Assembly (NCBI RefSeq): GCF_000226975.2
Contig: NZ_CP019286.1
Location: 124,001 to 188,000 of the forward strand
Origin: Halobiforma lacisalsi AJ5
Lineage (GTDB): Archaea > Halobacteriota > Halobacteria > Halobacteriales > Natrialbaceae
Reading direction: 5' to 3'
Length of the DNA: 64,000 nt
Of the stretch, positions 1 to 64,000 are shown in pieces. The notes below the pieces were generated by a model that saw nothing but the letters and a program-made list of their open reading frames with translations, did not search any database and was not told the DNA's origin. Within the stretch, counting starts at the first letter, position 1; each line of letters begins with the position of its first letter. The position numbers and the translations under genes are program-made.

Positions 1-984
1 GTACTTCAGGCGGTTGGGTGTCTCGTTCCGGTGAGTTGACATCCCAGATGACTGACCGTGTGCGGCTCGTCCCACGCTCGTTCGGATTTGGTCCCGATCG
101 TGCTTCGATGGGAACGAGCAGGGTACTATCCGCCGCACCACTCTCAGAGTGCGTTCCATCGGAGTCGTCACCGACTACTCCGTTCTCGCTCGTGCGACGG
201 CAGGGGAGGAGGTATACTCCCTCCAGGTGCGAGGAGAGCATGTCGAGCGTTGCTGACAGCTCATCGTCGTTCGAGCCAGAGCGGAGTATCGTCTCGATAG
301 TACCGACAAATAATGCCCGAGCAGTACTAGAGTTACAGACGAGATGTGACGTATCCTGGCCGACCATTTGCCGGTCGAGATGGCTGCCAAGGATAGCCCC
401 CCATGAACGGGCAATCTCGGTTGAGAACTGTTCTGCATCGTCAACCCAGAGGAGCGCCTCGATCCTCTCCTCCCATGTGGCCGGGACGGAACGACAACCT
501 TCGAGTGTTTTCTTCGTCGGGAAGTGGCGGTCAACGACAGCGTCGGAAACTGATTCATCAAGCGAGTCGGTCACCTCGAACAGTGCGAGGAAGCCATCGC
601 GCACGGTGCCGTCCCAGTGCAGAAGCGACTCCCCGGGTACAACAGGTGTCGATATCCCGTCTTCATCGCTAACTGTGGGAACGCACGGCCGCTCACGGAG
701 TTCTTCATAGACTGCGGCACGGAACCATGTGAGCAAGCTCGCCTGTGAACTCGGGTTGTCCGGGTAGCTCTTCGGTGGTGGCGGGAGGAGGATCCACGGA
801 TAGCGGTCGCCAAAGTTGCTCCCGCCAGCTGCTTCGGCAACTCGAGCTACGAGCTCCACTCCTCGTTCGAGGACTGCCTGATTCTCATCGAGGCTGTTGA
901 GACTGAGATCCTTCCGATTCGTCTCGACCGTGAAGTGCCCATGGAGACAGAACGGGAGCGAAACGTCCCGTGTATTCTCGATCG
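1..984 (-). pseudogene. C-terminal part of IS-interrupted sacsin-like GHKL ATPase gene (runs off the left edge)
   Basis: On the minus strand 984 to 1 is one uninterrupted reading frame of about 328 codons without a start of its own, continuing past the window edge. If the IS66-family element (985-2589) and one copy of the 8-bp target duplication CTCGATCG are removed, this frame joins exactly to the ORF ending near 2590: ...LYYPIE then NTRDVSLPFCLHGHFTVETN. So this is the downstream half of the GHKL ATPase gene that starts at 3855. The segment has no motif I can name; it is acidic and mixed alpha/beta in appearance. Its true C-terminus, possibly a DUF3883 nuclease-like domain as in the relative at 29.7-32.4 kb, lies outside the window. 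Without a start codon or promoter it is probably silent. Confidence 0.8.
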
Positions 985-992
985 GTACGTGT

Positions 993-2441
993 TTACCCCG
1001 AAGTCTCAACAGCCGGTTCAGTGTGAGCCCGTGATATCATCTCATTGTTGTTGACGACTCGGCGAAGTTCTTCGTAGGGATTGCGTCCCTGCTGGCGCCA
1101 TGTCGCCAGCAGGGACAAGATCGTCTCGTGAACGAACATACCTCGATCGTTACGGAGTGTCCCGATGATTTTCCGGAGAACGACTGGTTCACGAAGTGCG
1201 TTCTCAGCTGCGTTGTTCGTCGGGGAGACCGCTGGCTCACCGACGAAGGTGAGCCAGTGGTCGATCCCTCCTTCGATTTTCCCGAGTAGTGTTGCCACTG
1301 GTTCGTCGGTTACTGACCGCCCCACGAGCGATCTAAGCCCGTTCTGGCATGAGCGGTGCATCTGTGCTCTCTCACGAAGACTCGGGTCGGTCTCCAGCCA
1401 CGACTGGAGACCGACGAACATCTGCTTGAGATACCGGTAAACGGGTTCTGCCTCCTCGTGGTCACTAGCAGCGTCTTCAGCTTCTCGGAGAAGATGTGCC
1501 CAGCACCGCTGAAGGTTACTGCTGAACGCTGGATACGCCGTCCACCCATCGCAGATGACCGTTCCCGGGAAGTCCTCGCCGAGGACTTCCGCGGGAACAT
1601 CACTTCCACGACTCTCCCTTACGGCGTATAGCGTGTGCTCGCTCGTCCGAAACGTCCAAATCCACGCCTGCTCACCCTCGCGTTTGATACCGGTTTCGTC
1701 AACGTGAACGATCTCTGCTTGCTGAATCTGTCTTCGAATCTGTTCGTATTCGCAGCGACCGGCGCGCGCAGCGCGCTCGGTCGCGTGCCACGCGGACGCG
1801 CCCGAGAGTTCTAATCCATGCAGTTGCTCGAACCGGTCAGCGATTTTCCGGTAGGGGAGGCGGTGATCGTACCGAGAAAGTGCTGCTTGAGAGATGACGT
1901 TCACCCCGAACTGCCCCTCATCGGGGCAGTCGGGGTGTGTAGCAACGGTTTCTGTTCCACAAGAGCTGCACTGGTAGTAGTGACGGTTGTACCGGGTGAT
2001 TTCTGGTGGCTGTGGATCGGGAACCTCCTCGACGAGTCGGGGGCTGACGCCCACCGACTCGTCGAAGTGTTCGCCACACTCGGGACAACAGTCACAGGTG
2101 ACATCGATCTCTTTGTCGGGATCTGCTGTTGCACGCCACTCAGGGTCGTGACCGTCCTTCCGTCCGGGAGTACCGCCATCGGTTCGAACATTCTCGTCTT
2201 CGTCGTCCTGCGAGGTCGGGGACTCGTCAGTCCCCGACCGTCGCTTACTGGGCGGTGTATGCGGATTTTCGTATTTGCGAAGGCGTGTTTCGAGTTCTTC
2301 TATCCGCTCGTCCTTCTGATCGATTTTCTTGTCCTTTCGCTTGTTCTCCCGTTCGAGTTCTTCGACTCGTTGCTCAAGTTGGAGAAGCCGAGAAAGGAGC
2401 TCTTCTTTGGTGAAATCGTCTGCGTTCACAGACTCCACCAA
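993..2441 (-). CDS. tnpC: IS66-family transposase (TnpC-like), copy 1
   Basis: A 482-aa DDE transposase that cuts and joins IS ends. In order: an N-terminal leucine-zipper-like coiled coil (about 10-60, rich in E, K and R heptads), a disordered linker, a zinc-finger region with CDCCPEC and CSSC (about 115-165), then the catalytic core with HVDETG and CDGWTAYP carrying the two Asp, RCWAHLLREAED, and the C-terminal NNAAENALREPVVLRKI block with the Glu. This is the IS66 TnpC layout; no TnpA or TnpB helper genes are present, as in other archaeal single-gene IS66 elements. It differs from copy 2 at one noticed residue (SWLETD here, SWLGTD there). A 13-bp perfect hairpin precedes the start. It appears intact. 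Confidence 0.95.
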   Translation of the reverse strand: MVESVNADDFTKEELLSRLLQLEQRVEELERENKRKDKKIDQKDERIEELETRLRKYENPHTPPSKRRSGTDESPTSQDDEDENVRTDGGTPGRKDGHDPEWRATADPDKEIDVTCDCCPECGEHFDESVGVSPRLVEEVPDPQPPEITRYNRHYYQCSSCGTETVATHPDCPDEGQFGVNVISQAALSRYDHRLPYRKIADRFEQLHGLELSGASAWHATERAARAGRCEYEQIRRQIQQAEIVHVDETGIKREGEQAWIWTFRTSEHTLYAVRESRGSDVPAEVLGEDFPGTVICDGWTAYPAFSSNLQRCWAHLLREAEDAASDHEEAEPVYRYLKQMFVGLQSWLETDPSLRERAQMHRSCQNGLRSLVGRSVTDEPVATLLGKIEGGIDHWLTFVGEPAVSPTNNAAENALREPVVLRKIIGTLRNDRGMFVHETILSLLATWRQQGRNPYEELRRVVNNNEMISRAHTEPAVETSG

Positions 2442-2464
2442 CCAGTAGTGACAGCAGAAGTAAC

Positions 2465-2493
2465 GGGATGGGCTCCGGTGCGGAGCCCATCCC
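2465..2493. promoter_or_regulatory. 13-bp perfect hairpin in the transposase leader (IS66 copy 1)
   Basis: GGGATGGGCTCCG (2465-2477), loop GTG, CGGAGCCCATCCC (2481-2493). It lies 24-52 nt upstream of the transposase ATG on the minus strand and is repeated at 37875-37903 in copy 2. A hairpin this strong in a leader could damp translation of transcripts entering from outside, a device known in other IS elements; that role is inferred. Confidence 0.6.
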
Positions 2494-2577
2494 TGAGAAT
2501 CGTATCCGAGGTCTGCTGCCTGTTCATATCGCGTCCGTTGAACGCTTCCTACGAGAGAGTACCGAAATCAGCCCGGG

Positions 2578-3855
2578 CTAAACACATACCTCGATCGGAT
2601 AGTAGAGGTATAGCGGATATTCCTGTGGCCGCTCTCGTTCAGTTCTCGTCTGCGGAACGAGCAACTGCGTGGGTGCGTCGTCGTCAGCAAACCCGAACTG
2701 GTCGAACTGCTCGTCCGCGAACGATGTGTCCGTTCCCCTGACAGCCACCGTAACTGTCTCATGACGCACTGTCTCGCTATCGAGTGGCCCAGGGGTACGG
2801 TCGACATCCCACCGCTCCCGGCTTGGTTGCTCCGTGCCGTCGACGCGTTCGAGCAGCAATGACTCGATCCCGCCAAACTGGATGAGCGTCTCGGGTGTCA
2901 GCGTTTCACTCGTCGTGCCTTCACCGTCAGCCTCCTTCGAGAGATACGACCAGAGCCGTTCGGCCCGACCAGCACTACCTCTGTCGGACGATTCAGGCAG
3001 TGGAATATCGAACTCCTCGAGGAGGTCTCGCCACTCCGTGTCCTCGAACTCAACGAAAACAGCTGTGCGGAAGGGGTCACCGTACCATTCGTCGACATCG
3101 CCAGTGAGGAGCGCCGATGCTCGGTCTGCAACAGGATCGTCTGCCCCAGAGGCTGTTGTCAAGGGGACCGGAAAATCGAAGAGCGGGAGTTTACCGATGT
3201 CCTCCCGAGCGGCCTGGGTCAGCTCCTCGGTTCGCTGATCAGCATTCGAAGCCGTGGTGAGTGCCTGGATCGCTTCGTTCGAGACAGCACCACGAAGATC
3301 GAACGCAGACGTATCGTACCCTAACGACGAGAGCAACGCAGCAGTGACGTACGACCGACTGAGCCTGACGCGAAGCGTTTCATTTGTAGCACTCTCGTGG
3401 CGTGTCCAGATCTCGAATGCATCCCCAGTAGCGAGTATTGACTTCAGCCCAACCCCCTTATGTCCGATTTCTTGGTCGCTGTTCCCCTTCGAGGATTCGC
3501 CAATCATCGTGACGGCATCCTCGACATCCGGGTCGAACATATCGAAGGGGTGGCCGGTGTTCGCGACGAGAACGCCTTCGTCGTACACTCCAACGTAGAC
3601 GCGGCCACCATCAGTGTCTCCAGGGATTGCGTCACGGGCGTTCTGGAGGAGTTCCAGAATTTCTCGCCCTTCGTGACCGCCGGCGATTGCTCGCTCTGCG
3701 TTCCCGCTTTTCACCTTGTCTCGGAGGCGTTCAGAAACCGTGCCTGAGGACGACGCCGCAGAAAAGTCATCGAGGAAATGGTCCCAACGATCGCTCCACC
3801 GCTCGAAGAGTTCCGCTTCCGAAAGGTGGTCTACGACCGCTGATTGACTTGCCAT
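2578..3855 (-). CDS. Sacsin-like GHKL ATP-binding protein, N-terminal fragment truncated by an IS
   Basis: The N-terminal part of a large ATP-binding protein of the sacsin/Hsp90-like (GHKL) type found in defence islands. The ATP-site motifs are ordered as expected: N-box with ELLQNARDA (about 70-78), G1-like loop with GVLVANTGHPFD, and G2 GHKGVGLKSI (about 130-140). The native frame runs to about 2590; the last residues (EVCV) come from the IS end. The rest of the gene is at 984-1. The product would keep the ATP-binding domain but lose everything after about 420 residues. A TATA-like TTTATTAAC lies about 30 nt upstream (near 3880-3890), fitting a leaderless transcript from the ATG at 3855. 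It follows the helicase operon after a gap of about 200 bp. Confidence 0.85.
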   Translation of the reverse strand: MASQSAVVDHLSEAELFERWSDRWDHFLDDFSAASSSGTVSERLRDKVKSGNAERAIAGGHEGREILELLQNARDAIPGDTDGGRVYVGVYDEGVLVANTGHPFDMFDPDVEDAVTMIGESSKGNSDQEIGHKGVGLKSILATGDAFEIWTRHESATNETLRVRLSRSYVTAALLSSLGYDTSAFDLRGAVSNEAIQALTTASNADQRTEELTQAAREDIGKLPLFDFPVPLTTASGADDPVADRASALLTGDVDEWYGDPFRTAVFVEFEDTEWRDLLEEFDIPLPESSDRGSAGRAERLWSYLSKEADGEGTTSETLTPETLIQFGGIESLLLERVDGTEQPSRERWDVDRTPGPLDSETVRHETVTVAVRGTDTSFADEQFDQFGFADDDAPTQLLVPQTRTERERPQEYPLYLYYPIEVCV

Positions 3856-4056
3856 GCTATCGACAGATGCGCAAATAGTTAATAAATTCCATGGAGACGT
3901 TGCCGATAATCGTGAAGTGAGGGGTTTGATCCTCTACCGATGGCTGGTTATCCGGGTTCAACAGCTGTGAACTCCGTCAGATTCAACTCCCGTGTTTCGG
4001 CGAGTTCCTGGAGAATCTCTGTTCGATCTCTACCTGAAGATGTGTTCTCATCGGAG

Positions 4057-5250
4057 TCACCAACAACTCTGACAGCCAAGTCTTCCCGCAACCATGCTGA
4101 TCGAATTCTCCTCTGAGAGCTGCGTATTACAACTCTCACAGTGAACTTCGTCGGTTACACCAGCACCGATCGCATACGGTGCACGGACAGTGTCGGTTCG
4201 ATCACTATTACCTACTGTGAATTCGATTTCCCCGCGTTCGTATGTCACAAGCGTGAAGGCAGAAGGTTTGGTATTCACCTCTATCGCGTGTCGGCGATAA
4301 ATTTCCCGCTGTTTCTGAGCATATCCTTGTTCCTTCTTTTGTAGGAGTTCCTCTAGCTCAGTTTCGAGGTCTTCTTTCTCGGCTTTGAGTTCACGCCGCT
4401 TCTCAAGTGCTTCTACACGTTGTTGCTGAGAGTCTGCGTCGTCGACGTCCGTGGATAAGTTCTGAAGACGGTTCGAGAGAGCATCTATCTCGCTGCGATG
4501 GTCGTTAATTCGCTGTTCCTGAAGCTGCCGGTACTCTTCAAACTCTGAATCAGCAGCATGAGATGCCGACTGACGAATTTCGTCGATCTCCTCCTGAACC
4601 CCTTCTACAGCGGCTTTCTGTCCAGTAGTGATTGCGTTTGCCAGCTTATCCGGAGCAATCGTCACGTCGCTCTGGTCACTCCCTACAGTCACATCGTCAC
4701 GCCAGTCCGATTTTGGGCTGAAAAACTCGTCGACAAGTATCTCTGTAACACCAGGGAGTTGATCGTTCGACTCAACGTCGATCGTCACAGCTTCCAAGAA
4801 TTGGGTCTGGTACTCGCTAACTGTCTCGACGTCAATACGGACGAACACGCAGATGGCTGTCCGGTCATAGTATGGACTGAACGCCGCGTCTACAACTTCT
4901 ACATCACTCTCTACAATCCACAGAGGATACCGATAGTCGTCATCAATCATCGTGTCCGTCAGGGCAAGTTGTCCAACGGTGGCCATCGCTGCCGCTTCAT
5001 CGAGTAGCTGTTGGGTAAATTCGCTCTCTGGCGTGAGCACGCAAACAGAGTCCTCTCCCTGGTCTCGTTTTTCACCATCCAGGGTGATTTCGAACTCGCG
5101 GCGGTCACTAAAATCGACGTCTACGTGCGTAGGTAATCGCACCTGCCATCGGTTTCCGTCCTCACGGATAGCCGCACCGAGATTGTTCAAGTACTCCCGA
5201 GTGAAGGCTTCCAACGCAGATTGCGTCACCGCATGAGTCACATCAGTCAT
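4057..5250 (-). CDS. Coiled-coil protein with C-terminal zinc ribbon, partner of the SNF2 helicase
   Basis: 397 aa from the ATG at 5250, chosen because it overlaps the helicase stop by 8 bp (translational coupling) and skips an Arg/Ser-rich upstream stretch that looks non-coding. The first about 230 residues are an acidic globular region; about 235-330 is a long E/Q/R-rich coiled coil; the end carries CESC...CQSC, a one-zinc ribbon, with the stop straight after CQSCW. I do not recognise the family. Coupling to the helicase suggests they act together, perhaps with the coiled coil bridging helicase and target DNA; that is inference. The same strand continues open in another frame after the stop (see findings), so a C-terminal frameshift is possible. 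Confidence 0.75.
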   Translation of the reverse strand: MTDVTHAVTQSALEAFTREYLNNLGAAIREDGNRWQVRLPTHVDVDFSDRREFEITLDGEKRDQGEDSVCVLTPESEFTQQLLDEAAAMATVGQLALTDTMIDDDYRYPLWIVESDVEVVDAAFSPYYDRTAICVFVRIDVETVSEYQTQFLEAVTIDVESNDQLPGVTEILVDEFFSPKSDWRDDVTVGSDQSDVTIAPDKLANAITTGQKAAVEGVQEEIDEIRQSASHAADSEFEEYRQLQEQRINDHRSEIDALSNRLQNLSTDVDDADSQQQRVEALEKRRELKAEKEDLETELEELLQKKEQGYAQKQREIYRRHAIEVNTKPSAFTLVTYERGEIEFTVGNSDRTDTVRAPYAIGAGVTDEVHCESCNTQLSEENSISMVAGRLGCQSCW

Positions 5251-7000
5251 CGTCTGCTCCCAGATCGAAGCTCTCGAAGACGCCGCTATTGAACTCCTCG
5301 ACCTTCTGTGAGAGGTCCTGTTGTTCCTCAAGATCGATCGCCATCGAGTCGAAGTCGTTCTCGAGATCAACCTCGGAGTCTGCGTTGGTTAGCCGCTCGA
5401 AGATTTCGTCTTCGAAGCTCCGCCCGGAGTCCTCGAGCCGAGTGAGAATCGTGCTCAGCTCGCCGACCGTCTGCTGGAAGAGATCGATCTTGTGATAGAG
5501 CCGTTCTAGTACGTACTCCTCGATAGTGCCTTTCAGCCCCATATTGAACACGTAGACCTTTCGCTTCTGGCCAATCCGGTGAATCCGCCCGATCCGTTGT
5601 TCGACCTTCATTGGATTCCATGGGAGGTCGTAGTTCACCATGATATTGCAAAACTGAAGGTTGCGACCCTCGTTCATCGCGTCGGTAGAGACGAGAACGC
5701 CACCCTCTTCCCGGAACTGGTTTACGATGTCCTCCTTTTCCTGGCTCGAGTGTCCGCCGTGGAACGCGTGAGTGGTGTATCCTTGCTCGTCCAACGCTTG
5801 GAGAACCTGACGCTGGGTTGGTCGGAACTGGGTAAATACAATAACGCGTCCCATCTCGACGTTCTCACGGACTTCTTCCACGATATCGAACAGTCGCTCC
5901 TGCTTTGTGATGGTGTCAATCGCGTCGATCTTGTCGAGGATGGTCTCGAGTTCGTTCCGATGAGTCAGCTCGTTCTGTTCGTTGAGCTGTTTGAGAATCG
6001 TTTGTTCGAGTGCAGCTGGGCTACTGACGACCTCTTTCTGGAGCAGCATCAACACCAACTTCTGGCCGCTGTCCTGGCTGTAGGCGCCGCGGACATACTC
6101 TGTCACTTCGTCGTAGAGTTCTTGCTCCGCCTCGCTCGGCTCGAAGGTTCGTGTATCGATAATACGGTCTGTAAAGTCGATGTCCGTGTCCTCACGGCGG
6201 TTTCGGATCATCACTTGGCCCAACCGCCGCTGTAACTCGTCCCGGTTCACTAACGTCTCCTGATTGCTGTTTATGAAGTATTGATGGAACGTATCCCGAC
6301 TGCCGAATAATCCGGGGCGGAGCAAGGACACGATATTGTAGAGGTCAGTGAGCTCATTCTGGATAGGCGTTGCCGTAAGGAAGAACGCGTAGTCGTAGGT
6401 GAGTTTATCGATGAGGTCATAGCGATCTGTCTCCTCGTTTTTCACATAGTGAGCCTCGTCCATCACGAGGACGTCCCAGTCTCGAGCGAGGACCATGGCC
6501 CGGTGTCGGTCGCTCTTCGCGGTGTCGATGCTGGCGATGATGCGATTGTGTGCGTCGAACCCCTGGAACTCGTCGTCGTAGTTGCAGACGAACTCGAGTC
6601 CGAACTTCTCGAGGAGTTCGCCTTGCCACTGCTTGGCCAGCTGCGCCGGAGTGAGGATTAGCACCGAATCGTCAGTCTCGCGGTAGTGCATCTCCTTCAG
6701 GATCATGCCGACTTCGATCGTCTTTCCGAGGCCAACTTCGTCAGCGAGGAGTGCCTTCCCATCCATCTCGAAGAGGGCCCTGTGAGCAGCGTCGACCTGG
6801 TGTTCGAGGAGTTTGACCTCCTCTTCGTCGACGCGAGAGAGCGATCGTAATTCGGTGTCCGGCTGTCCCGCAAGAAGGCGATTCGCCACGACGGTCTGCC
6901 GGTGAAAGGGAAAATCAGAGATTCCCGAGGAATAGGAGTCAACAAGATCGTCCGGGTCATCGTGTGTGACCTCGATGTCGACGAGGTCCTGCTCGTTCAT
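5243..7000 (-). CDS. SNF2/RapA-like superfamily 2 DNA helicase-translocase
   Basis: A complete SF2 ATPase of about 585 aa. Motif I is LADEVGLGKTIE (about 85-95), motif II VMDEAH (about 180), motif III FLTATPIQN; the C-terminal half has VIVFTQFR, GMNEGRNLQ-like motif V (DAMNEGRNLQF) and motif VI QRIGRIHRIGQ. These are SNF2/RapA signatures, so it should translocate on double-stranded DNA using ATP. The ATG at 7000 (MNEQDLVD) is preferred over 7027, which gives an odd MWITRPFDI prefix. It is first in an operon with the coiled-coil gene. SNF2 enzymes (DrmD) occur in DISARM, and the nearby methyltransferases fit a similar role. Confidence 0.92.
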   Translation of the reverse strand: MNEQDLVDIEVTHDDPDDLVDSYSSGISDFPFHRQTVVANRLLAGQPDTELRSLSRVDEEEVKLLEHQVDAAHRALFEMDGKALLADEVGLGKTIEVGMILKEMHYRETDDSVLILTPAQLAKQWQGELLEKFGLEFVCNYDDEFQGFDAHNRIIASIDTAKSDRHRAMVLARDWDVLVMDEAHYVKNEETDRYDLIDKLTYDYAFFLTATPIQNELTDLYNIVSLLRPGLFGSRDTFHQYFINSNQETLVNRDELQRRLGQVMIRNRREDTDIDFTDRIIDTRTFEPSEAEQELYDEVTEYVRGAYSQDSGQKLVLMLLQKEVVSSPAALEQTILKQLNEQNELTHRNELETILDKIDAIDTITKQERLFDIVEEVRENVEMGRVIVFTQFRPTQRQVLQALDEQGYTTHAFHGGHSSQEKEDIVNQFREEGGVLVSTDAMNEGRNLQFCNIMVNYDLPWNPMKVEQRIGRIHRIGQKRKVYVFNMGLKGTIEEYVLERLYHKIDLFQQTVGELSTILTRLEDSGRSFEDEIFERLTNADSEVDLENDFDSMAIDLEEQQDLSQKVEEFNSGVFESFDLGADDD

Positions 7001-7155
7001 GATATCAAAGGGACGGGTTATCCACAAATAGATTTCCCAGTTGCCCTCTTCTGATTGGTTTCTACTATCCGTCTATCAGCATGTATCGATCGTCCAGTCC
7101 TACAATCAGAAGTATGCCATCTACAACTCTTGGAAATTACATTAGCATAATCATT

Positions 7156-8115
7156 ATGATTGACTATTGGTTACCTCCGGTCACCGTGAGTATCCCAGTG
7201 GAAGATGCGGAGACAGTGATCAAAGATCATCTCGATTCTTCACGATGGATGGTCTCGAGCAGCGCCTTTGAGCGACATGGAGAGATCCGTGAATGCATCC
7301 GACAACAATTATTCGTGCGTGCTACAGTGACCGTTTCCAGTTCTAGATCCGTCGAAAGGGAGTCGCGTAGGTGGCACCAAACCGGCAACCGAAAACCGAT
7401 TCAGCGCCTTCAAGATTGGCTTCTTGATGATCCGTTTTCGGGTAAAACGTCACATAGGGTCCCTGACCCCGCGACAGAGGAAGAGATCCCCTGTAACGCG
7501 TGCGCGAAATCGGGGCAGGTCCAGTGTTACGATTGTAACGGGAACGGAAGGGAGAAGTGCCGAAAATGTGGTGGGACTAAATTTCGGACGGAGTCACAAC
7601 GCTGCCCGATCTGTGACGGAGATTCGGGGAACAGGGACTGTTCCAAATGCGATGGCAGTGGACAGCTTACGAGCGAGGTCCCATGCTCGCACTGTGATGC
7701 AAAGGGCCACACCAGATGTCATGGATGTAGCGGAACCGGAGTGACTGACTGTGAGAACTGTGACGGGAACGGATTCCTTTGGCAGTTCGAAGCCGTCTAT
7801 TTCGACCTGACGCGTAACATTCAGCTATCGGAGACCCCCTCTTGGTGGGGCGAGTCGAACCGCGAGTTTGCGAACGAAATTGACTGGAGTGAAGACGACA
7901 TCCACATCCAGGAAACCGCAGAACACAGGTTCACGATTCGAACTCGCTCAAGCGAATCGATCTATGTTAGATTGACGTTCGGGGACGATTCGTACAACGC
8001 TGCTGTTATCGATCGTGGCGATCAGCCAATCGTCGTATGGGATCCGGAAACGTCGTACCCGCGAACATCGATTCGACGGAAACTTTCCGATCTAAAATCC
8101 CGCGTGCTCTGGTAG
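7156..8115 (+). CDS. Protein with eight DnaJ-type CxxC zinc-finger motifs
   Basis: About 319 aa from the ATG at 7156; an in-frame ATG at 7081 would add 25 residues of unlikely composition. The N-terminal about 115 residues are mixed alpha/beta. The middle holds eight CxxC motifs, several as CxxCxGxG (CYDCNGNG, CSKCDGSG, CHGCSGTG, CENCDGNG), the cysteine-rich module of DnaJ/Hsp40 that binds two zincs per four motifs; here there is twice the usual set. There is no J domain (no HPD), so it is not a DnaJ. The C-terminal about 110 residues look beta-rich. It is divergent from the helicase and convergent with the DUF1156 gene. Function unknown; protein or nucleic-acid binding is the safest guess. 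Confidence 0.8.
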   Translation: MIDYWLPPVTVSIPVEDAETVIKDHLDSSRWMVSSSAFERHGEIRECIRQQLFVRATVTVSSSRSVERESRRWHQTGNRKPIQRLQDWLLDDPFSGKTSHRVPDPATEEEIPCNACAKSGQVQCYDCNGNGREKCRKCGGTKFRTESQRCPICDGDSGNRDCSKCDGSGQLTSEVPCSHCDAKGHTRCHGCSGTGVTDCENCDGNGFLWQFEAVYFDLTRNIQLSETPSWWGESNREFANEIDWSEDDIHIQETAEHRFTIRTRSSESIYVRLTFGDDSYNAAVIDRGDQPIVVWDPETSYPRTSIRRKLSDLKSRVLW

Positions 8116-8180
8116 AGAAGTATGGAAACACTCGATTGGGTGGAATAATAGGCTGTTCGTAGAGAAGAGACAGTGAAGTT

Positions 8181-10850
8181 CTATTCGGTAGTGTACTCAG
8201 GCAGCGACGTATCGACACCAAGCATCTTTAGGTACGTCTCGTCTCCAGTTGCCTCAGCAAGTCCTTCGCAGAGTTCCTCGAGATCGTCTGTTTCCCAGCG
8301 CTCCAGATACTTTGTCGAGGATTTACCCTCTTCGAACAGGTAGCGGAGATATTGTGCTTTATCGAGATTGTTGAGATCACGGTCTTCATCACTGACCTTG
8401 TCCTGAATATACGCTTGGCGTTTTTGGTTGTCCCACGTACCTAAGATGAGGTCATTCCCGTCCATAAAGAAGAGTCGCATCTCCTTGAGCCCATCAGGGG
8501 TAGCGTTGGTCCCACGGCAGAGCTTGTTTAGGTCGTTGTACGTCGGTTTCCACTCCTCAAGAAGATCAAGGAAAACATCAATCTCACCAAGGTCACTTTC
8601 TTCTTGGATAATTCCATAGATTTCGTCGACAACCTCCTTTGCGGACATGGTCTCACCATCCCGACGGACTTCGCCGTGGTGGTTCGAATACTCCGCGAAA
8701 CATTCTCCCATTTCAACGACGCCGATATCTCCTGCCGAAAGGTCACGTTCCGCCTCTAGTTGCTCTCGCGTGACTCCTGCAGTTCGAACGATGTTTCGTC
8801 GAAGGGATGTCCAACTGATTGGTTCTCTTTCTATTGCTGGTCTGGCTACGACAATAATATCGAATGAAACTGCTTCTCCCTTAGTTAGCTTCTGAAGATC
8901 TGCAGTAACAGGATACGTTGCGGTGACTACGAATCCCGAATCGCATAGCGCTTCGAGGAGTTCACCCCAAGACTCAGAGTCACTGTGATGATACGTAAAC
9001 GTTAGAACACCATCTTCCTTCAATGCCTTGTGAACGACTTCGAAGGCCTCTCGCAGCTCAGCTTCGAACTCTTCGACCCCCTTATCTTGAGCAGGGTTAG
9101 CGACGATTTCGGACCTCGAAGTCTTGTCCGAACTAAAGCAGTCATACTCGTCCTCGAGGACAATCTTCTGCCACACGTAGAAGAAGTCTGAGAGTTCGGA
9201 ATACAGCACGTTGTCGTAGTACGGCGGATCAGTGATCACCGCATCGTACTCGTTTTCGGCGTCGATATTCCTCAGATCGTCACAGATGACATTCGTATTT
9301 TCTCCGAGTGGAGTATCAAAACCTGGGGTTTCAATGGTTTCTCCATCCTCAATGTACCTATCAGTCGGAGCGTGTGCGTATTCGACAGCTCGTTTTATCA
9401 ATTCAAACTTCCGGTAGAACGGTCCAGTTCCGTGCTTTAGACCCCAGACGTTATTTTCTGCAGGTCGCTGGGGTGGATCAAACGAGTTAGATTTGAAGAT
9501 GTTAGTAATTTGATTATGGACATAATTATATCCAACCATCATATTATTTCTGTTAAGGCATCCAGTGAATGCTAATAGAAGATATTCTTTAATATTCTGG
9601 TCTTCTATTTTATCAATTTCTCGTAATATAGTACTAAGACATAAGAGTTGGCGTTCATTAAACATATCTGCCCAATTTTCATATCCAAACTCTTTGATAT
9701 CGTGGGCTCCTGGGGCAGATCCCTCAAATTTTGTGGATGCAGTATACCAACCATCAGCGATTTTTTCAGTTGGAATATAGTTATGGAGATTCTCCTGCTG
9801 TTTCCATGAATCCTGTGCCGATTCAAAGAGTTCGTGATCACGCAAATCAACCGCTTTATATCCCTTTATATTTGATCTATCTACATTTGATTTATCATCG
9901 CAACTGGAACAATAGTACTCAAGAGCATAAAGACGTAGATCATAATCGCCTTGTTCGTTTATTGCATCTCTGATACCATACTTCTGACCACACTCTTCAC
10001 ACGTATAGTTACCTCCCCGAGTCACATTACCATCCTTAGGGACGAACTTGTGGTTGCAATGGTTACATTCGCAGTCATTTTGCCAATCCTCGACGAGTGT
10101 AATTGATTCGCATTTAGGGCAGTAGACATTGTATTTACCCTTGTTTTCGTATCGACCACGGCCAACACGGTAATCTTCAAACAGTGGAACGGTTTCACCA
10201 CAAGAGATACAGTCTAATTCTTTTACCCATAGATAATACATCACGTCAGCTTCGTGATCACCGTTCGGACATGATGTCTTGTAGTACTGCTTTACTTCAT
10301 CTTCGACCGCCTCTTTGATACCTTGGAAGGCTTCTTCCAACTCTTCAGGATCCGTTGAATGAGCTTCCATCTCTTTCTTTGTTATGAACCACGCAACAGG
10401 ATTAATGTCGTATCCCGTTGCTTCAACACCAAATCGAGATGACTCTCCGAGCGATGTCCCACCACCCATGAATGGGTCAAGGACCTTCTTGTCACTCACT
10501 CGAACGTCCTTTGAATAGAGATCCCAGATTCCCTCTGGATTCGAGAGATCGATATCACGAATTGATTCTCGGATATCGTCGCTTTCAGTGAACATATCGA
10601 GCGTACCGTTCGAACCAGGATCTCGAACTTCGAACTCCGTTTCCTCATCGAGCAAGGTGTATAGAGAGATTGCTCGAAAAACGGATCCTGCACGTCGAGC
10701 CCACCATTTGTGCATACAATAGATCGGCCGATAGTACTCGCGTGCCCCACCGGTCGTTTCTTTTGATGCGATCTCATTGACCCGTTCGATCGGGAATCCG
10801 CGTTCAATAGGGAGTTCGGTCCGGTCACCGGACTGGTGATCCTGCGACAT
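8181..10850 (-). CDS. DUF1156 DNA methyltransferase A
   Basis: 889 aa from the ATG at 10850. The N-terminal DUF1156 signature LPIERGFPIERVNEIA...MHKWWARR is followed by the AdoMet-binding motif DPFMGGGTSL (about 125-134), a long insert with several CxxC zinc ribbons (about 200-330), and catalytic DPPYYDN (about 541-547), the motif of N6-adenine or N4-cytosine amino-methyltransferases. Order motif I, insert, motif IV suits the alpha group. The C-terminal about 250 residues are family-specific. The gene follows the PUA/nuclease-like gene at 10920-11969 by about 70 bp on the same strand, a likely operon. The zinc/insert region is much more AT-rich than its ends: 17 of 60 bases are G or C in 9541-9600. 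Activity and target base are not shown by sequence alone. Confidence 0.93.
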   Translation of the reverse strand: MSQDHQSGDRTELPIERGFPIERVNEIASKETTGGAREYYRPIYCMHKWWARRAGSVFRAISLYTLLDEETEFEVRDPGSNGTLDMFTESDDIRESIRDIDLSNPEGIWDLYSKDVRVSDKKVLDPFMGGGTSLGESSRFGVEATGYDINPVAWFITKKEMEAHSTDPEELEEAFQGIKEAVEDEVKQYYKTSCPNGDHEADVMYYLWVKELDCISCGETVPLFEDYRVGRGRYENKGKYNVYCPKCESITLVEDWQNDCECNHCNHKFVPKDGNVTRGGNYTCEECGQKYGIRDAINEQGDYDLRLYALEYYCSSCDDKSNVDRSNIKGYKAVDLRDHELFESAQDSWKQQENLHNYIPTEKIADGWYTASTKFEGSAPGAHDIKEFGYENWADMFNERQLLCLSTILREIDKIEDQNIKEYLLLAFTGCLNRNNMMVGYNYVHNQITNIFKSNSFDPPQRPAENNVWGLKHGTGPFYRKFELIKRAVEYAHAPTDRYIEDGETIETPGFDTPLGENTNVICDDLRNIDAENEYDAVITDPPYYDNVLYSELSDFFYVWQKIVLEDEYDCFSSDKTSRSEIVANPAQDKGVEEFEAELREAFEVVHKALKEDGVLTFTYHHSDSESWGELLEALCDSGFVVTATYPVTADLQKLTKGEAVSFDIIVVARPAIEREPISWTSLRRNIVRTAGVTREQLEAERDLSAGDIGVVEMGECFAEYSNHHGEVRRDGETMSAKEVVDEIYGIIQEESDLGEIDVFLDLLEEWKPTYNDLNKLCRGTNATPDGLKEMRLFFMDGNDLILGTWDNQKRQAYIQDKVSDEDRDLNNLDKAQYLRYLFEEGKSSTKYLERWETDDLEELCEGLAEATGDETYLKMLGVDTSLPEYTTE

Positions 10851-10919
10851 CGTTGATGTGTACGTCACAGACAGTGCGGTGATATAAATCTACTCGAGTC
10901 GTCGCCGGTTGGCGATCCA

Positions 10920-11969
10920 CTATTGTGCTGGGTCCGGTAATTCATACATCGTCTCGAGTAGATCGGCACGTTCCGTATCTACTGTCGAGACTACTTTCGA
11001 CACTGGCTCGTATGCTATTTCTGTCGCGCTGAGCGCAGTCGGGTTCGGCTCTTGAAGGATTTCGTAGCCTTCTACATCGATTTCAGTTACCTCTCCACTT
11101 GGCCCGAATAAGATACAGACCGTGTTCTCGTCAGCATACGCTGCCAGCTTTTCGGCTTTCTCCTCGAGATCCGATCCGGTTGCCTGCGTTACCTGCGCGA
11201 AGAGCGTCCCACCGTCATACTGGCCTACAATATCTACGTCTCGCATCGTACGGCCTACTGGTAGAGTCTGCGTGTACTCATCGTACGCTTCTTCGAGACG
11301 TAGGTATTCGTTGCAGAGGACCTCGAGTTGCGCCGGTGCGAGAAGTGAACTCGGATCATCGACGTCGTCTTCGATATCCCGAAGCGAGTCAGCACCCATA
11401 TCGATTGCTCGCAAGTGTTCCTTAGCGGCGTACCAGTTGCAAAACGAGTGATGTCGTGGTCTTACCGCCGAAAGCAGCGGATAGTCGGTAAATGAAAACG
11501 ACTTCGGTTCGTCATACGCATCGCATCCAATCAGTGGGAGCGCTTTGAATACCCATTCGTCCTCGAGTTCATCACCGTCGTTCTCATCGGGTACACCGGC
11601 CTCTCGTGCGGCCGTCTCTGATTCGTAGACAACTGGAGCCTCCCCCTTCTGACAGTAGATAATGTGGACGTCGGCCTCGGGATCGACTCGTCCGATGAGT
11701 ATCGAATTCCCGTACTGGTCTACTCGATTCCCGTAATACGCACTGACGACAACTGGTCGCTCCTCGTCACGAGCGACTTTCCGCATTCGTCGAACTTCTT
11801 GGTACGCTCGAGATCGTCCATCATTCCCGTAGTCGGTCTCGTCAGTACTCGGAGAGTCGTCCCAATTGATCGCAACGTAGTGATTCTCCCGGACCCATCG
11901 AACGTGATCTGTCGTTCCACCGAGCTTGTGCCGAGCAAACATCGTTCGAACATCGTGACTCCGACCCAT
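10920..11969 (-). CDS. Unrecognised protein; EVE/PUA-like N-terminus and degenerate nuclease-like C-terminus
   Basis: 349 aa, start ATG at 11969. The N-terminal about 95 residues (RWVRENHYVAINWDD, then RPVVVSAYYG and SILIGRV) have the rhythm of EVE/PUA-like domains, which flip out and read modified bases in modification-dependent restriction proteins. The C-terminal section has MRDVDIVGQYDGGTLFAQVT, which resembles the D-x(n)-[EQ]-x-K core of PD-(D/E)XK nucleases but has Thr where Lys is expected, so it may be inactive or misread. It lies just upstream of methyltransferase A on the same strand. If the reading is right it could sense the modification made by its neighbour or a foreign one. The domain calls are by eye and uncertain. 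Confidence 0.55.
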   Translation of the reverse strand: MGRSHDVRTMFARHKLGGTTDHVRWVRENHYVAINWDDSPSTDETDYGNDGRSRAYQEVRRMRKVARDEERPVVVSAYYGNRVDQYGNSILIGRVDPEADVHIIYCQKGEAPVVYESETAAREAGVPDENDGDELEDEWVFKALPLIGCDAYDEPKSFSFTDYPLLSAVRPRHHSFCNWYAAKEHLRAIDMGADSLRDIEDDVDDPSSLLAPAQLEVLCNEYLRLEEAYDEYTQTLPVGRTMRDVDIVGQYDGGTLFAQVTQATGSDLEEKAEKLAAYADENTVCILFGPSGEVTEIDVEGYEILQEPNPTALSATEIAYEPVSKVVSTVDTERADLLETMYELPDPAQ

Positions 11970-12121
11970 GTTCTGTCGTTTGAAGCCTATACAATCAATC
12001 CACTGATGTCTTAGAGATATGTCTCTAGTTCCGATATACAGAAAGCGAAACTAGACTTTGAGACAGATTTCTCAATCTTGTTTGTGGTTAACATTCATAT
12101 GGGTGTAGTATCAATATCGCT

Positions 12122-12562
12122 ATGAATGCCTCAATTGAAAGTTGGTGCGATTTTCGAGGCATCGATCGAATCAGTAATTCTGGGAACGCTGTCATCGAAG
12201 GTGACTCGAAGGGCTCATTTGCCTTACTCAGGTCAGGGTCCTGGGACGAAGGCGATACAGTGGCAGTAAAGATTTCCTCGAAGAACGGTAGTACGTACAC
12301 CGCAGTTCCGATGTACGAGGAAGCTGGCGCGAGCGCACCCCCGCTGCATCACGACGGTGCAGGCGCGGGACAGACTCGGAGTGTGAACGACGCGTTTGCC
12401 TCACTCGAGGACCGAGAATTCGATCCGAAAACTCACGGCGCGCCCGAACTCGGAAAAGACTACACGCCGCCCAAGTCGAAGCGATCCTCGAGATCGAATT
12501 CGGAGAAGTCACTCAGAGATATCGCACAAAGCCTGGACGAGACGGAATTCACCGAGAAATAG
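12122..12562 (+). CDS. Small protein, possible TRAM/OB-like N-terminal domain and disordered basic tail
   Basis: 146 aa. The first about 65 residues (SGNAVIEG...GDTVAVKISSKNGSTYTAVPM) look like a small beta-barrel of TRAM/OB type, a nucleic-acid-binding fold common in haloarchaea. The rest is low-complexity, with a Lys/Arg/Ser-rich patch near 115-130. It is divergent from the gene at 10920-11969 with an AT-rich gap between, and convergent with the AAA ATPase. A similar small possible TRAM protein sits beside methyltransferase C (24887-25261), so these may be auxiliary subunits. Family not certain. Confidence 0.55.
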   Translation: MNASIESWCDFRGIDRISNSGNAVIEGDSKGSFALLRSGSWDEGDTVAVKISSKNGSTYTAVPMYEEAGASAPPLHHDGAGAGQTRSVNDAFASLEDREFDPKTHGAPELGKDYTPPKSKRSSRSNSEKSLRDIAQSLDETEFTEK

Positions 12563-12618
12563 CAGCCCGATTAGTCCTCACACATTGGCAGCTGACAAGA
12601 ATGTTTTCCCGAGATCGT

Positions 12619-14475
12619 CTATAACCTGAGATACACCCAGAGCGGAATCTGAATGATTGGTTTGGCTCCGTCATCAACGACAGAAATTCCATCGTCTAGC
12701 GATTCTCGAGCGTTCGTCAGTACCACGCCAAACGCTGGTTCGCCATCAAGCACAGACGTTCCGCCATCGTCGAGTGTTCCGGCATACTGCTCATCCTGTA
12801 CGTACTCCCGGCGCTGCTTCGCAAATGAGTCCGGCACGGAACTGTACAAGAGTTCATCGACGCGATCCTGCTCGCTCTCCCAGGCGTCCCCCTCAAGGAA
12901 CTCCTGAAGCGCATCGAATTCAGGGGTATCTACACTCCGCTGGAGTTCGTCGAGACCTCGATTGTAGGACCAGAGCATTGGAATTGGGGTACCATTCAGT
13001 TTGAATACAAAGTCGACGGATTCCTTCGATCCGGCCCAGAACTTGACTACACCGCGTTTCGGATCATGTGGATGATTGAGTTCGTTCGACAGCCGGATCG
13101 TGTGATCGAACGCGACCGCCTTCGCCAGTGCCTCGTCTAGTCCGGGCTCACGCCGGAGCACGTCATTGAGATCATTCCGACAGAACGCGTTCGTGATTCC
13201 TGGATCCCGCAGGTAAAATCGGAGTTTCCGCGGACGCTGATTATCGTACTCTTGTGCTGCCGATAGCAGGTGAAGGCGTGAAAGTACACGGAGATACTTA
13301 TCTCGGAGGGTTCGGCGATCGACATCGAGAACGTCGGTTAGCTCGTCGAAGCGTACATCCCCGGTCGGGTGTTCGTGAGCGGTGAGGGCACAAAACCGCT
13401 CCAAGCCGAGCGCGTCCTTTACCCCTCCAAGATTCGTCGTAGCATGAAGGAGGTCGTTTCTGAAGTCCGTGAGTAGCTCTCGCTGATGGGATTCGAAATC
13501 GACGTCGTCTCGTCCACGGATTATGTCGACAAACTGCTCCTCGTCAATCGAGACGTCGTCTCCGGCGATCCGGAGCGTCAGCGTTCCCCCGCTCGTACAG
13601 TAATTCGCGATCTCCCGCCGGACTGTCGATGAGTCAGTAATGGCGTCGCCGTTCTGGGCTTCAATTTCGGCTACGAATCGGTCAGCGTCCCCCGTTTCGA
13701 CAGCCTCTCGCAACGCCTTTCGAACTGCGTTCTCATCGAATCGTTCAGTTGATGGTGCGAGTTCGATATCCCGGTATCGCATCTTGAGGAAATCGGAGAA
13801 GCCCATGGGATACAGCTCGCGTGTCTCCCCGAGTGGCCCCTCGTTCACTTCTGCAACGTCGGTCTCCTCGAATCGTTCCCGTACGGCTCCTCTCGAAAGC
13901 GCCGTGAACACGATCCGGCGTTCATCGTGCTCAGCAATCAAGTCTGTAAGAAGACGTTCCCAGCGACCGATATCTTGATTTCCGCGTTTGTTCGGACGTT
14001 CAATCGTATGGAGATCATCTAACAGTATGTAGTGGGGCGACGACCGAGGGCGCCGCAGGACGTGCGTCTCGAAGTGGTCCACGGCTGCTCGGAGCTGGTC
14101 TTCCGGCTGAAGTTGGAATACCGGATCATCTCGAAGAGGAATGTACAGAACGTTCGATGGGGGTACGAGGTGGTCTTGAGCCTGTTCACGCCTATCTGCA
14201 TCTCGAACGAACTTCTCTACGAAATCCGGATCAATATGCGCAGAGACTAGTTGCTTGAGGAGGGCGCTTTTCCCAGCCCCGTCAGGCCCGGTAATGGGAA
14301 TCAACCGCCGTTGCTGCTGATGGAGGTCGTCGTATGTCTGGTGAAAAATATTCTGGAGCGATGAATATTCCCCCGTTAGGCTCGCCTCTCGGCTACGCTC
14401 CCACCACGGGTTGTATTCCTCAAGTCGCTGGATGAGAATCTGCCCAGAAGTGAAGGACTCCGAGTCAAATTCCAT
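12619..14475 (-). CDS. AAA-type ATPase with DUF4143-like C-terminus
   Basis: 618 aa. The N-terminal P-loop ATPase has Walker A GPDGAGKS (63-70) and Walker B YILLDD followed by LHTI (about 148). A middle helical region includes a winged-helix-like stretch (TDVLDVDRRTLRDKYLRVLSRLHLL). The C-terminal part (FYLRDPGITNAF, then VKFWAGSKESVDFVF) matches the DUF4143 layout of archaeal and bacterial AAA proteins (COG1373), whose end is a PD-(D/E)XK-like fold; the usual ExK is degraded here to PMLWSY, so nuclease activity is doubtful. It is convergent with the small gene before it and divergent from the McrB-like gene. Its role in the island is unknown. Confidence 0.8.
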   Translation of the reverse strand: MEFDSESFTSGQILIQRLEEYNPWWERSREASLTGEYSSLQNIFHQTYDDLHQQQRRLIPITGPDGAGKSALLKQLVSAHIDPDFVEKFVRDADRREQAQDHLVPPSNVLYIPLRDDPVFQLQPEDQLRAAVDHFETHVLRRPRSSPHYILLDDLHTIERPNKRGNQDIGRWERLLTDLIAEHDERRIVFTALSRGAVRERFEETDVAEVNEGPLGETRELYPMGFSDFLKMRYRDIELAPSTERFDENAVRKALREAVETGDADRFVAEIEAQNGDAITDSSTVRREIANYCTSGGTLTLRIAGDDVSIDEEQFVDIIRGRDDVDFESHQRELLTDFRNDLLHATTNLGGVKDALGLERFCALTAHEHPTGDVRFDELTDVLDVDRRTLRDKYLRVLSRLHLLSAAQEYDNQRPRKLRFYLRDPGITNAFCRNDLNDVLRREPGLDEALAKAVAFDHTIRLSNELNHPHDPKRGVVKFWAGSKESVDFVFKLNGTPIPMLWSYNRGLDELQRSVDTPEFDALQEFLEGDAWESEQDRVDELLYSSVPDSFAKQRREYVQDEQYAGTLDDGGTSVLDGEPAFGVVLTNARESLDDGISVVDDGAKPIIQIPLWVYLRL

Positions 14476-14560
14476 AATTCAGTCTCAATTCTACCATTAA
14501 TCCACATAGCTATGTTTCTTCGCATCCCACTATCTCAGGTCCTTTCCGCTATACATGTTG

Positions 14561-14570
14561 TTTTATAATA
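14561..14570 (+). promoter_or_regulatory. TATA box for the mcrBC-like pair
   Basis: TTTTATAATA lies 23-32 nt upstream of the ATG at 14593. This spacing places transcription start at or next to the start codon, as in leaderless haloarchaeal mRNAs. No Shine-Dalgarno sequence precedes the ATG. Confidence 0.65.
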
Positions 14571-14592
14571 CCTCCCCAGTATTCGTAAGCCA

Positions 14593-15828
14593 ATGAGTAG
14601 CGAGAAGCCTCGATGGGAAAATTATGACCGCGAGGAAGCGGAGAAGTATAGCGGCTTCATACTTGGGTCAGCCTCAACGGCGACAAATTTCATCAATAAA
14701 TCTTCTGATCCGAAAGCATTGAGATATGTGGTTGAAGAACTCACGGTTGATCGAAACGTTTCTGGTGATAATAATGAGGTCAGGAAAGCATTACTAACCT
14801 CGACGGATACACCATTTGAAGTTAAACAGACTGTCGCACAACGGAACTACAACCTGGGTGAGACACTCGTCCCGGATACAGTCAAGAAGAACGCGCTCAC
14901 AGCTATCGAAGTCGGGAAGCCGATCGTTCTCTACGGCCCGACCGGCACCGGAAAGACATACTTCGCTAAGCAGCTTGCACTGGAGGCGTGCATCGACTAC
15001 TCTATCCACACTGCGACGCCAACGTGGACGCCTGCAGATATCACCGGTAGCATCCAACCGGAGACGGACAAGGATGGGGATATCAAGTACCGTCGTCAGG
15101 CTGGTTGCGTCTCACAGGGCATCGAGAAAGCAAACGAGTATCAAGACAACTGGGGAGTCATTATCGACGAAATCACTCGGGCTGATATCTCCCAGGTGTT
15201 CGGTCCGCTGTATACCGCCATCGAGGACGAAGACCAGGTGATATTCCGTAATGACGACGGAGACCCGCTCACGCTCACCGATGACGTCAAGATCATCTGT
15301 ACAATGAATATGTCGGACCGGACGGTGAACGAGCTCGACAATGCAATCACCCGTCGCTTCGCGATGATAGAACTCAGTCGCTACGGTGACGAGGAACGGG
15401 CCTCCCTGTTTGACCGCTGGATCGGAGAACTCGGATCCGATGTGGACATTGATCGCGACAAACTACAGGAACTCTTCGAGAGCCACCACCAAGGGATCAA
15501 TGAGGGGACAACCACGAGCGGTGAGGACGGAATTATGGAGTTCGGGCCGATGCACTACGAAGACGTCACCCAGTTCCTCAAGCACGCCTGTGGGAACGGT
15601 GGACCGTACACAGGTGAAGAAGACGTCGCGGTCGGGCAGGCATTTGCGACCTATATTGCGCCCCGTCTCCTGAACACAGCGGCCTTGCCCCAGATCAATC
15701 GCCTTGCGAGTCACTACGAGACGCTCGACAACCAGTTTGAAGCATTCGACCTCAGTCCCGCTATGAACCTCGCGAACCAGCAAGCAGAGGCTGAGGAACG
15801 CGAGATGGGCGTCAGCGCCTATGAGTAA
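14593..15828 (+). CDS. McrB-like AAA+ (GTPase-type) restriction subunit
   Basis: 411 aa. The AAA+ core has Walker A GPTGTGKT (115-122), Walker B VIIDE (189-193), sensor-1 region TMNMSD and the arginine-bearing TRRF (253-256). The MNxxD element (MNMSD, 238-242) is the McrB signature linked to GTP binding. The first about 105 residues should be the specificity domain that reads modified DNA, but I do not recognise the fold. In McrBC, McrB rings bind modified sites and translocate until McrC cuts. The stop overlaps the start of the McrC-like gene by 8 bp, typical of a coupled pair. A McrBC-type enzyme lying between three methyltransferase genes must avoid their marks or use them. Confidence 0.88.
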   Translation: MSSEKPRWENYDREEAEKYSGFILGSASTATNFINKSSDPKALRYVVEELTVDRNVSGDNNEVRKALLTSTDTPFEVKQTVAQRNYNLGETLVPDTVKKNALTAIEVGKPIVLYGPTGTGKTYFAKQLALEACIDYSIHTATPTWTPADITGSIQPETDKDGDIKYRRQAGCVSQGIEKANEYQDNWGVIIDEITRADISQVFGPLYTAIEDEDQVIFRNDDGDPLTLTDDVKIICTMNMSDRTVNELDNAITRRFAMIELSRYGDEERASLFDRWIGELGSDVDIDRDKLQELFESHHQGINEGTTTSGEDGIMEFGPMHYEDVTQFLKHACGNGGPYTGEEDVAVGQAFATYIAPRLLNTAALPQINRLASHYETLDNQFEAFDLSPAMNLANQQAEAEEREMGVSAYE

Positions 15829-17620
15829 GGCTGTCCGCTACGACTACGGAACGTCGCTCTGCTCCGTCCAGGAGAATCGAAAGCTCATCATCGAGGACTG
15901 CGATCCGGATACGATCAATACCGAACTTCGGGCGGCGAACTTTGTTCGAGAAGGAAGCAAATTCGTCAAGAAGCGGCCTCGACTACGGACTCGATCCGGG
16001 CGAAATACCGATACGGATGCGCTTCAGGTTCTTTCGGTACGCCTCGTAGGTGACACACTCCATGTCAAGCCCTCAGACATCGTCGGCATCGTGAGGCTCG
16101 TCCCGGGGATGAGTGTTCAGGTCGAACCCAAAGTCGATTGGGAGCACGTCATCCAGATGCTCCTTACGGTCTACGACATCGACAGGACGCAGTCGTATTA
16201 TGGGGTTCCACTCGACGAACTGGTGTCCAGCGGCATTGAATCCGCTCGCATTATCGCCATCCTGGCGATCAACTATGTTCGTGGCGTCCGAACGATCCGA
16301 CGCGAGGGGTTCATTCGGGACCTCAATATTCATCGTCGAAACGGATTCGAGGGACTGGGCTCAATCGATGTCGAGCAGACGCTTATGAATCACGCTACCG
16401 GGAATCCGGCCCCGACCTGGGTCGAAACACAGGTCGAGTACGCTAACCCTGTGAATTCGGCGATTCATATGGCCGGGAAACTCCTCCTCAGACTGCTCCA
16501 GCAAGACCAAGACGGTCATCAGCACCCCCGTCAGGATGTGCTTCTTTCCATGGTTCATCAGGAGGTGGAACGGATGGAAGAGTTGGGAATTCAGAGTAGT
16601 CAGAAGCAAATCGGCGGCTATCGCCGGCTCTCCCTCCAAGATCTCCCCCGACAGCGCCATTACTACCGACGAGCCTTCCACACTGCCCAATCAATTCTCT
16701 CCTCGACGTTGCTTGGTCAGGCTGGCGGTGGCCCAGAGGAACTCCTCGTCGATTATGCGCTGAGCATGAATATACTGTTCCAGGATTATTCCAATCGAAT
16801 TCTCAACCGGAAAATCGAAGCCCTACGCCGGATCGACTATCTGGACCAGCTGTCGGGAGTCAAATGTAAACCTGAGCCGTTGATCTATCCCTTTGCTGGA
16901 AACGCCGACGCCCGACATCAACCTGATCACCTCCTCACGGACGGGGAAGAAACGCTCGCGGTACTGGACTCCAAGTATTATCGGGAGGGCAAGAATCCAG
17001 CTAACGATTCTGGGTCCCGATCGAGGATGTTTGCGTACGCCTATCTCACAGAGACCGACCGGATGGCATTCCTCTGCCCCCAGTATCGCAATGTTCGGCT
17101 ACCCGTACAACACACTGGGGCAGAGATAGAGGTCGTTTCGCCTGACGGTGACTTCACTTGTGAGGACTACGAGGATGGGATCCGAAAGTATATTTTGGAG
17201 ACGCTGGCGATCAGCTATCCTGAGCTCCACGTTTTCGAGGCGACGACCGATGCGCACCTCAGTCTCAGTGGCGTTTCAGAGGAGGCCCTCTCGGAGGTCC
17301 ACGATACGAACGGCCCGTTTAGTATCAGCAATCCCGCCACGTTCGCTGACCGGGTCATCGCGGCGATTGCATTTGCGTCCTATGGACCAAACAAACCGGA
17401 ACTAGAGAATCAGGGCCGGTGGACAAAGTCCCGAATCAAAGAGGCATGTGCAAAGACCGATGAGGAAGACCATCCAAAATACCCGCAACATGAGACGACG
17501 TGCGTTCCGATATACGATCCTGGCGGGAATGACGACCATGGGACTGTGACTTTGCACTTCCTCAAGTCAGACCAAGAGGGAACCTCAGTAAGCACAGAAG
17601 GGCCATTTCCCCTGATGTAA
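15821..17620 (+). CDS. McrC-like PD-(D/E)XK restriction endonuclease subunit
   Basis: 599 aa, longer than E. coli McrC (about 350). The C-terminal nuclease core is visible as P368-D369, then LAVLDSKYY with D383 and K385, matching PD-x(n)-D-x-K of McrC; YLTETDRMAFLCPQY follows as expected for the core helix and strand. The N-terminal part (VGIVRLVPGMSVQVEPKVDW, then VLLTVYDI-like) matches the McrC domain that contacts McrB. An extra about 150 residues after the nuclease core (from about 450) is not in short McrC proteins. It overlaps the McrB-like gene by 8 bp. The key residues look intact. Confidence 0.85.
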   Translation: MSKAVRYDYGTSLCSVQENRKLIIEDCDPDTINTELRAANFVREGSKFVKKRPRLRTRSGRNTDTDALQVLSVRLVGDTLHVKPSDIVGIVRLVPGMSVQVEPKVDWEHVIQMLLTVYDIDRTQSYYGVPLDELVSSGIESARIIAILAINYVRGVRTIRREGFIRDLNIHRRNGFEGLGSIDVEQTLMNHATGNPAPTWVETQVEYANPVNSAIHMAGKLLLRLLQQDQDGHQHPRQDVLLSMVHQEVERMEELGIQSSQKQIGGYRRLSLQDLPRQRHYYRRAFHTAQSILSSTLLGQAGGGPEELLVDYALSMNILFQDYSNRILNRKIEALRRIDYLDQLSGVKCKPEPLIYPFAGNADARHQPDHLLTDGEETLAVLDSKYYREGKNPANDSGSRSRMFAYAYLTETDRMAFLCPQYRNVRLPVQHTGAEIEVVSPDGDFTCEDYEDGIRKYILETLAISYPELHVFEATTDAHLSLSGVSEEALSEVHDTNGPFSISNPATFADRVIAAIAFASYGPNKPELENQGRWTKSRIKEACAKTDEEDHPKYPQHETTCVPIYDPGGNDDHGTVTLHFLKSDQEGTSVSTEGPFPLM

Positions 17621-17633
17621 GTCGTTGATGGTG

Positions 17634-18029
17634 TTACACGCGAAACGGTGCAACGAGCCATCCCGAATCCCGCTTCTTGATTTGCCGACCAAAAATTGGC
17701 TCCAAGGAGTAGAACTCATCATCGATTTCTACGTCGAACGAGTCACCGGCACCCTGGACATCACCGTCGACAACGAACTGAATCGCTGGTAACGGACGCT
17801 GGCTGTTGAGATAATCCATCTCTTGTCGCATCGTGGAAACCAGCTGGTCACGAAGATCATCGTCGTCTGTAAGGACGTCCTCGAGTCCCGCTACGCAGAT
17901 CTCGTCAGGGAGATCTCGATTCTCGAGCTTCGTTACGAACTCTTCGACAGGAACTCGGTATTCGGCAGACTCTCGCTCACCGCTAACGATGATATTGTAC
18001 ATCCCCGCCACTGCGTCGATATTGCTCAT
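17634..18029 (-). CDS. Small acidic protein downstream of methyltransferase B
   Basis: 131 aa, ATG at 18029. Not recognised. It is acidic, with a predicted helical middle (EDVLTDDDDLRDQLVSTMRQEM) and a beta-rich end (FDVEIDDEFYSLEPIFGRQIKKRDSGWLVAPFRV). It starts 35 bp after the stop of methyltransferase B on the same strand, so it is the probable last gene of the DUF499-DUF1156 operon. It is convergent with the McrC-like gene, only 13 bp apart. Its place suggests an accessory subunit. Confidence 0.65.
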   Translation of the reverse strand: MSNIDAVAGMYNIIVSGERESAEYRVPVEEFVTKLENRDLPDEICVAGLEDVLTDDDDLRDQLVSTMRQEMDYLNSQRPLPAIQFVVDGDVQGAGDSFDVEIDDEFYSLEPIFGRQIKKRDSGWLVAPFRV

Positions 18030-18064
18030 GCCACCACCAACGTCTCACAGGGGTGTAAAATATG

Positions 18065-20692
18065 TTAGTCTCTGAGGAGCTGACGGAACGTCTCGTCCCC
18101 AGTGATGTCCGCAAGTTCAGATGCAACGTCCATCATTTCGCCAGTAACCTCCAGTTCACGGCGACCATCCCTCAGTTTGGTTTCGTCATCAGCGTCGTAT
18201 CTGAGGAGCTGTACTTGTCCAAGAGCAGAGAGTTCGTCAGGGTCCTTAGCTTGGAGGTAGGAAAGCCGTTGCTCATCGTGCCATCGTAACAGCGTGAAGC
18301 CGTCTGCGGTGTCGAAAAGCGCCCGTTCCTGGAGGTCATTTGGGCTAATCTGTGTTCCTCTGCACAGGCGGTTCACATCGTTAAGTGTGGGGTTCTTCAT
18401 TGCTAAGAGACTCAGATAGATTTCGTCGGGAGAAACGTCACCGGCGATGATGTCATAGATCTCGGCGACAACATCACTAGCGGACATGACCGTTCCGTCG
18501 CGGTGGACCTTTCCGTGATGGTTTGAATACTCACGGAAACACCGTCCAAGTTCGACGACGTTGATATCGCCTTCGGAGATGGTTTGTCCTTCCCGAATCT
18601 CCTCCCGTGTCCGTTGAGCAGTCCTGTGCATCTGCCGTCGGAGTGCAGACCAACTGATCGGGTCGCGATCCGACGCAGGTCGTGCGACCACGATCACGCT
18701 GAAGCTGAGCCCGTCACCCATTACGAACTCGCTGAGATTGGCCGAAATTGGATACGTCGCAGTTACGTCAAATCCTTCGTCGCACAGTGATTCTAGGAGC
18801 ATCCCCCAGGACTCTTTCCCGCTGTGACGATACGTGAAGGCGAGGATGCCATCGTCTTTTAGCACGTCACCCATCCGCGAGAACGACTGCTTGAGCTCCC
18901 TCTCGAAGGTAGCTCCGTCTTTGTCGATAGCCGGATTCGCGACGATACTCTCTTCGCGAGGCGTCGTTTCGGGGTTGAAGCAGGGATACTCGTCGGCTAG
19001 AAGCAGCCGTTGCCAGACGTAAAAGAAGTCTGAGACCTCTGAATAGACGACATTGTCGTAGTATGGGGGATCAGTGATGATAGCGTCGTACTCCGATTCG
19101 AGCTCGACGTCCCGGACGTCGCCTTGGTGGAGTGTGTACTCGCCTCCGACTGGGTTCTCAAACGAAGCCGTCTCTTTAAGCTCTCCGTCCTCGAGGTAGC
19201 GTTCCGTCGGATGGTGGGCGAACTCGACGGCATTGACGATTTTCTCCCATGTATTCTTGAACGTGCCTCGGCCAGCTCTGGTTCCCCAGACGTTGTTTTC
19301 CGCATACTCAACCTGGGGTTGGTAGGTGTTCTGTCTGAAGATCCCCTCGATTTTCGTTCCGGAGATATTATAGATGGAAAAGTTATTCTGGAACATCAAG
19401 GAATCGCTGAAGGCGAGGAGGAGATACTCCTTGATAGTCTGATCGTCGACGTCATCGATTGCAGAGAGCAGCGTCGAAAGACAGTAGAGCTGGCGATCAT
19501 TGAACATGTCCGACCACGTCTCGTAGCCGTGGCGGAAGACATCGTTTCCATTTATTCGAGATGCTGCTGTGATCGCGCCTTCGGGGATTTCGCCCTGTGG
19601 GACATACGCCTTCAGGTCCTCTGCAGAGTGCCACGCCTCGCTGGTGCGATCGAACTTGGTACGGTCTTCCTCGGTCGCCGCTTTGTAACCCTTGTAGGTA
19701 GACCGCTCTTTGCCTTCATCCTCACATGACCGACAGTAGTATTCGATCGCATAGAGCTCTTCAGTATACGATTGTCCGTCGGCAATCGCGTCAACAATGG
19801 GGTACTGCAAGCCACACGACGAACAACCGTAATTACCGCCTCGCGTCACTGGGCCGTTCGCTGGAACGAACTCGTGTCCGCACTCGGTGCAGATAGACTC
19901 ACTACGATAATCATCGGTCAGGAAGACCGATTCACACTCAGGACAGTAGACGTTGTACTTGTCATCATTCTCGTAGCGACCGTTTGCGACACGGTAATCT
20001 TTGAATAGTGGAATCGTCTCCCCACAGGACGTGCAGTCTAGTTTCCGTACCCAGAACGCATAGACGATGTCTGCAACGTGATCTTCATCGTGAGGGCAGG
20101 CTGTCTTGTAGTGGGACTGGAGTTCGTCAGCGACAGCTGTTCTGACATCCTCGAAGGCCCGTTGAAGCTCGTCAATATCGACCTCATGAGCTTCGAGTTC
20201 CTTCTTGGAGATGAGCCATGCAACCGGATTCAGGTCGACACCGGTGACGTCAGCCCCAAAGCGGATGGCCTCCATGAGACTCGTTCCGCCACCCATGAAC
20301 GGATCGAGGACGGTTTTCCCGTCGACGCGAATGTCTTTCGGATACAGCTCCCAGAGCGCGTCTGGATTAGTGAGACTGACCGCCTCGATGAGATCAGAGA
20401 GATCCTCAGCGGCGATGTCTTCTGAATCTCCGTCGCCGAAATCGGATAGATTCAGATTTTCCTGATCTGCAGTGTGGATTTCAACGGCGCTGGGATCATC
20501 GACTAACGAGTACAGAGAGATCGCCCTGAACACGCTCCCGAGCCGTCTGGCCCACCACTTGTGCATGGTGGACAGCGGCCGATAGTACATCTTGGCGCGT
20601 CCCTCTCGATCAGCGAGATCGTTCACCTGCTCGATAGGGAATCCCCGTTCGATAGGGAGCGTATCCCGCGAGTTCGCATCCGGGTCAGACAT
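18065..20692 (-). CDS. DUF1156 DNA methyltransferase B
   Basis: 875 aa. It has LPIERGFPIEQVNDLA and MHKWWARR (about 50), AdoMet motif DPFMGGGTSL, zinc ribbons in the insert (CTSCGE, CPEC, CTECGHEF, CSSCGLQYP, CRSC) and catalytic DPPYYDN (541-547). All core residues are present. It lies 39 bp after the DUF499 ATPase gene on the same strand; DUF499 and DUF1156 genes are known neighbours in other prokaryotes. Unlike copies A and C, its composition is evenly GC-rich through the insert (36 of 60 bases G or C in 18961-19020), suggesting longer residence or a different donor. Probably N6-adenine or N4-cytosine methylation; target unknown. Confidence 0.93.
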   Translation of the reverse strand: MSDPDANSRDTLPIERGFPIEQVNDLADREGRAKMYYRPLSTMHKWWARRLGSVFRAISLYSLVDDPSAVEIHTADQENLNLSDFGDGDSEDIAAEDLSDLIEAVSLTNPDALWELYPKDIRVDGKTVLDPFMGGGTSLMEAIRFGADVTGVDLNPVAWLISKKELEAHEVDIDELQRAFEDVRTAVADELQSHYKTACPHDEDHVADIVYAFWVRKLDCTSCGETIPLFKDYRVANGRYENDDKYNVYCPECESVFLTDDYRSESICTECGHEFVPANGPVTRGGNYGCSSCGLQYPIVDAIADGQSYTEELYAIEYYCRSCEDEGKERSTYKGYKAATEEDRTKFDRTSEAWHSAEDLKAYVPQGEIPEGAITAASRINGNDVFRHGYETWSDMFNDRQLYCLSTLLSAIDDVDDQTIKEYLLLAFSDSLMFQNNFSIYNISGTKIEGIFRQNTYQPQVEYAENNVWGTRAGRGTFKNTWEKIVNAVEFAHHPTERYLEDGELKETASFENPVGGEYTLHQGDVRDVELESEYDAIITDPPYYDNVVYSEVSDFFYVWQRLLLADEYPCFNPETTPREESIVANPAIDKDGATFERELKQSFSRMGDVLKDDGILAFTYRHSGKESWGMLLESLCDEGFDVTATYPISANLSEFVMGDGLSFSVIVVARPASDRDPISWSALRRQMHRTAQRTREEIREGQTISEGDINVVELGRCFREYSNHHGKVHRDGTVMSASDVVAEIYDIIAGDVSPDEIYLSLLAMKNPTLNDVNRLCRGTQISPNDLQERALFDTADGFTLLRWHDEQRLSYLQAKDPDELSALGQVQLLRYDADDETKLRDGRRELEVTGEMMDVASELADITGDETFRQLLRD

Positions 20693-20731
20693 GATTGATG
20701 GTGGCCCCGCTTTCGTATTTGAAGATTGGCG

Positions 20732-23700
20732 TCATTCGAACTGGATGGTGATGTCGATGCTCGTGGCAGACTCGGGGATGTTCTCCAGAATGTCGGCGAC
20801 GATCTCGTGAGATTGTCCGAGTTCGAGCTGAAGATCCGTGTGTGCCTGCTGGAACTCAGCGACACCTTGGAGTCCGCCTGGTGCTGCGTCTTCGCCCTCA
20901 GTGTTGAACGAGAGCGATCCGTAGGAGACAGAGCCAGACTCGTGTGATTCGTTCCACTCCTGGCGCATCTCAGCTGGACTGTCGCCCTGATATTCGAAGG
21001 TCCAGCCCTCTTCCGGAGGGATACGGAAGCCAGCGCCGGGGAACCAGTCTGCTGGATCCTCCGAACCCGTCGCGCCGACGACGTAGTGCGGGTCCTCTTT
21101 CCCAAGGTTGGAGAGCAGGAAGTGCTTGACTGCAGCTTCGGGTTCCCCTGCCGCGCAGTCACTCTGGATCGACTGCACCTGGAAAGTAGCTTCCTCCTCG
21201 AGGTCGCCGATATAGTTCAGGATGCGCTCACCGATGTCATCGGGAACCATCGGAGCAACGACAACAGAGGTCGGATCACGATCGCCGAGGGTACTGACAT
21301 AGTCACCTCCGGTTTTGAGTTTGTATCCTTCGGAGAGGAGCGTACTTACTGCGCTGCGGAACGCAGACTCGGTGTTGTCCTGCGGGAGATACACTTCCGT
21401 GTCGTTGCGAATGGTCGTCAGCACCTGGCTGGTGTCAGCTTCTCCGGCGGCATCAACCGTCTCCTCGAAGCGATCACGAACCTCGTTCGGGCCGATCGTC
21501 TCAGCGTCCGAGACGTCGCGGAGCGTTGCGTCCCAGCGCACCTTGTCAAGGATTTCATTCCCACTGACGAGGACGTAGTGGTCCTCGTTTGTCAGCCGCC
21601 CAGCAGCCATCATGACGGCGTCTTTCGGGTCCTGATCGTGGATCCATACATCAGTACGCTTGCGAAGGTCGAGTTCGAACTGCTCTAGGTCGACCTCCTT
21701 CTTTCCCGCACCGAATCGACCACGGAGTTCGGATTCGACTTCTTCGGTCGACCACTTCTCGACGTCGTTCTCCAGAACGAGCACCGTGTCCTGAGTCAGA
21801 CCACGGAGTTCGTCCTTGAAGCCGCTGCCGTCGTGGGCCAGAATCGGTTTATCCTCTAGCCCGTCTTCGACGGCGTTGACAACCGCTTGGACGCTCCCCG
21901 GGATGGGATACGTTGGGTCCATTAGGAACTGCTCGTAGATGTCGTCGATGGTCGTCTCGGAACGGCTATCGAGGCGATCGCGGACGATATCCCAGACGTG
22001 GCGCTGGAGGTCGAAGGGGTCCGCTTCCGCCGCTGCAGCGATGTTACTGGCGTTGAGGACGGGCTCGGTAGCGACGAAGTTCTCCAGCGACATCTCGGCC
22101 GCGTAGTCGAACTCATTGAGAAGGTCGTCACCGTCGATGATTTCTCCGTAGGCGCTCTCCAGGCGCTCTAGGAGGTCGTCCTCGTACTCGTCGTGAAGCT
22201 TTGCAATCTCCTCGCGGATCTCATCGGCCAAGTTTTCGTCCTGCTTTCGGATCTCCGCACCGATGACCTCCTTGGCTTTCCCAAGGAACTTCTCCTGCTG
22301 CGAGGTGGGCGAGATCGTCTTGCCGTTTTTCGGCTGGACGAATACGAGCGTGTTCCGCCACTGCCGACCAGCAGGCTGATTCTTGATGATCTCACCGACG
22401 CTATCCTCATCCCAAGGACCGTTTTTCACGACGGTTTTTATGTTCTGACTGTCGGGAACGTTCTCGAGTTCGCCGTCGACGTTGAACCCGACCGCGTGTG
22501 CGCCCGAGCCAAACAGCGTTTCGACCTTGTCGCCGACGAGTTCGATCGCGTCTTCGTCGTCAACGTCACGGGCGGCGTTTTTCACAAGCGAGCGCGGGTT
22601 CTCATCCTCGCGGATGACGTAGCGGTCGTCGGAGCGCCAGAGGTGGTAGACCTCGCCTTGGAGGCGCTCGAGGTCGACGATGATGTCGTTGATGCGGTCG
22701 CCAGCGTGATAGGTTCCGATGACGATGTCGGAAGTGGTCGCGCCTTCCGCGAGTCCCGGCGTGAGCGAGTAGATGAGAACGGTACTGAGGATAGGCCGGC
22801 CGTAGGAGATGTCCGCGTCCGCGAGGCGCTCTCGGATGTCGTCGTAACACCGATCCGGCCGGGAATGTTCGACGTTGATCCGGGTGAGTTCGTCATTGTA
22901 CTCGACGGCGTCGACTGCGCCGTGCGTGATGAGGTCAGTGTCCTGGTACTGGTCAACGAGTACCTTCGCGAAGAGATAGAGCATCCCCCGGGTTGCCCCT
23001 GACTCGGTTTCCGCGAAGTAGCGGGTTTTCAGCGAGTCGATGAGGATCGGGTGGAACGGGTAGGTATCGTACATTTCCTCGCGGAGGCCGTCCGGAAGAT
23101 CGACGTAGTCCGTATCCGCGTAGGCTTCGATGTACTGGTCGACGAGCGTGCGCATCGCCGACCGGTCGTTGATAGAGTCAACGAGTCGGTGACGGAGGAC
23201 CTCCCGGATGTCGACCTGATTGGACATGTTGACCTCGACGCGCTGCTGGCGCGACAGGATATCATGGACGTCCGACCCCTCGCGAAGGACGGAAACGAAC
23301 GAATAGAGTTCAGTATCGGGGCTCGTGGACGTTTCGAGTAGAGCCTGGAGAAAGCCCTTGTTTGCACCCTTGCGCTGGCCTTTGAGCGCCTGGAAAAAGT
23401 CCTCGAGCTCATCCATGAAGAACGCAACCGTACGGTCACCCACCGCGTCCTTGATGACGTCTATCGTAGGGTAGCCTCCCTCGTCGTCGTATTCGCTTTC
23501 ATCTGGTTCGTAGTCAAGTGCGTCGAACAGCGGCTCCCAGAGGTACTGGTATTGTTTTTTCTGGAGCGAGACGACGATCGGAACAGCGTCGTCAGGAAGC
23601 GCATCACCGAGGCCCTCGATTCGGCCATCGGCCCAATCGCTGACGACATCGGGGGATTGGAAACAGTGGTACATCGCCACCATCTGGTGAGATTTACCGG

Positions 23701-23965
23701 TCCCGTACGGACCGTACATCTCGTGTATGCGCGTGTTGTCCTCTCCCTCAAGGGTGTCACGGAGGCGCTTCATCGAGTCCTCCAACCCACCAGTCAGAAG
23801 CGTGCGATCAAAAAATCTCTCCGCATCAGATTCCAGCGTGTCGGCATCACTGTCGACATCGTAGAGGCGAATCTGACCTTTGATCAGGCTGCCGCCCTCA
23901 GTAAGTTCTGGGCTGAGCGTCAGCACGTCATCGATTTTTGTGTTGAGAGTTCCTTCTGCGCTCAT
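20732..23965 (-). CDS. DUF499-type large P-loop ATPase
   Basis: About 1077 aa from the ATG at 23965 (MSAEGTLNTK); an in-frame ATG at 23980 is also possible. Walker A is GPYGTGKS (about 85-92) and Walker B TVAFFMDELEDF (about 179-190). The pattern YPFHPILIDSL around 310 and the long helical middle match DUF499 proteins (COG1483), ATPases found beside DUF1156 methyltransferases and helicases in defence islands. The C-terminal about 150 residues are beta-rich. It is first in a three-gene operon with methyltransferase B and the 131-aa protein. A TATA-like TTTCATAAG lies about 30 nt upstream of the chosen ATG, fitting leaderless expression. It probably powers loading or movement of the methyltransferase/restriction complex on DNA; inferred. 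Confidence 0.88.
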   Translation of the reverse strand: MSAEGTLNTKIDDVLTLSPELTEGGSLIKGQIRLYDVDSDADTLESDAERFFDRTLLTGGLEDSMKRLRDTLEGEDNTRIHEMYGPYGTGKSHQMVAMYHCFQSPDVVSDWADGRIEGLGDALPDDAVPIVVSLQKKQYQYLWEPLFDALDYEPDESEYDDEGGYPTIDVIKDAVGDRTVAFFMDELEDFFQALKGQRKGANKGFLQALLETSTSPDTELYSFVSVLREGSDVHDILSRQQRVEVNMSNQVDIREVLRHRLVDSINDRSAMRTLVDQYIEAYADTDYVDLPDGLREEMYDTYPFHPILIDSLKTRYFAETESGATRGMLYLFAKVLVDQYQDTDLITHGAVDAVEYNDELTRINVEHSRPDRCYDDIRERLADADISYGRPILSTVLIYSLTPGLAEGATTSDIVIGTYHAGDRINDIIVDLERLQGEVYHLWRSDDRYVIREDENPRSLVKNAARDVDDEDAIELVGDKVETLFGSGAHAVGFNVDGELENVPDSQNIKTVVKNGPWDEDSVGEIIKNQPAGRQWRNTLVFVQPKNGKTISPTSQQEKFLGKAKEVIGAEIRKQDENLADEIREEIAKLHDEYEDDLLERLESAYGEIIDGDDLLNEFDYAAEMSLENFVATEPVLNASNIAAAAEADPFDLQRHVWDIVRDRLDSRSETTIDDIYEQFLMDPTYPIPGSVQAVVNAVEDGLEDKPILAHDGSGFKDELRGLTQDTVLVLENDVEKWSTEEVESELRGRFGAGKKEVDLEQFELDLRKRTDVWIHDQDPKDAVMMAAGRLTNEDHYVLVSGNEILDKVRWDATLRDVSDAETIGPNEVRDRFEETVDAAGEADTSQVLTTIRNDTEVYLPQDNTESAFRSAVSTLLSEGYKLKTGGDYVSTLGDRDPTSVVVAPMVPDDIGERILNYIGDLEEEATFQVQSIQSDCAAGEPEAAVKHFLLSNLGKEDPHYVVGATGSEDPADWFPGAGFRIPPEEGWTFEYQGDSPAEMRQEWNESHESGSVSYGSLSFNTEGEDAAPGGLQGVAEFQQAHTDLQLELGQSHEIVADILENIPESATSIDITIQFE

Positions 23966-24290
23966 ATCTGTCTGACACAATGGCCGACCATCTTATGAAA
24001 GTATGTATCTTTACCGCTGTCAACTTCAGCTATCCAGCTGTTACCGATTTCAGATTAGCCTAAAAGAATATATTCAACATTATAATGTCTATTAGACCAT
24101 TCTCAGGGCAGTTATCGTGGAGAACACCATACGATCGACACAGAAGAAAGGAACTCTACCAAGTTGAGGCCTATTGTGTGTCTATTCAGGGTCCACCGTA
24201 GACAGCTGTCAATTAGTTTTCCAAATCTCTACTGAGTAGACTCTAAACTGGTTAGTAAAAACTATTACTTAGTAGTGTATTGGTAGAGGT
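23966..24290. promoter_or_regulatory. AT-rich divergent promoter region between the DUF499 operon and the 197-aa gene
   Basis: 325 bp without a gene. Near 23990-24005 is a TATA-like element for the DUF499 operon on the minus strand. On the plus side AAAACTATTACTTAGTAG (24257-24274) precedes the ATG at 24291 by about 20-30 nt. An imperfect inverted pair, CTACTGAGTAGACTC and TTACTTAGTAG, lies at 24229-24274 and could be an operator. Nothing else was seen. Confidence 0.5.
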
Positions 24291-24884
24291 ATGACGACAG
24301 AGAAACGATCCGTCGTGTTCACCAGCGAGGGGATTACCGTCAAGGAAGAGCGCAAAGCACCGCTTTCGAACGATACGAAGTACGTCACTATCGACGAGCT
24401 CGAGTGGGACGATTTCCCGATCGAGAACCTCACGATGGAGGTTACGAATATTTGGCCGCAATTGAGTGACGAAGACGATACCGCGCTAGAAGCCCTGGAG
24501 TTCGAAGTAGAACGTCTGGAGCGATCCGATGCCCAAACCGAAGCGTCGACGTCGGACGACTTCTGGGAGCAGGTGTACGAACAGACGGGAATCACATACG
24601 AGGACGGAGAGATCACACTCAGTGGGAATAAGAACGCCAAGGATAACCTGGTCGCGTTTGTCGACTTCCTGCTCGTCAACGGATACCTCACGGAAGGCGA
24701 TCTCCCGATCAAAAGCGGCTGGAAGCGGTACCTGATCAATACGGAACCGCTTCATCAGAAGGGAGGATCGATGGCAGAGGACGTCGAGGTCACTGATGGG
24801 GTCTATCTCGAGACGAAGTATAGTCGAAAAGACATCTGCAAGAAGATCAAGGAACTCGCAGAGCGGGTCGGTGAACTGGAATAA
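24291..24884 (+). CDS. Unrecognised acidic protein in the methyltransferase locus
   Basis: 197 aa. The first about 65 residues look like a beta sheet (KRSVVFTSEGITVKEE...NDTKYVTIDELEWDDFPIENLTMEVTNIWPQL). The C-terminal half reads FWEQVYEQTGITYEDGEITLSGNKNAKDNLVAFVDFLLVNGYLTEGDLPIKSGWKRYLI, likely an alpha-helical DNA- or protein-binding unit. Proteins of this size often accompany DUF499/DUF1156 genes (for example DUF3780), but I cannot confirm that family here. The next gene starts 2 bp after its stop, so the two form an operon facing methyltransferase C. Confidence 0.7.
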   Translation: MTTEKRSVVFTSEGITVKEERKAPLSNDTKYVTIDELEWDDFPIENLTMEVTNIWPQLSDEDDTALEALEFEVERLERSDAQTEASTSDDFWEQVYEQTGITYEDGEITLSGNKNAKDNLVAFVDFLLVNGYLTEGDLPIKSGWKRYLINTEPLHQKGGSMAEDVEVTDGVYLETKYSRKDICKKIKELAERVGELE

Positions 24885-24886
24885 CG

Positions 24887-25261
24887 ATGTCATCGCAAAT
24901 CGAGCACCAAGATGAACAGCAACGAATCGCAGAACTCGAGCAACGAGTAGCTACACTTGAACGCCTCCACGACGACCAGATACTCGAGTGGGCACGGCGG
25001 AAACAGCAGGGCCACGAGGAAGCCAAACGTCGCGATGCCCGCGAAAAGCTTGAGACTGGCGAGGTACGGACGATCGTCATTCAGAGTCCGCCTGGCGAGG
25101 AAGGGCCGGACGCGTTCGCGAAAATAGAGGGAGTCGCCACATTCGTCGACCCGGCGGGGCAGGATCTGCCGAGTGGTGCTACCGTCCAGGCAAAGCTGAC
25201 TGACGTTCGAGAAAGTTCCGCAAACGCGATCGCCCTCGAGGTCCTCGACGACCAGCCCTAG
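24887..25261 (+). CDS. Coiled-coil plus TRAM/OB-like small protein
   Basis: 124 aa. Residues about 5-50 form a basic/acidic coiled coil (RIAELEQRVATLERLHDDQILEW). Residues about 60-122 (GPDAFAKIEGVATFVDP then LPSGATVQAKLTDVRESSANAIALEVL) fit a TRAM-type beta-barrel, which binds RNA or DNA. It follows the 197-aa gene by 2 bp and its last 4 bp overlap the end of methyltransferase C on the other strand. It may be an accessory nucleic-acid-binding subunit; the family call is by eye. Confidence 0.65.
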   Translation: MSSQIEHQDEQQRIAELEQRVATLERLHDDQILEWARRKQQGHEEAKRRDAREKLETGEVRTIVIQSPPGEEGPDAFAKIEGVATFVDPAGQDLPSGATVQAKLTDVRESSANAIALEVLDDQP

Positions 25262-27918
25262 TCCTCAGTGAACTCGAGCAGAGACGTATCGACACCGAGC
25301 ATCTTCAGGTATGTGTCGTCACCCGTAGCCTCGGCAAGTCCCTCACAGACGTCTTGGAGTTCGTCAGTATCCCACTGCTCGAGATATTCACTCGTCGACT
25401 TGTCCTGTTCGAAGCGGTACCGGAGGAAGTGTGCTTTATCGAGAGCAGTGAGATCACCATTGTCCTCCTGGACCTTGCTCTGGACGTAGGCCTGGCGTTT
25501 TTTGTCAGCCCAATCACAGAGATTGAAGTCACCACCGTCCACATCGAATAGCACCATCTCTCTCATGGATTTTTCAGCGGCGTCAGAGCGTTTGAGGTGC
25601 TTATTCAGACTATCATATGTAGGCTGTCGTTCCTCAAGAAGATCCAGATACACATCCTGCTCACCACGTTCCCCCTTCTGTATGATTCCGTAAATTTCAT
25701 CGACGACTTCTTTCGCCGTCATACCTTCTCTAGCTCCTCTGATTTGATTATGATGCTTAGAATATTCTTGGAAGCACTTCCCCATCTCGATCACACCGAT
25801 ATCCCCTCCGGTAAGATCCCTATTTTTCTCAAGTGTTTCACGTGTTTCTTGAGCCGTTCTTACGATTTGACGACGCAAAGAATTCCAAGAAATCGGAGTA
25901 GTAGAATCAATAGGACGAGCTACAATTACGATATCAAAAGCTACAGCTTCGTCTTTATTGAACTTGTTCAGATCAGAATTTATTGGGTAAGTGGCTGTCA
26001 CTTCAAAGCCGTTCTCACAAAGCGATTTCAGAAGTTCACCCCAAGACTCTTCGTCACTGTGATGATATGTGAACGCGAGAACACCGTTTTCCTTGAGGGC
26101 CTTATTTATGACATTCAGTGCTTCTCCCATCTCGTGTTCAAAATCATCAGCGGTCTTATCAAGATGTGGATTAGTTACGATAGATTCGGTTCTCGGAGTC
26201 TGATCCCGATCAAATCCGGGATAAACATCTTCCAGAAGGATCTTTTGCCAGACATAAAAATAATCAGCAACCTCCGAGTAGATTATATTATCATAGTACG
26301 GAGGATCAGTGATAACAGCATCAAATTCAGATTCAGCAGTAATATTACGCATATCATCCTGATATATTTGGGCGTTCAAACCTATCGGTTGAGAGAATTC
26401 TTCTGTTTCGAGAGTTTCTCCATCTTCCCTATATCGTTCAGTGGGGGAACCAGCATATTCGACACCGTTCTTTACCATATCCCACATTGCGGTGAACGTT
26501 CCTGTCCCGAATTTAGTACCCCAAACATTATTCTCCACGGGAAGTTGGGGGGAGACAAACGAGTTTTTATTAAATAGATTAGAAATGAGATTTTTGCCAG
26601 GATTATACGAAGTCATTATGGTATTATAGTTTAGTGCTTCAGATAGAGCTAGTAGTAAATATTCTCTAGCAGGATTTTCTATATCATCAATAGACTTCAT
26701 CAGCTTTGAGAGGCAAAGCAGCTGCCTCTCATTAAACATATCTGTCCAGTCTTCCAGACCATGTTGAAAGACATCATTTCCACTTACCGAAGAGGCCGCT
26801 GTAATCGCTCCCTCAGGGATCGGTTCATGTGGAACAAATTCATGTAGATCAGTACGAGTTTGCCATTCGCGTTTAGCATCTTCGAACAGATTCTTATCAC
26901 GCCCATCAGCCCCTTTGTAGCTTTTGTACTCGCTCTTCGAATGGCCCTGTGTATCACACTCAGAACAATAATACTCCACAGCATAGAGACGTTGGTTGGG
27001 TTTCCCCTGAGAGGCTATAGCATCGGTTATAGATTCCTTTTGGCCACATTTGGGACAGGTGTAGTAACCCCCCCGAGTAACATGACCGTTTTTCGGGACG
27101 AATTGGTTGTTACAGTGATCGCATTCACTTTTATCCTGCCAATCATCCACTAGCGTAACTCCTTCACAATCAGGACAGGATACATAATATTTGTCTTTAT
27201 TTTCGCCATACCGACCTTTGGCTACGCGATAATCTTTGAACAACGGGACTGTGTGACCACATGAAACACAATCTAGTTCTTTATACCAGAAGTTGTATAT
27301 CACATCAGCATCGTGGTCGCCGTGAGGACAAGATGTTCGATAGTATTTTTGAATTTCGTTGGCAACCTCCTCTTTTATTTCTTCAAATGCTTCTTCAAGC
27401 TGGTCTACATTAGTCTGTCCGGCTTCAAGTTGCATTTTCGTGACAAACCATGCGACAGGATTCAGGTCTATACCGACAGATTCCACGCCGAATCGAGATG
27501 CTTCAACCAGAGAGGTTCCTCCTCCCATAAAGGGGTCGAGAATTTTCTGATTCTTAATCCGGACATCTTTAGTGTAAAAATCCCAGAGCGATTCGGGATC
27601 ATCCATAGATATCTGCGATATTGCCTCAATGAGGTCATCCTTGCCGAGACCATTGTTACCGAGCGTTTGATTTTCACCTGGATCATACACATCTATCCCC
27701 TCAGAGGAAGTCCGGTCGTTGAGGAGCGTGTAGAGTGTAATAGCACGAAAAAGGCATCCTGGGCGACGTGCCCACCATTTATGCATCGTGTATATAGGCC
27801 GGTAATGCTGCTTGGCCAGCCCCTCTTTCTCAGCGATTTCGTTCACCCGCTCAATCGGGAAGCCACGTTCGATAGGGAGTTCAGAACGACCTTCCTCTCG
27901 TGGTTGCTGCTCAGACAT
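25258..27918 (-). CDS. DUF1156 DNA methyltransferase C
   Basis: About 886 aa from the ATG at 27918 (MSEQQPREEG); upstream in-frame ATGs at 27933 and 27948 are alternatives. It has LPIERGFPIERVNEIA, MHKWWARR, AdoMet motif DPFMGGGTSL, zinc ribbons (CVSCGH, CPDC, CDHC, CPKCGQ, CSEC) and catalytic DPPYYDN (about 538-544). It looks closer to copy A than to B by eye (for example the shared ending TYLKMLGVDTSL). Much of 25.6-27.4 kb is AT-rich and uses ATA and AGA codons (19 of 60 bases G or C in 26581-26640), unlike the surroundings, pointing to recent transfer. It follows the DUF3883 GHKL gene on the same strand; before the ISH8-type insertion the two were about 65-95 bp apart. Confidence 0.93.
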   Translation of the reverse strand: MSEQQPREEGRSELPIERGFPIERVNEIAEKEGLAKQHYRPIYTMHKWWARRPGCLFRAITLYTLLNDRTSSEGIDVYDPGENQTLGNNGLGKDDLIEAISQISMDDPESLWDFYTKDVRIKNQKILDPFMGGGTSLVEASRFGVESVGIDLNPVAWFVTKMQLEAGQTNVDQLEEAFEEIKEEVANEIQKYYRTSCPHGDHDADVIYNFWYKELDCVSCGHTVPLFKDYRVAKGRYGENKDKYYVSCPDCEGVTLVDDWQDKSECDHCNNQFVPKNGHVTRGGYYTCPKCGQKESITDAIASQGKPNQRLYAVEYYCSECDTQGHSKSEYKSYKGADGRDKNLFEDAKREWQTRTDLHEFVPHEPIPEGAITAASSVSGNDVFQHGLEDWTDMFNERQLLCLSKLMKSIDDIENPAREYLLLALSEALNYNTIMTSYNPGKNLISNLFNKNSFVSPQLPVENNVWGTKFGTGTFTAMWDMVKNGVEYAGSPTERYREDGETLETEEFSQPIGLNAQIYQDDMRNITAESEFDAVITDPPYYDNIIYSEVADYFYVWQKILLEDVYPGFDRDQTPRTESIVTNPHLDKTADDFEHEMGEALNVINKALKENGVLAFTYHHSDEESWGELLKSLCENGFEVTATYPINSDLNKFNKDEAVAFDIVIVARPIDSTTPISWNSLRRQIVRTAQETRETLEKNRDLTGGDIGVIEMGKCFQEYSKHHNQIRGAREGMTAKEVVDEIYGIIQKGERGEQDVYLDLLEERQPTYDSLNKHLKRSDAAEKSMREMVLFDVDGGDFNLCDWADKKRQAYVQSKVQEDNGDLTALDKAHFLRYRFEQDKSTSEYLEQWDTDELQDVCEGLAEATGDDTYLKMLGVDTSLLEFTED

Positions 27919-28043
27919 TTGATATCCTTCCATTTTCACGAGAGACATATAAATCTGGTACTACGCTTGCCTGTCACAGACGAAGTTGGAATTCGACAGT
28001 GGTGGTATTGCTGTCAGTAAGAGGTCCTCGTCTCCATTGTAAT

Positions 28044-29685
28044 CATCTGTTCTAGTTTAGCGACGGGGTGAAGCAGGATCTCAGCAGAGACTATACCAAA
28101 TTGGAGTGGACTGGCTCAGGAGAGTGGGTCGCTGGAACAGGCAGTCACGGATTCGTCGTGTGATACCTTTGAGGCGGCGCACTCACGGCTGTGAGTGCGT
28201 CGCCGTTCCAGAGCTGCCGCTATTGAGACAGGGGGTTCCCCGGTCGTCAGGCGAGTTCGTTACCAGAACTCGCCTGACTTAACCTGATCACGTAATCTCG
28301 GACGATGCGGATTTGGATCACGTGACGCCCATAACAACAACTCATCTAAATCCGGGAGTTCGTACCCTAAATCGAGCATCACATACAACTGGATCAGGTG
28401 TGCGTGGCGTTCGACAGCGTGAGAACATCGCCGACGAGGGAGTTGCGGCGACGACGCTGCGGCGTCGTCGGCGCTTTCCTGTTGTTTTCTGTCTAGTTTC
28501 TGGAGTTCATCGACGATAACACGGCTCATCAGCAGTGAGATCGCGGCCATGATGACCAGCGCCTCGATGATGTACGGATCGGTCGTGTTGATCTCGTCAA
28601 GTCCGAAGCGCGATTTCAGTTCCTTGAATAGCAATTCGATCTCCCAGCGCGCCCGATAGAGCTGTGCGATATCGGGCGCGCTATAGTCGTCTTTCGAGAG
28701 ATTCGTCAGATAGAGGTGGTACTCCTCAGTGTCCTCGTTCCAAACACCAACCAACCGGAACGTTCGGGTCGTGCTGGTGCACGACCCTCGCTTTCGCTCG
28801 AACGAGAGGGTAATGCGAACATCGATTTCCTGTCGCTGCAGGTCGTCAAGGACGTCCTGCAGCGACTCTCCTTCGAGCGGGATACTGTTGCCCCGCCACG
28901 TCCGGAGCTCTTCGACGATCTCGAAGTTTGCGTCGTCCTTCACACGGGAGACGAACCAGCCGTTATTCTGGTCAATGCGGTCGAACAACCAGAAGTCGTA
29001 GAAGCCGAGATCAAGCAGGATAAGTGCGCCAGCTACCCACTCGCCGGTGGGTAGCTGGCTCCGTTCTTGGGTTTTAGCGTCAGTTGTCTGGTACCGTGCC
29101 GGAAGGCCAGTTGAGAGTGATTCTGTTAGGTGAAGTTTCAGACCAGCCTGATCGTCACCGGTTGCAGCGTACACATCTGCAGCATCTTGATAGAGAGACA
29201 CAATGCTCCCATCGACGATGAGGACGTCTCGAAACCGTTCGAGACGTCCGCTAAGGTCGGCACTTCTGGTATCGAGATTCTCGATGGCGTCATCGAGAAT
29301 CTCTCGAAGGAGTGCAACGAACGGTGGAGAGAACCACCCGTGGAAGGTTGCATAGGAGAGTTCGTCACAGTCAGCCATCTCGACGAATCGTTCGAGAAAG
29401 GCCTGAATAGATCGGTCTGATCCAGCAGCGAAGCCGAGTGAAAGCGTGTAGAACAGCGCAACAGCGTCGAATTTCCGTTCACGCTCTACGAGATTCGTTG
29501 CGCGAGCGCGCTCGCGCAACTCATCGGAGGGAAACGCTCTTTGAATCCGATCAACAATCACTGAATCCGGTGGGGAGTAGGTCACACTATCCACCGGATT
29601 TCTCTGACTGGTAGTCACAACGATATCTAGTCAGACGGCGCTACACTCTGCTAAACTAGAACGAATGGCTAAACTAGAACGAATG
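28044..29685 (-). mobile_element. ISH8-type IS4-family insertion sequence, copy 1, 1642 bp, 10-bp target duplication
   Basis: One end is CATCTGTTCTAGTTTAGCG (28044 on); the other, read inward, is CATTCGTTCTAGTTTAGC, present twice in tandem. CCATTGTAAT at 28034-28043 is repeated at 29686-29695, the 10-bp duplication typical of the ISH8 group. The single transposase gene is intact. The 216 bp after its stop (28044-28259) are non-coding and hold a hairpin around 28175-28205 (GCACTCAC...GTGAGTGC). It sits in the last codons of the DUF3883 GHKL gene. A second copy in opposite orientation is at 57309-58950. Confidence 0.93.
28260..29618 (-). CDS. IS4-family (ISH8 group) transposase, copy 1
   Basis: 452 aa from a GTG start. 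The DDE core is visible: first Asp in LIVDGSIVSLYQDAAD, second in LILLDLGFYDFWLFD, and the Glu within the IS4 YREK signature YRARWEIELLFKELK, which fits Y-(2)-R-(3)-E-(6)-K exactly. Length and motifs match haloarchaeal ISH8 transposases. It differs from copy 2 at three residues in one short stretch (KRGSCTSTTRTF here, KRGSSTSPPRTF there), caused by three clustered base changes. Appears functional. Confidence 0.95.
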   Translation of the reverse strand: MTTSQRNPVDSVTYSPPDSVIVDRIQRAFPSDELRERARATNLVERERKFDAVALFYTLSLGFAAGSDRSIQAFLERFVEMADCDELSYATFHGWFSPPFVALLREILDDAIENLDTRSADLSGRLERFRDVLIVDGSIVSLYQDAADVYAATGDDQAGLKLHLTESLSTGLPARYQTTDAKTQERSQLPTGEWVAGALILLDLGFYDFWLFDRIDQNNGWFVSRVKDDANFEIVEELRTWRGNSIPLEGESLQDVLDDLQRQEIDVRITLSFERKRGSCTSTTRTFRLVGVWNEDTEEYHLYLTNLSKDDYSAPDIAQLYRARWEIELLFKELKSRFGLDEINTTDPYIIEALVIMAAISLLMSRVIVDELQKLDRKQQESADDAAASSPQLPRRRCSHAVERHAHLIQLYVMLDLGYELPDLDELLLWASRDPNPHRPRLRDQVKSGEFW

Positions 29686-32368
29686 CCATTGTAATAGAGT
29701 CCCGCTGCCAGTCGCTACTTGAGAACTCCAATTTGAACGTTCCTGTACTACGGGCTGTCTCCGCATCTGCATAGCGAACAATCGGATCCGTCGACAGAAC
29801 CTCGGTCACCCTGTACACACGATATCGCTCCGACTCTGCTTCGAGCAGTTGCGTTTGCGTGGTATTCAGATCGAAATTCTGTTTCGACTCTTTTGTTGAT
29901 TTGACCTCGACAATCTGTCCATCGGGGTCATTGATAGAGCCGACATCCAAATCCCGGCCGATTTTTGCCTGCCTGACGTCGACGTCTTGCTTCGCCTCCA
30001 GTTGCAGCTTCACGAAGAGCTCACCCAGTGCTCCGATAGTGTGTTTCTCATCGAGCATCGAGTCGACCCCAAGTTTCCGAAGGAACGGCCTCCAGTCGTC
30101 GACGTCGAGTTCGTCGAACGTCTCCAGGTACGCTTCACTCACGTATCGAGGTCCAGTTCTGAGGGCGTCAGCACCTGCTTCAGCGAAGATACCGCGATTT
30201 TCGATCACCGTGTTCGTGGTAAACCAGGGAGCGGCTTGGAGATCTTGACTCGGAGCATCTGTATCGTCTGCCACAGCCGGATCGTAGGCTTCACCGAGGA
30301 GAAGTTGAGATGGCGAGAGCCAGGAGCCATCTTCTGTTTGTAGTCGGAGAGTTGGCGGATCCTCACCGACTTCCCACTCGCCATCACTCGATGCTCGACA
30401 GAGGATTGCCGCTACGAGGTATCGGTCGTTCGTCGAGAGTGATCCCCAGTCGACGGTATGAAGCCATTCTTCGATCAGTGCTCCTTCGGTCAACTCTTCT
30501 ACATCGTTCCCATCCAGCACCGACCGAATCTCCTCCTTTTCGGCAAGGTCACTATCTACGATATTGAGAGAGGACCGGGCCTCTTGTAGCGGGCGCGCAG
30601 TCTCGAACTCATCTAAGTCTATCCCAGTAGGTGGAAGGTAGACCTGCTCTACGTCATCAGTTCCAACTACTCGCCCATCTTCTAATGGCACAGCGGTTGT
30701 GCTGAGGATATTTGATTGTCTAAACGAAGCTTTGCTTGAAATCCCCTCGAACACTCGCTCGAAGGTGTTCATTCTCTCCACACCGTCGACACCCTCGAGC
30801 GTCGTCGTGACATCATAGTTTTGGAGAAACTGATGGATGCCGAGCGATTTTCTGCCCTCGATCGTTTGGTAGATCTCCTCGTGTTCCTCGTGAATGGGAC
30901 GGTTAGCACCCGCTTCCTCTACTTGATCAGCGTCGAAAGCTTCGCGGATGTGTTCGTCAACCACTTGGCAGTCGTCTAATTTGATTCGTTGCCCCGCTTG
31001 ATCTCGGACTAAACTTGAGCTCTCGACATACTCGTGAATTCTGTTAACGATCTCCGTTGTTACGAATGTGTCTCCCTGCCCTTCTGGTACGAATACTCCA
31101 AGGTCAGTCCACCAATCGTCGTGACCAGCAACAACATCGAGGACATCCTTCGCACACTCAACTACGCCCTGTGCGATCTCGCGGTTCCAGGGGAGCTCTT
31201 GCTTGATCGTCTGTCGATCAGCAGGCGTGAGGAAGTCTGCGTGAACGAGAAAGTCGAAGTCAGTCTCGAGTTCTTTGAGAGGAAGATAGCTGAATACGCC
31301 TGTGTGCAGAGTCCCGCTTTCCGGCCGGGCGAATCCCCCATCATCGTCTACGATACAGGCGATGAACACCTCGCGATAATCTACACCCCCACGCATATAC
31401 TGCTCCGTCTTTGGGTCTTCCTGAATGCTGTCCGGCACCTTCCAAAGATGTTTGAACAGTACCCATGTATCCGCCTCCTTCGTCCCATCTGCTAACGACT
31501 CCTCGAGTTCTACAACTTCGATAGGATCGAACTCCGCGTCTGCCTCGTCTCTGATTGTCTCTTGCTTTGAGCTGGGGAATTGCTGTCTCGCTCTCTCAAC
31601 AGACGACGCTAACCCATCATCATGAACGTTGTCTGTCCGGCTAATATGCCGTGAGTTGTCCGAGTAATGATCTTCGATAGATAACTCACGCACATCTTTC
31701 AAGAAAAGAAATACACGCCGGTCGATGTTCTCAGAATGGAGGGGTTCGAAGAGTTCGTCCTTCGAAAGCAATTCCTGGCCCCGTTCGTCCAGTCTAACAA
31801 CAAACCGGGTAGTATACTCAGTTCCATCGATCTCCGTAGGGACCTCTGTTTCCTTCGTAGCGTTACATTCCCAGGGAACGACTCTCCAGGGGATCTCATC
31901 ACCGTGTTTTTCCGCACGTTCTCTATCGAACGAGAAGTGGAATTGACCGGAGTGGACCTCGACGCATTGACTGATCTCGAAGATCGATTTGAATCCTACT
32001 CCGATGAAGCCAATGTGATCACGGGGATGTTTCGGTGAGACGCCAGCTGCACACAGTCCAGTTACGTCGTCCTTGACATCGTCAGTATCTCTATCCTGGC
32101 CTTCGAGTGCGCTGTCGGTGAACTTACGCCCGTTGTTAAGAATTTCTAAGCACCAGTCGCCGCCGATCTGCCGGACTTGAAAACGGACTGCACTGGCACC
32201 CTCATCGTCTGCGTTTTGGATGAATTCAAGTGGGAAATATGTCGAAGCAAAGTTCATCTGAACGACATTCGAGTGACCGTGGAGACTTGTTCTCACAAGA
32301 TCAGGCGAATCGGCCAGATATTGCTCTCGAATTCTCCGTACTAATTGGTCTGGATTGCTAGCTTCCAT
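29669..32368 (-). CDS. Sacsin-like GHKL ATPase with DUF3883 nuclease-like C-terminus
   Basis: 899 aa. The N-terminal GHKL ATP site shows LEFIQNADDEGA (N-box, about 48-59), LEILNNGRKF (G1) and HIGFIGVGFKSIFEIS (G2, about 117-132). The C-terminal DUF3883 domain (about 790-870) has IGALGELFVKLQL, GRDLDVGSI and QIVEVKST, i.e. D-x(n)-E-x-K of PD-(D/E)XK nucleases. Such proteins are common defence-island members. The ISH8-type copy inserted in the last codons: native ...DSITMETRTSY-stop, rebuilt across the 10-bp duplication (native stop at 28014-28016), became ...DSITMAFVLV-stop. The protein therefore loses only six residues and is probably functional. TATA-like AATTTATATG lies about 30 nt upstream of the ATG. 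Confidence 0.88.
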   Translation of the reverse strand: MEASNPDQLVRRIREQYLADSPDLVRTSLHGHSNVVQMNFASTYFPLEFIQNADDEGASAVRFQVRQIGGDWCLEILNNGRKFTDSALEGQDRDTDDVKDDVTGLCAAGVSPKHPRDHIGFIGVGFKSIFEISQCVEVHSGQFHFSFDRERAEKHGDEIPWRVVPWECNATKETEVPTEIDGTEYTTRFVVRLDERGQELLSKDELFEPLHSENIDRRVFLFLKDVRELSIEDHYSDNSRHISRTDNVHDDGLASSVERARQQFPSSKQETIRDEADAEFDPIEVVELEESLADGTKEADTWVLFKHLWKVPDSIQEDPKTEQYMRGGVDYREVFIACIVDDDGGFARPESGTLHTGVFSYLPLKELETDFDFLVHADFLTPADRQTIKQELPWNREIAQGVVECAKDVLDVVAGHDDWWTDLGVFVPEGQGDTFVTTEIVNRIHEYVESSSLVRDQAGQRIKLDDCQVVDEHIREAFDADQVEEAGANRPIHEEHEEIYQTIEGRKSLGIHQFLQNYDVTTTLEGVDGVERMNTFERVFEGISSKASFRQSNILSTTAVPLEDGRVVGTDDVEQVYLPPTGIDLDEFETARPLQEARSSLNIVDSDLAEKEEIRSVLDGNDVEELTEGALIEEWLHTVDWGSLSTNDRYLVAAILCRASSDGEWEVGEDPPTLRLQTEDGSWLSPSQLLLGEAYDPAVADDTDAPSQDLQAAPWFTTNTVIENRGIFAEAGADALRTGPRYVSEAYLETFDELDVDDWRPFLRKLGVDSMLDEKHTIGALGELFVKLQLEAKQDVDVRQAKIGRDLDVGSINDPDGQIVEVKSTKESKQNFDLNTTQTQLLEAESERYRVYRVTEVLSTDPIVRYADAETARSTGTFKLEFSSSDWQRDSITMAFVLV

Positions 32369-32395
32369 TGATTGGTGATAAATCAGAAGTTCTTA

Positions 32396-32407
32396 ACATA
32401 TAAATTC
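32396..32407. promoter_or_regulatory. Shared AT-rich TATA element for two divergent genes
   Basis: ACATATAAATTC-like sequence lies about 28-40 nt from both the ATG at 32368 (minus strand, read as AATTTATATG) and the GTG at 32435 (plus strand). Both distances suit leaderless start sites, so one element may serve both genes. Confidence 0.5.
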
Positions 32408-32434
32408 CAACAGGGACACTACGACAGGTAGTAC

Positions 32435-33367
32435 GTGTCTGATCCCAATATGGACTTCCCGATTGACCCAACACAAAACGACGCGTCACCACAAGAACTC
32501 ATTCGCAATCTCCCCTCGCAGGCCGCCCGCCGTCGCGTCCTCCAGGCAGCCGATATCTCCATCAACGTCGACGATCGAAGCTTCGCTGACACACTCGATG
32601 AACTCTCTCAGATCGAACTCCGGCGGGCAGCGTCACAGCTCCGCTTTGCGGGCGCCCGGACAGTCTACTACTACCGAGTCGATGGACTGCGCCAGGTCTC
32701 ACCCGACGGTGCGACCGGTCGAGTCGGGGATATGGGCTCCCCGGGCGCGTACGGACCCGAAGTCCAGACCGCCGTCAGGGACCACAACCGTATCTACGTC
32801 GTTTGCAACGTCCCCGATACCGGGTCACAGACGCAACTGACGATCTCGAAGGAAAACCGGCCGACGACCGTCGCGACGTTCAAACCGAGAACACAGCTCC
32901 TCGCCGTTCGGGCATCCGACGACGGCACCGCGGACGCAACCGTACAGGCCGTACTGAGTTATCTCGAACTGGACGATGCAACCCGAATCTCCTTCCTCGA
33001 TACCGGGTTCCGTGGACGGTTCGAGGATGCATGCGTGGATGGGTATTCAACACTCCGTCTAAGGAATACGAACTCTCGAGACAGTTCACGGGAGATCGAG
33101 ATCCGGTCAAAGGACCCAGAAGCTGGGAACGTAGCCGATGTTCGTACTGACGCGATCGTCGAGGACCTCCTCCGGCGTGGTGACACGGAACTCAACGCGG
33201 CGACGGGACTCGTCACAGTCCCGACTGACGTCCGTTCAATGGAGCACGGCGAACCGCTGCATCCGCGAGTAACAATTGGATTTCCGGATGGGTGGGTGAC
33301 CTTCGAACAGTTTGTCCCCGAGCAGATACTGATTAAGTTCGACGATTTAATCCGAGACTCGCTCTGA
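32435..33367 (+). CDS. Unrecognised conserved-looking protein, 310 aa
   Basis: Starts with GTG at 32435, preferred because a TATA-like element lies about 30 nt upstream; an ATG at 32450 is possible. The N-terminal about 90 residues are helical (LIRNLPSQAARRRVLQAADISINVDD...RRAASQLRFAGARTVYYYRVDG). The middle is beta-rich (HNRIYVVCNVPDTGSQTQLTISKENRPTTVATFKPRTQLLAVRA) and the end is again mixed (PRVTIGFPDGWVTFEQFVPEQILIKFDD). No catalytic motif or membrane segment was seen. It is divergent from the DUF3883 GHKL gene and marks the right end of the defence block. Confidence 0.75.
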   Translation: MSDPNMDFPIDPTQNDASPQELIRNLPSQAARRRVLQAADISINVDDRSFADTLDELSQIELRRAASQLRFAGARTVYYYRVDGLRQVSPDGATGRVGDMGSPGAYGPEVQTAVRDHNRIYVVCNVPDTGSQTQLTISKENRPTTVATFKPRTQLLAVRASDDGTADATVQAVLSYLELDDATRISFLDTGFRGRFEDACVDGYSTLRLRNTNSRDSSREIEIRSKDPEAGNVADVRTDAIVEDLLRRGDTELNAATGLVTVPTDVRSMEHGEPLHPRVTIGFPDGWVTFEQFVPEQILIKFDDLIRDSL

Positions 33368-33720
33368 GAGCGATTCAAGATCAGGTCCCTGCTATACACG
33401 ATAGGACTCTAATCGAGTTCAATCCCCTCAACGAAGCTCGAGTCAGAAGCTCACCAAGTCCATTCCCTTGACTCTAACTAAGCGGTGTCTTTCAGATTTG
33501 CACGGCAATACTCCAAACCGGCTCTATTTTGAGCGTTTAACCAACGATTGGATACCGTTACCCTAGGTGTTGGTTAAGCTCTACTCGGGATGCTCTCGAA
33601 CCATCTTCAGATAGCTATTAGAGATAATATCAACCCCAGAAATACAGAATATTTATCTATTTCAAGATAGTCAGCAAACATGTACCGGAACTCAGCCAAT
33701 GCAGACCTATACCCGCATAC
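33368..33720. other. 353-bp intergenic region at the junction of the defence and conjugation blocks
   Basis: No gene seen. It holds the long-armed inverted repeat at 33537-33577 (separate entry) and, from about 33620, an AT-rich stretch (AATATTTATCTATTTC, 33648-33663) that could be the promoter of the downstream operon. A 14-codon ORF at 33680 ends at 33724 and is not called a gene. Confidence 0.6.
33537..33577. repeat. Long-armed inverted repeat TTAACCAAC-N23-GTTGGTTAA (copy 1)
   Basis: Perfect 9-bp arms 23 bp apart, about 145 bp before the first gene of the conjugation block. A second copy with 24-bp spacing is at 47893-47934. The spacers differ except for GATACCG, so the arms are the conserved part. 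Three-turn spacing of the half-sites suits a multimeric DNA-binding protein: an operator, a recombinase site or an initiator site. Confidence 0.6.
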
Positions 33721-33999
33721 ATGATAACGAGGTCAGTAACCGTCGAAGAGATTGATGACCTGTACCTGATGTGGAACGACCATATCAATGCCTCCGCTCT
33801 CTATCGCCGCGCCCTCCGTAAGGAAATGGAAGTCCGCGGTGTTGACCCCAATGAACTCCGCGATCTTCTAGAGCGGGCCCGTGAGCAGGGCTATACGCTT
33901 GAAGAGATCGCAGCGGATACGAACCGATTCGACGACCTCCAGTCGCTCGTTGAAGATCAGCAGAGCCGGCCAACGGCTGAAGACGCTACTGATGGTTAA
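33721..33999 (+). CDS. Small acidic helical protein, first gene of the conjugation block
   Basis: 92 aa, not recognised. Likely all-helical (EEIDDLYLMWNDHINASALYRRALRKEMEVRG, then ELRDLLERAREQGYTLEEIAADTNRFDDL) with a disordered acidic tail. Six bases separate it from the two-TM protein gene, so they probably form one transcript. Its place at the head of a VirB4/TraD operon could mean a regulator or a small structural protein. Confidence 0.65.
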   Translation: MITRSVTVEEIDDLYLMWNDHINASALYRRALRKEMEVRGVDPNELRDLLERAREQGYTLEEIAADTNRFDDLQSLVEDQQSRPTAEDATDG

Positions 34000-34005
34000 T
34001 CCGTT

Positions 34006-34419
34006 ATGTCACAAGACAAGGCTCCTTCCGACCTTGAGCATCGCACCGGGTCGCCCCTGACCGGCAGAATCACTCGACAGGCCGTGCTCACGATCGTCTT
34101 CTTGGGTTTGTTCGCCGTCCAGTCGGTCACTGCGCAGAGTAACGCGGTCTGTAGCGCGGACAACCTTCCGAGCATGATTGAGGGATTCTTCCAACTCACC
34201 ACCGCCCTAGGAATCGTTGGCCTCGCCATCGTCTGGCAGGCAGACTCCCTCATCGAGATGTTCACCCTCCATCCCGAGCAGAAGAAAGGCCTCAAGCGCC
34301 ACAAGCGCTCAGCGATGAAGTCCGCGGTCGTCCTCGTCGTCCTTGGCCCGCTGTATACGGTCGCTGGGTCAATGATGAGCCTCCCGCTGGCGCAGTGCGT
34401 TGATCTCGTCCCCTGGTAA
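34006..34419 (+). CDS. Small protein with signal-like and two hydrophobic segments (VirB2/pilin-like topology)
   Basis: 137 aa. Hydrophobic segments: about 30-45 (AVLTIVFLGLFAVQSVTAQ, with a possible signal cleavage after TAQ), about 60-75 (LTTALGIVGLAIVW), and about 105-128 (SAVVLVVLGPLYTVAGSMMSLPL), with a short basic loop (KKGLKRHKR) between the last two. Signal plus two membrane helices with a cytoplasmic basic loop is the layout of VirB2/TrbC pilins of type IV secretion. Two conserved-looking Cys lie outside. It precedes genes for a secreted protein and VirB4-like ATPase. Homology is not shown; the topology and context are. Confidence 0.65.
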   Translation: MSQDKAPSDLEHRTGSPLTGRITRQAVLTIVFLGLFAVQSVTAQSNAVCSADNLPSMIEGFFQLTTALGIVGLAIVWQADSLIEMFTLHPEQKKGLKRHKRSAMKSAVVLVVLGPLYTVAGSMMSLPLAQCVDLVPW

Positions 34420-34446
34420 GCTGTCTACTGTCCGCGACGTGAGCCA

Positions 34447-36180
34447 ATGAACCACCGAGTGCACTCCGTACTCATGGCCGGATTGCTCGTGACGAGCATA
34501 GTCACGGGTATCGTCGCCGCTGACCCGCCGCAGCCAGGTACGGAGGAGAACGGCCTTACCGAGAACGAGTCTGCGACACTCTGGTCACGTGATTCGGATA
34601 ACTACATCAGCCAGGAAGAGTACCGCCAGCGGTACGGCGAGAATCGCTCCGCCGTCCACCAGGTTGCGAATGGGGCCGACGTCACGTTCAAACGACCGCC
34701 GGCGACCGCAGCGACGTGGACTCGGAACGACTTCGAGGACCTCGACGCCGGCGGAGCAGACACGTCCGTGCATCCGTCGCACGCGGACCTCGAGGACGGT
34801 GTCTTCATTGATGATGCCCACGCTACGATCTTCGCGGTCCAGCCTTCTACTCGTGGACACCTCGAGTCCGGTGAAACCCCACTCTACATCGCGCCGAACG
34901 GGACTATGCGGGGATTCGTCGACTATCGAGTTCGGGTTCCGAACGGGAGTTCGTCCGGGAACACGACCATCGAGTGGTCGCTTACGGAGCACGAAATTGA
35001 GGAAGTCCGGCTGAAGAAAGACGGTGAGACCATCGCGACGGAGGATGGGACCCATACGCCAGCCCTCGACTACCAGATCGAGGATGACTGGAGCGCGAAT
35101 CTCACGCTCGAAGCGGAGATCAGTGCCCGTCTGAAGAAGACCACTCGGTTCGACCAAGGCAACCGGACGGACGTCGACGTCACCTACCGAACGGAATCAC
35201 GCAACGTCTCGGACGCGATCGCCGTTGAGATCTACGACCTCTCGGCGTATCCTTACTACGCTGAGTACCCCAACGGCGATGCCGGCGTAGCGATCTTCCA
35301 GTCCCGCCCGTGGCAAGGCTATACTCTCACTGAGGATGGCGATGCCCGGGTCCGCGGTGTCTGGCGGTTCTACACCGTTCGGAACACCAACTGGGACACG
35401 CTCGTTCAGTCTAATCAGACGGATAGGACCACGGTCGAGTCTGACGCGATTCCCGTGTACGTCCACGCGTATCCCTCACGCATCGGTCCGCGCGCCGAGC
35501 CGGTTCGAGACGGCCCCGAACTCATTGAGACGTGGGGGACTGACCGCCCGTCACCGGTCGATTCCATCGGGGATAACGTCAACATCGACATCGTCAACCA
35601 ATCGTACACGACGACGTATGGCGTCGCCGTTCGGGCGGAGACCGTCGACCGCGAGGCGCTCCACGTCGCAGGGATCGTCCGTGGCGTGAATGCCTCGATC
35701 GCCGAACCGGACGGGGGCTCCGAGCGACAGCTCCGGCGGAGTAACCTCACCGTGAAGCTCCTCGAGCAGAACCAGTCACAGGCGACACTCCGGATCGAAC
35801 TGCAAGACAATCAGACCGGCGCCTCAATCACGCTCGACGATACCCGCCAATATCCGATTCGTGGAACGACTCGAAATGGATACATCACCGTCGCAGATCA
35901 GCGTGTCGAGACCAACGAATCGGGTGTGGCAATCGTGACGATCGACGAGCCGGGGATCTACACGGCCAACTACCATCCGGGCTCGTGGCTCGGACATGAT
36001 CCCGCATATGTGAGCGATTCCGCGACGGCCCGCTGGCACCCACTCGGAACCATTGAGGGCTGGTTCGCCCTCGTGTTCGAAGTTGGCTGGCAGCTCCTGC
36101 CGTTTTTCGTGATGTTCTACGCCGGCAAGCGACTCCTGCGGATGCTTGGCCCAGAAGACATTTTCCAACAAGAACCATGA
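34447..36180 (+). CDS. Secreted, C-terminally membrane-anchored protein of the conjugation block
   Basis: 577 aa. A Sec signal peptide (about 1-25, LMAGLLVTSIVTGIVAAD) is followed by a large acidic extracellular region with many NxS/T sites (NGS, NTT, NLT, NQT), suited to haloarchaeal N-glycosylation. A single C-terminal membrane helix (about 545-567, LVFEVGWQLLPFFVMFYAG) and a basic tip (KRLLRML) anchor it. The ectodomain looks beta-rich. It probably forms part of the cell-surface side of the transfer apparatus or a mating adhesin. Its last 4 bp overlap the lipoprotein gene (ATGA). Confidence 0.75.
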   Translation: MNHRVHSVLMAGLLVTSIVTGIVAADPPQPGTEENGLTENESATLWSRDSDNYISQEEYRQRYGENRSAVHQVANGADVTFKRPPATAATWTRNDFEDLDAGGADTSVHPSHADLEDGVFIDDAHATIFAVQPSTRGHLESGETPLYIAPNGTMRGFVDYRVRVPNGSSSGNTTIEWSLTEHEIEEVRLKKDGETIATEDGTHTPALDYQIEDDWSANLTLEAEISARLKKTTRFDQGNRTDVDVTYRTESRNVSDAIAVEIYDLSAYPYYAEYPNGDAGVAIFQSRPWQGYTLTEDGDARVRGVWRFYTVRNTNWDTLVQSNQTDRTTVESDAIPVYVHAYPSRIGPRAEPVRDGPELIETWGTDRPSPVDSIGDNVNIDIVNQSYTTTYGVAVRAETVDREALHVAGIVRGVNASIAEPDGGSERQLRRSNLTVKLLEQNQSQATLRIELQDNQTGASITLDDTRQYPIRGTTRNGYITVADQRVETNESGVAIVTIDEPGIYTANYHPGSWLGHDPAYVSDSATARWHPLGTIEGWFALVFEVGWQLLPFFVMFYAGKRLLRMLGPEDIFQQEP

Positions 36181-36394
36181 CTCGAAACAAGTCACATCCC
36201 AATAGACGAACCGCTCTCCGAACAATCGCTGGCACCACTATCGCTAGTGTAGCCGGCTGTCTGAATACAAACGTAGATTCCACCAGTGAAGGAAACTCAA
36301 CTCCGTCAGGTGGAGAAGAGACCATCCAGCAAGTCACCGTAGAAGGAACGGATCTCGTAGTTGAATATTCCTCAGAGGTGGAAATAGATCAAAT
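36177..36394 (+). pseudogene. Tat-type lipoprotein gene, truncated by IS66 copy 2
   Basis: The N-terminal about 72 residues remain. A twin-arginine motif (NRRTALRTIAG) and lipobox (ASVAGC, Cys at about 28) mark a Tat-exported lipoprotein, the usual haloarchaeal type, followed by a Ser/Thr/Gly-rich linker. The reading frame then runs into the IS and stops at 36464 (36177..36464 as an ORF, 95 aa). The 3-prime part is not found on the other side of the IS, so it has been deleted. It overlaps the preceding gene by 4 bp. Confidence 0.8.
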
Positions 36395-37999
36395 GTACGT
36401 GTTTACCCCGAAGTCTCAACAGCCGGTTCAGTGTGAGCCCGTGATATCATCTCATTGTTGTTGACGACTCGGCGAAGTTCTTCGTAGGGATTGCGTCCCT
36501 GCTGGCGCCATGTCGCCAGCAGGGACAAGATCGTCTCGTGAACGAACATACCTCGATCGTTACGGAGTGTCCCGATGATTTTCCGGAGAACGACTGGTTC
36601 ACGAAGTGCGTTCTCAGCTGCGTTGTTCGTCGGGGAGACCGCTGGCTCACCGACGAAGGTGAGCCAGTGGTCGATCCCTCCTTCGATTTTCCCGAGTAGT
36701 GTTGCCACTGGTTCGTCGGTTACTGACCGCCCCACGAGCGATCTAAGCCCGTTCTGGCATGAGCGGTGCATCTGTGCTCTCTCACGAAGACTCGGGTCGG
36801 TCCCCAGCCACGACTGGAGACCGACGAACATCTGCTTGAGATACCGGTAAACGGGTTCTGCCTCCTCGTGGTCACTAGCAGCGTCTTCAGCTTCTCGGAG
36901 AAGATGTGCCCAGCACCGCTGAAGGTTACTGCTGAACGCTGGATACGCCGTCCACCCATCGCAGATGACCGTTCCCGGGAAGTCCTCGCCGAGGACTTCC
37001 GCGGGAACATCACTTCCACGACTCTCCCTTACGGCGTATAGCGTGTGCTCGCTCGTCCGAAACGTCCAAATCCACGCCTGCTCACCCTCGCGTTTGATAC
37101 CGGTTTCGTCAACGTGAACGATCTCTGCTTGCTGAATCTGTCTTCGAATCTGTTCGTATTCGCAGCGACCGGCGCGCGCAGCGCGCTCGGTCGCGTGCCA
37201 CGCGGACGCGCCCGAGAGTTCTAATCCATGCAGTTGCTCGAACCGGTCAGCGATTTTCCGGTAGGGGAGGCGGTGATCGTACCGAGAAAGTGCTGCTTGA
37301 GAGATGACGTTCACCCCGAACTGCCCCTCATCGGGGCAGTCGGGGTGTGTAGCAACGGTTTCTGTTCCACAAGAGCTGCACTGGTAGTAGTGACGGTTGT
37401 ACCGGGTGATTTCTGGTGGCTGTGGATCGGGAACCTCCTCGACGAGTCGGGGGCTGACGCCCACCGACTCGTCGAAGTGTTCGCCACACTCGGGACAACA
37501 GTCACAGGTGACATCGATCTCTTTGTCGGGATCTGCTGTTGCACGCCACTCAGGGTCGTGACCGTCCTTCCGTCCGGGAGTACCGCCATCGGTTCGAACA
37601 TTCTCGTCTTCGTCGTCCTGCGAGGTCGGGGACTCGTCAGTCCCCGACCGTCGCTTACTGGGCGGTGTATGCGGATTTTCGTATTTGCGAAGGCGTGTTT
37701 CGAGTTCTTCTATCCGCTCGTCCTTCTGATCGATTTTCTTGTCCTTTCGCTTGTTCTCCCGTTCGAGTTCTTCGACTCGTTGCTCAAGTTGGAGAAGCCG
37801 AGAAAGGAGCTCTTCTTTGGTGAAATCGTCTGCGTTCACAGACTCCACCAACCAGTAGTGACAGCAGAAGTAACGGGATGGGCTCCGGTGCGGAGCCCAT
37901 CCCTGAGAATCGTATCCGAGGTCTGCTGCCTGTTCATATCGCGTCCGTTGAACGCTTCCTACGAGAGAGTACCGAAATCAGCCCGGGCTAAACACATAC
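36395..37999 (-). mobile_element. IS66-family insertion sequence (ISH10-like), copy 2, 1605 bp, no target duplication
   Basis: Same length and ends as copy 1 (985-2589) and the same orientation. The 8 bp at the left (GATCAAAT) and right (CCGATCTT) do not match, so this copy did not arise by simple insertion here, or one flank was later lost. Both flanks are truncated genes of the same operon direction. The leader hairpin is repeated at 37875-37903. Confidence 0.93.
36403..37851 (-). CDS. tnpC: IS66-family transposase (TnpC-like), copy 2
   Basis: 482 aa, identical to copy 1 (993-2441) except one noticed residue, SWLGTD for SWLETD, from a single T-to-C difference at 36802 on the plus strand. 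Coiled coil, zinc finger, DDE core and the NNAAENALREP block are all intact, so it could mobilise both copies. The stop codon lies in the terminal inverted repeat. Confidence 0.95.
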   Translation of the reverse strand: MVESVNADDFTKEELLSRLLQLEQRVEELERENKRKDKKIDQKDERIEELETRLRKYENPHTPPSKRRSGTDESPTSQDDEDENVRTDGGTPGRKDGHDPEWRATADPDKEIDVTCDCCPECGEHFDESVGVSPRLVEEVPDPQPPEITRYNRHYYQCSSCGTETVATHPDCPDEGQFGVNVISQAALSRYDHRLPYRKIADRFEQLHGLELSGASAWHATERAARAGRCEYEQIRRQIQQAEIVHVDETGIKREGEQAWIWTFRTSEHTLYAVRESRGSDVPAEVLGEDFPGTVICDGWTAYPAFSSNLQRCWAHLLREAEDAASDHEEAEPVYRYLKQMFVGLQSWLGTDPSLRERAQMHRSCQNGLRSLVGRSVTDEPVATLLGKIEGGIDHWLTFVGEPAVSPTNNAAENALREPVVLRKIIGTLRNDRGMFVHETILSLLATWRQQGRNPYEELRRVVNNNEMISRAHTEPAVETSG

Positions 38000-38461
38000 C
38001 CGATCTTCAAAGAACTCCTCGAGGAGTATCGGGAGACGCGGCCGAAAGAGATGCGTGAACGGGGGATCCAGCAGGTTCGCTATTACATCGGCGTTCAGGT
38101 CACGCCGCTGGAGGTCTACGACCGCTTCCGCGACGAGGGAACCCCTGCCGAGAAGCTGACTCAGTTCCCCGTCATCGGTTTCCTGTTTAACCCGTTCGTT
38201 ACTCGACGCGAGAATCTCACCGACGTTGAGCGTCGCGCCCAGATGTTCGAGAAACTCGACAGCCGCGTCAACGATGTGCGGTCCGAATTCATTCAGCAGG
38301 CATCGGGGTGGTCGGCACGTCGGCTCAGCACGGTTGAGCTGTTCGTGATGAATATGGACTTCTGGAACGGCCGCGAACACGACTATGACGAGGCTGAACG
38401 GGTCGTTCGTGAACAACCGATTATCGGCCACTCGTGCCGGGAGGATGCCCACGATGGGTAA
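38000..38461 (+). pseudogene. C-terminal remnant of a conjugation-block gene, 5-prime end lost at IS66 copy 2
   Basis: The frame is open from the IS edge (PIFKELLEEYRETRPKEMRERG...) to the stop at 38461, so the coding sequence began upstream of the IS and has lost its start. An internal ATG at 38051 gives a 136-aa ORF. The remnant is charged and helical (VYDRFRDEGTPAEKLTQ, then FVTRRENLTDVERRAQMFEKLDSRVNDVRSEFIQQASG). Family not recognised; its place just before VirB4 suggests a transfer-apparatus component. It overlaps the VirB4-like gene by 8 bp. Confidence 0.7.
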
Positions 38462-40679
38462 CGTGATCCTCCAGACGAGCAGCGGTGCTGTCGCCGAGCT
38501 TGTGGAGTGGCTATCGAACCCGACCTCAGCCGAAGGTACGGCCCTCTACGTCGGGCTCGTAGTCGTTCTCACCGTCGGTGGAAAACTTCTCTGGGACCGG
38601 TATACCGAGGACGATGAAAAAGAGGTCGAGTTCTCGGATCTGCTTGACGAAGAGACGCTGGAGGAAGGCGGGGCCGAACGTCGGTTACTCGACGACATCG
38701 CCGAGTCGCACAAGACGGTCACCGCCCCGGCCGCTATCGAGTGGGAAACACGAGCCGCACGTGTTGGCGAGCAGTGGACAACGACGCTGTACATCGCGGA
38801 CTATCCTGACTATCCCAACGATGGCTATCTGAGCGATCTTTTCGAGATGACCGACGTCCAGTTCGATCTGACGGCCCACATCACCCCGAAGAATCAGGAA
38901 CGGGCACGGAACGAACTGCAGGATATCGCCGACGATCTCCAGGTTGACGCCGATCTCGAACAAAGCGTCCGGAGTGCCTATCTACAAGAGCGTGCCAATG
39001 AAGCCGCAGCGACGTACACGGCCGTCGAGAATGGCGCGAGCGTCTTCGACCAGGGAATGTTCATCACGGTCCGGGCCGACGAGAAGGACGAGCTCAGGGA
39101 CGCCGTCCAGAAGGTCAAGAGTGCGCTCCGTGACGACCCGGCCAACCTCACGCCGAAGACGGCGATCTGTCGACAGGATCTCGCCCTTCAGTCCGCCGCG
39201 CCCATCGGTGACAACGAATTCGGCCGGACGTCGATTGCGCTCGGCGGCGCCGTCGGCGCGTTGCTCTCCTCGCCGCACAACGCGACGATCCTCGAGGAGG
39301 GCGGCGTCGAGTTCGGGATTCACAAGGACAACCAGAGCCCGGTGGTCATCGACCCGTTCGCGCGGGACAACGGTTACGCGATGTTCACCGTCGGCGATAC
39401 GGGGTCGGGGAAATCGTTCAGTTCGAAGCAGAACTTCATCCGCTCTATCGAGCAAAGCAAGGACCGAATCGGCATCATCCTCGAGCCGCTGAACAACTGG
39501 GCCGGCGTCGCCGAAGCCCTCGACGCCAAACGCATCACCGTCGGCGGGACGCTCGGACTGAACCCCTTGGAGATTCGGGAGACGCCCGAGCACGTCCAGC
39601 GGGCGATGGGCGAGGACGCGAGCCCGTTCAACGAGAAGCTCGACGACGCGATGAGCTTCCTGACGAACTTCTTCGCGCTCCGCGGCATCTCGCTTGGCGA
39701 CCGTCGGACGACGCTCGAACTCGGACTCAAGCGAGCATACAAGCGCAACGGGATCACCGATGATATCTCGACGCACAGCAACTTGAGCCCGACGATTCGT
39801 GATATGATGGATGTCTTCGAGGATATGATCGACAACCCCGAAGAGTTCGTTGTGCGGTCCGACGAGGAAGCCGGGAAGATCAAGAAGGACGCGACGTGGC
39901 TTCTCGATCAGCTCCGCCCCTTCGAGGAAGGTGGCCGTCACGCCAATCTTGGCCAGGAATCCGATTTCGACATCCGGGACGAGAAAGTCATCTACCTCGA
40001 TCTCGCCCAGCAGGAAGGGAGCGTCGACAGTAGCACGGCGCTGACGATGCAGCTACTCATCTCGTTGGTCTACGAGCGGGCGAAAGTTTCGGAGAAGGAG
40101 GTCGTGTTCTACATTGACGAAGCGCGCTACATTATGCAGGATGCCGCGAGTCTGGCATTCCTCGAGACGGTGTTCCGCCATCACCGGCATCACGACCTCT
40201 CGATCCGGCTGGTCACACAGACCGTCGACGAGTTCTTCGAGCACGCCGAATCCGAGGCGATTCTGGACCAGTGTGCGGTCAAGCAGTTCCACCGCCTCGA
40301 CGGGATGGACGAGGAGTGGGCTGACGAGTTCGGACTGAACTACGCACAGATGCGGTTCGTCCAAGATGCTGTGCCAGGCAACGAGGACGCCGGCTTCTCC
40401 GAGGCGCTCGTTGGCGTCGACGGCGAATGGCGCGGCATCCAGGTCAAAGCGATGCCCAAGGAGAAGCAGGTCATCGACTTCGACCCGACCTCCCAAGTTC
40501 GCTCCTCGCTACCCGGAGCGGGGGACAGCGCCGTCGATACTGAGATGTTGGAGTTCCAGGAAGAGCTCGAACACCGAGGAACGAACGGAACGAACGAAAC
40601 GAGCGCACCGAACGAGGAACCAGACGCCGTCGAAGCTGAGCCAGATGGCGGATCTACGGAGGAGACGAACGATGGCTGA
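38454..40679 (+). CDS. VirB4/TrbE-like conjugation ATPase
   Basis: 741 aa from the ATG at 38454, chosen because GGGAGG (38439-38444) lies 9 nt upstream. An N-terminal membrane helix (about 20-40, ALYVGLVVVLTVGGKLLW) is followed by a VirB4 N-domain, Walker A VGDTGSGKSFSSKQ (about 315) and Walker B VVFYIDEARYIM (about 553), then HHRHHDLSIRLVTQTVDEF, the region with the VirB4 Gln/Thr motif. It should power assembly of the transfer channel at the inner side of the membrane. The C-terminus is disordered and acidic (NGTNETSAPNEEPDAVEAEPDGG). Its stop overlaps the coupling ATPase start by 8 bp. Confidence 0.88.
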   Translation: MGNVILQTSSGAVAELVEWLSNPTSAEGTALYVGLVVVLTVGGKLLWDRYTEDDEKEVEFSDLLDEETLEEGGAERRLLDDIAESHKTVTAPAAIEWETRAARVGEQWTTTLYIADYPDYPNDGYLSDLFEMTDVQFDLTAHITPKNQERARNELQDIADDLQVDADLEQSVRSAYLQERANEAAATYTAVENGASVFDQGMFITVRADEKDELRDAVQKVKSALRDDPANLTPKTAICRQDLALQSAAPIGDNEFGRTSIALGGAVGALLSSPHNATILEEGGVEFGIHKDNQSPVVIDPFARDNGYAMFTVGDTGSGKSFSSKQNFIRSIEQSKDRIGIILEPLNNWAGVAEALDAKRITVGGTLGLNPLEIRETPEHVQRAMGEDASPFNEKLDDAMSFLTNFFALRGISLGDRRTTLELGLKRAYKRNGITDDISTHSNLSPTIRDMMDVFEDMIDNPEEFVVRSDEEAGKIKKDATWLLDQLRPFEEGGRHANLGQESDFDIRDEKVIYLDLAQQEGSVDSSTALTMQLLISLVYERAKVSEKEVVFYIDEARYIMQDAASLAFLETVFRHHRHHDLSIRLVTQTVDEFFEHAESEAILDQCAVKQFHRLDGMDEEWADEFGLNYAQMRFVQDAVPGNEDAGFSEALVGVDGEWRGIQVKAMPKEKQVIDFDPTSQVRSSLPGAGDSAVDTEMLEFQEELEHRGTNGTNETSAPNEEPDAVEAEPDGGSTEETNDG

Positions 40680-43600
40680 GTACCTGCGCGTTACGCCGAC
40701 GTCCGAGCGACTCGATCTGGAGAGTATCTCCCGAGTCCTCGACAGCCTCCACAAACTGACCACGCCCGGCTCGCCGGGCCTCGGGGCGAAGCTGAACCCG
40801 CTCCACAGTGAGACACCACCCCGATTTGAGTTCCTCGCGATCAGTGATGGCCCGGACGACCCGGTGGAGTTCTTCTACGGGGCCGATGCGCACCTCGATA
40901 CGCTCGAAAAGCGCCTCCGTTCCATCTATCCGGCCACGTTCGACATCGAGCGCGTCGACGTCGATGTCGCCGCTCGGCTCATTCAGCCAGTCGAGTTCAC
41001 ACCGCAGGAATTTGTCGACCACTACGAGGCCGGACAGCTGCAGTACGAGTTTGCCCCGGCAGAACAGTACGACATCGTCGACGAGGAACCAGTGGACTCC
41101 GAGTCAGCCGACGCAGACCCCGTTGTCGACGGCGGTACGGCATCCAACAGAGTCCCTGATTATCACGTGACTGTCGGGGACTCTGCCCTCGAACTAGCGC
41201 CGCCCGATGTACTTCCAGACGACAAAGAAGAGCGACGGGCCATCGAGAAGCCGACGATGACACCGGCGGGAACGATTCTGGCTCGCCCGGCACAAGACGC
41301 TGTCTCGCCGCTCGGTGTCCGGTGGTGTGGCTCCGCGTCGCGAAAGCAGGACTGGATGACCTCGCTGACGCCGTTCACGGCAGAGGAAACGAACGGCGAC
41401 CTCGCATCCGTCGACGAACCGGGCGCGGCGCTGGCGTCGTTGATCGACCACCTGATGGAGGCGACAGCGCCGACCGCGTTCCAGGTCGTCTTCCAACGGC
41501 GTGCCAGCTGGCAGTCCGACGCGGAGGTGCGGAAAGAGGATCTCGTCGACGGCCGCGACACGTTCTTCCAGGAGGTCGTCGGGTCGTTGCTCGAGGTCGA
41601 GGACCAGCGGACCGACCAAAACGAACGGCAGATTAGTGAATCCGTCGAGAAGCGGATCGAGTACATCGACGCGAAGAACGCCAAACGGTCGTTCACGGTC
41701 AACATTCGGGCCGTCAGCGTCCCTACCGACGACACCCGCGACGACCTCGATGGCCGGATGGACTCGCTCCTCCCCGTGTTCGACCCGCTTGATGGGCCGT
41801 TCTACGAGGTCGAGGGGCAACGCCTCCGGGACAGCGGCTTCCGTGAGAAAACGAAGGAGAAGAAGGCACAAGCCGCTCTTCAGCGCCTCCTCAACCGCGA
41901 GCTGACGACGGGGAGGGGGAAGACCCGCCCCGAGCTGGTCCTCTGTGGGACGGAGCTCGCGAACTTCGTCCTCGTCCCCTCCTCCGAACAGTTGACCGTC
42001 GAAGGGTCGCGGGGGACCAGGGCCGAACAGCAGAGTCGGAACCCGCTACCGTGGCCGAACCCGGATCTGATCCAGCAGTTCCAAGACGGGATGGCCATCG
42101 GCTACGCGCTCGACGAAAACGGCGAGCCACGACCCGACCCAATCCAGATCCCGCCGGACCTGTTGCCGACGCATTACGGCCGATTCGCGTCAACGGGCGG
42201 TGGAAAGTCGAAGGCCATCATCAACGACGCCCTCTCGCTCCGCGAGACGACTGGTGGCCCCGTTGTCCTCGTCGATCCTAAGGGCGACGGGATGTGCGAG
42301 AACTACCTGCGCTGCCACTACGAACGGTTCGGGGGCCTAGACGACGTCTACCAGTTCCGCGTCCCGGAGACCATCCCCGCGTTCTCCTTCTTCGACATCC
42401 GCCCTGCGCTCGAAGCAGGTCGCAACCGGGAAGACGCGATTCAGGACAAAGTCGACCACTTTCACGACATCCTCCGGATGATTATGGGCCGCGAGCAGTA
42501 CGGCCAGGCGTTCGTCGCGAACGAGATCCTCAGCTATCTGATCAAGGCACTGTTCGACGAGGAGTACGGGAATGACGTGTTTGGCCTGGACGATCTCTTC
42601 GCTGCTGCCCTCCGGATGCAGCGCGACCAGACGATTCCCCCAGTCTCAGCGGACAACCAGAACATCGAGGAATCGCTGACGCGCCACTTCGCAAAGGACG
42701 ACCGTCAGTTCCAGGTCTCGATGGACGCGGTCGGGAACCGCCTCGACAAGCTCAAAGAGGACGCGCATCTCCGGCGGATCTTCAGCCACGTTCCCGAGCA
42801 GAACGACGCCGGCGAGTACGTCGACAACCGCTTTGACTTCCGAGAGTTCCTCGATGAAGATGCGACCATCATCTTCGACCTGGGCGACCTCCGCCCAGAG
42901 GCCCAGCGGGCGATCACCCTTCTGCTGTTGAGCAACCTCTGGGACGCCGCCCAGGTACGCCGGCGCGACGGCCAGACCGACTACGAGAAGCTCACGAACC
43001 TCATCATCGAGGAGGCGGCCCCAGTCGCGTCGACGAAGCTCGTCTCCGAACAGCTACTGCCGCAGGGCCGATCGTTCGGCCTGAGTATGGGGCTCGTGAT
43101 GCAGTTCCCCGAACAGGTGCGGAACCGGAACGAGCGGGCCTATGACGAGGTGCTGAATAACATCAAGACGAAGCTCATCGGCAACATCTCGATCGAGCGT
43201 GATCTCGCGGAGTCGCTTGCGCACGAGGACCTCAGCCCGACCGAACTCCGCAACCGAATCAACACGCTCCCAAGTGGCGAGTGGATCGCACAGCTCCCGA
43301 GCCCGTCGTTCGGAGAGACTGGTCCGCCGCCGTTTTCGCTGAAGCCGCTCCCGATTGCGCCGGGGCATCCAGAAAGCGACCAGCCGCTCACAGAGCCCCA
43401 GGAAGACCATTTCGAGTCCGTGTCCCGGCCACGGATGATGGAGCGTACACAGGCCCAGTACGGACTTACAGAGCCGGCTGGGTCAAACACGAACTCGGAG
43501 GAGACTGGCTGGGGAAGTTCGGGGGCCGACACGACGGGCTCGGCTGCTGACGACGATGCAGCGACCGACCCAATGCAATCCGCGTTCATCAGCGAATCGA

Positions 43601-44496
43601 CGACCGAGGACGCGTCAACGTCGACTACGCAGCTCGAGACTGACAGCGACCCTGATGCAGACGAGACAGAGATAAGCCCCCTGTTCGGGCAGGCCACCGA
43701 GACGGACGAGGAACCAGCTGACGACCAAGCAGCGCAGCCGGAGAATGGGGCAACGCCCATCCAGGAAAGCAGCGTGCCCGTTCCCGATGACGAACTCCGC
43801 CAACGCGGGCTCAGCCGTGACGATGTCCGGTTCCTGAATCGGGTCCTCGACGTGATGAACAGGGACGACGGCGAGTACACTCTTCTTGACTCGATGCGTG
43901 CGCTTCGAGACGAGTTCGAGGAGCTCAATTTCCAACGCCTTATCGACCAGAACCTCGTTGAGGAAGCCTCGGCCTGTGGTCGCAAATACTACACTGTCCT
44001 TCCAGCGGGGCGTGAACTCCTCGGCGAAAAGCTGCAGGTGGGCCCCGGACTGGGCGATATTGGCGAGAAAACGCCGCACAAGGTTGGGGTCAGGCTCCTC
44101 GAGTTATGGCTTCAGCAGCGGGACGACGTCACCTGTGTCGAGCCGTACTACGAACACGATGACGACACCGTGTTCGACGTCGCCGGCTTTAACGCGGGTG
44201 GCGAACTCGTCTGGGTCGGAGAAGCAGAACTCCCGAGCAACAACACCCACGCGCCGGTCGACGATTACGATAAGCTGCGTTCGGTAGACGCAGACGCAAT
44301 CTGGGCATTCAACAACCGCGAGACGGCCATCGAAGTCCTGGACAAGCTGTCCGACGCGGATCGGATCCAGGAGAGCGTCAGCGGGCGGGATGCACGGTCG
44401 TTCTCGACGATCCAAGACGCTGTAGCGGACTTCGATGCTGCGGGAATGACCACCGTTCGAGGGTTCAAAAATCTCGATCAGGAGGTCAATCAATGA
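40672..44496 (+). CDS. TraD/VirD4-HerA-like coupling ATPase with C-terminal DNA-binding and nuclease-like regions
   Basis: 1274 aa from the ATG at 40672 (after GGAGGAG). The ATPase has Walker A FASTGGGKSKAI (about 505-515) and Walker B TNLIIEEAAPVAS (about 777). Such proteins bring DNA to the VirB4 channel. About 950-1090 is a disordered acidic linker. About 1095-1150 looks like a winged helix (DEFEELNFQRLIDQNLVEEASACGRKYYTVLPAGRELLG). The last about 110 residues (YEHDDDTVFDVAGFNAGGELVWVGEAEL) resemble a PD-(D/E)XK fold with Glu in place of Lys, so activity is unsure. The N-terminal about 480 residues are family-specific. It overlaps the next gene by 4 bp. Confidence 0.85.
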   Translation: MAEYLRVTPTSERLDLESISRVLDSLHKLTTPGSPGLGAKLNPLHSETPPRFEFLAISDGPDDPVEFFYGADAHLDTLEKRLRSIYPATFDIERVDVDVAARLIQPVEFTPQEFVDHYEAGQLQYEFAPAEQYDIVDEEPVDSESADADPVVDGGTASNRVPDYHVTVGDSALELAPPDVLPDDKEERRAIEKPTMTPAGTILARPAQDAVSPLGVRWCGSASRKQDWMTSLTPFTAEETNGDLASVDEPGAALASLIDHLMEATAPTAFQVVFQRRASWQSDAEVRKEDLVDGRDTFFQEVVGSLLEVEDQRTDQNERQISESVEKRIEYIDAKNAKRSFTVNIRAVSVPTDDTRDDLDGRMDSLLPVFDPLDGPFYEVEGQRLRDSGFREKTKEKKAQAALQRLLNRELTTGRGKTRPELVLCGTELANFVLVPSSEQLTVEGSRGTRAEQQSRNPLPWPNPDLIQQFQDGMAIGYALDENGEPRPDPIQIPPDLLPTHYGRFASTGGGKSKAIINDALSLRETTGGPVVLVDPKGDGMCENYLRCHYERFGGLDDVYQFRVPETIPAFSFFDIRPALEAGRNREDAIQDKVDHFHDILRMIMGREQYGQAFVANEILSYLIKALFDEEYGNDVFGLDDLFAAALRMQRDQTIPPVSADNQNIEESLTRHFAKDDRQFQVSMDAVGNRLDKLKEDAHLRRIFSHVPEQNDAGEYVDNRFDFREFLDEDATIIFDLGDLRPEAQRAITLLLLSNLWDAAQVRRRDGQTDYEKLTNLIIEEAAPVASTKLVSEQLLPQGRSFGLSMGLVMQFPEQVRNRNERAYDEVLNNIKTKLIGNISIERDLAESLAHEDLSPTELRNRINTLPSGEWIAQLPSPSFGETGPPPFSLKPLPIAPGHPESDQPLTEPQEDHFESVSRPRMMERTQAQYGLTEPAGSNTNSEETGWGSSGADTTGSAADDDAATDPMQSAFISESTTEDASTSTTQLETDSDPDADETEISPLFGQATETDEEPADDQAAQPENGATPIQESSVPVPDDELRQRGLSRDDVRFLNRVLDVMNRDDGEYTLLDSMRALRDEFEELNFQRLIDQNLVEEASACGRKYYTVLPAGRELLGEKLQVGPGLGDIGEKTPHKVGVRLLELWLQQRDDVTCVEPYYEHDDDTVFDVAGFNAGGELVWVGEAELPSNNTHAPVDDYDKLRSVDADAIWAFNNRETAIEVLDKLSDADRIQESVSGRDARSFSTIQDAVADFDAAGMTTVRGFKNLDQEVNQ

Positions 44497-45377
44497 CGTG
44501 GCGACAGGCGACTCGTGAGGAGATCTACGCCTACTACGCCGAGGAGTTCCCGCGCTACATCGACAACCTCCCCGAGTTCATCACGGCGACCGGCCCGAAA
44601 CAGTACGCCGTCGCCTTCCGAGAGTCCCATCCGGTTCGCAAAGACGAGGTACCGAACAAGGACTTCATCCGGCGGGATACATGGCAGACAGATGCGTCGG
44701 GCGACCGAACGACGCCCGAGTTCGACGACTTCGAGGATGTCGTTGCGTTCATTCGGCATCCAGCGCGCAACGACCCGCTGGGGCGGAGCGAGTTCGCGCT
44801 TGCTGATCCGGAAGTGCTGGAGAAACCGGACCCACGGCCCGACGCCGTCTACTACGCGCTGGATCACTGGGAACGACCCTGGGTCCTCCTCGTCGACATC
44901 GACGCGAAAGAGATCGCCCGAGACCGAGCGGAGGAGCTGGTGTCGGCGGACGTCGACGAGCGGGACGACGATGCGTTTCTCGACGCTGCGGGGATCCTCG
45001 ACGCCGCTCCCGAGGGGTATCCGTACGCCTTCGAAGACATCGACCGCGCCATCGAGTACGGGTTCGAGGTGCGCGACATCTTCGAGGACGATTTCGACGC
45101 CGAGGAGACGATGGTTGTCTACAGCGGGCAGGGGGTCCACGTCTACCTGCTGGATACCGACCCGGCGCACCGATACGACGAGCAGAGTCGCGAGGTGTTG
45201 AACGACCTCCTCCTTGAGACGTACGACATCCCGATCGACCCCGTCGTGACGGCCGACCGCCGGCGTGTCGCTCGCCTGCCCTACTCGCTGCACGCCGACG
45301 TCTGTAGCATCGTTCAACCAATCGAGAGCCCGGCGTTCGACGTTCGGTCGGCGACGCCGGAGGTGATTGACGAATGA
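44493..45377 (+). CDS. PriS-like archaeal primase catalytic subunit, element-encoded
   Basis: 294 aa. Primase signatures are clear: LLVDID with D135 and D137 (metal ligands), SGQGVHVYLLD (211-221; His216 and the third acidic residue D221), and RRVARLPYSLH, matching the RxPxSLH motif of PriS. It is shorter than chromosomal PriS (about 350-390 aa). It should make primers for replication of the element or of transferred single strands. It overlaps the coupling ATPase and PriL-like genes by 4 bp on each side (ATGA), so the three are coupled in translation. Confidence 0.87.
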   Translation: MTWRQATREEIYAYYAEEFPRYIDNLPEFITATGPKQYAVAFRESHPVRKDEVPNKDFIRRDTWQTDASGDRTTPEFDDFEDVVAFIRHPARNDPLGRSEFALADPEVLEKPDPRPDAVYYALDHWERPWVLLVDIDAKEIARDRAEELVSADVDERDDDAFLDAAGILDAAPEGYPYAFEDIDRAIEYGFEVRDIFEDDFDAEETMVVYSGQGVHVYLLDTDPAHRYDEQSREVLNDLLLETYDIPIDPVVTADRRRVARLPYSLHADVCSIVQPIESPAFDVRSATPEVIDE

Positions 45378-46900
45378 GTCCGAGTACGCCCACCGACGAC
45401 GAGGACATGGCGTATCGGGTTGCGGCACTCCCGCTAGAGTACGGTGAGACCCGCATCAACCAGCTGTTTACGCGTGGCTACAATCGATACGTCGTCGACG
45501 GCGAGGACCAACCCGAGGACCTCGTGAACGACGTCGAGCGGTTCGGGACGGCGGCGTTCAAAGAGCAGGTTCGTGCCGACGCCGCCGAAGAGCCGTTCGT
45601 CGACGAGCCGGGGACGCTTGCCGTACTCGCGACGTTGAGTGCAATCTGTGTGAAAGAGCACCCGAAGTTCGAACACGCGTCACCACGGAACATCCAGGTG
45701 CTCTACAATATCCGAGAGCTGTACGTCAACAATCTCGCTTCCCTTATCCGCGTCCACGGCGATGGGGCACTCCAGCAGGACATCGCCGACGTGCTGTACA
45801 GCAAGGAGCCCGGTGAGGATGGCCCACATCCCGGGCGGGTCTGTACGGGCATCACGGAGATGCCAGAGTTCGGGGACGGTCTCTACCTCGAAATCCCGAT
45901 GGCGGCAGCGTCACGCAAATGTCTCGTTCGAGCAGAGGGCAAGTCGTCGACGGAGACCGACGAGGGCGGGGAGATACTGACGCGAGTGAAAGACAACAAC
46001 CTGTACGTCCCAGTCGGTGATTTCGATAGCAAGTATCGTGACTACGCTGAGCGGGCGTTCAAGAAGCTCCTGCGGGTGCAAGAAGACGGGCTCTCCGACG
46101 ACCAGCTGACGTGGCTGACCACGAACGAGTCGGCGATTACGGAGCGGATCGACCGCTTCCTCGAGGCTGGCCATCACGAGCGAATCTGGCGGAACTGGGA
46201 CCGTGGGGAACGGATGATCCGCGTCCTCAGGCGGGCCCTGAGTGATGCCTCCGATGACGTCGCGCAAACGGGCGAGTTCCACACGGCGAAGGAGCTCTAC
46301 CGAGCGGTCGAGGCGTATGAGGCCGAGGATGAGTGGGAATCCTCTATGAGGGATTGGATCTCGAGTCCAAGCAGTCTCGCGAAGCACTTGGCCGACCACG
46401 AATCCCACTCGGCTGTCACGATCGACCGCGACGGGCGCGTCAATACGTACCGAATCGGGCGATCCGGGACCGGTGCTGAACAGATCGAAGTGCGAGAGAT
46501 CGAGGATCTCTTCGAACTCCCCTGTATGGCGAATATGGAGGAGCGGCTACACGAGAAGAAGCCAGTTCGGAAGGACCTCTATAACTTCGCGCGGATGGTG
46601 ATGTGGCTCCCGCAGTACCAGGATAGCAGCCTCGACGAGATCGTCGCGGACCTCAAGGACATCTTCTCCCGGTGGCCGTGGTACGACGAGCAGGAGACCG
46701 AGTACCAGGTCCGCTACGAATTCTCGAACACCATCGACGGCGACACGCCGTTGCCGATGAACTGCGATAACGACGATTTACAACGCTACTGCATCGGCCA
46801 AGACCAGTGTCCCTACTCGATCTGGGGCAGTCTCCCGTTCCCGGATGAGATGTACGAGCAAGTGGACGAGCAGTCCGCCGGTCCCGCTGAGAAATTCTAA
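45374..46900 (+). CDS. PriL-like primase large subunit with Fe-S cysteine set
   Basis: 508 aa. The C-terminal half carries the PriL pattern: LPCMANM, then YNFARMVMW, SSLDEIVADL, YQVRYEFSN, PMNCDNDD, RYCIGQDQC. Four Cys at about 384, 464, 473 and 479 match the 4Fe-4S ligands of archaeal/eukaryal primase large subunits. The N-terminal domain (AYRVAALPLEYGETRINQLFTRGYNRY) also resembles the PriL start. It should pair with the PriS-like protein encoded just upstream. About 140 residues longer than typical PriL, with the extra sequence in the middle. It is last in the operon. Confidence 0.82.
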   Translation: MSPSTPTDDEDMAYRVAALPLEYGETRINQLFTRGYNRYVVDGEDQPEDLVNDVERFGTAAFKEQVRADAAEEPFVDEPGTLAVLATLSAICVKEHPKFEHASPRNIQVLYNIRELYVNNLASLIRVHGDGALQQDIADVLYSKEPGEDGPHPGRVCTGITEMPEFGDGLYLEIPMAAASRKCLVRAEGKSSTETDEGGEILTRVKDNNLYVPVGDFDSKYRDYAERAFKKLLRVQEDGLSDDQLTWLTTNESAITERIDRFLEAGHHERIWRNWDRGERMIRVLRRALSDASDDVAQTGEFHTAKELYRAVEAYEAEDEWESSMRDWISSPSSLAKHLADHESHSAVTIDRDGRVNTYRIGRSGTGAEQIEVREIEDLFELPCMANMEERLHEKKPVRKDLYNFARMVMWLPQYQDSSLDEIVADLKDIFSRWPWYDEQETEYQVRYEFSNTIDGDTPLPMNCDNDDLQRYCIGQDQCPYSIWGSLPFPDEMYEQVDEQSAGPAEKF

Positions 46901-47442
46901 ATCATAGTCTTCTCTCAGATTGTCGAGAATTGTTTTGTAGACCAAAGATACCCCCTTCTGAATCCCCGTCGAGCAATTTTCAGCAGCTAACACGGCCAGA
47001 ATCGAGAGAATCGGGGGTGATCCACAATTCGAAGTGCCGAGACGGACAACCTCGAGGGGCTCAGAATAGGTGAAGCAGCGACCCCAAGGAAGTCAGATAT
47101 AGCCGATATCACCTTTGTTACCCCGCCGTCGAGCAATTTTTGAAACCACAGGGTTATCCCGGAACTTGTCGAGGTACTTTCTACGGCTTCAAATCGGCCC
47201 GACGGGGTTTTTCTTCGATTTGAGGCCGTTATAGTGTCTTGCATAACGCGGTTTTCGTCCAAAGAAAGAGGCGATATGCAGTGTGCGAAGGCCGCCGGCT
47301 CTCTCAGGCCGAGGGGCCATCACGGGGGTAGTGGAATCACAGACGTATCAGATTTAGCGCATAGGTTGACGGCGTGCGTTTCGGTGGTGTCTATCGCCCC
47401 CGCGAGGGGGTGGCGGGGCGCATCACGTGCCCCCGATAGACG
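46901..47442. other. 542-bp non-coding region with iteron-like repeats (candidate replication or transfer origin)
   Basis: No convincing gene. GTCGAG boxes followed by T-rich tracts occur four times on the plus strand: 46922 (GTCGAGAATTGTTTT), 46968 (GTCGAGCAATTTT), 47128 (GTCGAGCAATTTT) and 47168 (GTCGAGGTACTTTCT). The two central boxes share 15 identical bases from one base earlier. They form two pairs with boxes 46 and 40 bp apart. Lying directly after the primase genes, they could be initiator-binding iterons. The region ends with a hairpin leader (47389-47441). Confidence 0.45.
47389..47441 (+). promoter_or_regulatory. Structured leader before the 146-aa gene
   Basis: GTCTATCG (47389-47396) pairs with CGATAGAC (47434-47441); inside, GCCCC (47396-47400) can pair with GGGGC (47415-47419), and CCCCCGCGAGGGGG is itself a hairpin. 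The outer stem ends one base before the ATG at 47443. A related GCCCC...GGGGC leader precedes the mini-TFB gene (59492-59514). It could control translation; inferred. Confidence 0.45.
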
Positions 47443-47883
47443 ATGGCTTCGGAACGACGCAGCAAGACACGGACAGCGCATCACGCAGAAACCACCCCTG
47501 ACGATAAGGCGCCGTGGGGAGACCTTGAGATGACGGTTCCGACCGACCGGGATCACGCGTCGGTCGTCGCCCTCGTGGAGTGTGCTCTCGTCGAACTCAC
47601 GCACGAAACCGTGGGGGCCGTCTTCATCTCCCGCCAGGTCGGGCGGTCGACGCGGACGCAGTACGTCGCCGCCGACGACGTCGGCGAGCAGTTCCAGAAA
47701 CGGCACTTCGACGACCGACTGGGCTGGCACGAGACCACCGTCCCTCGACGAACCGTTCGCGACGAGCTCATCACCCAGCTCACGCGGTCGCCTTCGACGC
47801 CGGCGAAGCGGTCAGGTGAAGGAGCAGCCAGCGAGCCAGATACCTTCGTCGTGAAGCCAGTTCGAGAGCTCCGAACACCGTAG
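47443..47883 (+). CDS. Unrecognised small protein, 146 aa
   Basis: No family recognised. The N-terminus is basic (MASERRSKTRTAHH); the core (VPTDRDHASVVALVECALVELTHETVGAVFISRQVGR...VAADDVGEQFQKRHFDDRLGWHETTVPRRTVRDELITQL) is plausibly alpha/beta with high-GC third positions, typical of true haloarchaeal coding. The tail is disordered. It starts right after a structured leader and ends just before the second TTAACCAAC inverted repeat. Confidence 0.65.
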   Translation: MASERRSKTRTAHHAETTPDDKAPWGDLEMTVPTDRDHASVVALVECALVELTHETVGAVFISRQVGRSTRTQYVAADDVGEQFQKRHFDDRLGWHETTVPRRTVRDELITQLTRSPSTPAKRSGEGAASEPDTFVVKPVRELRTP

Positions 47884-47892
47884 CGGTTAGGC

Positions 47893-47934
47893 TTAACCAA
47901 CATTCCGAACCGATACCGACACAGTGTTGGTTAA
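47893..47934. repeat. Long-armed inverted repeat TTAACCAAC-N24-GTTGGTTAA (copy 2)
   Basis: Same 9-bp arms as at 33537-33577, here 24 bp apart; the bases next to the right arm (GT) also match. It lies 10 bp after the stop of the 146-aa gene, 14.4 kb from copy 1, so the two copies bracket the conjugation-primase block. Confidence 0.6.
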
Positions 47935-48032
47935 TTCTGGGGCTGGATCCACCCCCTCCCCTCACCCACCGCCCAGTACCTCGAGTGAGTGTATCCTGGC
48001 GGCCGGTCGGCTCGAACAGCCGTCGTGACGGG

Positions 48033-48038
48033 TTTTAT
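48033..48038 (+). promoter_or_regulatory. TATA box for the nuclease-like gene
   Basis: TTTTAT, centred about 29 nt before the ATG at 48065, spaced for a leaderless transcript. The surroundings are GC-rich, so the AT tract stands out. Confidence 0.55.
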
Positions 48039-48064
48039 CGGGCCGCTACTCCTCGAGAGCGAGT

Positions 48065-48610
48065 ATGGTCGTTGTCGAGGAGGTCACCAAACTGAGCGAG
48101 CGCCGCGCCCAAACCTCGTCCGAGGCGTTTCCGGACGATGCGCTGGCGTCGATTCGGGCAGCCGTCGATGCCGTCCCGGCCAGCGTCTTCGACGGCTCGA
48201 CGAAACACACGGAGGTCGGTGGGTTCGATGCCGCGATCGCCGACGGGCTCTCGCAATACGAGTACGAGGGGGACGCCGCCGGCGGCTACAACCCGAACTG
48301 TAAGCTCTGGTCGCATCAGGGGTTTCACTACAGCGTCGACCTCTACGACGCCGACGCCCGCATCGCCATCGAGGTCGAGAAGAGCGAGCGGAAGAACGTC
48401 AGCGACGACCTCCTCAAGTTCCAGAAGGGGTACCGCACCCAGAAAGACGGCCGGCCAAAAATCGAGTTCGGCTGTCTGGTGGTGCCAGTAAACTACCTTG
48501 GTCGTCATAACCTCTACCGGCACAGCCTGACCAAGCTCGACTTCATGAAGGGCGTCCTGTTCATCGACGACGTCGCCGTCATCGGCTATCGCGATCCGCG
48601 ACCTGACTGA
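48065..48610 (+). CDS. PD-(D/E)XK nuclease-like protein (restriction-endonuclease-like)
   Basis: 181 aa. The central strand pair FHYSVDLYDADARIAIEVEKSERKNVSDDLLKFQKGYR gives D-x(n)-E-V-E-K-S, the layout of a PD-(D/E)XK active site, followed by a helix and the strand IEFGCLVVPV. Its size and the conserved NYLGRHNLYRHS stretch are like small restriction-type endonucleases (BglII-like proteins of archaea). No partner methyltransferase lies next to it; it may act in element maintenance or defence. It has its own leaderless promoter. Confidence 0.65.
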   Translation: MVVVEEVTKLSERRAQTSSEAFPDDALASIRAAVDAVPASVFDGSTKHTEVGGFDAAIADGLSQYEYEGDAAGGYNPNCKLWSHQGFHYSVDLYDADARIAIEVEKSERKNVSDDLLKFQKGYRTQKDGRPKIEFGCLVVPVNYLGRHNLYRHSLTKLDFMKGVLFIDDVAVIGYRDPRPD

Positions 48611-48641
48611 CGCTGGCACTCCTGACTGTTTATCGGCGTCC

Positions 48642-48727
48642 CCAGAACGCTCCGCGTTCTGGTGTGCGCACGAGAACGCTGTTTCTCGTGCACGCCGGGA
48701 GGCGTGCAGCGCGCGACAGTGTGCGCT
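48642..48727 (+). repeat. Three to four tandem hairpins in a leader region
   Basis: Hairpin 1: CCAGAACGC / GCGTTCTGG (48642-48662, 3-nt loop). Hairpin 2: GCACGAGAA / TTCTCGTGC (48668-48691, 6-nt loop). Hairpin 3: GCACGCC / GGCGTGC (48690-48707, 4-nt loop), touching hairpin 2. Hairpin 4: AGCGC / GCGCT (48708-48727). They end 12 nt before the ATG at 48740. They may be a terminator for the previous gene, a structured 5-prime leader or a small RNA. Confidence 0.55.
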
Positions 48728-48739
48728 GCGTGACCCATT

Positions 48740-49030
48740 ATGGCTGGTCCCGATCCGCACGACGACACGAGTGCTGACTACGAACAGTTCGAGAAGGAAC
48801 AGCTCGCCCAGGACCGAGACGCCGCCCGGGTTGACACGGTGGACATCGACGACGCGACGGCCCAGCGCCTGGTCAACGACCTCGTCGACGCGGACGTCGT
48901 CACTCCGGTTCCTGAAGACCAAGTTCTGGTTCACGAACCGAGCGGCGCCGCGTTCGACTCGACGACGCAGCTGGCCGTCTTCCATCGCGGCTGGACGGCC
49001 GGCCGCGACGCTGACGCGGAGGGCGAGTGA
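48740..49030 (+). CDS. Small acidic protein, 96 aa
   Basis: Not recognised. Very acidic N-terminal half (DDTSADYEQFEKEQLAQDRDAARVDTVDIDDATAQRLVNDLVDADVVTPV), then a short beta-rich part (VLVHEPSGAAFDSTTQLAVFHRGWTAGRD). The stop overlaps the next start (TGATG), so it is coupled to the zinc protein gene. This pair follows the tandem hairpins. Confidence 0.65.
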   Translation: MAGPDPHDDTSADYEQFEKEQLAQDRDAARVDTVDIDDATAQRLVNDLVDADVVTPVPEDQVLVHEPSGAAFDSTTQLAVFHRGWTAGRDADAEGE

Positions 49031-49365
49031 TGCAGCAGACGCTCACTGGCTGTGCGTTCTGTGATGCCCCGCCCGGCACCGAAACTGGTGAGGCTCACAC
49101 CTGGGGGCAGGATGAACGGGTCACCCACCCAATCTGCGTCGACTGTGCCATCCAGACCGAGCCGGATCCCGACGGGCGCGATCATGTCGCCTGTGACGGC
49201 TGTGGGCTGGTCGTCGACACGCTCGCAGCGCTCACGCGGTTCCGGGTGGAACTCGGGCATCTGGAAGGCCCGTTGCAGCTGTGCGCCCGCTGTAGCCCGG
49301 GCGGGCTCGCGACGTACTGGACGCGCGACCTCGAGGAGCATCTCGTCTCGACGCCGGCGGAGTGA
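49030..49365 (+). CDS. Small multi-CxxC zinc protein
   Basis: About 111 aa from the ATG at 49030 (a GTG at 49027 is the only other start). CAFC, CVDC, CDGC and CARC form four CxxC pairs, enough for two zinc sites. The rest is short loops and helices. It overlaps the preceding small gene by 1 bp (TGATG). A nucleic-acid-binding or regulatory role is likely but not shown. Confidence 0.7.
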   Translation: MQQTLTGCAFCDAPPGTETGEAHTWGQDERVTHPICVDCAIQTEPDPDGRDHVACDGCGLVVDTLAALTRFRVELGHLEGPLQLCARCSPGGLATYWTRDLEEHLVSTPAE

Positions 49366-49376
49366 CCCAAACACTC

Positions 49377-49395
49377 TTTACTGTTTCGCTGTAAA
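49377..49395. promoter_or_regulatory. Candidate operator TTTAC-N9-GTAAA before the toxin-antitoxin pair
   Basis: Inverted TTTAC and GTAAA arms with an overlapping AT-rich tract (GTAAACTGTAATTAAG, 49391-49406) lie 10-38 nt before the GTG at 49415. Toxin-antitoxin operons are usually autorepressed by the antitoxin bound over the promoter; this is the natural candidate site. Confidence 0.45.
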
Positions 49396-49414
49396 CTGTA
49401 ATTAAGACCGAATC

Positions 49415-50014
49415 GTGTCACGCACCTCAAACCGCGCCGACGGCGACATCGTCCAGGACTTCCTCTCGGTCGCCGATCTCCTCGAGGAACCACAGCTCGC
49501 CCAGCTGTACGCGTACCTCGCTCGGGAGGGGGAGGCGACCGTCCAGAACGTGATGGACGACCTCGAGCTCGCCCAGGGGACGGCCTACAGCTACGTCAAC
49601 CGGCTCGTCGACGCCGGCGTCGTCGACATCACCGACGACGAACAGCCACGCTGGTACGCTGCTCGGGAGATCGACCTAACCGTGACGACGGCCGCGGGCG
49701 ACCGCGAGTACACGATCACGCCGGCGCTCATCGACGCCGTCGGCCACCGAGAGACAGACGCCGACATCGACACCTACATCGACCGCCACGGCGTCGCCGG
49801 CCTCGCAACGGCACTCACCTACGCCGTCGCCCGTGAACGCGGTGAGGTGACCCACCGGCTGATGGCTGAGGATCTGGACATCTCGCCGCTAGCTGCGGAG
49901 ATGATCCTCCAGGCGCTCCGGCCCGTCGTCCACGAACACTACGACATCGAGGAGTCTGGGGCGGGACTCGACGAGTTGGATATCGACGACGGCGACGCGG
50001 CTGACGACGCGTGA
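49415..50014 (+). CDS. Winged-helix protein, probable antitoxin of a PIN toxin
   Basis: 199 aa, GTG start. Residues about 15-75 form a winged helix-turn-helix (LSVADLLEEPQLAQLYAYLAREGEATVQNVMDDLELAQGTAYSYVNRLVDAGVVDI, then RWYAAREI for the wing). The rest is helical, likely for dimerisation and toxin contact (HRLMAEDLDISPLAAEMILQALRPVVHEHYDI), with an acidic tail. The stop overlaps the GTG of the PIN gene by 4 bp (GTGA). The layout wHTH-then-PIN is a frequent haloarchaeal toxin-antitoxin type. Confidence 0.8.
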   Translation: MSRTSNRADGDIVQDFLSVADLLEEPQLAQLYAYLAREGEATVQNVMDDLELAQGTAYSYVNRLVDAGVVDITDDEQPRWYAAREIDLTVTTAAGDREYTITPALIDAVGHRETDADIDTYIDRHGVAGLATALTYAVARERGEVTHRLMAEDLDISPLAAEMILQALRPVVHEHYDIEESGAGLDELDIDDGDAADDA

Positions 50015-50520
50015 GCTGGCACCACATCGCCGACACCGGCCTGTTCGTTGCGATGGGGCAGCCGTCGAACCATCGGTACCAGGCCGTTCGGCGGTTCGCT
50101 CGCCGGAACGACATCACCTTCGTCCTGCCCGAACGGGTGTACGAGGAGCTGACCATCGACGAGCCCGACGTCGAGGCACCACCTATCGACGCTGCTATCG
50201 ACGAGGGCTGGACGACGGTTGCGGCGCCGCTCGAGTTCTCCGAGCCGGTCGTCTCGTGGGTGATGGATGGTGTCCAGCGGTACATCGCGAACGCCGACGA
50301 CCGACCCGCCGACGAGGTCGAGCGGGCCGATGCCGCCCTCGCCGCCTTAGCTGCCCAGCACCTCAGTGCGGGGACGGCGACCGATGTGTACATCTACACG
50401 ACCGATATCGCGGCCGGCGAGGGAGCCGAAACCGTCCTCGCGAGCGAGGGGTACGGTGACTCGGTGACGTTCGTGAATGGCTTCCGGTTCATCGAGGACC
50501 TGGTCGCCGGCGACAGCTGA
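50011..50520 (+). CDS. PIN-domain ribonuclease toxin
   Basis: 169 aa, GTG start. Acidic PIN residues are in place: D8 (HIADTGLF), E46 (ERVYEE), D107 (VERADAALAAL) and D132 (YIYTTDIAAG). PIN toxins are Mg-dependent RNases. Coupled to the winged-helix gene by a 4-bp overlap, so the pair should act as a plasmid-stabilising toxin-antitoxin module. All four catalytic positions look intact. Confidence 0.82.
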   Translation: MSWHHIADTGLFVAMGQPSNHRYQAVRRFARRNDITFVLPERVYEELTIDEPDVEAPPIDAAIDEGWTTVAAPLEFSEPVVSWVMDGVQRYIANADDRPADEVERADAALAALAAQHLSAGTATDVYIYTTDIAAGEGAETVLASEGYGDSVTFVNGFRFIEDLVAGDS

Positions 50521-50522
50521 CG

Positions 50523-50783
50523 CTATTCGGGGTCGAGGTCACGAGCGTCGAGGTCGCCGGCGAGATACTGCTCTCCCGTCCGCGTGATATCGTAGACCCC
50601 GTTCCCGAGGTGGACGAGGAGGCCGTATTCAACCAGCGTCTTGCAGCGGGCATTGATGTGTTGGCGGGAGAAGCGAACCCGATCACTGTCCGCCATTTCC
50701 TTTGGGGTATCGGGGCCGGCTTCAGAGAGATGCTCTAGAATGCGGTCATCAGCGCGAGACATCCAGTCGGCGTCAAAGCGCAT
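50523..50783 (-). CDS. PhiH1-repressor-like winged-helix protein
   Basis: 86 aa: almost entirely a winged helix (DDRILEHLSEAGPDTPKEMADSDRVRFSRQHINARCKTLVEYGLLVHLGNGVYDITRTGEQYLAGDLDARDL). This is the common haloarchaeal family related to the phage PhiH1 repressor. It ends 2 bp from the convergent PIN gene stop. Probably represses an element gene; its target is not evident. Confidence 0.8.
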   Translation of the reverse strand: MRFDADWMSRADDRILEHLSEAGPDTPKEMADSDRVRFSRQHINARCKTLVEYGLLVHLGNGVYDITRTGEQYLAGDLDARDLDPE

Positions 50784-50903
50784 ATTCTACTCTGCTTGCG
50801 CTGCGATCATCCTATACTCGAAAAGTCAACTCTAAGATCGATGCGCTTCTATAGTTGACTTCAAATCTTTTAACAGCCTGTAATCAGAAGTATTAGCCAA
50901 TTA

Positions 50904-51158
50904 ATGAGTTCCGCTCCAACTGGGCACGACCCCTCGATTGATCTCGTTGTCGAACTCGTCGAGACGCTCGAAGCGGCTGGTCTTGATCGTGACGAGTACC
51001 GACTCTACGATTACGTCGATGTTGAGGCGCTCGAGCAGTTGCTCACCGGTTCAAATTCCGATGTCGAAGTTCGTGTCACCATCGCCGGCGTTCGAATTGC
51101 GGTGACGTCAACTGGTGTCGATGTTCTCCAAGATGGCTCCGCCAGCACATTAGAGTAG
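50904..51158 (+). CDS. HalOD1 (halobacterial output domain 1) protein
   Basis: 84 aa. The sequence (SIDLVVELVETLEAAGLDRDEYRLYDYVDVEALEQLLTGS...VEVRVTIAGVRIAVTSTGVDVL) matches the HalOD1 output domain by pattern: N-terminal helix, conserved L-Y-D-x-V-D-x-E-A-L-E-x-L turn, C-terminal strands. HalOD1 occurs alone or on two-component proteins in haloarchaea; its role is unknown. The upstream AT-rich stretch (CTTTTAACAGCC, 50868-50879) may hold the promoter. Confidence 0.78.
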   Translation: MSSAPTGHDPSIDLVVELVETLEAAGLDRDEYRLYDYVDVEALEQLLTGSNSDVEVRVTIAGVRIAVTSTGVDVLQDGSASTLE

Positions 51159-51182
51159 AAGTCTATATGTCCCATCGTTAGG

Positions 51183-51377
51183 TCACTTCTGGCTGATCTC
51201 GAGTTCAGCAGTGACCTCAGGCAGGTCGATATCGTAGCTAACGAGGCGATCAGCTGCGAGTTGCCTGGCTCTGTTCCTAAGTTCTGAGTCAGGTTTCTCG
51301 TGGTGAACCGATCGTTCAATGAGTGCGAGGATCGTCAGTAGGTCATTGTGCTTCTGGCTAGTACTGGAAGGTAACAT
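51183..51377 (-). CDS. Small helical protein, 64 aa
   Basis: Not recognised: LLTILALIERSVHHEKPDSELRNRARQLAADRLVSYDIDLPEVTAELEI. It looks like a real small protein by composition and is convergent with the HalOD1 gene (24 bp between stops). No motif, so the call is tentative. Confidence 0.5.
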   Translation of the reverse strand: MLPSSTSQKHNDLLTILALIERSVHHEKPDSELRNRARQLAADRLVSYDIDLPEVTAELEISQK

Positions 51378-52041
51378 CTTGAAAGCCCCTGACGGGCTCG
51401 AGTCCCGCGCCTCGCTGCGCTCCTCAGGAATTTCGGTGCTTGCGTCGGCGGGGTTCCTCGAGCCCGCCAGCCCCTTTCAGTCCCACCCGTGTGGAAGGAT
51501 TAGTCGGCTACAGTGTAGCCGGTAGTTAGCTCTCGTAACCGGCACGCCCCGCTCGCCGCTGCCGCCCTCCGCGTCGCGCACGGCTCACTTCGTTCGCCGT
51601 TTCGCGACCGACCATTCCGGGCTGCCTGCCTGCATAGCGGGCGGGCTGCCGGGCTAAAATGGATGTGCCCTCGACGCCAGCGGGTAAGCCCGTCGGTTGC
51701 GCCCCTCGCGAGCTTTCGCGTTCCAGCGCTTGGTGCCGCCTGCGCTTCCCGCGCCATATGACGGCGCGGGTGCTCGGCGACAGTCGCGCTGGACACGGAC
51801 CCGCCGTCTGGGCCGGACACGAGCGGGCTTACTCCGCTGGCCGCTCGCTCCGGGCGGGTCGGCGCGCGGTGCTGGTTGGGGACACCTCAACTAGGCGCGC
51901 TCTCGCTCGCGCCCAGTAGGGCGCTCGCGAAGGCGCGAGCGAGAGCGCGCAGATGTGACTGTCGGTCGTAGTCGTCGGAAAACCGCGATGTTTGGGCATC
52001 GCGGTGGCGGCGCGTGAGCGCCTTCGGATCAGTGAGATCCA
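51378..52041. other. 664-bp GC-rich non-coding region
   Basis: ORFs here on both strands have Arg/Pro/Ala-rich, non-protein-like translations and no support, so I treat the region as non-coding. It holds a 19-bp perfect hairpin (51895-51950) and smaller stems such as CGGCTACA-G-TGTAGCCG (51506-51522). It could be a structured RNA or a replication-related region; it directly precedes the single-strand-binding protein gene. Confidence 0.5.
51895..51950. repeat. Perfect 19-bp inverted repeat with 18-nt loop
   Basis: GCGCGCTCTCGCTCGCGCC (51895-51913) and its exact complement GGCGCGAGCGAGAGCGCGC (51932-51950). The loop is CAGTAGGGCGCTCGCGAA. It has no T tract, so it is not an obvious terminator. 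It lies about 90 bp before the ATG of the OB-fold protein gene. Confidence 0.75.
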
Positions 52042-52902
52042 ATGTCAAGTAACAACTCGAGTAGCAAGGTCGTTACGGTCGATGAACAGGCATTCGAACA
52101 AGCGGGCGAGCAGGCGGTCGATGAAGGCCGCTTCCCGGTCGTCGACGAGACGCCGGAGTTTGAGGCGACGGTCGAGCAGGAGACACAGGCAAAGGTCGAT
52201 GCGAACCACCCAGAGGGGATTGCAGACACCAGTGGAGATCGGATCCATGGCGCAACCCTAGCCCAGGAGGAGCGCATTCGGGCTCGAGAAGAGGAACTCG
52301 AGCGAATCAGTGCCCAGGCCGAGCTCGGGCAGCAGGATGGTCGTGCGTGGCGCACCCGCCAGAAGGTGGAAGAGATGCGTCGCGACGAGCGGACAGGCAC
52401 ACAGGTCGATCCCCGTGCAAAACTCGACCAGGAAACGCTGGCGGAGGTTAATCAATACGCGCAGCGGTTGGCCGACGACGTCGACAGTAGCTACACACGA
52501 GCCGTCATCGCGAAGCGCATCGCCAGTCGGATCCTCGAGGGTGCCGAGCTGGTCGACGCTGTTCTGGACACGAAAGACGAGATGCTGAACGAAGCCGGAA
52601 TGATCGTTCCGATCGGGAAACTTGAGGAGATCGACCGTGGCGAGGTCAGCGTCGAAGGGCGTATCATCGAACTGTGGGAGCCTGCCTGTCCCAGCCAGCA
52701 GCAGGTCGGGTTGATCGAAGACGATAGCGGGAGAACGAAGCTGACGAGTTGGGAGGCCTCTCGGGCACCGTGGATCAAAGATAGTGAGCGCGTGCGCATT
52801 CGCGGGGCAGCGAAAAACTGGTACGAGGGACGCGTCTCATTAGCAATCACCGGGTGGACTACGATCCACTTCCCAGAGCGCGGCCGCTGGTGGAACGCGT
52901 AG
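52042..52902 (+). CDS. OB-fold single-stranded-DNA-binding protein (RPA-like)
   Basis: 286 aa. The N-terminal about 125 residues are charged and helical, with QARADVDANHPEG-type spacers. The last about 95 residues are an OB-fold of RPA type: GKLEEIDRGEVSVEGRIIELWEPACPSQQQVGLIEDDSGRTKLTSWEASRAPWIKDSERVRIRGAAKNWYEGRVSLAITGWTTIHF. Such proteins bind single-stranded DNA and are often carried by haloarchaeal plasmids. The upstream GATCAGTGAGATCCA just before the ATG is an inverted pair. Likely supports element replication together with the primase genes. Confidence 0.8.
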   Translation: MSSNNSSSKVVTVDEQAFEQAGEQAVDEGRFPVVDETPEFEATVEQETQAKVDANHPEGIADTSGDRIHGATLAQEERIRAREEELERISAQAELGQQDGRAWRTRQKVEEMRRDERTGTQVDPRAKLDQETLAEVNQYAQRLADDVDSSYTRAVIAKRIASRILEGAELVDAVLDTKDEMLNEAGMIVPIGKLEEIDRGEVSVEGRIIELWEPACPSQQQVGLIEDDSGRTKLTSWEASRAPWIKDSERVRIRGAAKNWYEGRVSLAITGWTTIHFPERGRWWNA

Positions 52903-53292
52903 CCATTGTGTCTCCCCTTCATTTTTGCTGTGTGCCGGACCAACCCGAACCCCGCCACCCCACCCTCCGCTCCGTGCTCGCTCTCCACGGTCGCTGCGCG
53001 CGCAGCAACGACCTCTCCCAAGCTAGATTTGAGTAACTAGTAGATCACTTGTTAGCTGCTATGTGAACACATACAGTTTTTCTAGTATTTATTAGATTTA
53101 TATCAGTAGGTATTAAGATAAAATAATGGATTGCTTAGCTCTGAATTGCGGACTAAGGGTGAAAGATGAATATGAACACAGATTTCTGGAGTTCGTGTGC
53201 ATATCTTAGAGAGTAGTATTCAGAGAGTGTCTGCCCAGGGGGTGGAACGTGCCTTTACACATCTCCGCGGTGGCACTATCTGATAGAAGTTA
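52903..53292. other. 390-bp non-coding region with an abrupt GC-to-AT boundary
   Basis: 52921-52980 has 40 of 60 bases G or C; 53041-53100 has 17 of 60. The change falls at about 53035, where an AT-rich block begins and lasts to about 55.3 kb. No gene was seen; TATTTATTAGATTTATATCAG (53086 on) resembles a promoter but serves no called gene. It may be the edge of an inserted segment. Confidence 0.55.
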
Positions 53293-54120
53293 TCAGTTAG
53301 AGTCTGATGTGGAATCTTCTGAATAGAATCCCGCACTCTTCACGCTGTTAACAGAGAGTGGCCCATCTGGGCCTCGTGTCCGCATCTTTCTGAACGTGTG
53401 GGTTTCTCTTCCATTAATCCTCTCGAGGAATTCACTCACGAATTCTTGGCACGACTCTCTCGCCCAGCGAGCAGAATCTGCGCTAAGAAGTTTGTCAGGG
53501 AAGAGTAATGCATCTTCCCCAGCCAATGGGTTCTGTTGGTATTTCCCTTGGAGACCTGATTCAAGTCGATGTGTGTCCTGATCAGTCCCTATCCCCCGCC
53601 ATTCCGGTTGATAATGCACAAAATAGTTTCTGAGTTCTCTAACAAGTTTAACATCCTGATAGGGGTTTTGACCAGGGTCAAACGTTTCTTCGTCCGCATA
53701 TGTGAGAATTACCTGATATTTCTTTAATGTCGGTTTATACGAGAAATCACGCTGCTCAACCTGATTTAAATTCTTAACAAGTCTCATGAACCGTCCGTCA
53801 TCAACTGGTCCATACCCCATCTCTTGGTCATAATGATATGGCCAGTGCTCAACCGCATCTAAAGCAGCATCGTGAAATTCGTTGATACGTGCCTCGAGGA
53901 ATGCATTTGAGGCGATTATTGAGTATATGACAAATATTCGATGTCGTACTTCAATGGGCTCTCCCTCTACTATGGATTCAAATGGATCTTCAAACTCATC
54001 CTGTTCAAGGAGTTTAGCACAATCTTTGAAAAATTCTGCAGTTCCCAGATGACCATGCGAGAACCACTCTTTTATCTCTTGATTAGACTTTCCTGAGTCG
54101 GATCCATCTCGTTCTCCCAT
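53293..54120 (-). CDS. HEPN-like protein with an R-N-x3-H motif
   Basis: 275 aa, ATG at 54120. Mostly helical. LVRELRNYFVHYQPEW contains R164-N-x3-H169, the Rx4-6H signature of HEPN RNases, in the expected long helix. Regions before it (FVIYSIIASNAFLEARINEFHDAALDAV) fit the other HEPN helices. HEPN proteins are RNA-cutting toxins or defence effectors. No minimal nucleotidyltransferase partner lies next to it; the next gene on the same strand (upstream) is a membrane protein. The low GC suggests recent transfer. Call by motif only. Confidence 0.6.
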   Translation of the reverse strand: MGERDGSDSGKSNQEIKEWFSHGHLGTAEFFKDCAKLLEQDEFEDPFESIVEGEPIEVRHRIFVIYSIIASNAFLEARINEFHDAALDAVEHWPYHYDQEMGYGPVDDGRFMRLVKNLNQVEQRDFSYKPTLKKYQVILTYADEETFDPGQNPYQDVKLVRELRNYFVHYQPEWRGIGTDQDTHRLESGLQGKYQQNPLAGEDALLFPDKLLSADSARWARESCQEFVSEFLERINGRETHTFRKMRTRGPDGPLSVNSVKSAGFYSEDSTSDSN

Positions 54121-54371
54121 ATCATTGTTCAGTGCGGAAATCCTCTAAAAGTGATGGGGCATTATGGAATAACTCAGTAACGCTGATCGCTAGGTAGGGA
54201 GAATGTGTGGAGGCGGGACGATTAGTTTGGGACCTTGGGCTTAGCCACATACCTTCCCTACTCAAACTGAATTCATTGCGACAAGTGTCTCAATATGCAC
54301 ACCGCCTTCACGATCTCGTGTATATATTCGGGAAACGGATTCCGACAACATGCAACCTCAAGAGGTTACTT

Positions 54372-54956
54372 CTAGGACTCTATCTCTAATAGTTCATTCC
54401 TGAGATTAACTAAGAATAAGTGTATGAACAACAGCGTGAGTGCACCAACAAATATCGGAATGATATAAAACAAGATGTTGATAAAAGCAACAACTGAACC
54501 GGATAATGTAAATCCTTCCCGAACTAGAATATCAATTAACCAAATCTCTATTTCAGTCCCGGTGAATGTATATATTGGCAGAAGTAATGATGAAAGTACG
54601 TGAAATTTATATGAGGTAGGGTATCCAGATGAGTCGACTATTTTATGATATTCATTAACTTCCAATACTGGTAACATCAATAGAAATATTGCTAACGTAA
54701 TAAAGCCAAAAAATGTTACGTGGAACGTTTCACCAACCGTTCTCACAAGAAAGATGCCCCAAAAAATGAAAAACACATTGACAATATGAATCGTTGCAAA
54801 TCTTCCAAGGGGTACAGCTGAAAATGGAAGTGGGAAAGAAATCCTCTTTTCCTTGGCAGCCCCTTGTAGATCAACATCATTTCTTGAAAACCCACAAAGC
54901 TCAACCATTACTGCCAAGAACAATGGTATAAGAATCGCCACTGTCTGATCGGTCAT
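54372..54956 (-). CDS. Integral membrane protein with about five helices
   Basis: 194 aa. Hydrophobic segments at about 6-20, 50-75, 80-98, 120-135 and 155-185. An extra-membrane section (FSRNDVDLQGAAKEKRISFPLPF) lies between the first two. Family unknown. Codon use is AT-rich, like the HEPN-like gene 250 bp downstream on the same strand, so the two may be one cassette; membrane proteins often pair with toxins or effectors in defence modules, but this is speculation. Confidence 0.75.
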   Translation of the reverse strand: MTDQTVAILIPLFLAVMVELCGFSRNDVDLQGAAKEKRISFPLPFSAVPLGRFATIHIVNVFFIFWGIFLVRTVGETFHVTFFGFITLAIFLLMLPVLEVNEYHKIVDSSGYPTSYKFHVLSSLLLPIYTFTGTEIEIWLIDILVREGFTLSGSVVAFINILFYIIPIFVGALTLLFIHLFLVNLRNELLEIES

Positions 54957-55115
54957 TATTGTCTAAATTGACGGTCACGGCTACATTAGTATAAATATAT
55001 TCTTTAATCCACGTCTATTATTTGGAATCTCTATAGGAAGCGTACCAGCAATAAACCTCCTTCCTACTTAAGTCAGGATTTGATTTAACAACCCGGTTAA
55101 CATAGAGATCATCAT

Positions 55116-55256
55116 ATGGCAATAGAACGTAGGAGATTTCACGAATGTGATAGCTGTAATATCATTATGACCACTGAAGATGATGTAGAGGAACCATCAT
55201 TTGATTGCCCAGTTTGTGGAGGCAGCAATTTCACTAGTGTACAGAATATGTACTAA
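55116..55256 (+). CDS. 46-aa zinc-ribbon microprotein
   Basis: ATG at 55116 to TAA at 55256. Two CxxC pairs, CDSC (about 12-15) and CPVC (about 35-38), 19 residues apart, followed by GGSNFTS, form a rubredoxin/zinc-ribbon knuckle set. Haloarchaea encode many such small zinc proteins. It is divergent from the membrane protein, with AT-rich promoter sequence between. Function unknown. Confidence 0.65.
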   Translation: MAIERRRFHECDSCNIIMTTEDDVEEPSFDCPVCGGSNFTSVQNMY

Positions 55257-55330
55257 CTAGATCATTTGAGTTCTACGGATAATTGACTCCGTGAAATATC
55301 GACCTACGTTTCGTGAGCTTCAACTGGAAA

Positions 55331-55390
55331 TTTTTGCGCGGAGGAAGGGGTAAGGCGCTGTAATTTTTTGGCGCTGTCGCCTTGGCGACA
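55331..55390 (+). promoter_or_regulatory. Leader motif TTTTTGCGCGGAGG...GGCGC with hairpin
   Basis: TTTTTGCGCGGAGGAAGGGG and then GGCGC (55331-55357), followed by a hairpin TGTCGCC-TT-GGCGACA (55375-55390), 40 nt before the GTG at 55432. A related T-tract/GCGC/GGAGG/GGCGC block lies at 55940-55969 before the SWIM gene, so it may be a shared regulatory leader. Confidence 0.45.
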
Positions 55391-55431
55391 CGCATCTAGA
55401 CAGAAAGAGCGAACCATTCAGCGTCCTCGAA

Positions 55432-55782
55432 GTGGATACCGAACTCTGCAACACAGTCGTATCAGCGTGCGAACTGCGCAGTGAGTGGTTCACAAAGTCT
55501 GGCGACGAGACAGTCGGTGACCGACTCGAGACGATCGCGACGATCTGGATGGCTGGCCGCCATCATGGCTACGTCACCACTCGCATTGCATGGCTTGAAC
55601 TTGCCGCCGACGCCTGTGACTGGTATACTCGAGTGCTTTGCCCCTCGAGCGAAGACGAACGCGCACAGCGAGCGACTGATGCTTGCCGCCAGCTTCGTAG
55701 CATCATCCAAGAGTATCGGTTACGGAATCACGACGATAAGAACAGAGGTAACGGAATTGGACAGTGGTTCAGAGGAGCCTGA
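55432..55782 (+). CDS. Unrecognised 116-aa protein
   Basis: GTG start. Helical: TELCNTVVSACELRSEWFTKSGDETVGDRLETIATIWMAGRHHGYVTTRIAWLELAADACDWYTRVLCPSSEDERAQRATDACRQLRSIIQEYRL. Several Cys and Trp are spaced in helices. The tail is basic and Gly-rich. GC returns to haloarchaeal levels here. No family recognised; the leader motif it shares with the SWIM gene hints at common control. Confidence 0.6.
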   Translation: MDTELCNTVVSACELRSEWFTKSGDETVGDRLETIATIWMAGRHHGYVTTRIAWLELAADACDWYTRVLCPSSEDERAQRATDACRQLRSIIQEYRLRNHDDKNRGNGIGQWFRGA

Positions 55783-55939
55783 CCGATCCATTCAACCCTT
55801 TTCTCGCTTTCAGGTAGCGACGATCTGGGAGGCAGTCAAACCATATCTTCAACCGTAACTGCGGGAGGTTCCCGTTAGCGCTCTGGTCGGTCGAGAATGC
55901 GGCTGAATTACTAATTTCTCTGCTGGCCCCACGTGAGGG

Positions 55940-55969
55940 TTTTTGTGCGCCAGGAGGTGTGAGGCGCGA
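55940..55969 (+). promoter_or_regulatory. Leader motif before the SWIM-domain gene (second copy)
   Basis: TTTTTGTGCGCCAGGAGGTG then GAGGCGCG, similar to 55331-55360 with small gaps. It lies about 25-53 nt before the ATG at 55993. Confidence 0.4.
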
Positions 55970-55992
55970 CTCCGTCCGCCTCGAGATCAGTG

Positions 55993-56556
55993 ATGAGTAC
56001 TGACCGACCGATTCAGAGCGAGACGCATCGAGAGCATTCGACTGACGACGACGTCACCAACGACCGATCCCAGAGCTATCCTGGCGATACCGCCCGTCTA
56101 AACGGACACGAACTCGTCGCAATCGACGAGTGGCTTCCTGGCAAAGCGCCATCACCCTACGACATCGATCTCACGGACAGCTATGAGTATCGGACCCGCT
56201 ACTGGCGCTGCAGGAAGTGCGGCCAAGAACGCAGCCATCGCGACGAGTTCATGACCCATTGTGAGGAACCACGATCAGCAACTCCCCTCGAGGCCGGCGG
56301 CTACTCGATTGACGAGCCACGAACCCGACGGGCACTCACCGAAGCAATCGATGTCCACTTTGCTCAGCCGGGGCCGATCTACAAGGTCGTCAGCGAAAGC
56401 GAGAGCACGTACGAGGTCGATGTCGACGAGGAGACGTGTACCTGCCCCGATTTCGAACAGCGCCGGCCAGACGACGGCTGTAAGCATCTGCGACGTGTCG
56501 ACCTCGAAATTCGGACTGGACTCGTTCCCAGTCCAGATGGAACCTTCCAACGATGA
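55993..56556 (+). CDS. SWIM zinc-finger protein
   Basis: 187 aa from the ATG at 55993 (a GTG at 55990 is adjacent). N-terminal disordered stretch, then a CxxC with a distal His/Cys (RCRKCGQERSHRDEFMTHCEE, about 73-95), then a C-terminal SWIM finger YEVDVDEETCTCPDFEQRRPDDGCKHLRRV, matching CxC...CxH. SWIM fingers bind DNA or proteins and are common on haloarchaeal plasmids. Role unknown. Confidence 0.75.
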   Translation: MSTDRPIQSETHREHSTDDDVTNDRSQSYPGDTARLNGHELVAIDEWLPGKAPSPYDIDLTDSYEYRTRYWRCRKCGQERSHRDEFMTHCEEPRSATPLEAGGYSIDEPRTRRALTEAIDVHFAQPGPIYKVVSESESTYEVDVDEETCTCPDFEQRRPDDGCKHLRRVDLEIRTGLVPSPDGTFQR

Positions 56557-56708
56557 GACTCTCAAAAATTTTGACGCGGCACTCAGCTACGATACCACGC
56601 TACCATAACTAATCGCTTCATCGCAGGATACGGTTCCCCGGAGACCGCGGTTTGAATAATTGACTCGAGCCAAATTATTTGAGATTGCGGATCCAAGAGC
56701 GAGTACGA

Positions 56709-57248
56709 ATGGGTGACTCAGATCAGCGATCGTGGACAGACAGCATGAACGGACGTGAACGCGTCCGCCATGTCGTAGAGTTACTTGACGAACCAGCACC
56801 AGTCCAAGAGATTGCCGACCGAGCAGATGTCTCTCGCACGACAGCGGATGATGAACTCCAGCGACTGCAGAGTGACGACTGGGTCAGAGAAACGACGATT
56901 GATGGGACGAAAGCGTACGACTTGAACCCTGTTCGAATGCTCTTCGACGAAGTGACTGACCTGATCGACGAGTATTCGCGCGACGAACTCGAGAGCCAGC
57001 TTACAGAGTTGAAGACGGAACAAGAGGAGTTGGCTGCAGAATACGACGTCAGTTCACTCACAGAGTTTCGAGAACAACTCGCTGGAGAAGATCTATCGGC
57101 TGCGGAGCTTCGTGAGCGTCGCAACGTCGTCGAAACCTGGGAGGCAATCAACACGGAACTCAGGCTCGTAAAGCACGCTCTCCAGTTATACGATGACGTT
57201 GTTGGCCTTTCCTCACCCGAAAGTGGCTCTCACTCGACATTCGCCTAA
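56709..57248 (+). CDS. Winged-helix regulator, probable antitoxin of a TumE-like pair
   Basis: 179 aa from the ATG at 56709; TATA-like CAAATTATTTGAG (56671-56683) is about 30 nt upstream. Residues about 15-75 are a winged helix (RERVRHVVELLDEPAPVQEIADRADVSRTTADDELQRLQSDDWVRETTIDGTKAY). The rest is a long coiled coil (IDEYSRDELESQLTELKTEQEELAAEYDVSSLTEFREQL). The stop TAA overlaps the next ATG (TAATG). The layout matches haloarchaeal HTH/TumE-like pairs (DUF7342-type regulators). Confidence 0.75.
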   Translation: MGDSDQRSWTDSMNGRERVRHVVELLDEPAPVQEIADRADVSRTTADDELQRLQSDDWVRETTIDGTKAYDLNPVRMLFDEVTDLIDEYSRDELESQLTELKTEQEELAAEYDVSSLTEFREQLAGEDLSAAELRERRNVVETWEAINTELRLVKHALQLYDDVVGLSSPESGSHSTFA

Positions 57249-57308
57249 TGGTCGTTTTTCTCGCTAACCGGGCTAACTTGCAGAGCAAGCGCCTGCATGA
57301 TCGTATCC

Positions 57309-58950
57309 CATTCGTTCTAGTTTAGCCATTCGTTCTAGTTTAGCAGAGTGTAGCGCCGTCTGACTAGATATCGTTGTGACTACCAGTCAGAGAAATCCGG
57401 TGGATAGTGTGACCTACTCCCCACCGGATTCAGTGATTGTTGATCGGATTCAAAGAGCGTTTCCCTCCGATGAGTTGCGCGAGCGCGCTCGCGCAACGAA
57501 TCTCGTAGAGCGTGAACGGAAATTCGACGCTGTTGCGCTGTTCTACACGCTTTCACTCGGCTTCGCTGCTGGATCAGACCGATCTATTCAGGCCTTTCTC
57601 GAACGATTCGTCGAGATGGCTGACTGTGACGAACTCTCCTATGCAACCTTCCACGGGTGGTTCTCTCCACCGTTCGTTGCACTCCTTCGAGAGATTCTCG
57701 ATGACGCCATCGAGAATCTCGATACCAGAAGTGCCGACCTTAGCGGACGTCTCGAACGGTTTCGAGACGTCCTCATCGTCGATGGGAGCATTGTGTCTCT
57801 CTATCAAGATGCTGCAGATGTGTACGCTGCAACCGGTGACGATCAGGCTGGTCTGAAACTTCACCTAACAGAATCACTCTCAACTGGCCTTCCGGCACGG
57901 TACCAGACAACTGACGCTAAAACCCAAGAACGGAGCCAGCTACCCACCGGCGAGTGGGTAGCTGGCGCACTTATCCTGCTTGATCTCGGCTTCTACGACT
58001 TCTGGTTGTTCGACCGCATTGACCAGAATAACGGCTGGTTCGTCTCCCGTGTGAAGGACGACGCAAACTTCGAGATCGTCGAAGAGCTCCGGACGTGGCG
58101 GGGCAACAGTATCCCGCTCGAAGGAGAGTCGCTGCAGGACGTCCTTGACGACCTGCAGCGACAGGAAATCGATGTTCGCATTACCCTCTCGTTCGAGCGA
58201 AAGCGAGGGTCGTCCACCAGCCCGCCCCGAACGTTCCGGTTGGTTGGTGTTTGGAACGAGGACACTGAGGAGTACCACCTCTATCTGACGAATCTCTCGA
58301 AAGACGACTATAGCGCGCCCGATATCGCACAGCTCTATCGGGCGCGCTGGGAGATCGAATTGCTATTCAAGGAACTGAAATCGCGCTTCGGACTTGACGA
58401 GATCAACACGACCGATCCGTACATCATCGAGGCGCTGGTCATCATGGCCGCGATCTCACTGCTGATGAGCCGTGTTATCGTCGATGAACTCCAGAAACTA
58501 GACAGAAAACAACAGGAAAGCGCCGACGACGCCGCAGCGTCGTCGCCGCAACTCCCTCGTCGGCGATGTTCTCACGCTGTCGAACGCCACGCACACCTGA
58601 TCCAGTTGTATGTGATGCTCGATTTAGGGTACGAACTCCCGGATTTAGATGAGTTGTTGTTATGGGCGTCACGTGATCCAAATCCGCATCGTCCGAGATT
58701 ACGTGATCAGGTTAAGTCAGGCGAGTTCTGGTAACGAACTCGCCTGACGACCGGGGAACCCCCTGTCTCAATAGCGGCAGCTCTGGAACGGCGACGCACT
58801 CACAGCCGTGAGTGCGCCGCCTCAAAGGTATCACACGACGAATCCGTGACTGCCTGTTCCAGCGACCCACTCTCCTGAGCCAGTCCACTCCAATTTGGTA
58901 TAGTCTCTGCTGAGATCCTGCTTCACCCCGTCGCTAAACTAGAACAGATG
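57309..58950 (+). mobile_element. ISH8-type IS4-family insertion sequence, copy 2, 1642 bp, 10-bp target duplication
   Basis: Same 1642-bp length as copy 1, opposite orientation. GATCGTATCC at 57299-57308 is repeated at 58951-58960. The transposase-proximal end has CATTCGTTCTAGTTTAGC twice in tandem (57309-57326, 57327-57344); the far end is the single complement of CATCTGTTCTAGTTTAGCG. The interrupted gene can be rebuilt exactly. Confidence 0.94.
57376..58734 (+). CDS. IS4-family (ISH8 group) transposase, copy 2
   Basis: 452 aa, GTG start. Same DDE and YREK motifs as copy 1; three residues differ in one stretch (KRGSSTSPPRTF). The two copies therefore diverged only at a quasi-palindrome (58207-58228 here; 28766-28787 in copy 1). 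Looks functional. Confidence 0.95.
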   Translation: MTTSQRNPVDSVTYSPPDSVIVDRIQRAFPSDELRERARATNLVERERKFDAVALFYTLSLGFAAGSDRSIQAFLERFVEMADCDELSYATFHGWFSPPFVALLREILDDAIENLDTRSADLSGRLERFRDVLIVDGSIVSLYQDAADVYAATGDDQAGLKLHLTESLSTGLPARYQTTDAKTQERSQLPTGEWVAGALILLDLGFYDFWLFDRIDQNNGWFVSRVKDDANFEIVEELRTWRGNSIPLEGESLQDVLDDLQRQEIDVRITLSFERKRGSSTSPPRTFRLVGVWNEDTEEYHLYLTNLSKDDYSAPDIAQLYRARWEIELLFKELKSRFGLDEINTTDPYIIEALVIMAAISLLMSRVIVDELQKLDRKQQESADDAAASSPQLPRRRCSHAVERHAHLIQLYVMLDLGYELPDLDELLLWASRDPNPHRPRLRDQVKSGEFW

Positions 58951-59491
58951 GATCGTATCCAGAATCGACTCACTGCTGAATTCGACAACGTTCGACGGCG
59001 GCGTGCCGAGCCACGCGAGGCAGGCCCATATCGCGTTGTCGGAGAGGTGGACCCATGTCAATTCCTCGACGATGAGACGTACCCTACAACGACGGCTCGA
59101 ATCGAAATCGGATTTCAGATCCAGACAAGTGACCCATATGAGCACTACTGGTTCAATTGGATCGAGCCCGAACGAAGTCTGCTAGTTGGCTGGCACCAAG
59201 ACGATATGCACACCGATCTCGGACAAGTTCATTTACAAGTAAATAGGGGATCCTTAGCGGTTGATCATCAGCCAGCCCGGTTCATCGACTCACATCCACT
59301 CGATGTTATCGAACAACGGTTAGGAGAACTCCCTAGTGCCGTCCACGCTGTCGAGTGGGATGATCATACCCCCATTGGATTCGATTCATCTGCTTCTGTT
59401 ATTGAATAGACGGACCAGTTGCTGCCTGGATTTTGCCTTCAGGTAGGTTCCGCAAACAGTCACATCAGTCGTATCCTCGAGACGGTTTGTT

Positions 59492-59514
59492 GCCCCGAGG
59501 TGGGGTGACGGGGC
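59492..59514 (+). promoter_or_regulatory. GCCCC...GGGGC leader hairpin before the mini-TFB gene
   Basis: GCCCC (59492-59496) can pair with GGGGC (59510-59514). Spacing and context resemble the leader at 47396-47419. It ends 26 nt before the ATG at 59541. Confidence 0.4.
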
Positions 59515-59540
59515 GACCAGTTAGGTGCCTCGTCAGAGAC

Positions 59541-59924
59541 ATGATGGCTACGGATCAGACCGTCCGCAGTCGCTCTACTCGAGATGCATCGCAACAATCG
59601 CAATCGACACTGTCGTGTCCCGAGTGTAGTAGCAAACTCGTCACAGCGAATCGCGAGGCGTACTGTCGAGAGTGTGGCTTGATCGCCGACGAAAACCAGT
59701 TCGACCACGGCCCCGAATGGTTCGCCTCGGATAAAGACTCGAGCCGGCGTCGAACGGGTGCCCCACTGACCGCAGGGCGACACGATCGCGGAAGTCTTAA
59801 CTCTGAACCAGGGGAGCAGTTGCTCGAGCAACTCGAGGACGTCATGGACGCGGATAGTGCAAGATGGTCAGCAGTCGGTAGCAAGTTTCCGATTCTGTAC
59901 GACGAGTGGGAGAGACGCTATTGA
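59541..59924 (+). CDS. Mini transcription factor B: TFIIB zinc ribbon and B-reader only
   Basis: 127 aa from the ATG at 59541. CPEC...CREC zinc ribbon (STLSCPECSSKLVTANREAYCRECGLIADENQFDHGPEWFASD) then RRRTGAPLTAGRHDRGSL, the B-reader/B-linker signature of archaeal TFB. The two cyclin folds that bind TBP and DNA are missing; the protein ends with LLEQLEDVMDADSARWSAVGSKFPILYDEWERRY. It is either a decayed TFB gene or a real short form that could compete with TFB at RNA polymerase. A 68-bp overlap joins it to the next ORF. Confidence 0.72.
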   Translation: MMATDQTVRSRSTRDASQQSQSTLSCPECSSKLVTANREAYCRECGLIADENQFDHGPEWFASDKDSSRRRTGAPLTAGRHDRGSLNSEPGEQLLEQLEDVMDADSARWSAVGSKFPILYDEWERRY

Positions 59925-60192
59925 CGACCGCGAGGAATTATCTGGACTCGAGGATCCACATCAGTGGTTCGTCCCCGCACTTGCGCTACACGAATCCTCC
60001 CGATCGAATCAAACTACGCAACCAGAACCGAGCATTCCACGTAAGACCCGACTCAGTTGTCGCCACTGCGACGAAGAGACAATTCACGTCTTCGACAGCC
60101 GTGATACTGCTTCAAATGCCTCAGTCTCATCAGCATCCGTCTGGGAATGCAACCGATGTAGCACTCCTCGCCGTGGTCCAGCCCTCGAGTGA
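59857..60192 (+). CDS. Small zinc-ribbon protein overlapping the mini-TFB gene
   Basis: 111 aa as an ATG ORF; the true start may be further in. LSCRHCDEETIHVFDS...VWECNRCSTPRRGP gives two CxxC pairs about 30 residues apart, a zinc ribbon. The N-terminal half is disordered. The overlap with the TFB-like gene could mean a frameshifted or translationally coupled pair. Role unknown. Confidence 0.5.
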   Translation: MQDGQQSVASFRFCTTSGRDAIDDREELSGLEDPHQWFVPALALHESSRSNQTTQPEPSIPRKTRLSCRHCDEETIHVFDSRDTASNASVSSASVWECNRCSTPRRGPALE

Positions 60193-60348
60193 AAACATAC
60201 AAATAGTATTTCAGTAATGTTGTGGGAGTCTTCCGGACCTTCGGGAGTTCTCGGATCCCGATTCGCCAACAATTGAGAAAGTAATGGTGACGCGATGCTT
60301 TCCGAGCTTCTGACATACCCTGTGGAAAATCCGTCTCACCTCCGTCTT

Positions 60349-60585
60349 TCAGGCCTTCAATACCTCTAGCTGCATCTCTTCCATCTCATATTCGCGAGTT
60401 GGTTTCGAGGCACGTCCTTCTCTCCGCTCGTGATCTTCTGCTCTTGCAGCGCGAAAGCCATTTTCCAGAACACTATCAAAATGTTCCATTGACTTGTACC
60501 GATGGAGAATCATTCGGTCAGAGGGCACCATCCATTGACCGGTGGGCTGAGCAACAGGCTGCTCTCGATACTCACGTTCGTCCAT
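60349..60585 (-). CDS. Small protein, 78 aa
   Basis: Not recognised. Charged, with a possible helix (MILHRYKSMEHFDSVLENGFRAARAEDHERR). The start codon is an ATG with no clear Shine-Dalgarno; the call rests on composition and an otherwise empty stretch. Confidence 0.45.
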   Translation of the reverse strand: MDEREYREQPVAQPTGQWMVPSDRMILHRYKSMEHFDSVLENGFRAARAEDHERREGRASKPTREYEMEEMQLEVLKA

Positions 60586-60658
60586 ACGGTATTAGAAACT
60601 AAACAGGCAGAAATAACCCACCTCTGGATATTAAACTAGGAAAGATACAGCGTTGACT

Positions 60659-61300
60659 CTACAGGAGTTGGGCGAGGATCTGAACTACGAATCCGCTAAC
60701 CAAGATGAAAAGTCCACCACGTCGGAATCGGCCCTCTATTCTTTCGATTCGTCGCCTAATAGCAGAGAGCAAGACTACCGCATCGACGGTGATCAGACGG
60801 TTATTATCGTCATCAAATGCGACAAATTTCCGTTCAGCCACTTCACTGGAGTCCCCATCTATCTCTTGCTTGGTTTTTGAAATAGGCATTAGAAGCGAGA
60901 TGTCTTTCCACTCCTCATCTTCGCCTAGAGCCTTATCATCATAGAGATCGCTCATAGTCTCAATAACCTCAAAGAATCCCTCAGAATTAGCGGCTCCCGC
61001 AAAACCGCTAGAGTTTGGGTCTGATAAACCACTATACCCCGATTCTCTGTCGTTTGCCGTAAGCAACCCATGACGAAGCCGCCCTGTGTAGAAGTATTGG
61101 GAGACGAGATGGACATCAGGAATTGCGAGGACCAAAGCGCCCAGCACGTCAAGACCGAGTCCGACTAATATTAGATTCCGTTGAGGATACGTTGTGCGGA
61201 CTGCAAATAGGCATACGGGCAGTCCTAGTAGAACCACAGCTCCGCCTACCCACCTCGTTTTCGGAGGTTTCCATGCAGTTTCCATACAAGCGGTAGTCAA
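60659..61300 (-). CDS. Membrane protein with N-terminal hairpin and C-terminal helix
   Basis: 213 aa (ATG at 61285, METAWKPP, is an alternative start). Two N-terminal helices (about 18-35 VGGAVVLLGLPVCLFAV and 42-60 LILVGLGLDVLGALVLAI), a charged cytoplasmic or external domain (about 65-185), then a C-terminal helix (about 195-212 GGLFILVSGFVVQILAQLL). Family unknown. It lies 70 bp downstream of the micro zinc gene on the same strand and could be the last gene of the right-edge operon. Confidence 0.72.
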   Translation of the reverse strand: MTTACMETAWKPPKTRWVGGAVVLLGLPVCLFAVRTTYPQRNLILVGLGLDVLGALVLAIPDVHLVSQYFYTGRLRHGLLTANDRESGYSGLSDPNSSGFAGAANSEGFFEVIETMSDLYDDKALGEDEEWKDISLLMPISKTKQEIDGDSSEVAERKFVAFDDDNNRLITVDAVVLLSAIRRRIERIEGRFRRGGLFILVSGFVVQILAQLL

Positions 61301-61370
61301 GGATAGAAGATTAAATTAGTCACTCTCAGAGAAGATCAACCGAATTCATACCTACACAAGCCACGGGCTC

Positions 61371-61487
61371 TTATGCACGGAAGTTCTCGCCACAGTTCCG
61401 GCACGTCGCCCATCCTCCTTTCTTCACTTTCTGATTCTCTCCACACTCGCGACATTCTCGCCACACGGATCGGTTGCGGTGGCTCAT
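61371..61487 (-). CDS. 38-aa zinc-ribbon microprotein
   Basis: ATG at 61487 to TAA at 61371. CREC and CRNC, 14 residues apart, followed by GENF, a minimal zinc ribbon. Its ATG overlaps the stop of the nuclease-like gene by 3 bp (ATGA), so the two are translationally coupled. Confidence 0.7.
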   Translation of the reverse strand: MSHRNRSVWRECRECGENQKVKKGGWATCRNCGENFRA

Positions 61488-62671
61488 GAGTCTGCAGCCT
61501 TGCTTAATTCGGACGTAATCGTATCGAGATCAGCCCGTACGTCATCGCGGATTTCGTCCAGCAGGGTTTTGATTTCGCCGGCCGTTTCCTCGATATCTGA
61601 ACACTTCGTTTTCACACTGCTGAATCGGTCGATAGAGTCACGAACTTCCTCGACCTGTGCCTGAATCGTCTCTGTATCGACTGATTCCCCAGTGTCTACA
61701 TGGGACTGGATCGTTCGCATTCGCGCCCAGTTCCAAGCGATGTTGAGAAAGCCGGGATCGATGTCATCATCTTCGTCGGCGGAGAGAGCGACACATAGAA
61801 TTTCCTGATCGTATTCTTGGAAATAGCCGACCTTGTCTGGAACATACGACTCGCATTCCGTGACGAAAATCCCGTACTCAGCGTCCCGGTTCTCGATAGC
61901 TTCCGCCATCTCATCTTTGATGTCTTGAGCGTAGTAGTCCTTCTCGCTCTTCGCTTCGACGACGATGTCTTGGCCCGTCTCTCCGAGTGTCAGCACGTAG
62001 TCTCCGACGTCTCTCCCTGGAATTTCGCCTTCCTTGTCACCAGTATGCTCGACTTCGTGGGTAGTGTTGTAGACCAGCGTATCAAGCAGATTACCGAGCG
62101 TCTCCTCGAAACTCTCGCCTTTCTTCCAGCTTTGCTGACGCTCCTCCTCACGACCTGCCTCCCGCTCCAGTGCTTGGCGAATGTCGCGGATCTCCTGTTT
62201 CAGTCGATACGTGGGGGTTCCCTCCACGTCCGGATCTAATGCGTCCTGAATTTTGCTGCCGTCCTCACCCAAGACGGATTCTAACCGCTCGGTGAGTTCA
62301 CCGTCTTCGCCGAATGCGTCCTCAATATGATCTCGGAGTGTTCCATCCTCTCCGAGGTGCTCAGTGAGAGATTCGTCGAGCTCACCGTCCTCGCCGAACG
62401 TCTCCTCGAGTTCGTCGCGAACCTGCTCGATTTCTTCCTCGAAGTTCGACTGTAGTGACTCGAACTCTCGCTTGACGTGCTCAACGTCTTTCGTTGTTTC
62501 GCTCAGTTGGAGCGTCATCATCCCCACTCGGAGTGTGCGCTCGACGACGTCGACCTGTTCTGAATCGTCGTACTCTGCAAGATAGTTGGCGAGGTCTTCG
62601 TCGTGGACGGTAAACTGGACTGAGACCTCATTCGTATCCGGGTTTACCTGGACATCGCGTGCAGTTGCCAT
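61484..62671 (-). CDS. Nuclease-like protein with GEDG-repeat coiled coil
   Basis: 395 aa from the ATG at 62671 (MATARDVQVNP), chosen over 62788 because the extra 39 residues look non-coding. Order: beta-rich N-domain (about 1-60), coiled coil, a run of about 13-residue repeats carrying FGEDG/LGEDG (GEDGELDESLTEHLGEDG and on, about 95-145), more coil, then GDYVLTLGETGQDIVVEAKSEKDYYAQDIKDEMAEA, a PD-(D/E)XK-type core (D and E-x-K, about 245-265), then a second coil. It precedes the micro zinc gene and follows the QueC-like gene on the same strand. Predicted nuclease; the repeat may set the spacing between its two ends. Confidence 0.7.
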   Translation of the reverse strand: MATARDVQVNPDTNEVSVQFTVHDEDLANYLAEYDDSEQVDVVERTLRVGMMTLQLSETTKDVEHVKREFESLQSNFEEEIEQVRDELEETFGEDGELDESLTEHLGEDGTLRDHIEDAFGEDGELTERLESVLGEDGSKIQDALDPDVEGTPTYRLKQEIRDIRQALEREAGREEERQQSWKKGESFEETLGNLLDTLVYNTTHEVEHTGDKEGEIPGRDVGDYVLTLGETGQDIVVEAKSEKDYYAQDIKDEMAEAIENRDAEYGIFVTECESYVPDKVGYFQEYDQEILCVALSADEDDDIDPGFLNIAWNWARMRTIQSHVDTGESVDTETIQAQVEEVRDSIDRFSSVKTKCSDIEETAGEIKTLLDEIRDDVRADLDTITSELSKAADS

Positions 62672-62806
62672 ATTGCTACTGTATACTCCAGTTATGTTAG
62701 AATTGGTGTCGGAATGACGGAATCCATCTGTAGACACCAATACACGGCCCGGAGATAGCACAAAAGTCGTAAGGGTAACGGATGTCAATCAGACATCATC
62801 CGTAAA

Positions 62807-64000
62807 CTAACATAAGTTGGCGAGCTCTTCGTCCTCTAATGAAAGAAACTCTGTAACGTAGTTTTCCAGCGTTGGGTTATCAGCTGCGAAGAATTCCACG
62901 GTTTGGAAGATCTCTCTACTAAATCGCTCATAGAGCCCCAATATATCGGGGTCAAGAAGCTCGGGGTTAGATGACACCAGCTCCCTTTGGGTCGAAGTCT
63001 GGATACGGTACGCGAACGAGAGATGAGCATTCAAGCCTAACAAAAACACTGACAAACTAGACTGTCGACTCTGGTTGGGTTGAGCAATATTCTCAGCATT
63101 CACTTTTGAGAAATCGAAGTCTAATAGATGATTCTTGTCTAACATCAATCCGTCTGGCTGTATTTTGTGTTCGCTGTTTACCAGACCAATGATACGGATA
63201 AGACAAGGGATACACTCACCACAGTTGTAAGGGTGTCCGGAAGCGTCCTTTCCCTGTGACAATTCACGCGGATGCGGACATGTTCGAGTGAAGAAAATAT
63301 CCGCCTTGTTTGGGATACGGTCGACAACCTCTTTCTTCGTGTAATCAAGGAACGGATTGCTGATTTCCAGCTTACGGTCCGGGAATAGATCGTCAAAAAT
63401 GCGGTTCAAGCTCTTTACGAATAGCGGATGAACTGTGCGAGTCGTCGTCCAGCCAGATTCTAGCGATGAGAACCGCGATAGGACGCCATTCTCGGGAACA
63501 AAGATATCATCAACATCGAGGGCCACCGCGACAGCGGCGGCGAAAGCGAAGTACATGAACGAACGAGTGAACTGCGTATCCTCATATGCATAGAATTCTT
63601 CGTCGACACCTATTGAGGTCAGATCACCATCAAAGAGATGGTCAAAATTCCGCACTAGATGACCGACGTTTCGACCATGATCTACACTGACAAAGTGTGG
63701 ATTGTACCCGTCCTCAGCGAGGTGAAATCGGCCACCCAAACTATCTAACCCGCCAGAAAAAAGGGCGATAGAATCAGCCTCAGGCAGCTGATCACGATAT
63801 CCATCAGCACCATCGTCAATAGACTGGTTTTCGTCGATCGCATCAATGAACCGATACTGGAAATTATCACGCGAGATGAAGCTAATAGCGTGGTTCAATT
63901 CAGGCTCTATTGGTCGCCATTTCTCCACGTCAGCAACAGGGTGCAAAATCTGTATCTGCCGTGATTTCAGCATTTCCTCCCCATCATCCTTCGCGCCACT
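62807..64000 (-). CDS. QueC-like PP-loop enzyme (7-cyano-7-deazaguanine synthase family), 5-prime end outside the window
   Basis: 388 aa from the ATG at 63973, but the frame stays open to the right edge (SGAKDDGEEMLK), so the true start probably lies outside. PP-loop SGGLDSLGGR (about 75-84) and SVDHGRN bind ATP; TCPHPREL and YNCGECIPCLIR supply the zinc Cys of QueC (C, then CxxCxxC). QueC makes preQ0 for queuosine, archaeosine or deazaguanine-modified DNA; relatives serve in defence (QatC, and CBASS partners). Sited next to a nuclease-like gene, a defence role is more likely than tRNA modification here. Confidence 0.8.
   Translation of the reverse strand, partial: SGAKDDGEEMLKSRQIQILHPVADVEKWRPIEPELNHAISFISRDNFQYRFIDAIDENQSIDDGADGYRDQLPEADSIALFSGGLDSLGGRFHLAEDGYNPHFVSVDHGRNVGHLVRNFDHLFDGDLTSIGVDEEFYAYEDTQFTRSFMYFAFAAAVAVALDVDDIFVPENGVLSRFSSLESGWTTTRTVHPLFVKSLNRIFDDLFPDRKLEISNPFLDYTKKEVVDRIPNKADIFFTRTCPHPRELSQGKDASGHPYNCGECIPCLIRIIGLVNSEHKIQPDGLMLDKNHLLDFDFSKVNAENIAQPNQSRQSSLSVFLLGLNAHLSFAYRIQTSTQRELVSSNPELLDPDILGLYERFSREIFQTVEFFAADNPTLENYVTEFLSLEDEELANLC

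Follow-up and report, generated by a model that had tools for sequence, protein, structure and literature searches.

Probable exchange of AT-rich methyltransferase centres in a BREX-related defence cassette of haloarchaea

The closest described systems to the locus analysed here are the DUF499-centred BREX-related (BR) defence systems, also named Hma, whose helicase, methyltransferase and ATPase are known as HmaA, HmaB and HmaC. As set out in the accessible parts of the published accounts, they have in common with our locus a DUF499 ATPase and an SNF2-type helicase, together with a DUF1156 N6-methyltransferase that carries a nested insert with CxxC zinc fingers between motifs I and IV (PMC12839542, PMC8565338). 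The available text of PMC12839542 calls this insert of the BR methyltransferase the target-recognition domain, and describes a nuclease fused to the helicase in BR Types 1 and 2. By these three core proteins, the cassette in our window (the whole 64-kb stretch of DNA analysed, which is part of contig C2, 216 kb long, in a 4.38-Mb genome whose relatives mark it as haloarchaeal) fits BR/Hma. It differs in having three methyltransferases, a conserved MoxR/McrC-like pair and a 131-aa protein, as well as a short helicase (594 aa) in which Pfam finds no nuclease domain. It also differs from BR Type 3, which has a PglZ gene: the cassette has none, and PglZ finds no match over cut-off in the whole genome, one match at 23.1 bits (cut-off 25) lying on another contig.

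Exchange of recognition domains has been described in several bacterial systems. In modA of the Type III restriction-modification systems of Neisseria and Haemophilus, conserved 5' and 3' regions enclose a highly variable recognition domain that is exchanged en bloc, and in modA12 the GC content of this domain is significantly below that of both ends (PMC3311624, accessible portion). The methyltransferase family of our window resembles modA in its conserved ends, variable centre, incongruent trees and low-GC module, but its system is archaeal and BREX-related, its motif order is alpha-like (I, insert, IV), and the exchanged block includes the motif-IV half. In Helicobacter pylori, domain movement (DoMo) in Type I and Type III systems changes specificity by recombination of recognition domains, according to the open part of PMC3983042; there it takes place within and between genes of one species, whereas the haloarchaeal alleles are exchanged between genera and families. 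Within BREX itself, pglX of E. coli HS and of Salmonella StySA differs locally in its recognition part inside a conserved locus (PMC9009780, in the text available), and in BrxX/PglX the recognition domain follows the methyltransferase core, towards the C-terminus (PMC12839542, same portion as above), whereas in the window methyltransferases it is nested. Searches of the non-subscription literature, including the accessible text of PMC12839542, PMC6471742 and PMC12988326, brought up no report of exchange in DUF1156, BR/Hma or haloarchaeal methyltransferases. Recognition-module swapping with low GC is thus known from bacterial modA, while its archaeal, BREX-related, multi-slot form appears to be new.

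We consider it very likely that the three methyltransferases of the window, A, B and C, belong to one haloarchaeal BREX-related (Hma/BR-like) defence cassette with a fixed backbone, in which slots A and C are exchanged and AT-rich centres have been recombined in. All three are DUF1156 proteins of 875-896 aa that best fit HmaB models in profile searches, with PF06634 matches over cut-off in each, although NCBIfam NF042963 scores them at 145.5 (A), 136.3 (B) and 146.5 bits (C), all under its 1000-bit cut-off. Genes are on the reverse strand unless stated otherwise. A (895 aa; 8181..10868; PF06634 E=1.2e-5, an N6_N4_Mtase end, HmaB E=1.8e-30) occupies a slot flanked by the SNF2 helicase and by an AAA and DUF4143 protein (12619..14475; PF13635 E=1.1e-8), and C (896 aa; 25258..27948; PF06634 E=9.3e-11, HmaB E=8.7e-37) a slot upstream of the DUF499 gene. 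B (875 aa; 18065..20692) is the constant partner of the HmaC-like DUF499 ATPase (20732..23980), which matches PF04465 over cut-off (E=1.5e-9) and HmaC (E=1.5e-19), its NF042962 score of 58.9 bits being far under that model's 1200-bit cut-off. The remaining backbone consists of the SNF2 helicase (5243..7027; PF00176 E=2.1e-34), which is DrmD/BrxH/HmaA-like, the DrmD (E=1e-80) and BrxH models outscoring HmaA (E=1.8e-58); its conserved partner, an adjoining coiled-coil-rich protein (4057..5370, true start probably near 5250); the 131-aa protein (17634..18029; 93% in Halorientalis litorea, 96% in Natronorubrum bangense); and, on the forward strand, an AAA ATPase that we name MoxR-like (14593..15828; PF07728, AAA_5, E=2.7e-14) and a McrC-like protein (15821..17620; PF10117 E=4e-4, below the curated cut-off), possibly the effector. 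The SNF2, coiled-coil, DUF499, B and 131-aa proteins and the MoxR/McrC-like pair are inherited as a unit, and slots A and C take different methyltransferase alleles. The same gene set recurs across many haloarchaea, mostly with one methyltransferase, and relatives of this cassette have two or three.

A preliminary description of this DNA reported AT-rich inserts inside A and C but not B, and its three G+C counts are reproduced exactly: 17 of 60 at 9541-9600 in A, 19 of 60 at 26581-26640 in C and 36 of 60 at 18961-19020 in B. Among all overlapping 60-base windows in these 64 kb, a count of at most 17 G+C occurs in 0.41% and one of at most 19 in 1.03%. The heterogeneity within A and C is borne out by synonymous-codon shuffles in which both the protein and its codon usage are preserved (2000 shuffles for each gene, GC3 taken in 100-codon windows). 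The GC3 range of A, 0.39, is reached in none of the 2000 shuffles, and its minimum of 0.26 at codons 356-455 (9504-9803) lies inside an AT-rich core of about codons 301-466 (9472..9968); that of C is 0.35 (p=0.001, 2000 shuffles), with a minimum of 0.29 at codons 361-460 (26569-26868). The range of B, 0.19, is unremarkable against its shuffles (p=0.71), as are those of the neighbouring DUF499, SNF2, NOV-like and AAA genes (p=0.28-0.67). C is low in G+C over almost its whole length, the AT-rich stretch running from about codon 35-60 to about 800, and for this reason its absolute minimum taken alone does not reach significance (p=0.21). The centres are the deepest part, as had been proposed, but compared with their neighbours A and C have a raised AT content along their entire length, with whole-gene GC3 of 0.46 and 0.42 against 0.55-0.73 in the five other genes tested.

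The closest cassette found, on a plasmid of Natronorubrum bangense (G467; NZ_CP031308.1), provides near-direct evidence of swapping at C. Most of its backbone is 92-99% identical to the window (amino-acid identity of 99% for McrC, 98% for DUF499, 97% (96.7%) for B and 97% for SNF2), and at fourfold sites B, DUF499, McrC and the NOV-like gene are 0.90-0.94 identical; the genes on either side of the A slot are less similar (fourfold 0.66 for SNF2 and 0.78 for AAA). Inside this conserved cassette the two C alleles are 72% identical. Their nucleotide identity is 0.96 over codons 1-30, about 0.5-0.8 over codons 31-810 and 0.82-0.93 after 811, and fourfold identity runs in parallel, at 0.86 over codons 1-30, 0-0.6 between and 0.70 at 811-870, delimiting an exchanged block of about codons 31-810 (25519..27858) whose ends and flanks are about 82-98% identical at the nucleotide level. 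The AT-rich stretch of C coincides with this block, since GC3 steps in about the same places as identity does (0.54, then 0.26-0.48, then 0.63-0.64). At C the exchange would have been allelic, its breakpoints falling near codons 31 and 811. The A slot behaves otherwise: between two blocks that blastn aligns at 92-93% identity (2590-7001 and 12622-26542), the segment 7002..12621 is unaligned, and the N. bangense slot, about 3.1 kb long, holds one methyltransferase in the opposite orientation that is 55% identical to A. The N. bangense copy of C is interrupted by an IS66-type insertion, and that allele is therefore probably not functional now. We also considered exchange driven by this element and rejected it, as the insertion, with its apparent 8-base duplication, looks later than the exchange and not its cause.

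A more distant cassette, that of Halorientalis litorea (G167; NZ_CP095484.1), leads in the same direction for both slots. Fourfold identity is 0.59-0.68 for the backbone genes and 0.64 for B (88% identical in amino acids), whereas A reaches 0.38 (Fisher p 1e-10) and C 0.27 (Fisher p 3e-20), from which it follows that A and C were not inherited with the cassette. The orthologues of A in H. litorea and in genome G409 are 78% and 82% identical to it. Against the H. litorea orthologue, identity per 20 residues is 0.20-0.60 at 321-400 and 0.65-1.0 over nearly all the rest, the patch least like the orthologues covering about codons 301-400 (9669-9968). For A we envisage exchange at the level of the slot, whole gene and orientation differing in N. 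bangense; A also has a diverged core patch of ~100 codons. The GC dip of A is also found in both orthologues, and its valley is therefore not a fresh import in this genome. Our searches turned up no sequence that could have donated the centre of A or of C. With its single orthologue pair set aside, the centre of C has 60-residue matches of at most about 0.67-0.73 (residues 421-540).

Homologues from other haloarchaea (two candidates scored per genome, so that paralogues may be missing; matches with at least 780 aligned residues kept, identical ones once, fragments dropped) bear on whether the unlike centres reflect recombination. A fast-evolving recognition part under diversifying selection, with relaxed codon selection and no recombination, would leave the middle as the least conserved part, which it is (mean identity 0.51, compared with 0.62-0.69 in the other parts of 79 homologues). 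However, genes with similar ends commonly have dissimilar centres: the 79 homologues include 621 pairs whose C-terminal identity exceeds 0.85, and in 532 of these middle identity is below 0.6, as it is in 909 of 985 such pairs among 96 homologues (4560 pairs in all, which share genes and are not independent) and in 430 of the 502 pairs of the latter set with N-terminal identity above 0.85. The same gene pairs are saturated at fourfold sites of the centre and well conserved at the ends, with middle fourfold identity below 0.40 in 253 of 271 pairs whose C-terminal fourfold identity is at least 0.65, so that ancestry, and not protein constraint alone, explains the unlike centres. Identity breaks cluster on the left at residues 220-340 (220-260 and 300-340; 418 pairs) and on the right at 620-720 (898 pairs), and at 75% identity the 96 genes form 70 clusters by their centres and 22 by their C-termini. 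Comparing the phylogeny of insert and flanks, a check suggested in the preliminary description, yields incongruent trees: four segment alignments reject each other's trees (AU p <=0.0041, log-likelihood differences 554-3144) for 77 of the 79 rows, after removal of L062_1480, a duplicate of another row, and of the long L098_13692; the tests relied on fast trees with 1000 replicates and drew a warning from the program about these settings. That description had also held that a uniform phylogeny and similar GC profiles in close relatives would indicate ordinary divergence; close relatives do have similar valleys, which are a family trait, but the phylogeny is not uniform, and we give divergence without recombination very little credence. 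Of its proposal of domain swapping or recent import, swapping is upheld by segment trees, fourfold sites and the N. bangense case, but recency is not upheld for the AT-rich core of A. Transfer of entire AT-rich methyltransferases into the slots, with no exchange inside genes, does account for whole alleles shared by different families (for example L043/L048/L052, with middles 0.87-0.91 identical) and for A slots that are empty (G412, G202, G043) or inverted (G467, G260). It holds for the A slot, but as the sole mode it is refuted by the breakpoints inside C relative to N. bangense, and it is the C-termini, not the centres, that go with the host backbone: across 28 of 42 loci, those with DUF499 and exactly one methyltransferase, identity correlates with that of DUF499 at Spearman rho 0.70 for the C-terminal segment and 0.20 for the middle (L120 and L121, which share one methyltransferase, are both included and their mutual pair left out). 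We regard it as an improbable account of the whole. Individual pairs make the same point, Halorussus marinus and H. halobius having DUF499 identity of 1.00, methyltransferase ends of 0.94-0.95 and a middle of 0.60 (fourfold 0.30), and Haloferax sulfurifontis and Halopenitus malekzadehii having ends of 0.97-0.98 and a middle of 0.50 (DUF499 identities are given for named pairs other than the two Haloferax sulfurifontis comparisons). The converse, the same centre on clearly different ends, is seen among the 96 homologues in few and moderate cases. Two C-type genes in one genome (G114) are 0.28 identical at residues 421-480 and 0.70-0.94 elsewhere, a contrast that points to these residues as the putative core of the recognition module. 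Taken together, the family comparisons strongly support swapping of what appear to be target-recognition modules.

The low GC of the centres could have a separate cause even if the exchange is real. Mean GC3 along 79 aligned homologues (C numbering) starts at 0.60-0.73 as far as about residue 240, falls to about 0.50-0.58 across 300-660 and stands at 0.75-0.79 beyond 720. The 72 genes that are not B-type have means of 0.64, 0.52 and 0.78 in the N-part, middle and C-part (0.63, 0.49 and 0.79 at fourfold sites alone), an average valley of 0.19, while the 7 B-type genes have no valley in GC3. Of 86 non-B methyltransferases, 76% have a middle whose GC3 is lower than that of the ends by more than 0.10 (kinship ignored), compared with 0 of 39 DUF499 genes, 0 of 8 B-type genes and 4% of 55 other long ORFs in the same loci. 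In 14 of the 72 the middle is not lower than both ends, and the valley is therefore usual, not universal. Its recurrence at the same place in many genes might suggest that the AT-rich centre serves the DNA or mRNA, as an internal promoter, for translation pausing or to avoid the enzyme's own sites; however, B-type genes lack it, as do several GC-rich genes with uniformly high GC3 of 0.85-0.89, centre included (L098_3890, L103, L106, L099_9093), so the valley is not a protein requirement, and we find such a function scarcely credible. A more serious proposal is that low GC was made in place, the conserved ends, which would recombine often, gaining G+C by biased gene conversion while heterologous centres, being unable to pair, drift to A+T. 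A valley in most of the genera sampled is what GC loss in place would produce, and in the 28 loci GC3 is higher in the C-terminal segment (0.81) than in DUF499 (0.76), the middle standing at 0.47. By contrast, the four genes just named keep high GC3 in their centres, and in Halonotius N-terminus and centre are equally AT-rich (0.34-0.45), GC3 stepping at the C-terminus only, which imported blocks fit better. In the same 28 loci, GC3 correlates with that of DUF499 at r 0.59 for the C-terminal segment and 0.31 for the middle. As the cause of the AT-rich centres, biased gene conversion at the ends is a live alternative, although we judge it unlikely.

The layout of C allows the exchanged part to be placed. 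Its order is alpha-like, with motif I (DPFMGGGTS; 27511..27537), then the insert, then motif IV (DPPYYDN; 26287..26307). In an alignment of 38 rows out of 44 candidate references (41 plus the three window proteins), whose first row lacks the start methionine of C and is therefore numbered one less than the C numbering used here, motif I is nearly all invariant, as are DPPYY and N of motif IV, which falls on a core strand at 541-546 in the predicted structure of C alone (pLDDT 81.7). The zinc-ribbon part (26956..27330), which opens the insert, is strand-rich in this model, and its CxxC pairs (residues about 227-331) are invariant in the alignment. The mosaic had been placed mainly over the zinc-ribbon insert; the trough is not centred on the ribbon but starts late in it or past it, and across the family it spans about residues 300-690, motif IV included. 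The ribbon was ruled out as the swapped part, and by sequence comparison the exchanged block is not the conserved zinc ribbons and reaches into the motif-IV half. On the model, the left-hand breakpoint cluster lies inside the insert, in and around the zinc ribbons, and the right-hand cluster close to where the methyltransferase core meets the C-terminal helical domains (residues 690-896; 25261..25881), which the model places after residue 687. Compared with solved structures, the model matches methyltransferase cores only, over a Rossmann-like core spanning model range 28-679 and best to Trm11 (Z 17.0, rmsd 2.8, 175 residues aligned); among the matches listed there is no solved relative of the insert, an absence that does not amount to evidence for a new fold.

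We therefore return to recombinational exchange as the preferred reading. Homologous recombination in the conserved gene ends would replace the centre, that is, the insert beyond the zinc ribbons with the motif-IV half of the catalytic core, and sometimes the N-terminus too. Since the centre that comes in is AT-rich whereas the ends that stay in place resemble the host cassette, each recombined gene would acquire a GC valley. If target recognition resides in the exchanged insert, every swap would alter which adenine motif is methylated and accepted as self. The C-terminal domains, matched to the resident backbone, may maintain contact with the other components of the system, and pressure from viruses and plasmids would favour variety. 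With the centres of A and C exchanged and the rest of the cassette nearly constant, the DNA words that mark self can probably change, which bears on how BREX-like systems change specificity without killing the host. A more speculative version, which we hold to be possible but somewhat less than probable, is a plug-in specificity machine with one backbone, a fixed B, and sockets A and C fed by a pool shared across haloarchaeal families; if true, self would be a combination of up to three motifs, changeable singly without touching the effector. The family offers a natural series for such questions, with one backbone, the same enzyme ends and dozens of centres, many in named culture-collection strains with readable methylomes. 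An intragenic GC valley can mark recognition-module exchange, and would serve as a cheap screen elsewhere.

The low GC of the modules may reflect circulation in a shared pool, largely of haloarchaeal plasmids, faster than amelioration. A viral source was considered and set aside: nothing close was found, the 28 relatives on viral contigs being only 21-31% identical, and 1 of 50,697 phage records matches, weakly. Among plasmid records 58 match, and the best 12 of these 58 are haloarchaeal, at 57-72%.

Residues 60-700 of the homologous methyltransferase are identical in Halorussus halobius and Halorhabdus salina (loci L120 and L121), and this sequence identity suggests a recent transfer of the gene between the two genera. 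Within the A and C slots, the cassette positions with exchangeable methyltransferase contents, the methyltransferases are sometimes disrupted. The A-slot gene of G260, another cassette-bearing genome, is split over two ORFs with third-position G+C of 0.32-0.33 (L095, positions 4000-7365), and the C-slot gene on the Natronorubrum bangense plasmid (L197-L198), which bears the closest cassette found, is split by an inserted IS that is a third, near-identical copy of an element present twice in the window.

Those two window copies, at 981-2589 (copy 1) and 36395-37999 (copy 2), bracket the defence island, share 99.9% identity and lie in the same orientation; their family label, IS66, comes from the annotation in N. 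bangense. As read from the element ends, there are apparent 8-base target duplications at copy 1 and at the N. bangense copy, and none is apparent at the ends of copy 2. The cassette itself is flanked by two TmtA/sacsin-like genes, one at 2578-3855 and the other, which carries a C-terminal NO VEIN domain and is 97% identical to its N. bangense counterpart, at 29669-32368.

Adjoining methyltransferase A, a 349-aa protein (10920-11969) falls inside a segment of the window without alignment to N. bangense; it has no match in Pfam, NCBIfam or PADLOC, and no homologue at the corresponding place in Halorientalis litorea among the matches listed. An additional AT-rich stretch of the window, 53001-55000 (GC 0.39-0.44), contains two ORFs on the minus strand, one 275 aa long and the other 194 aa.
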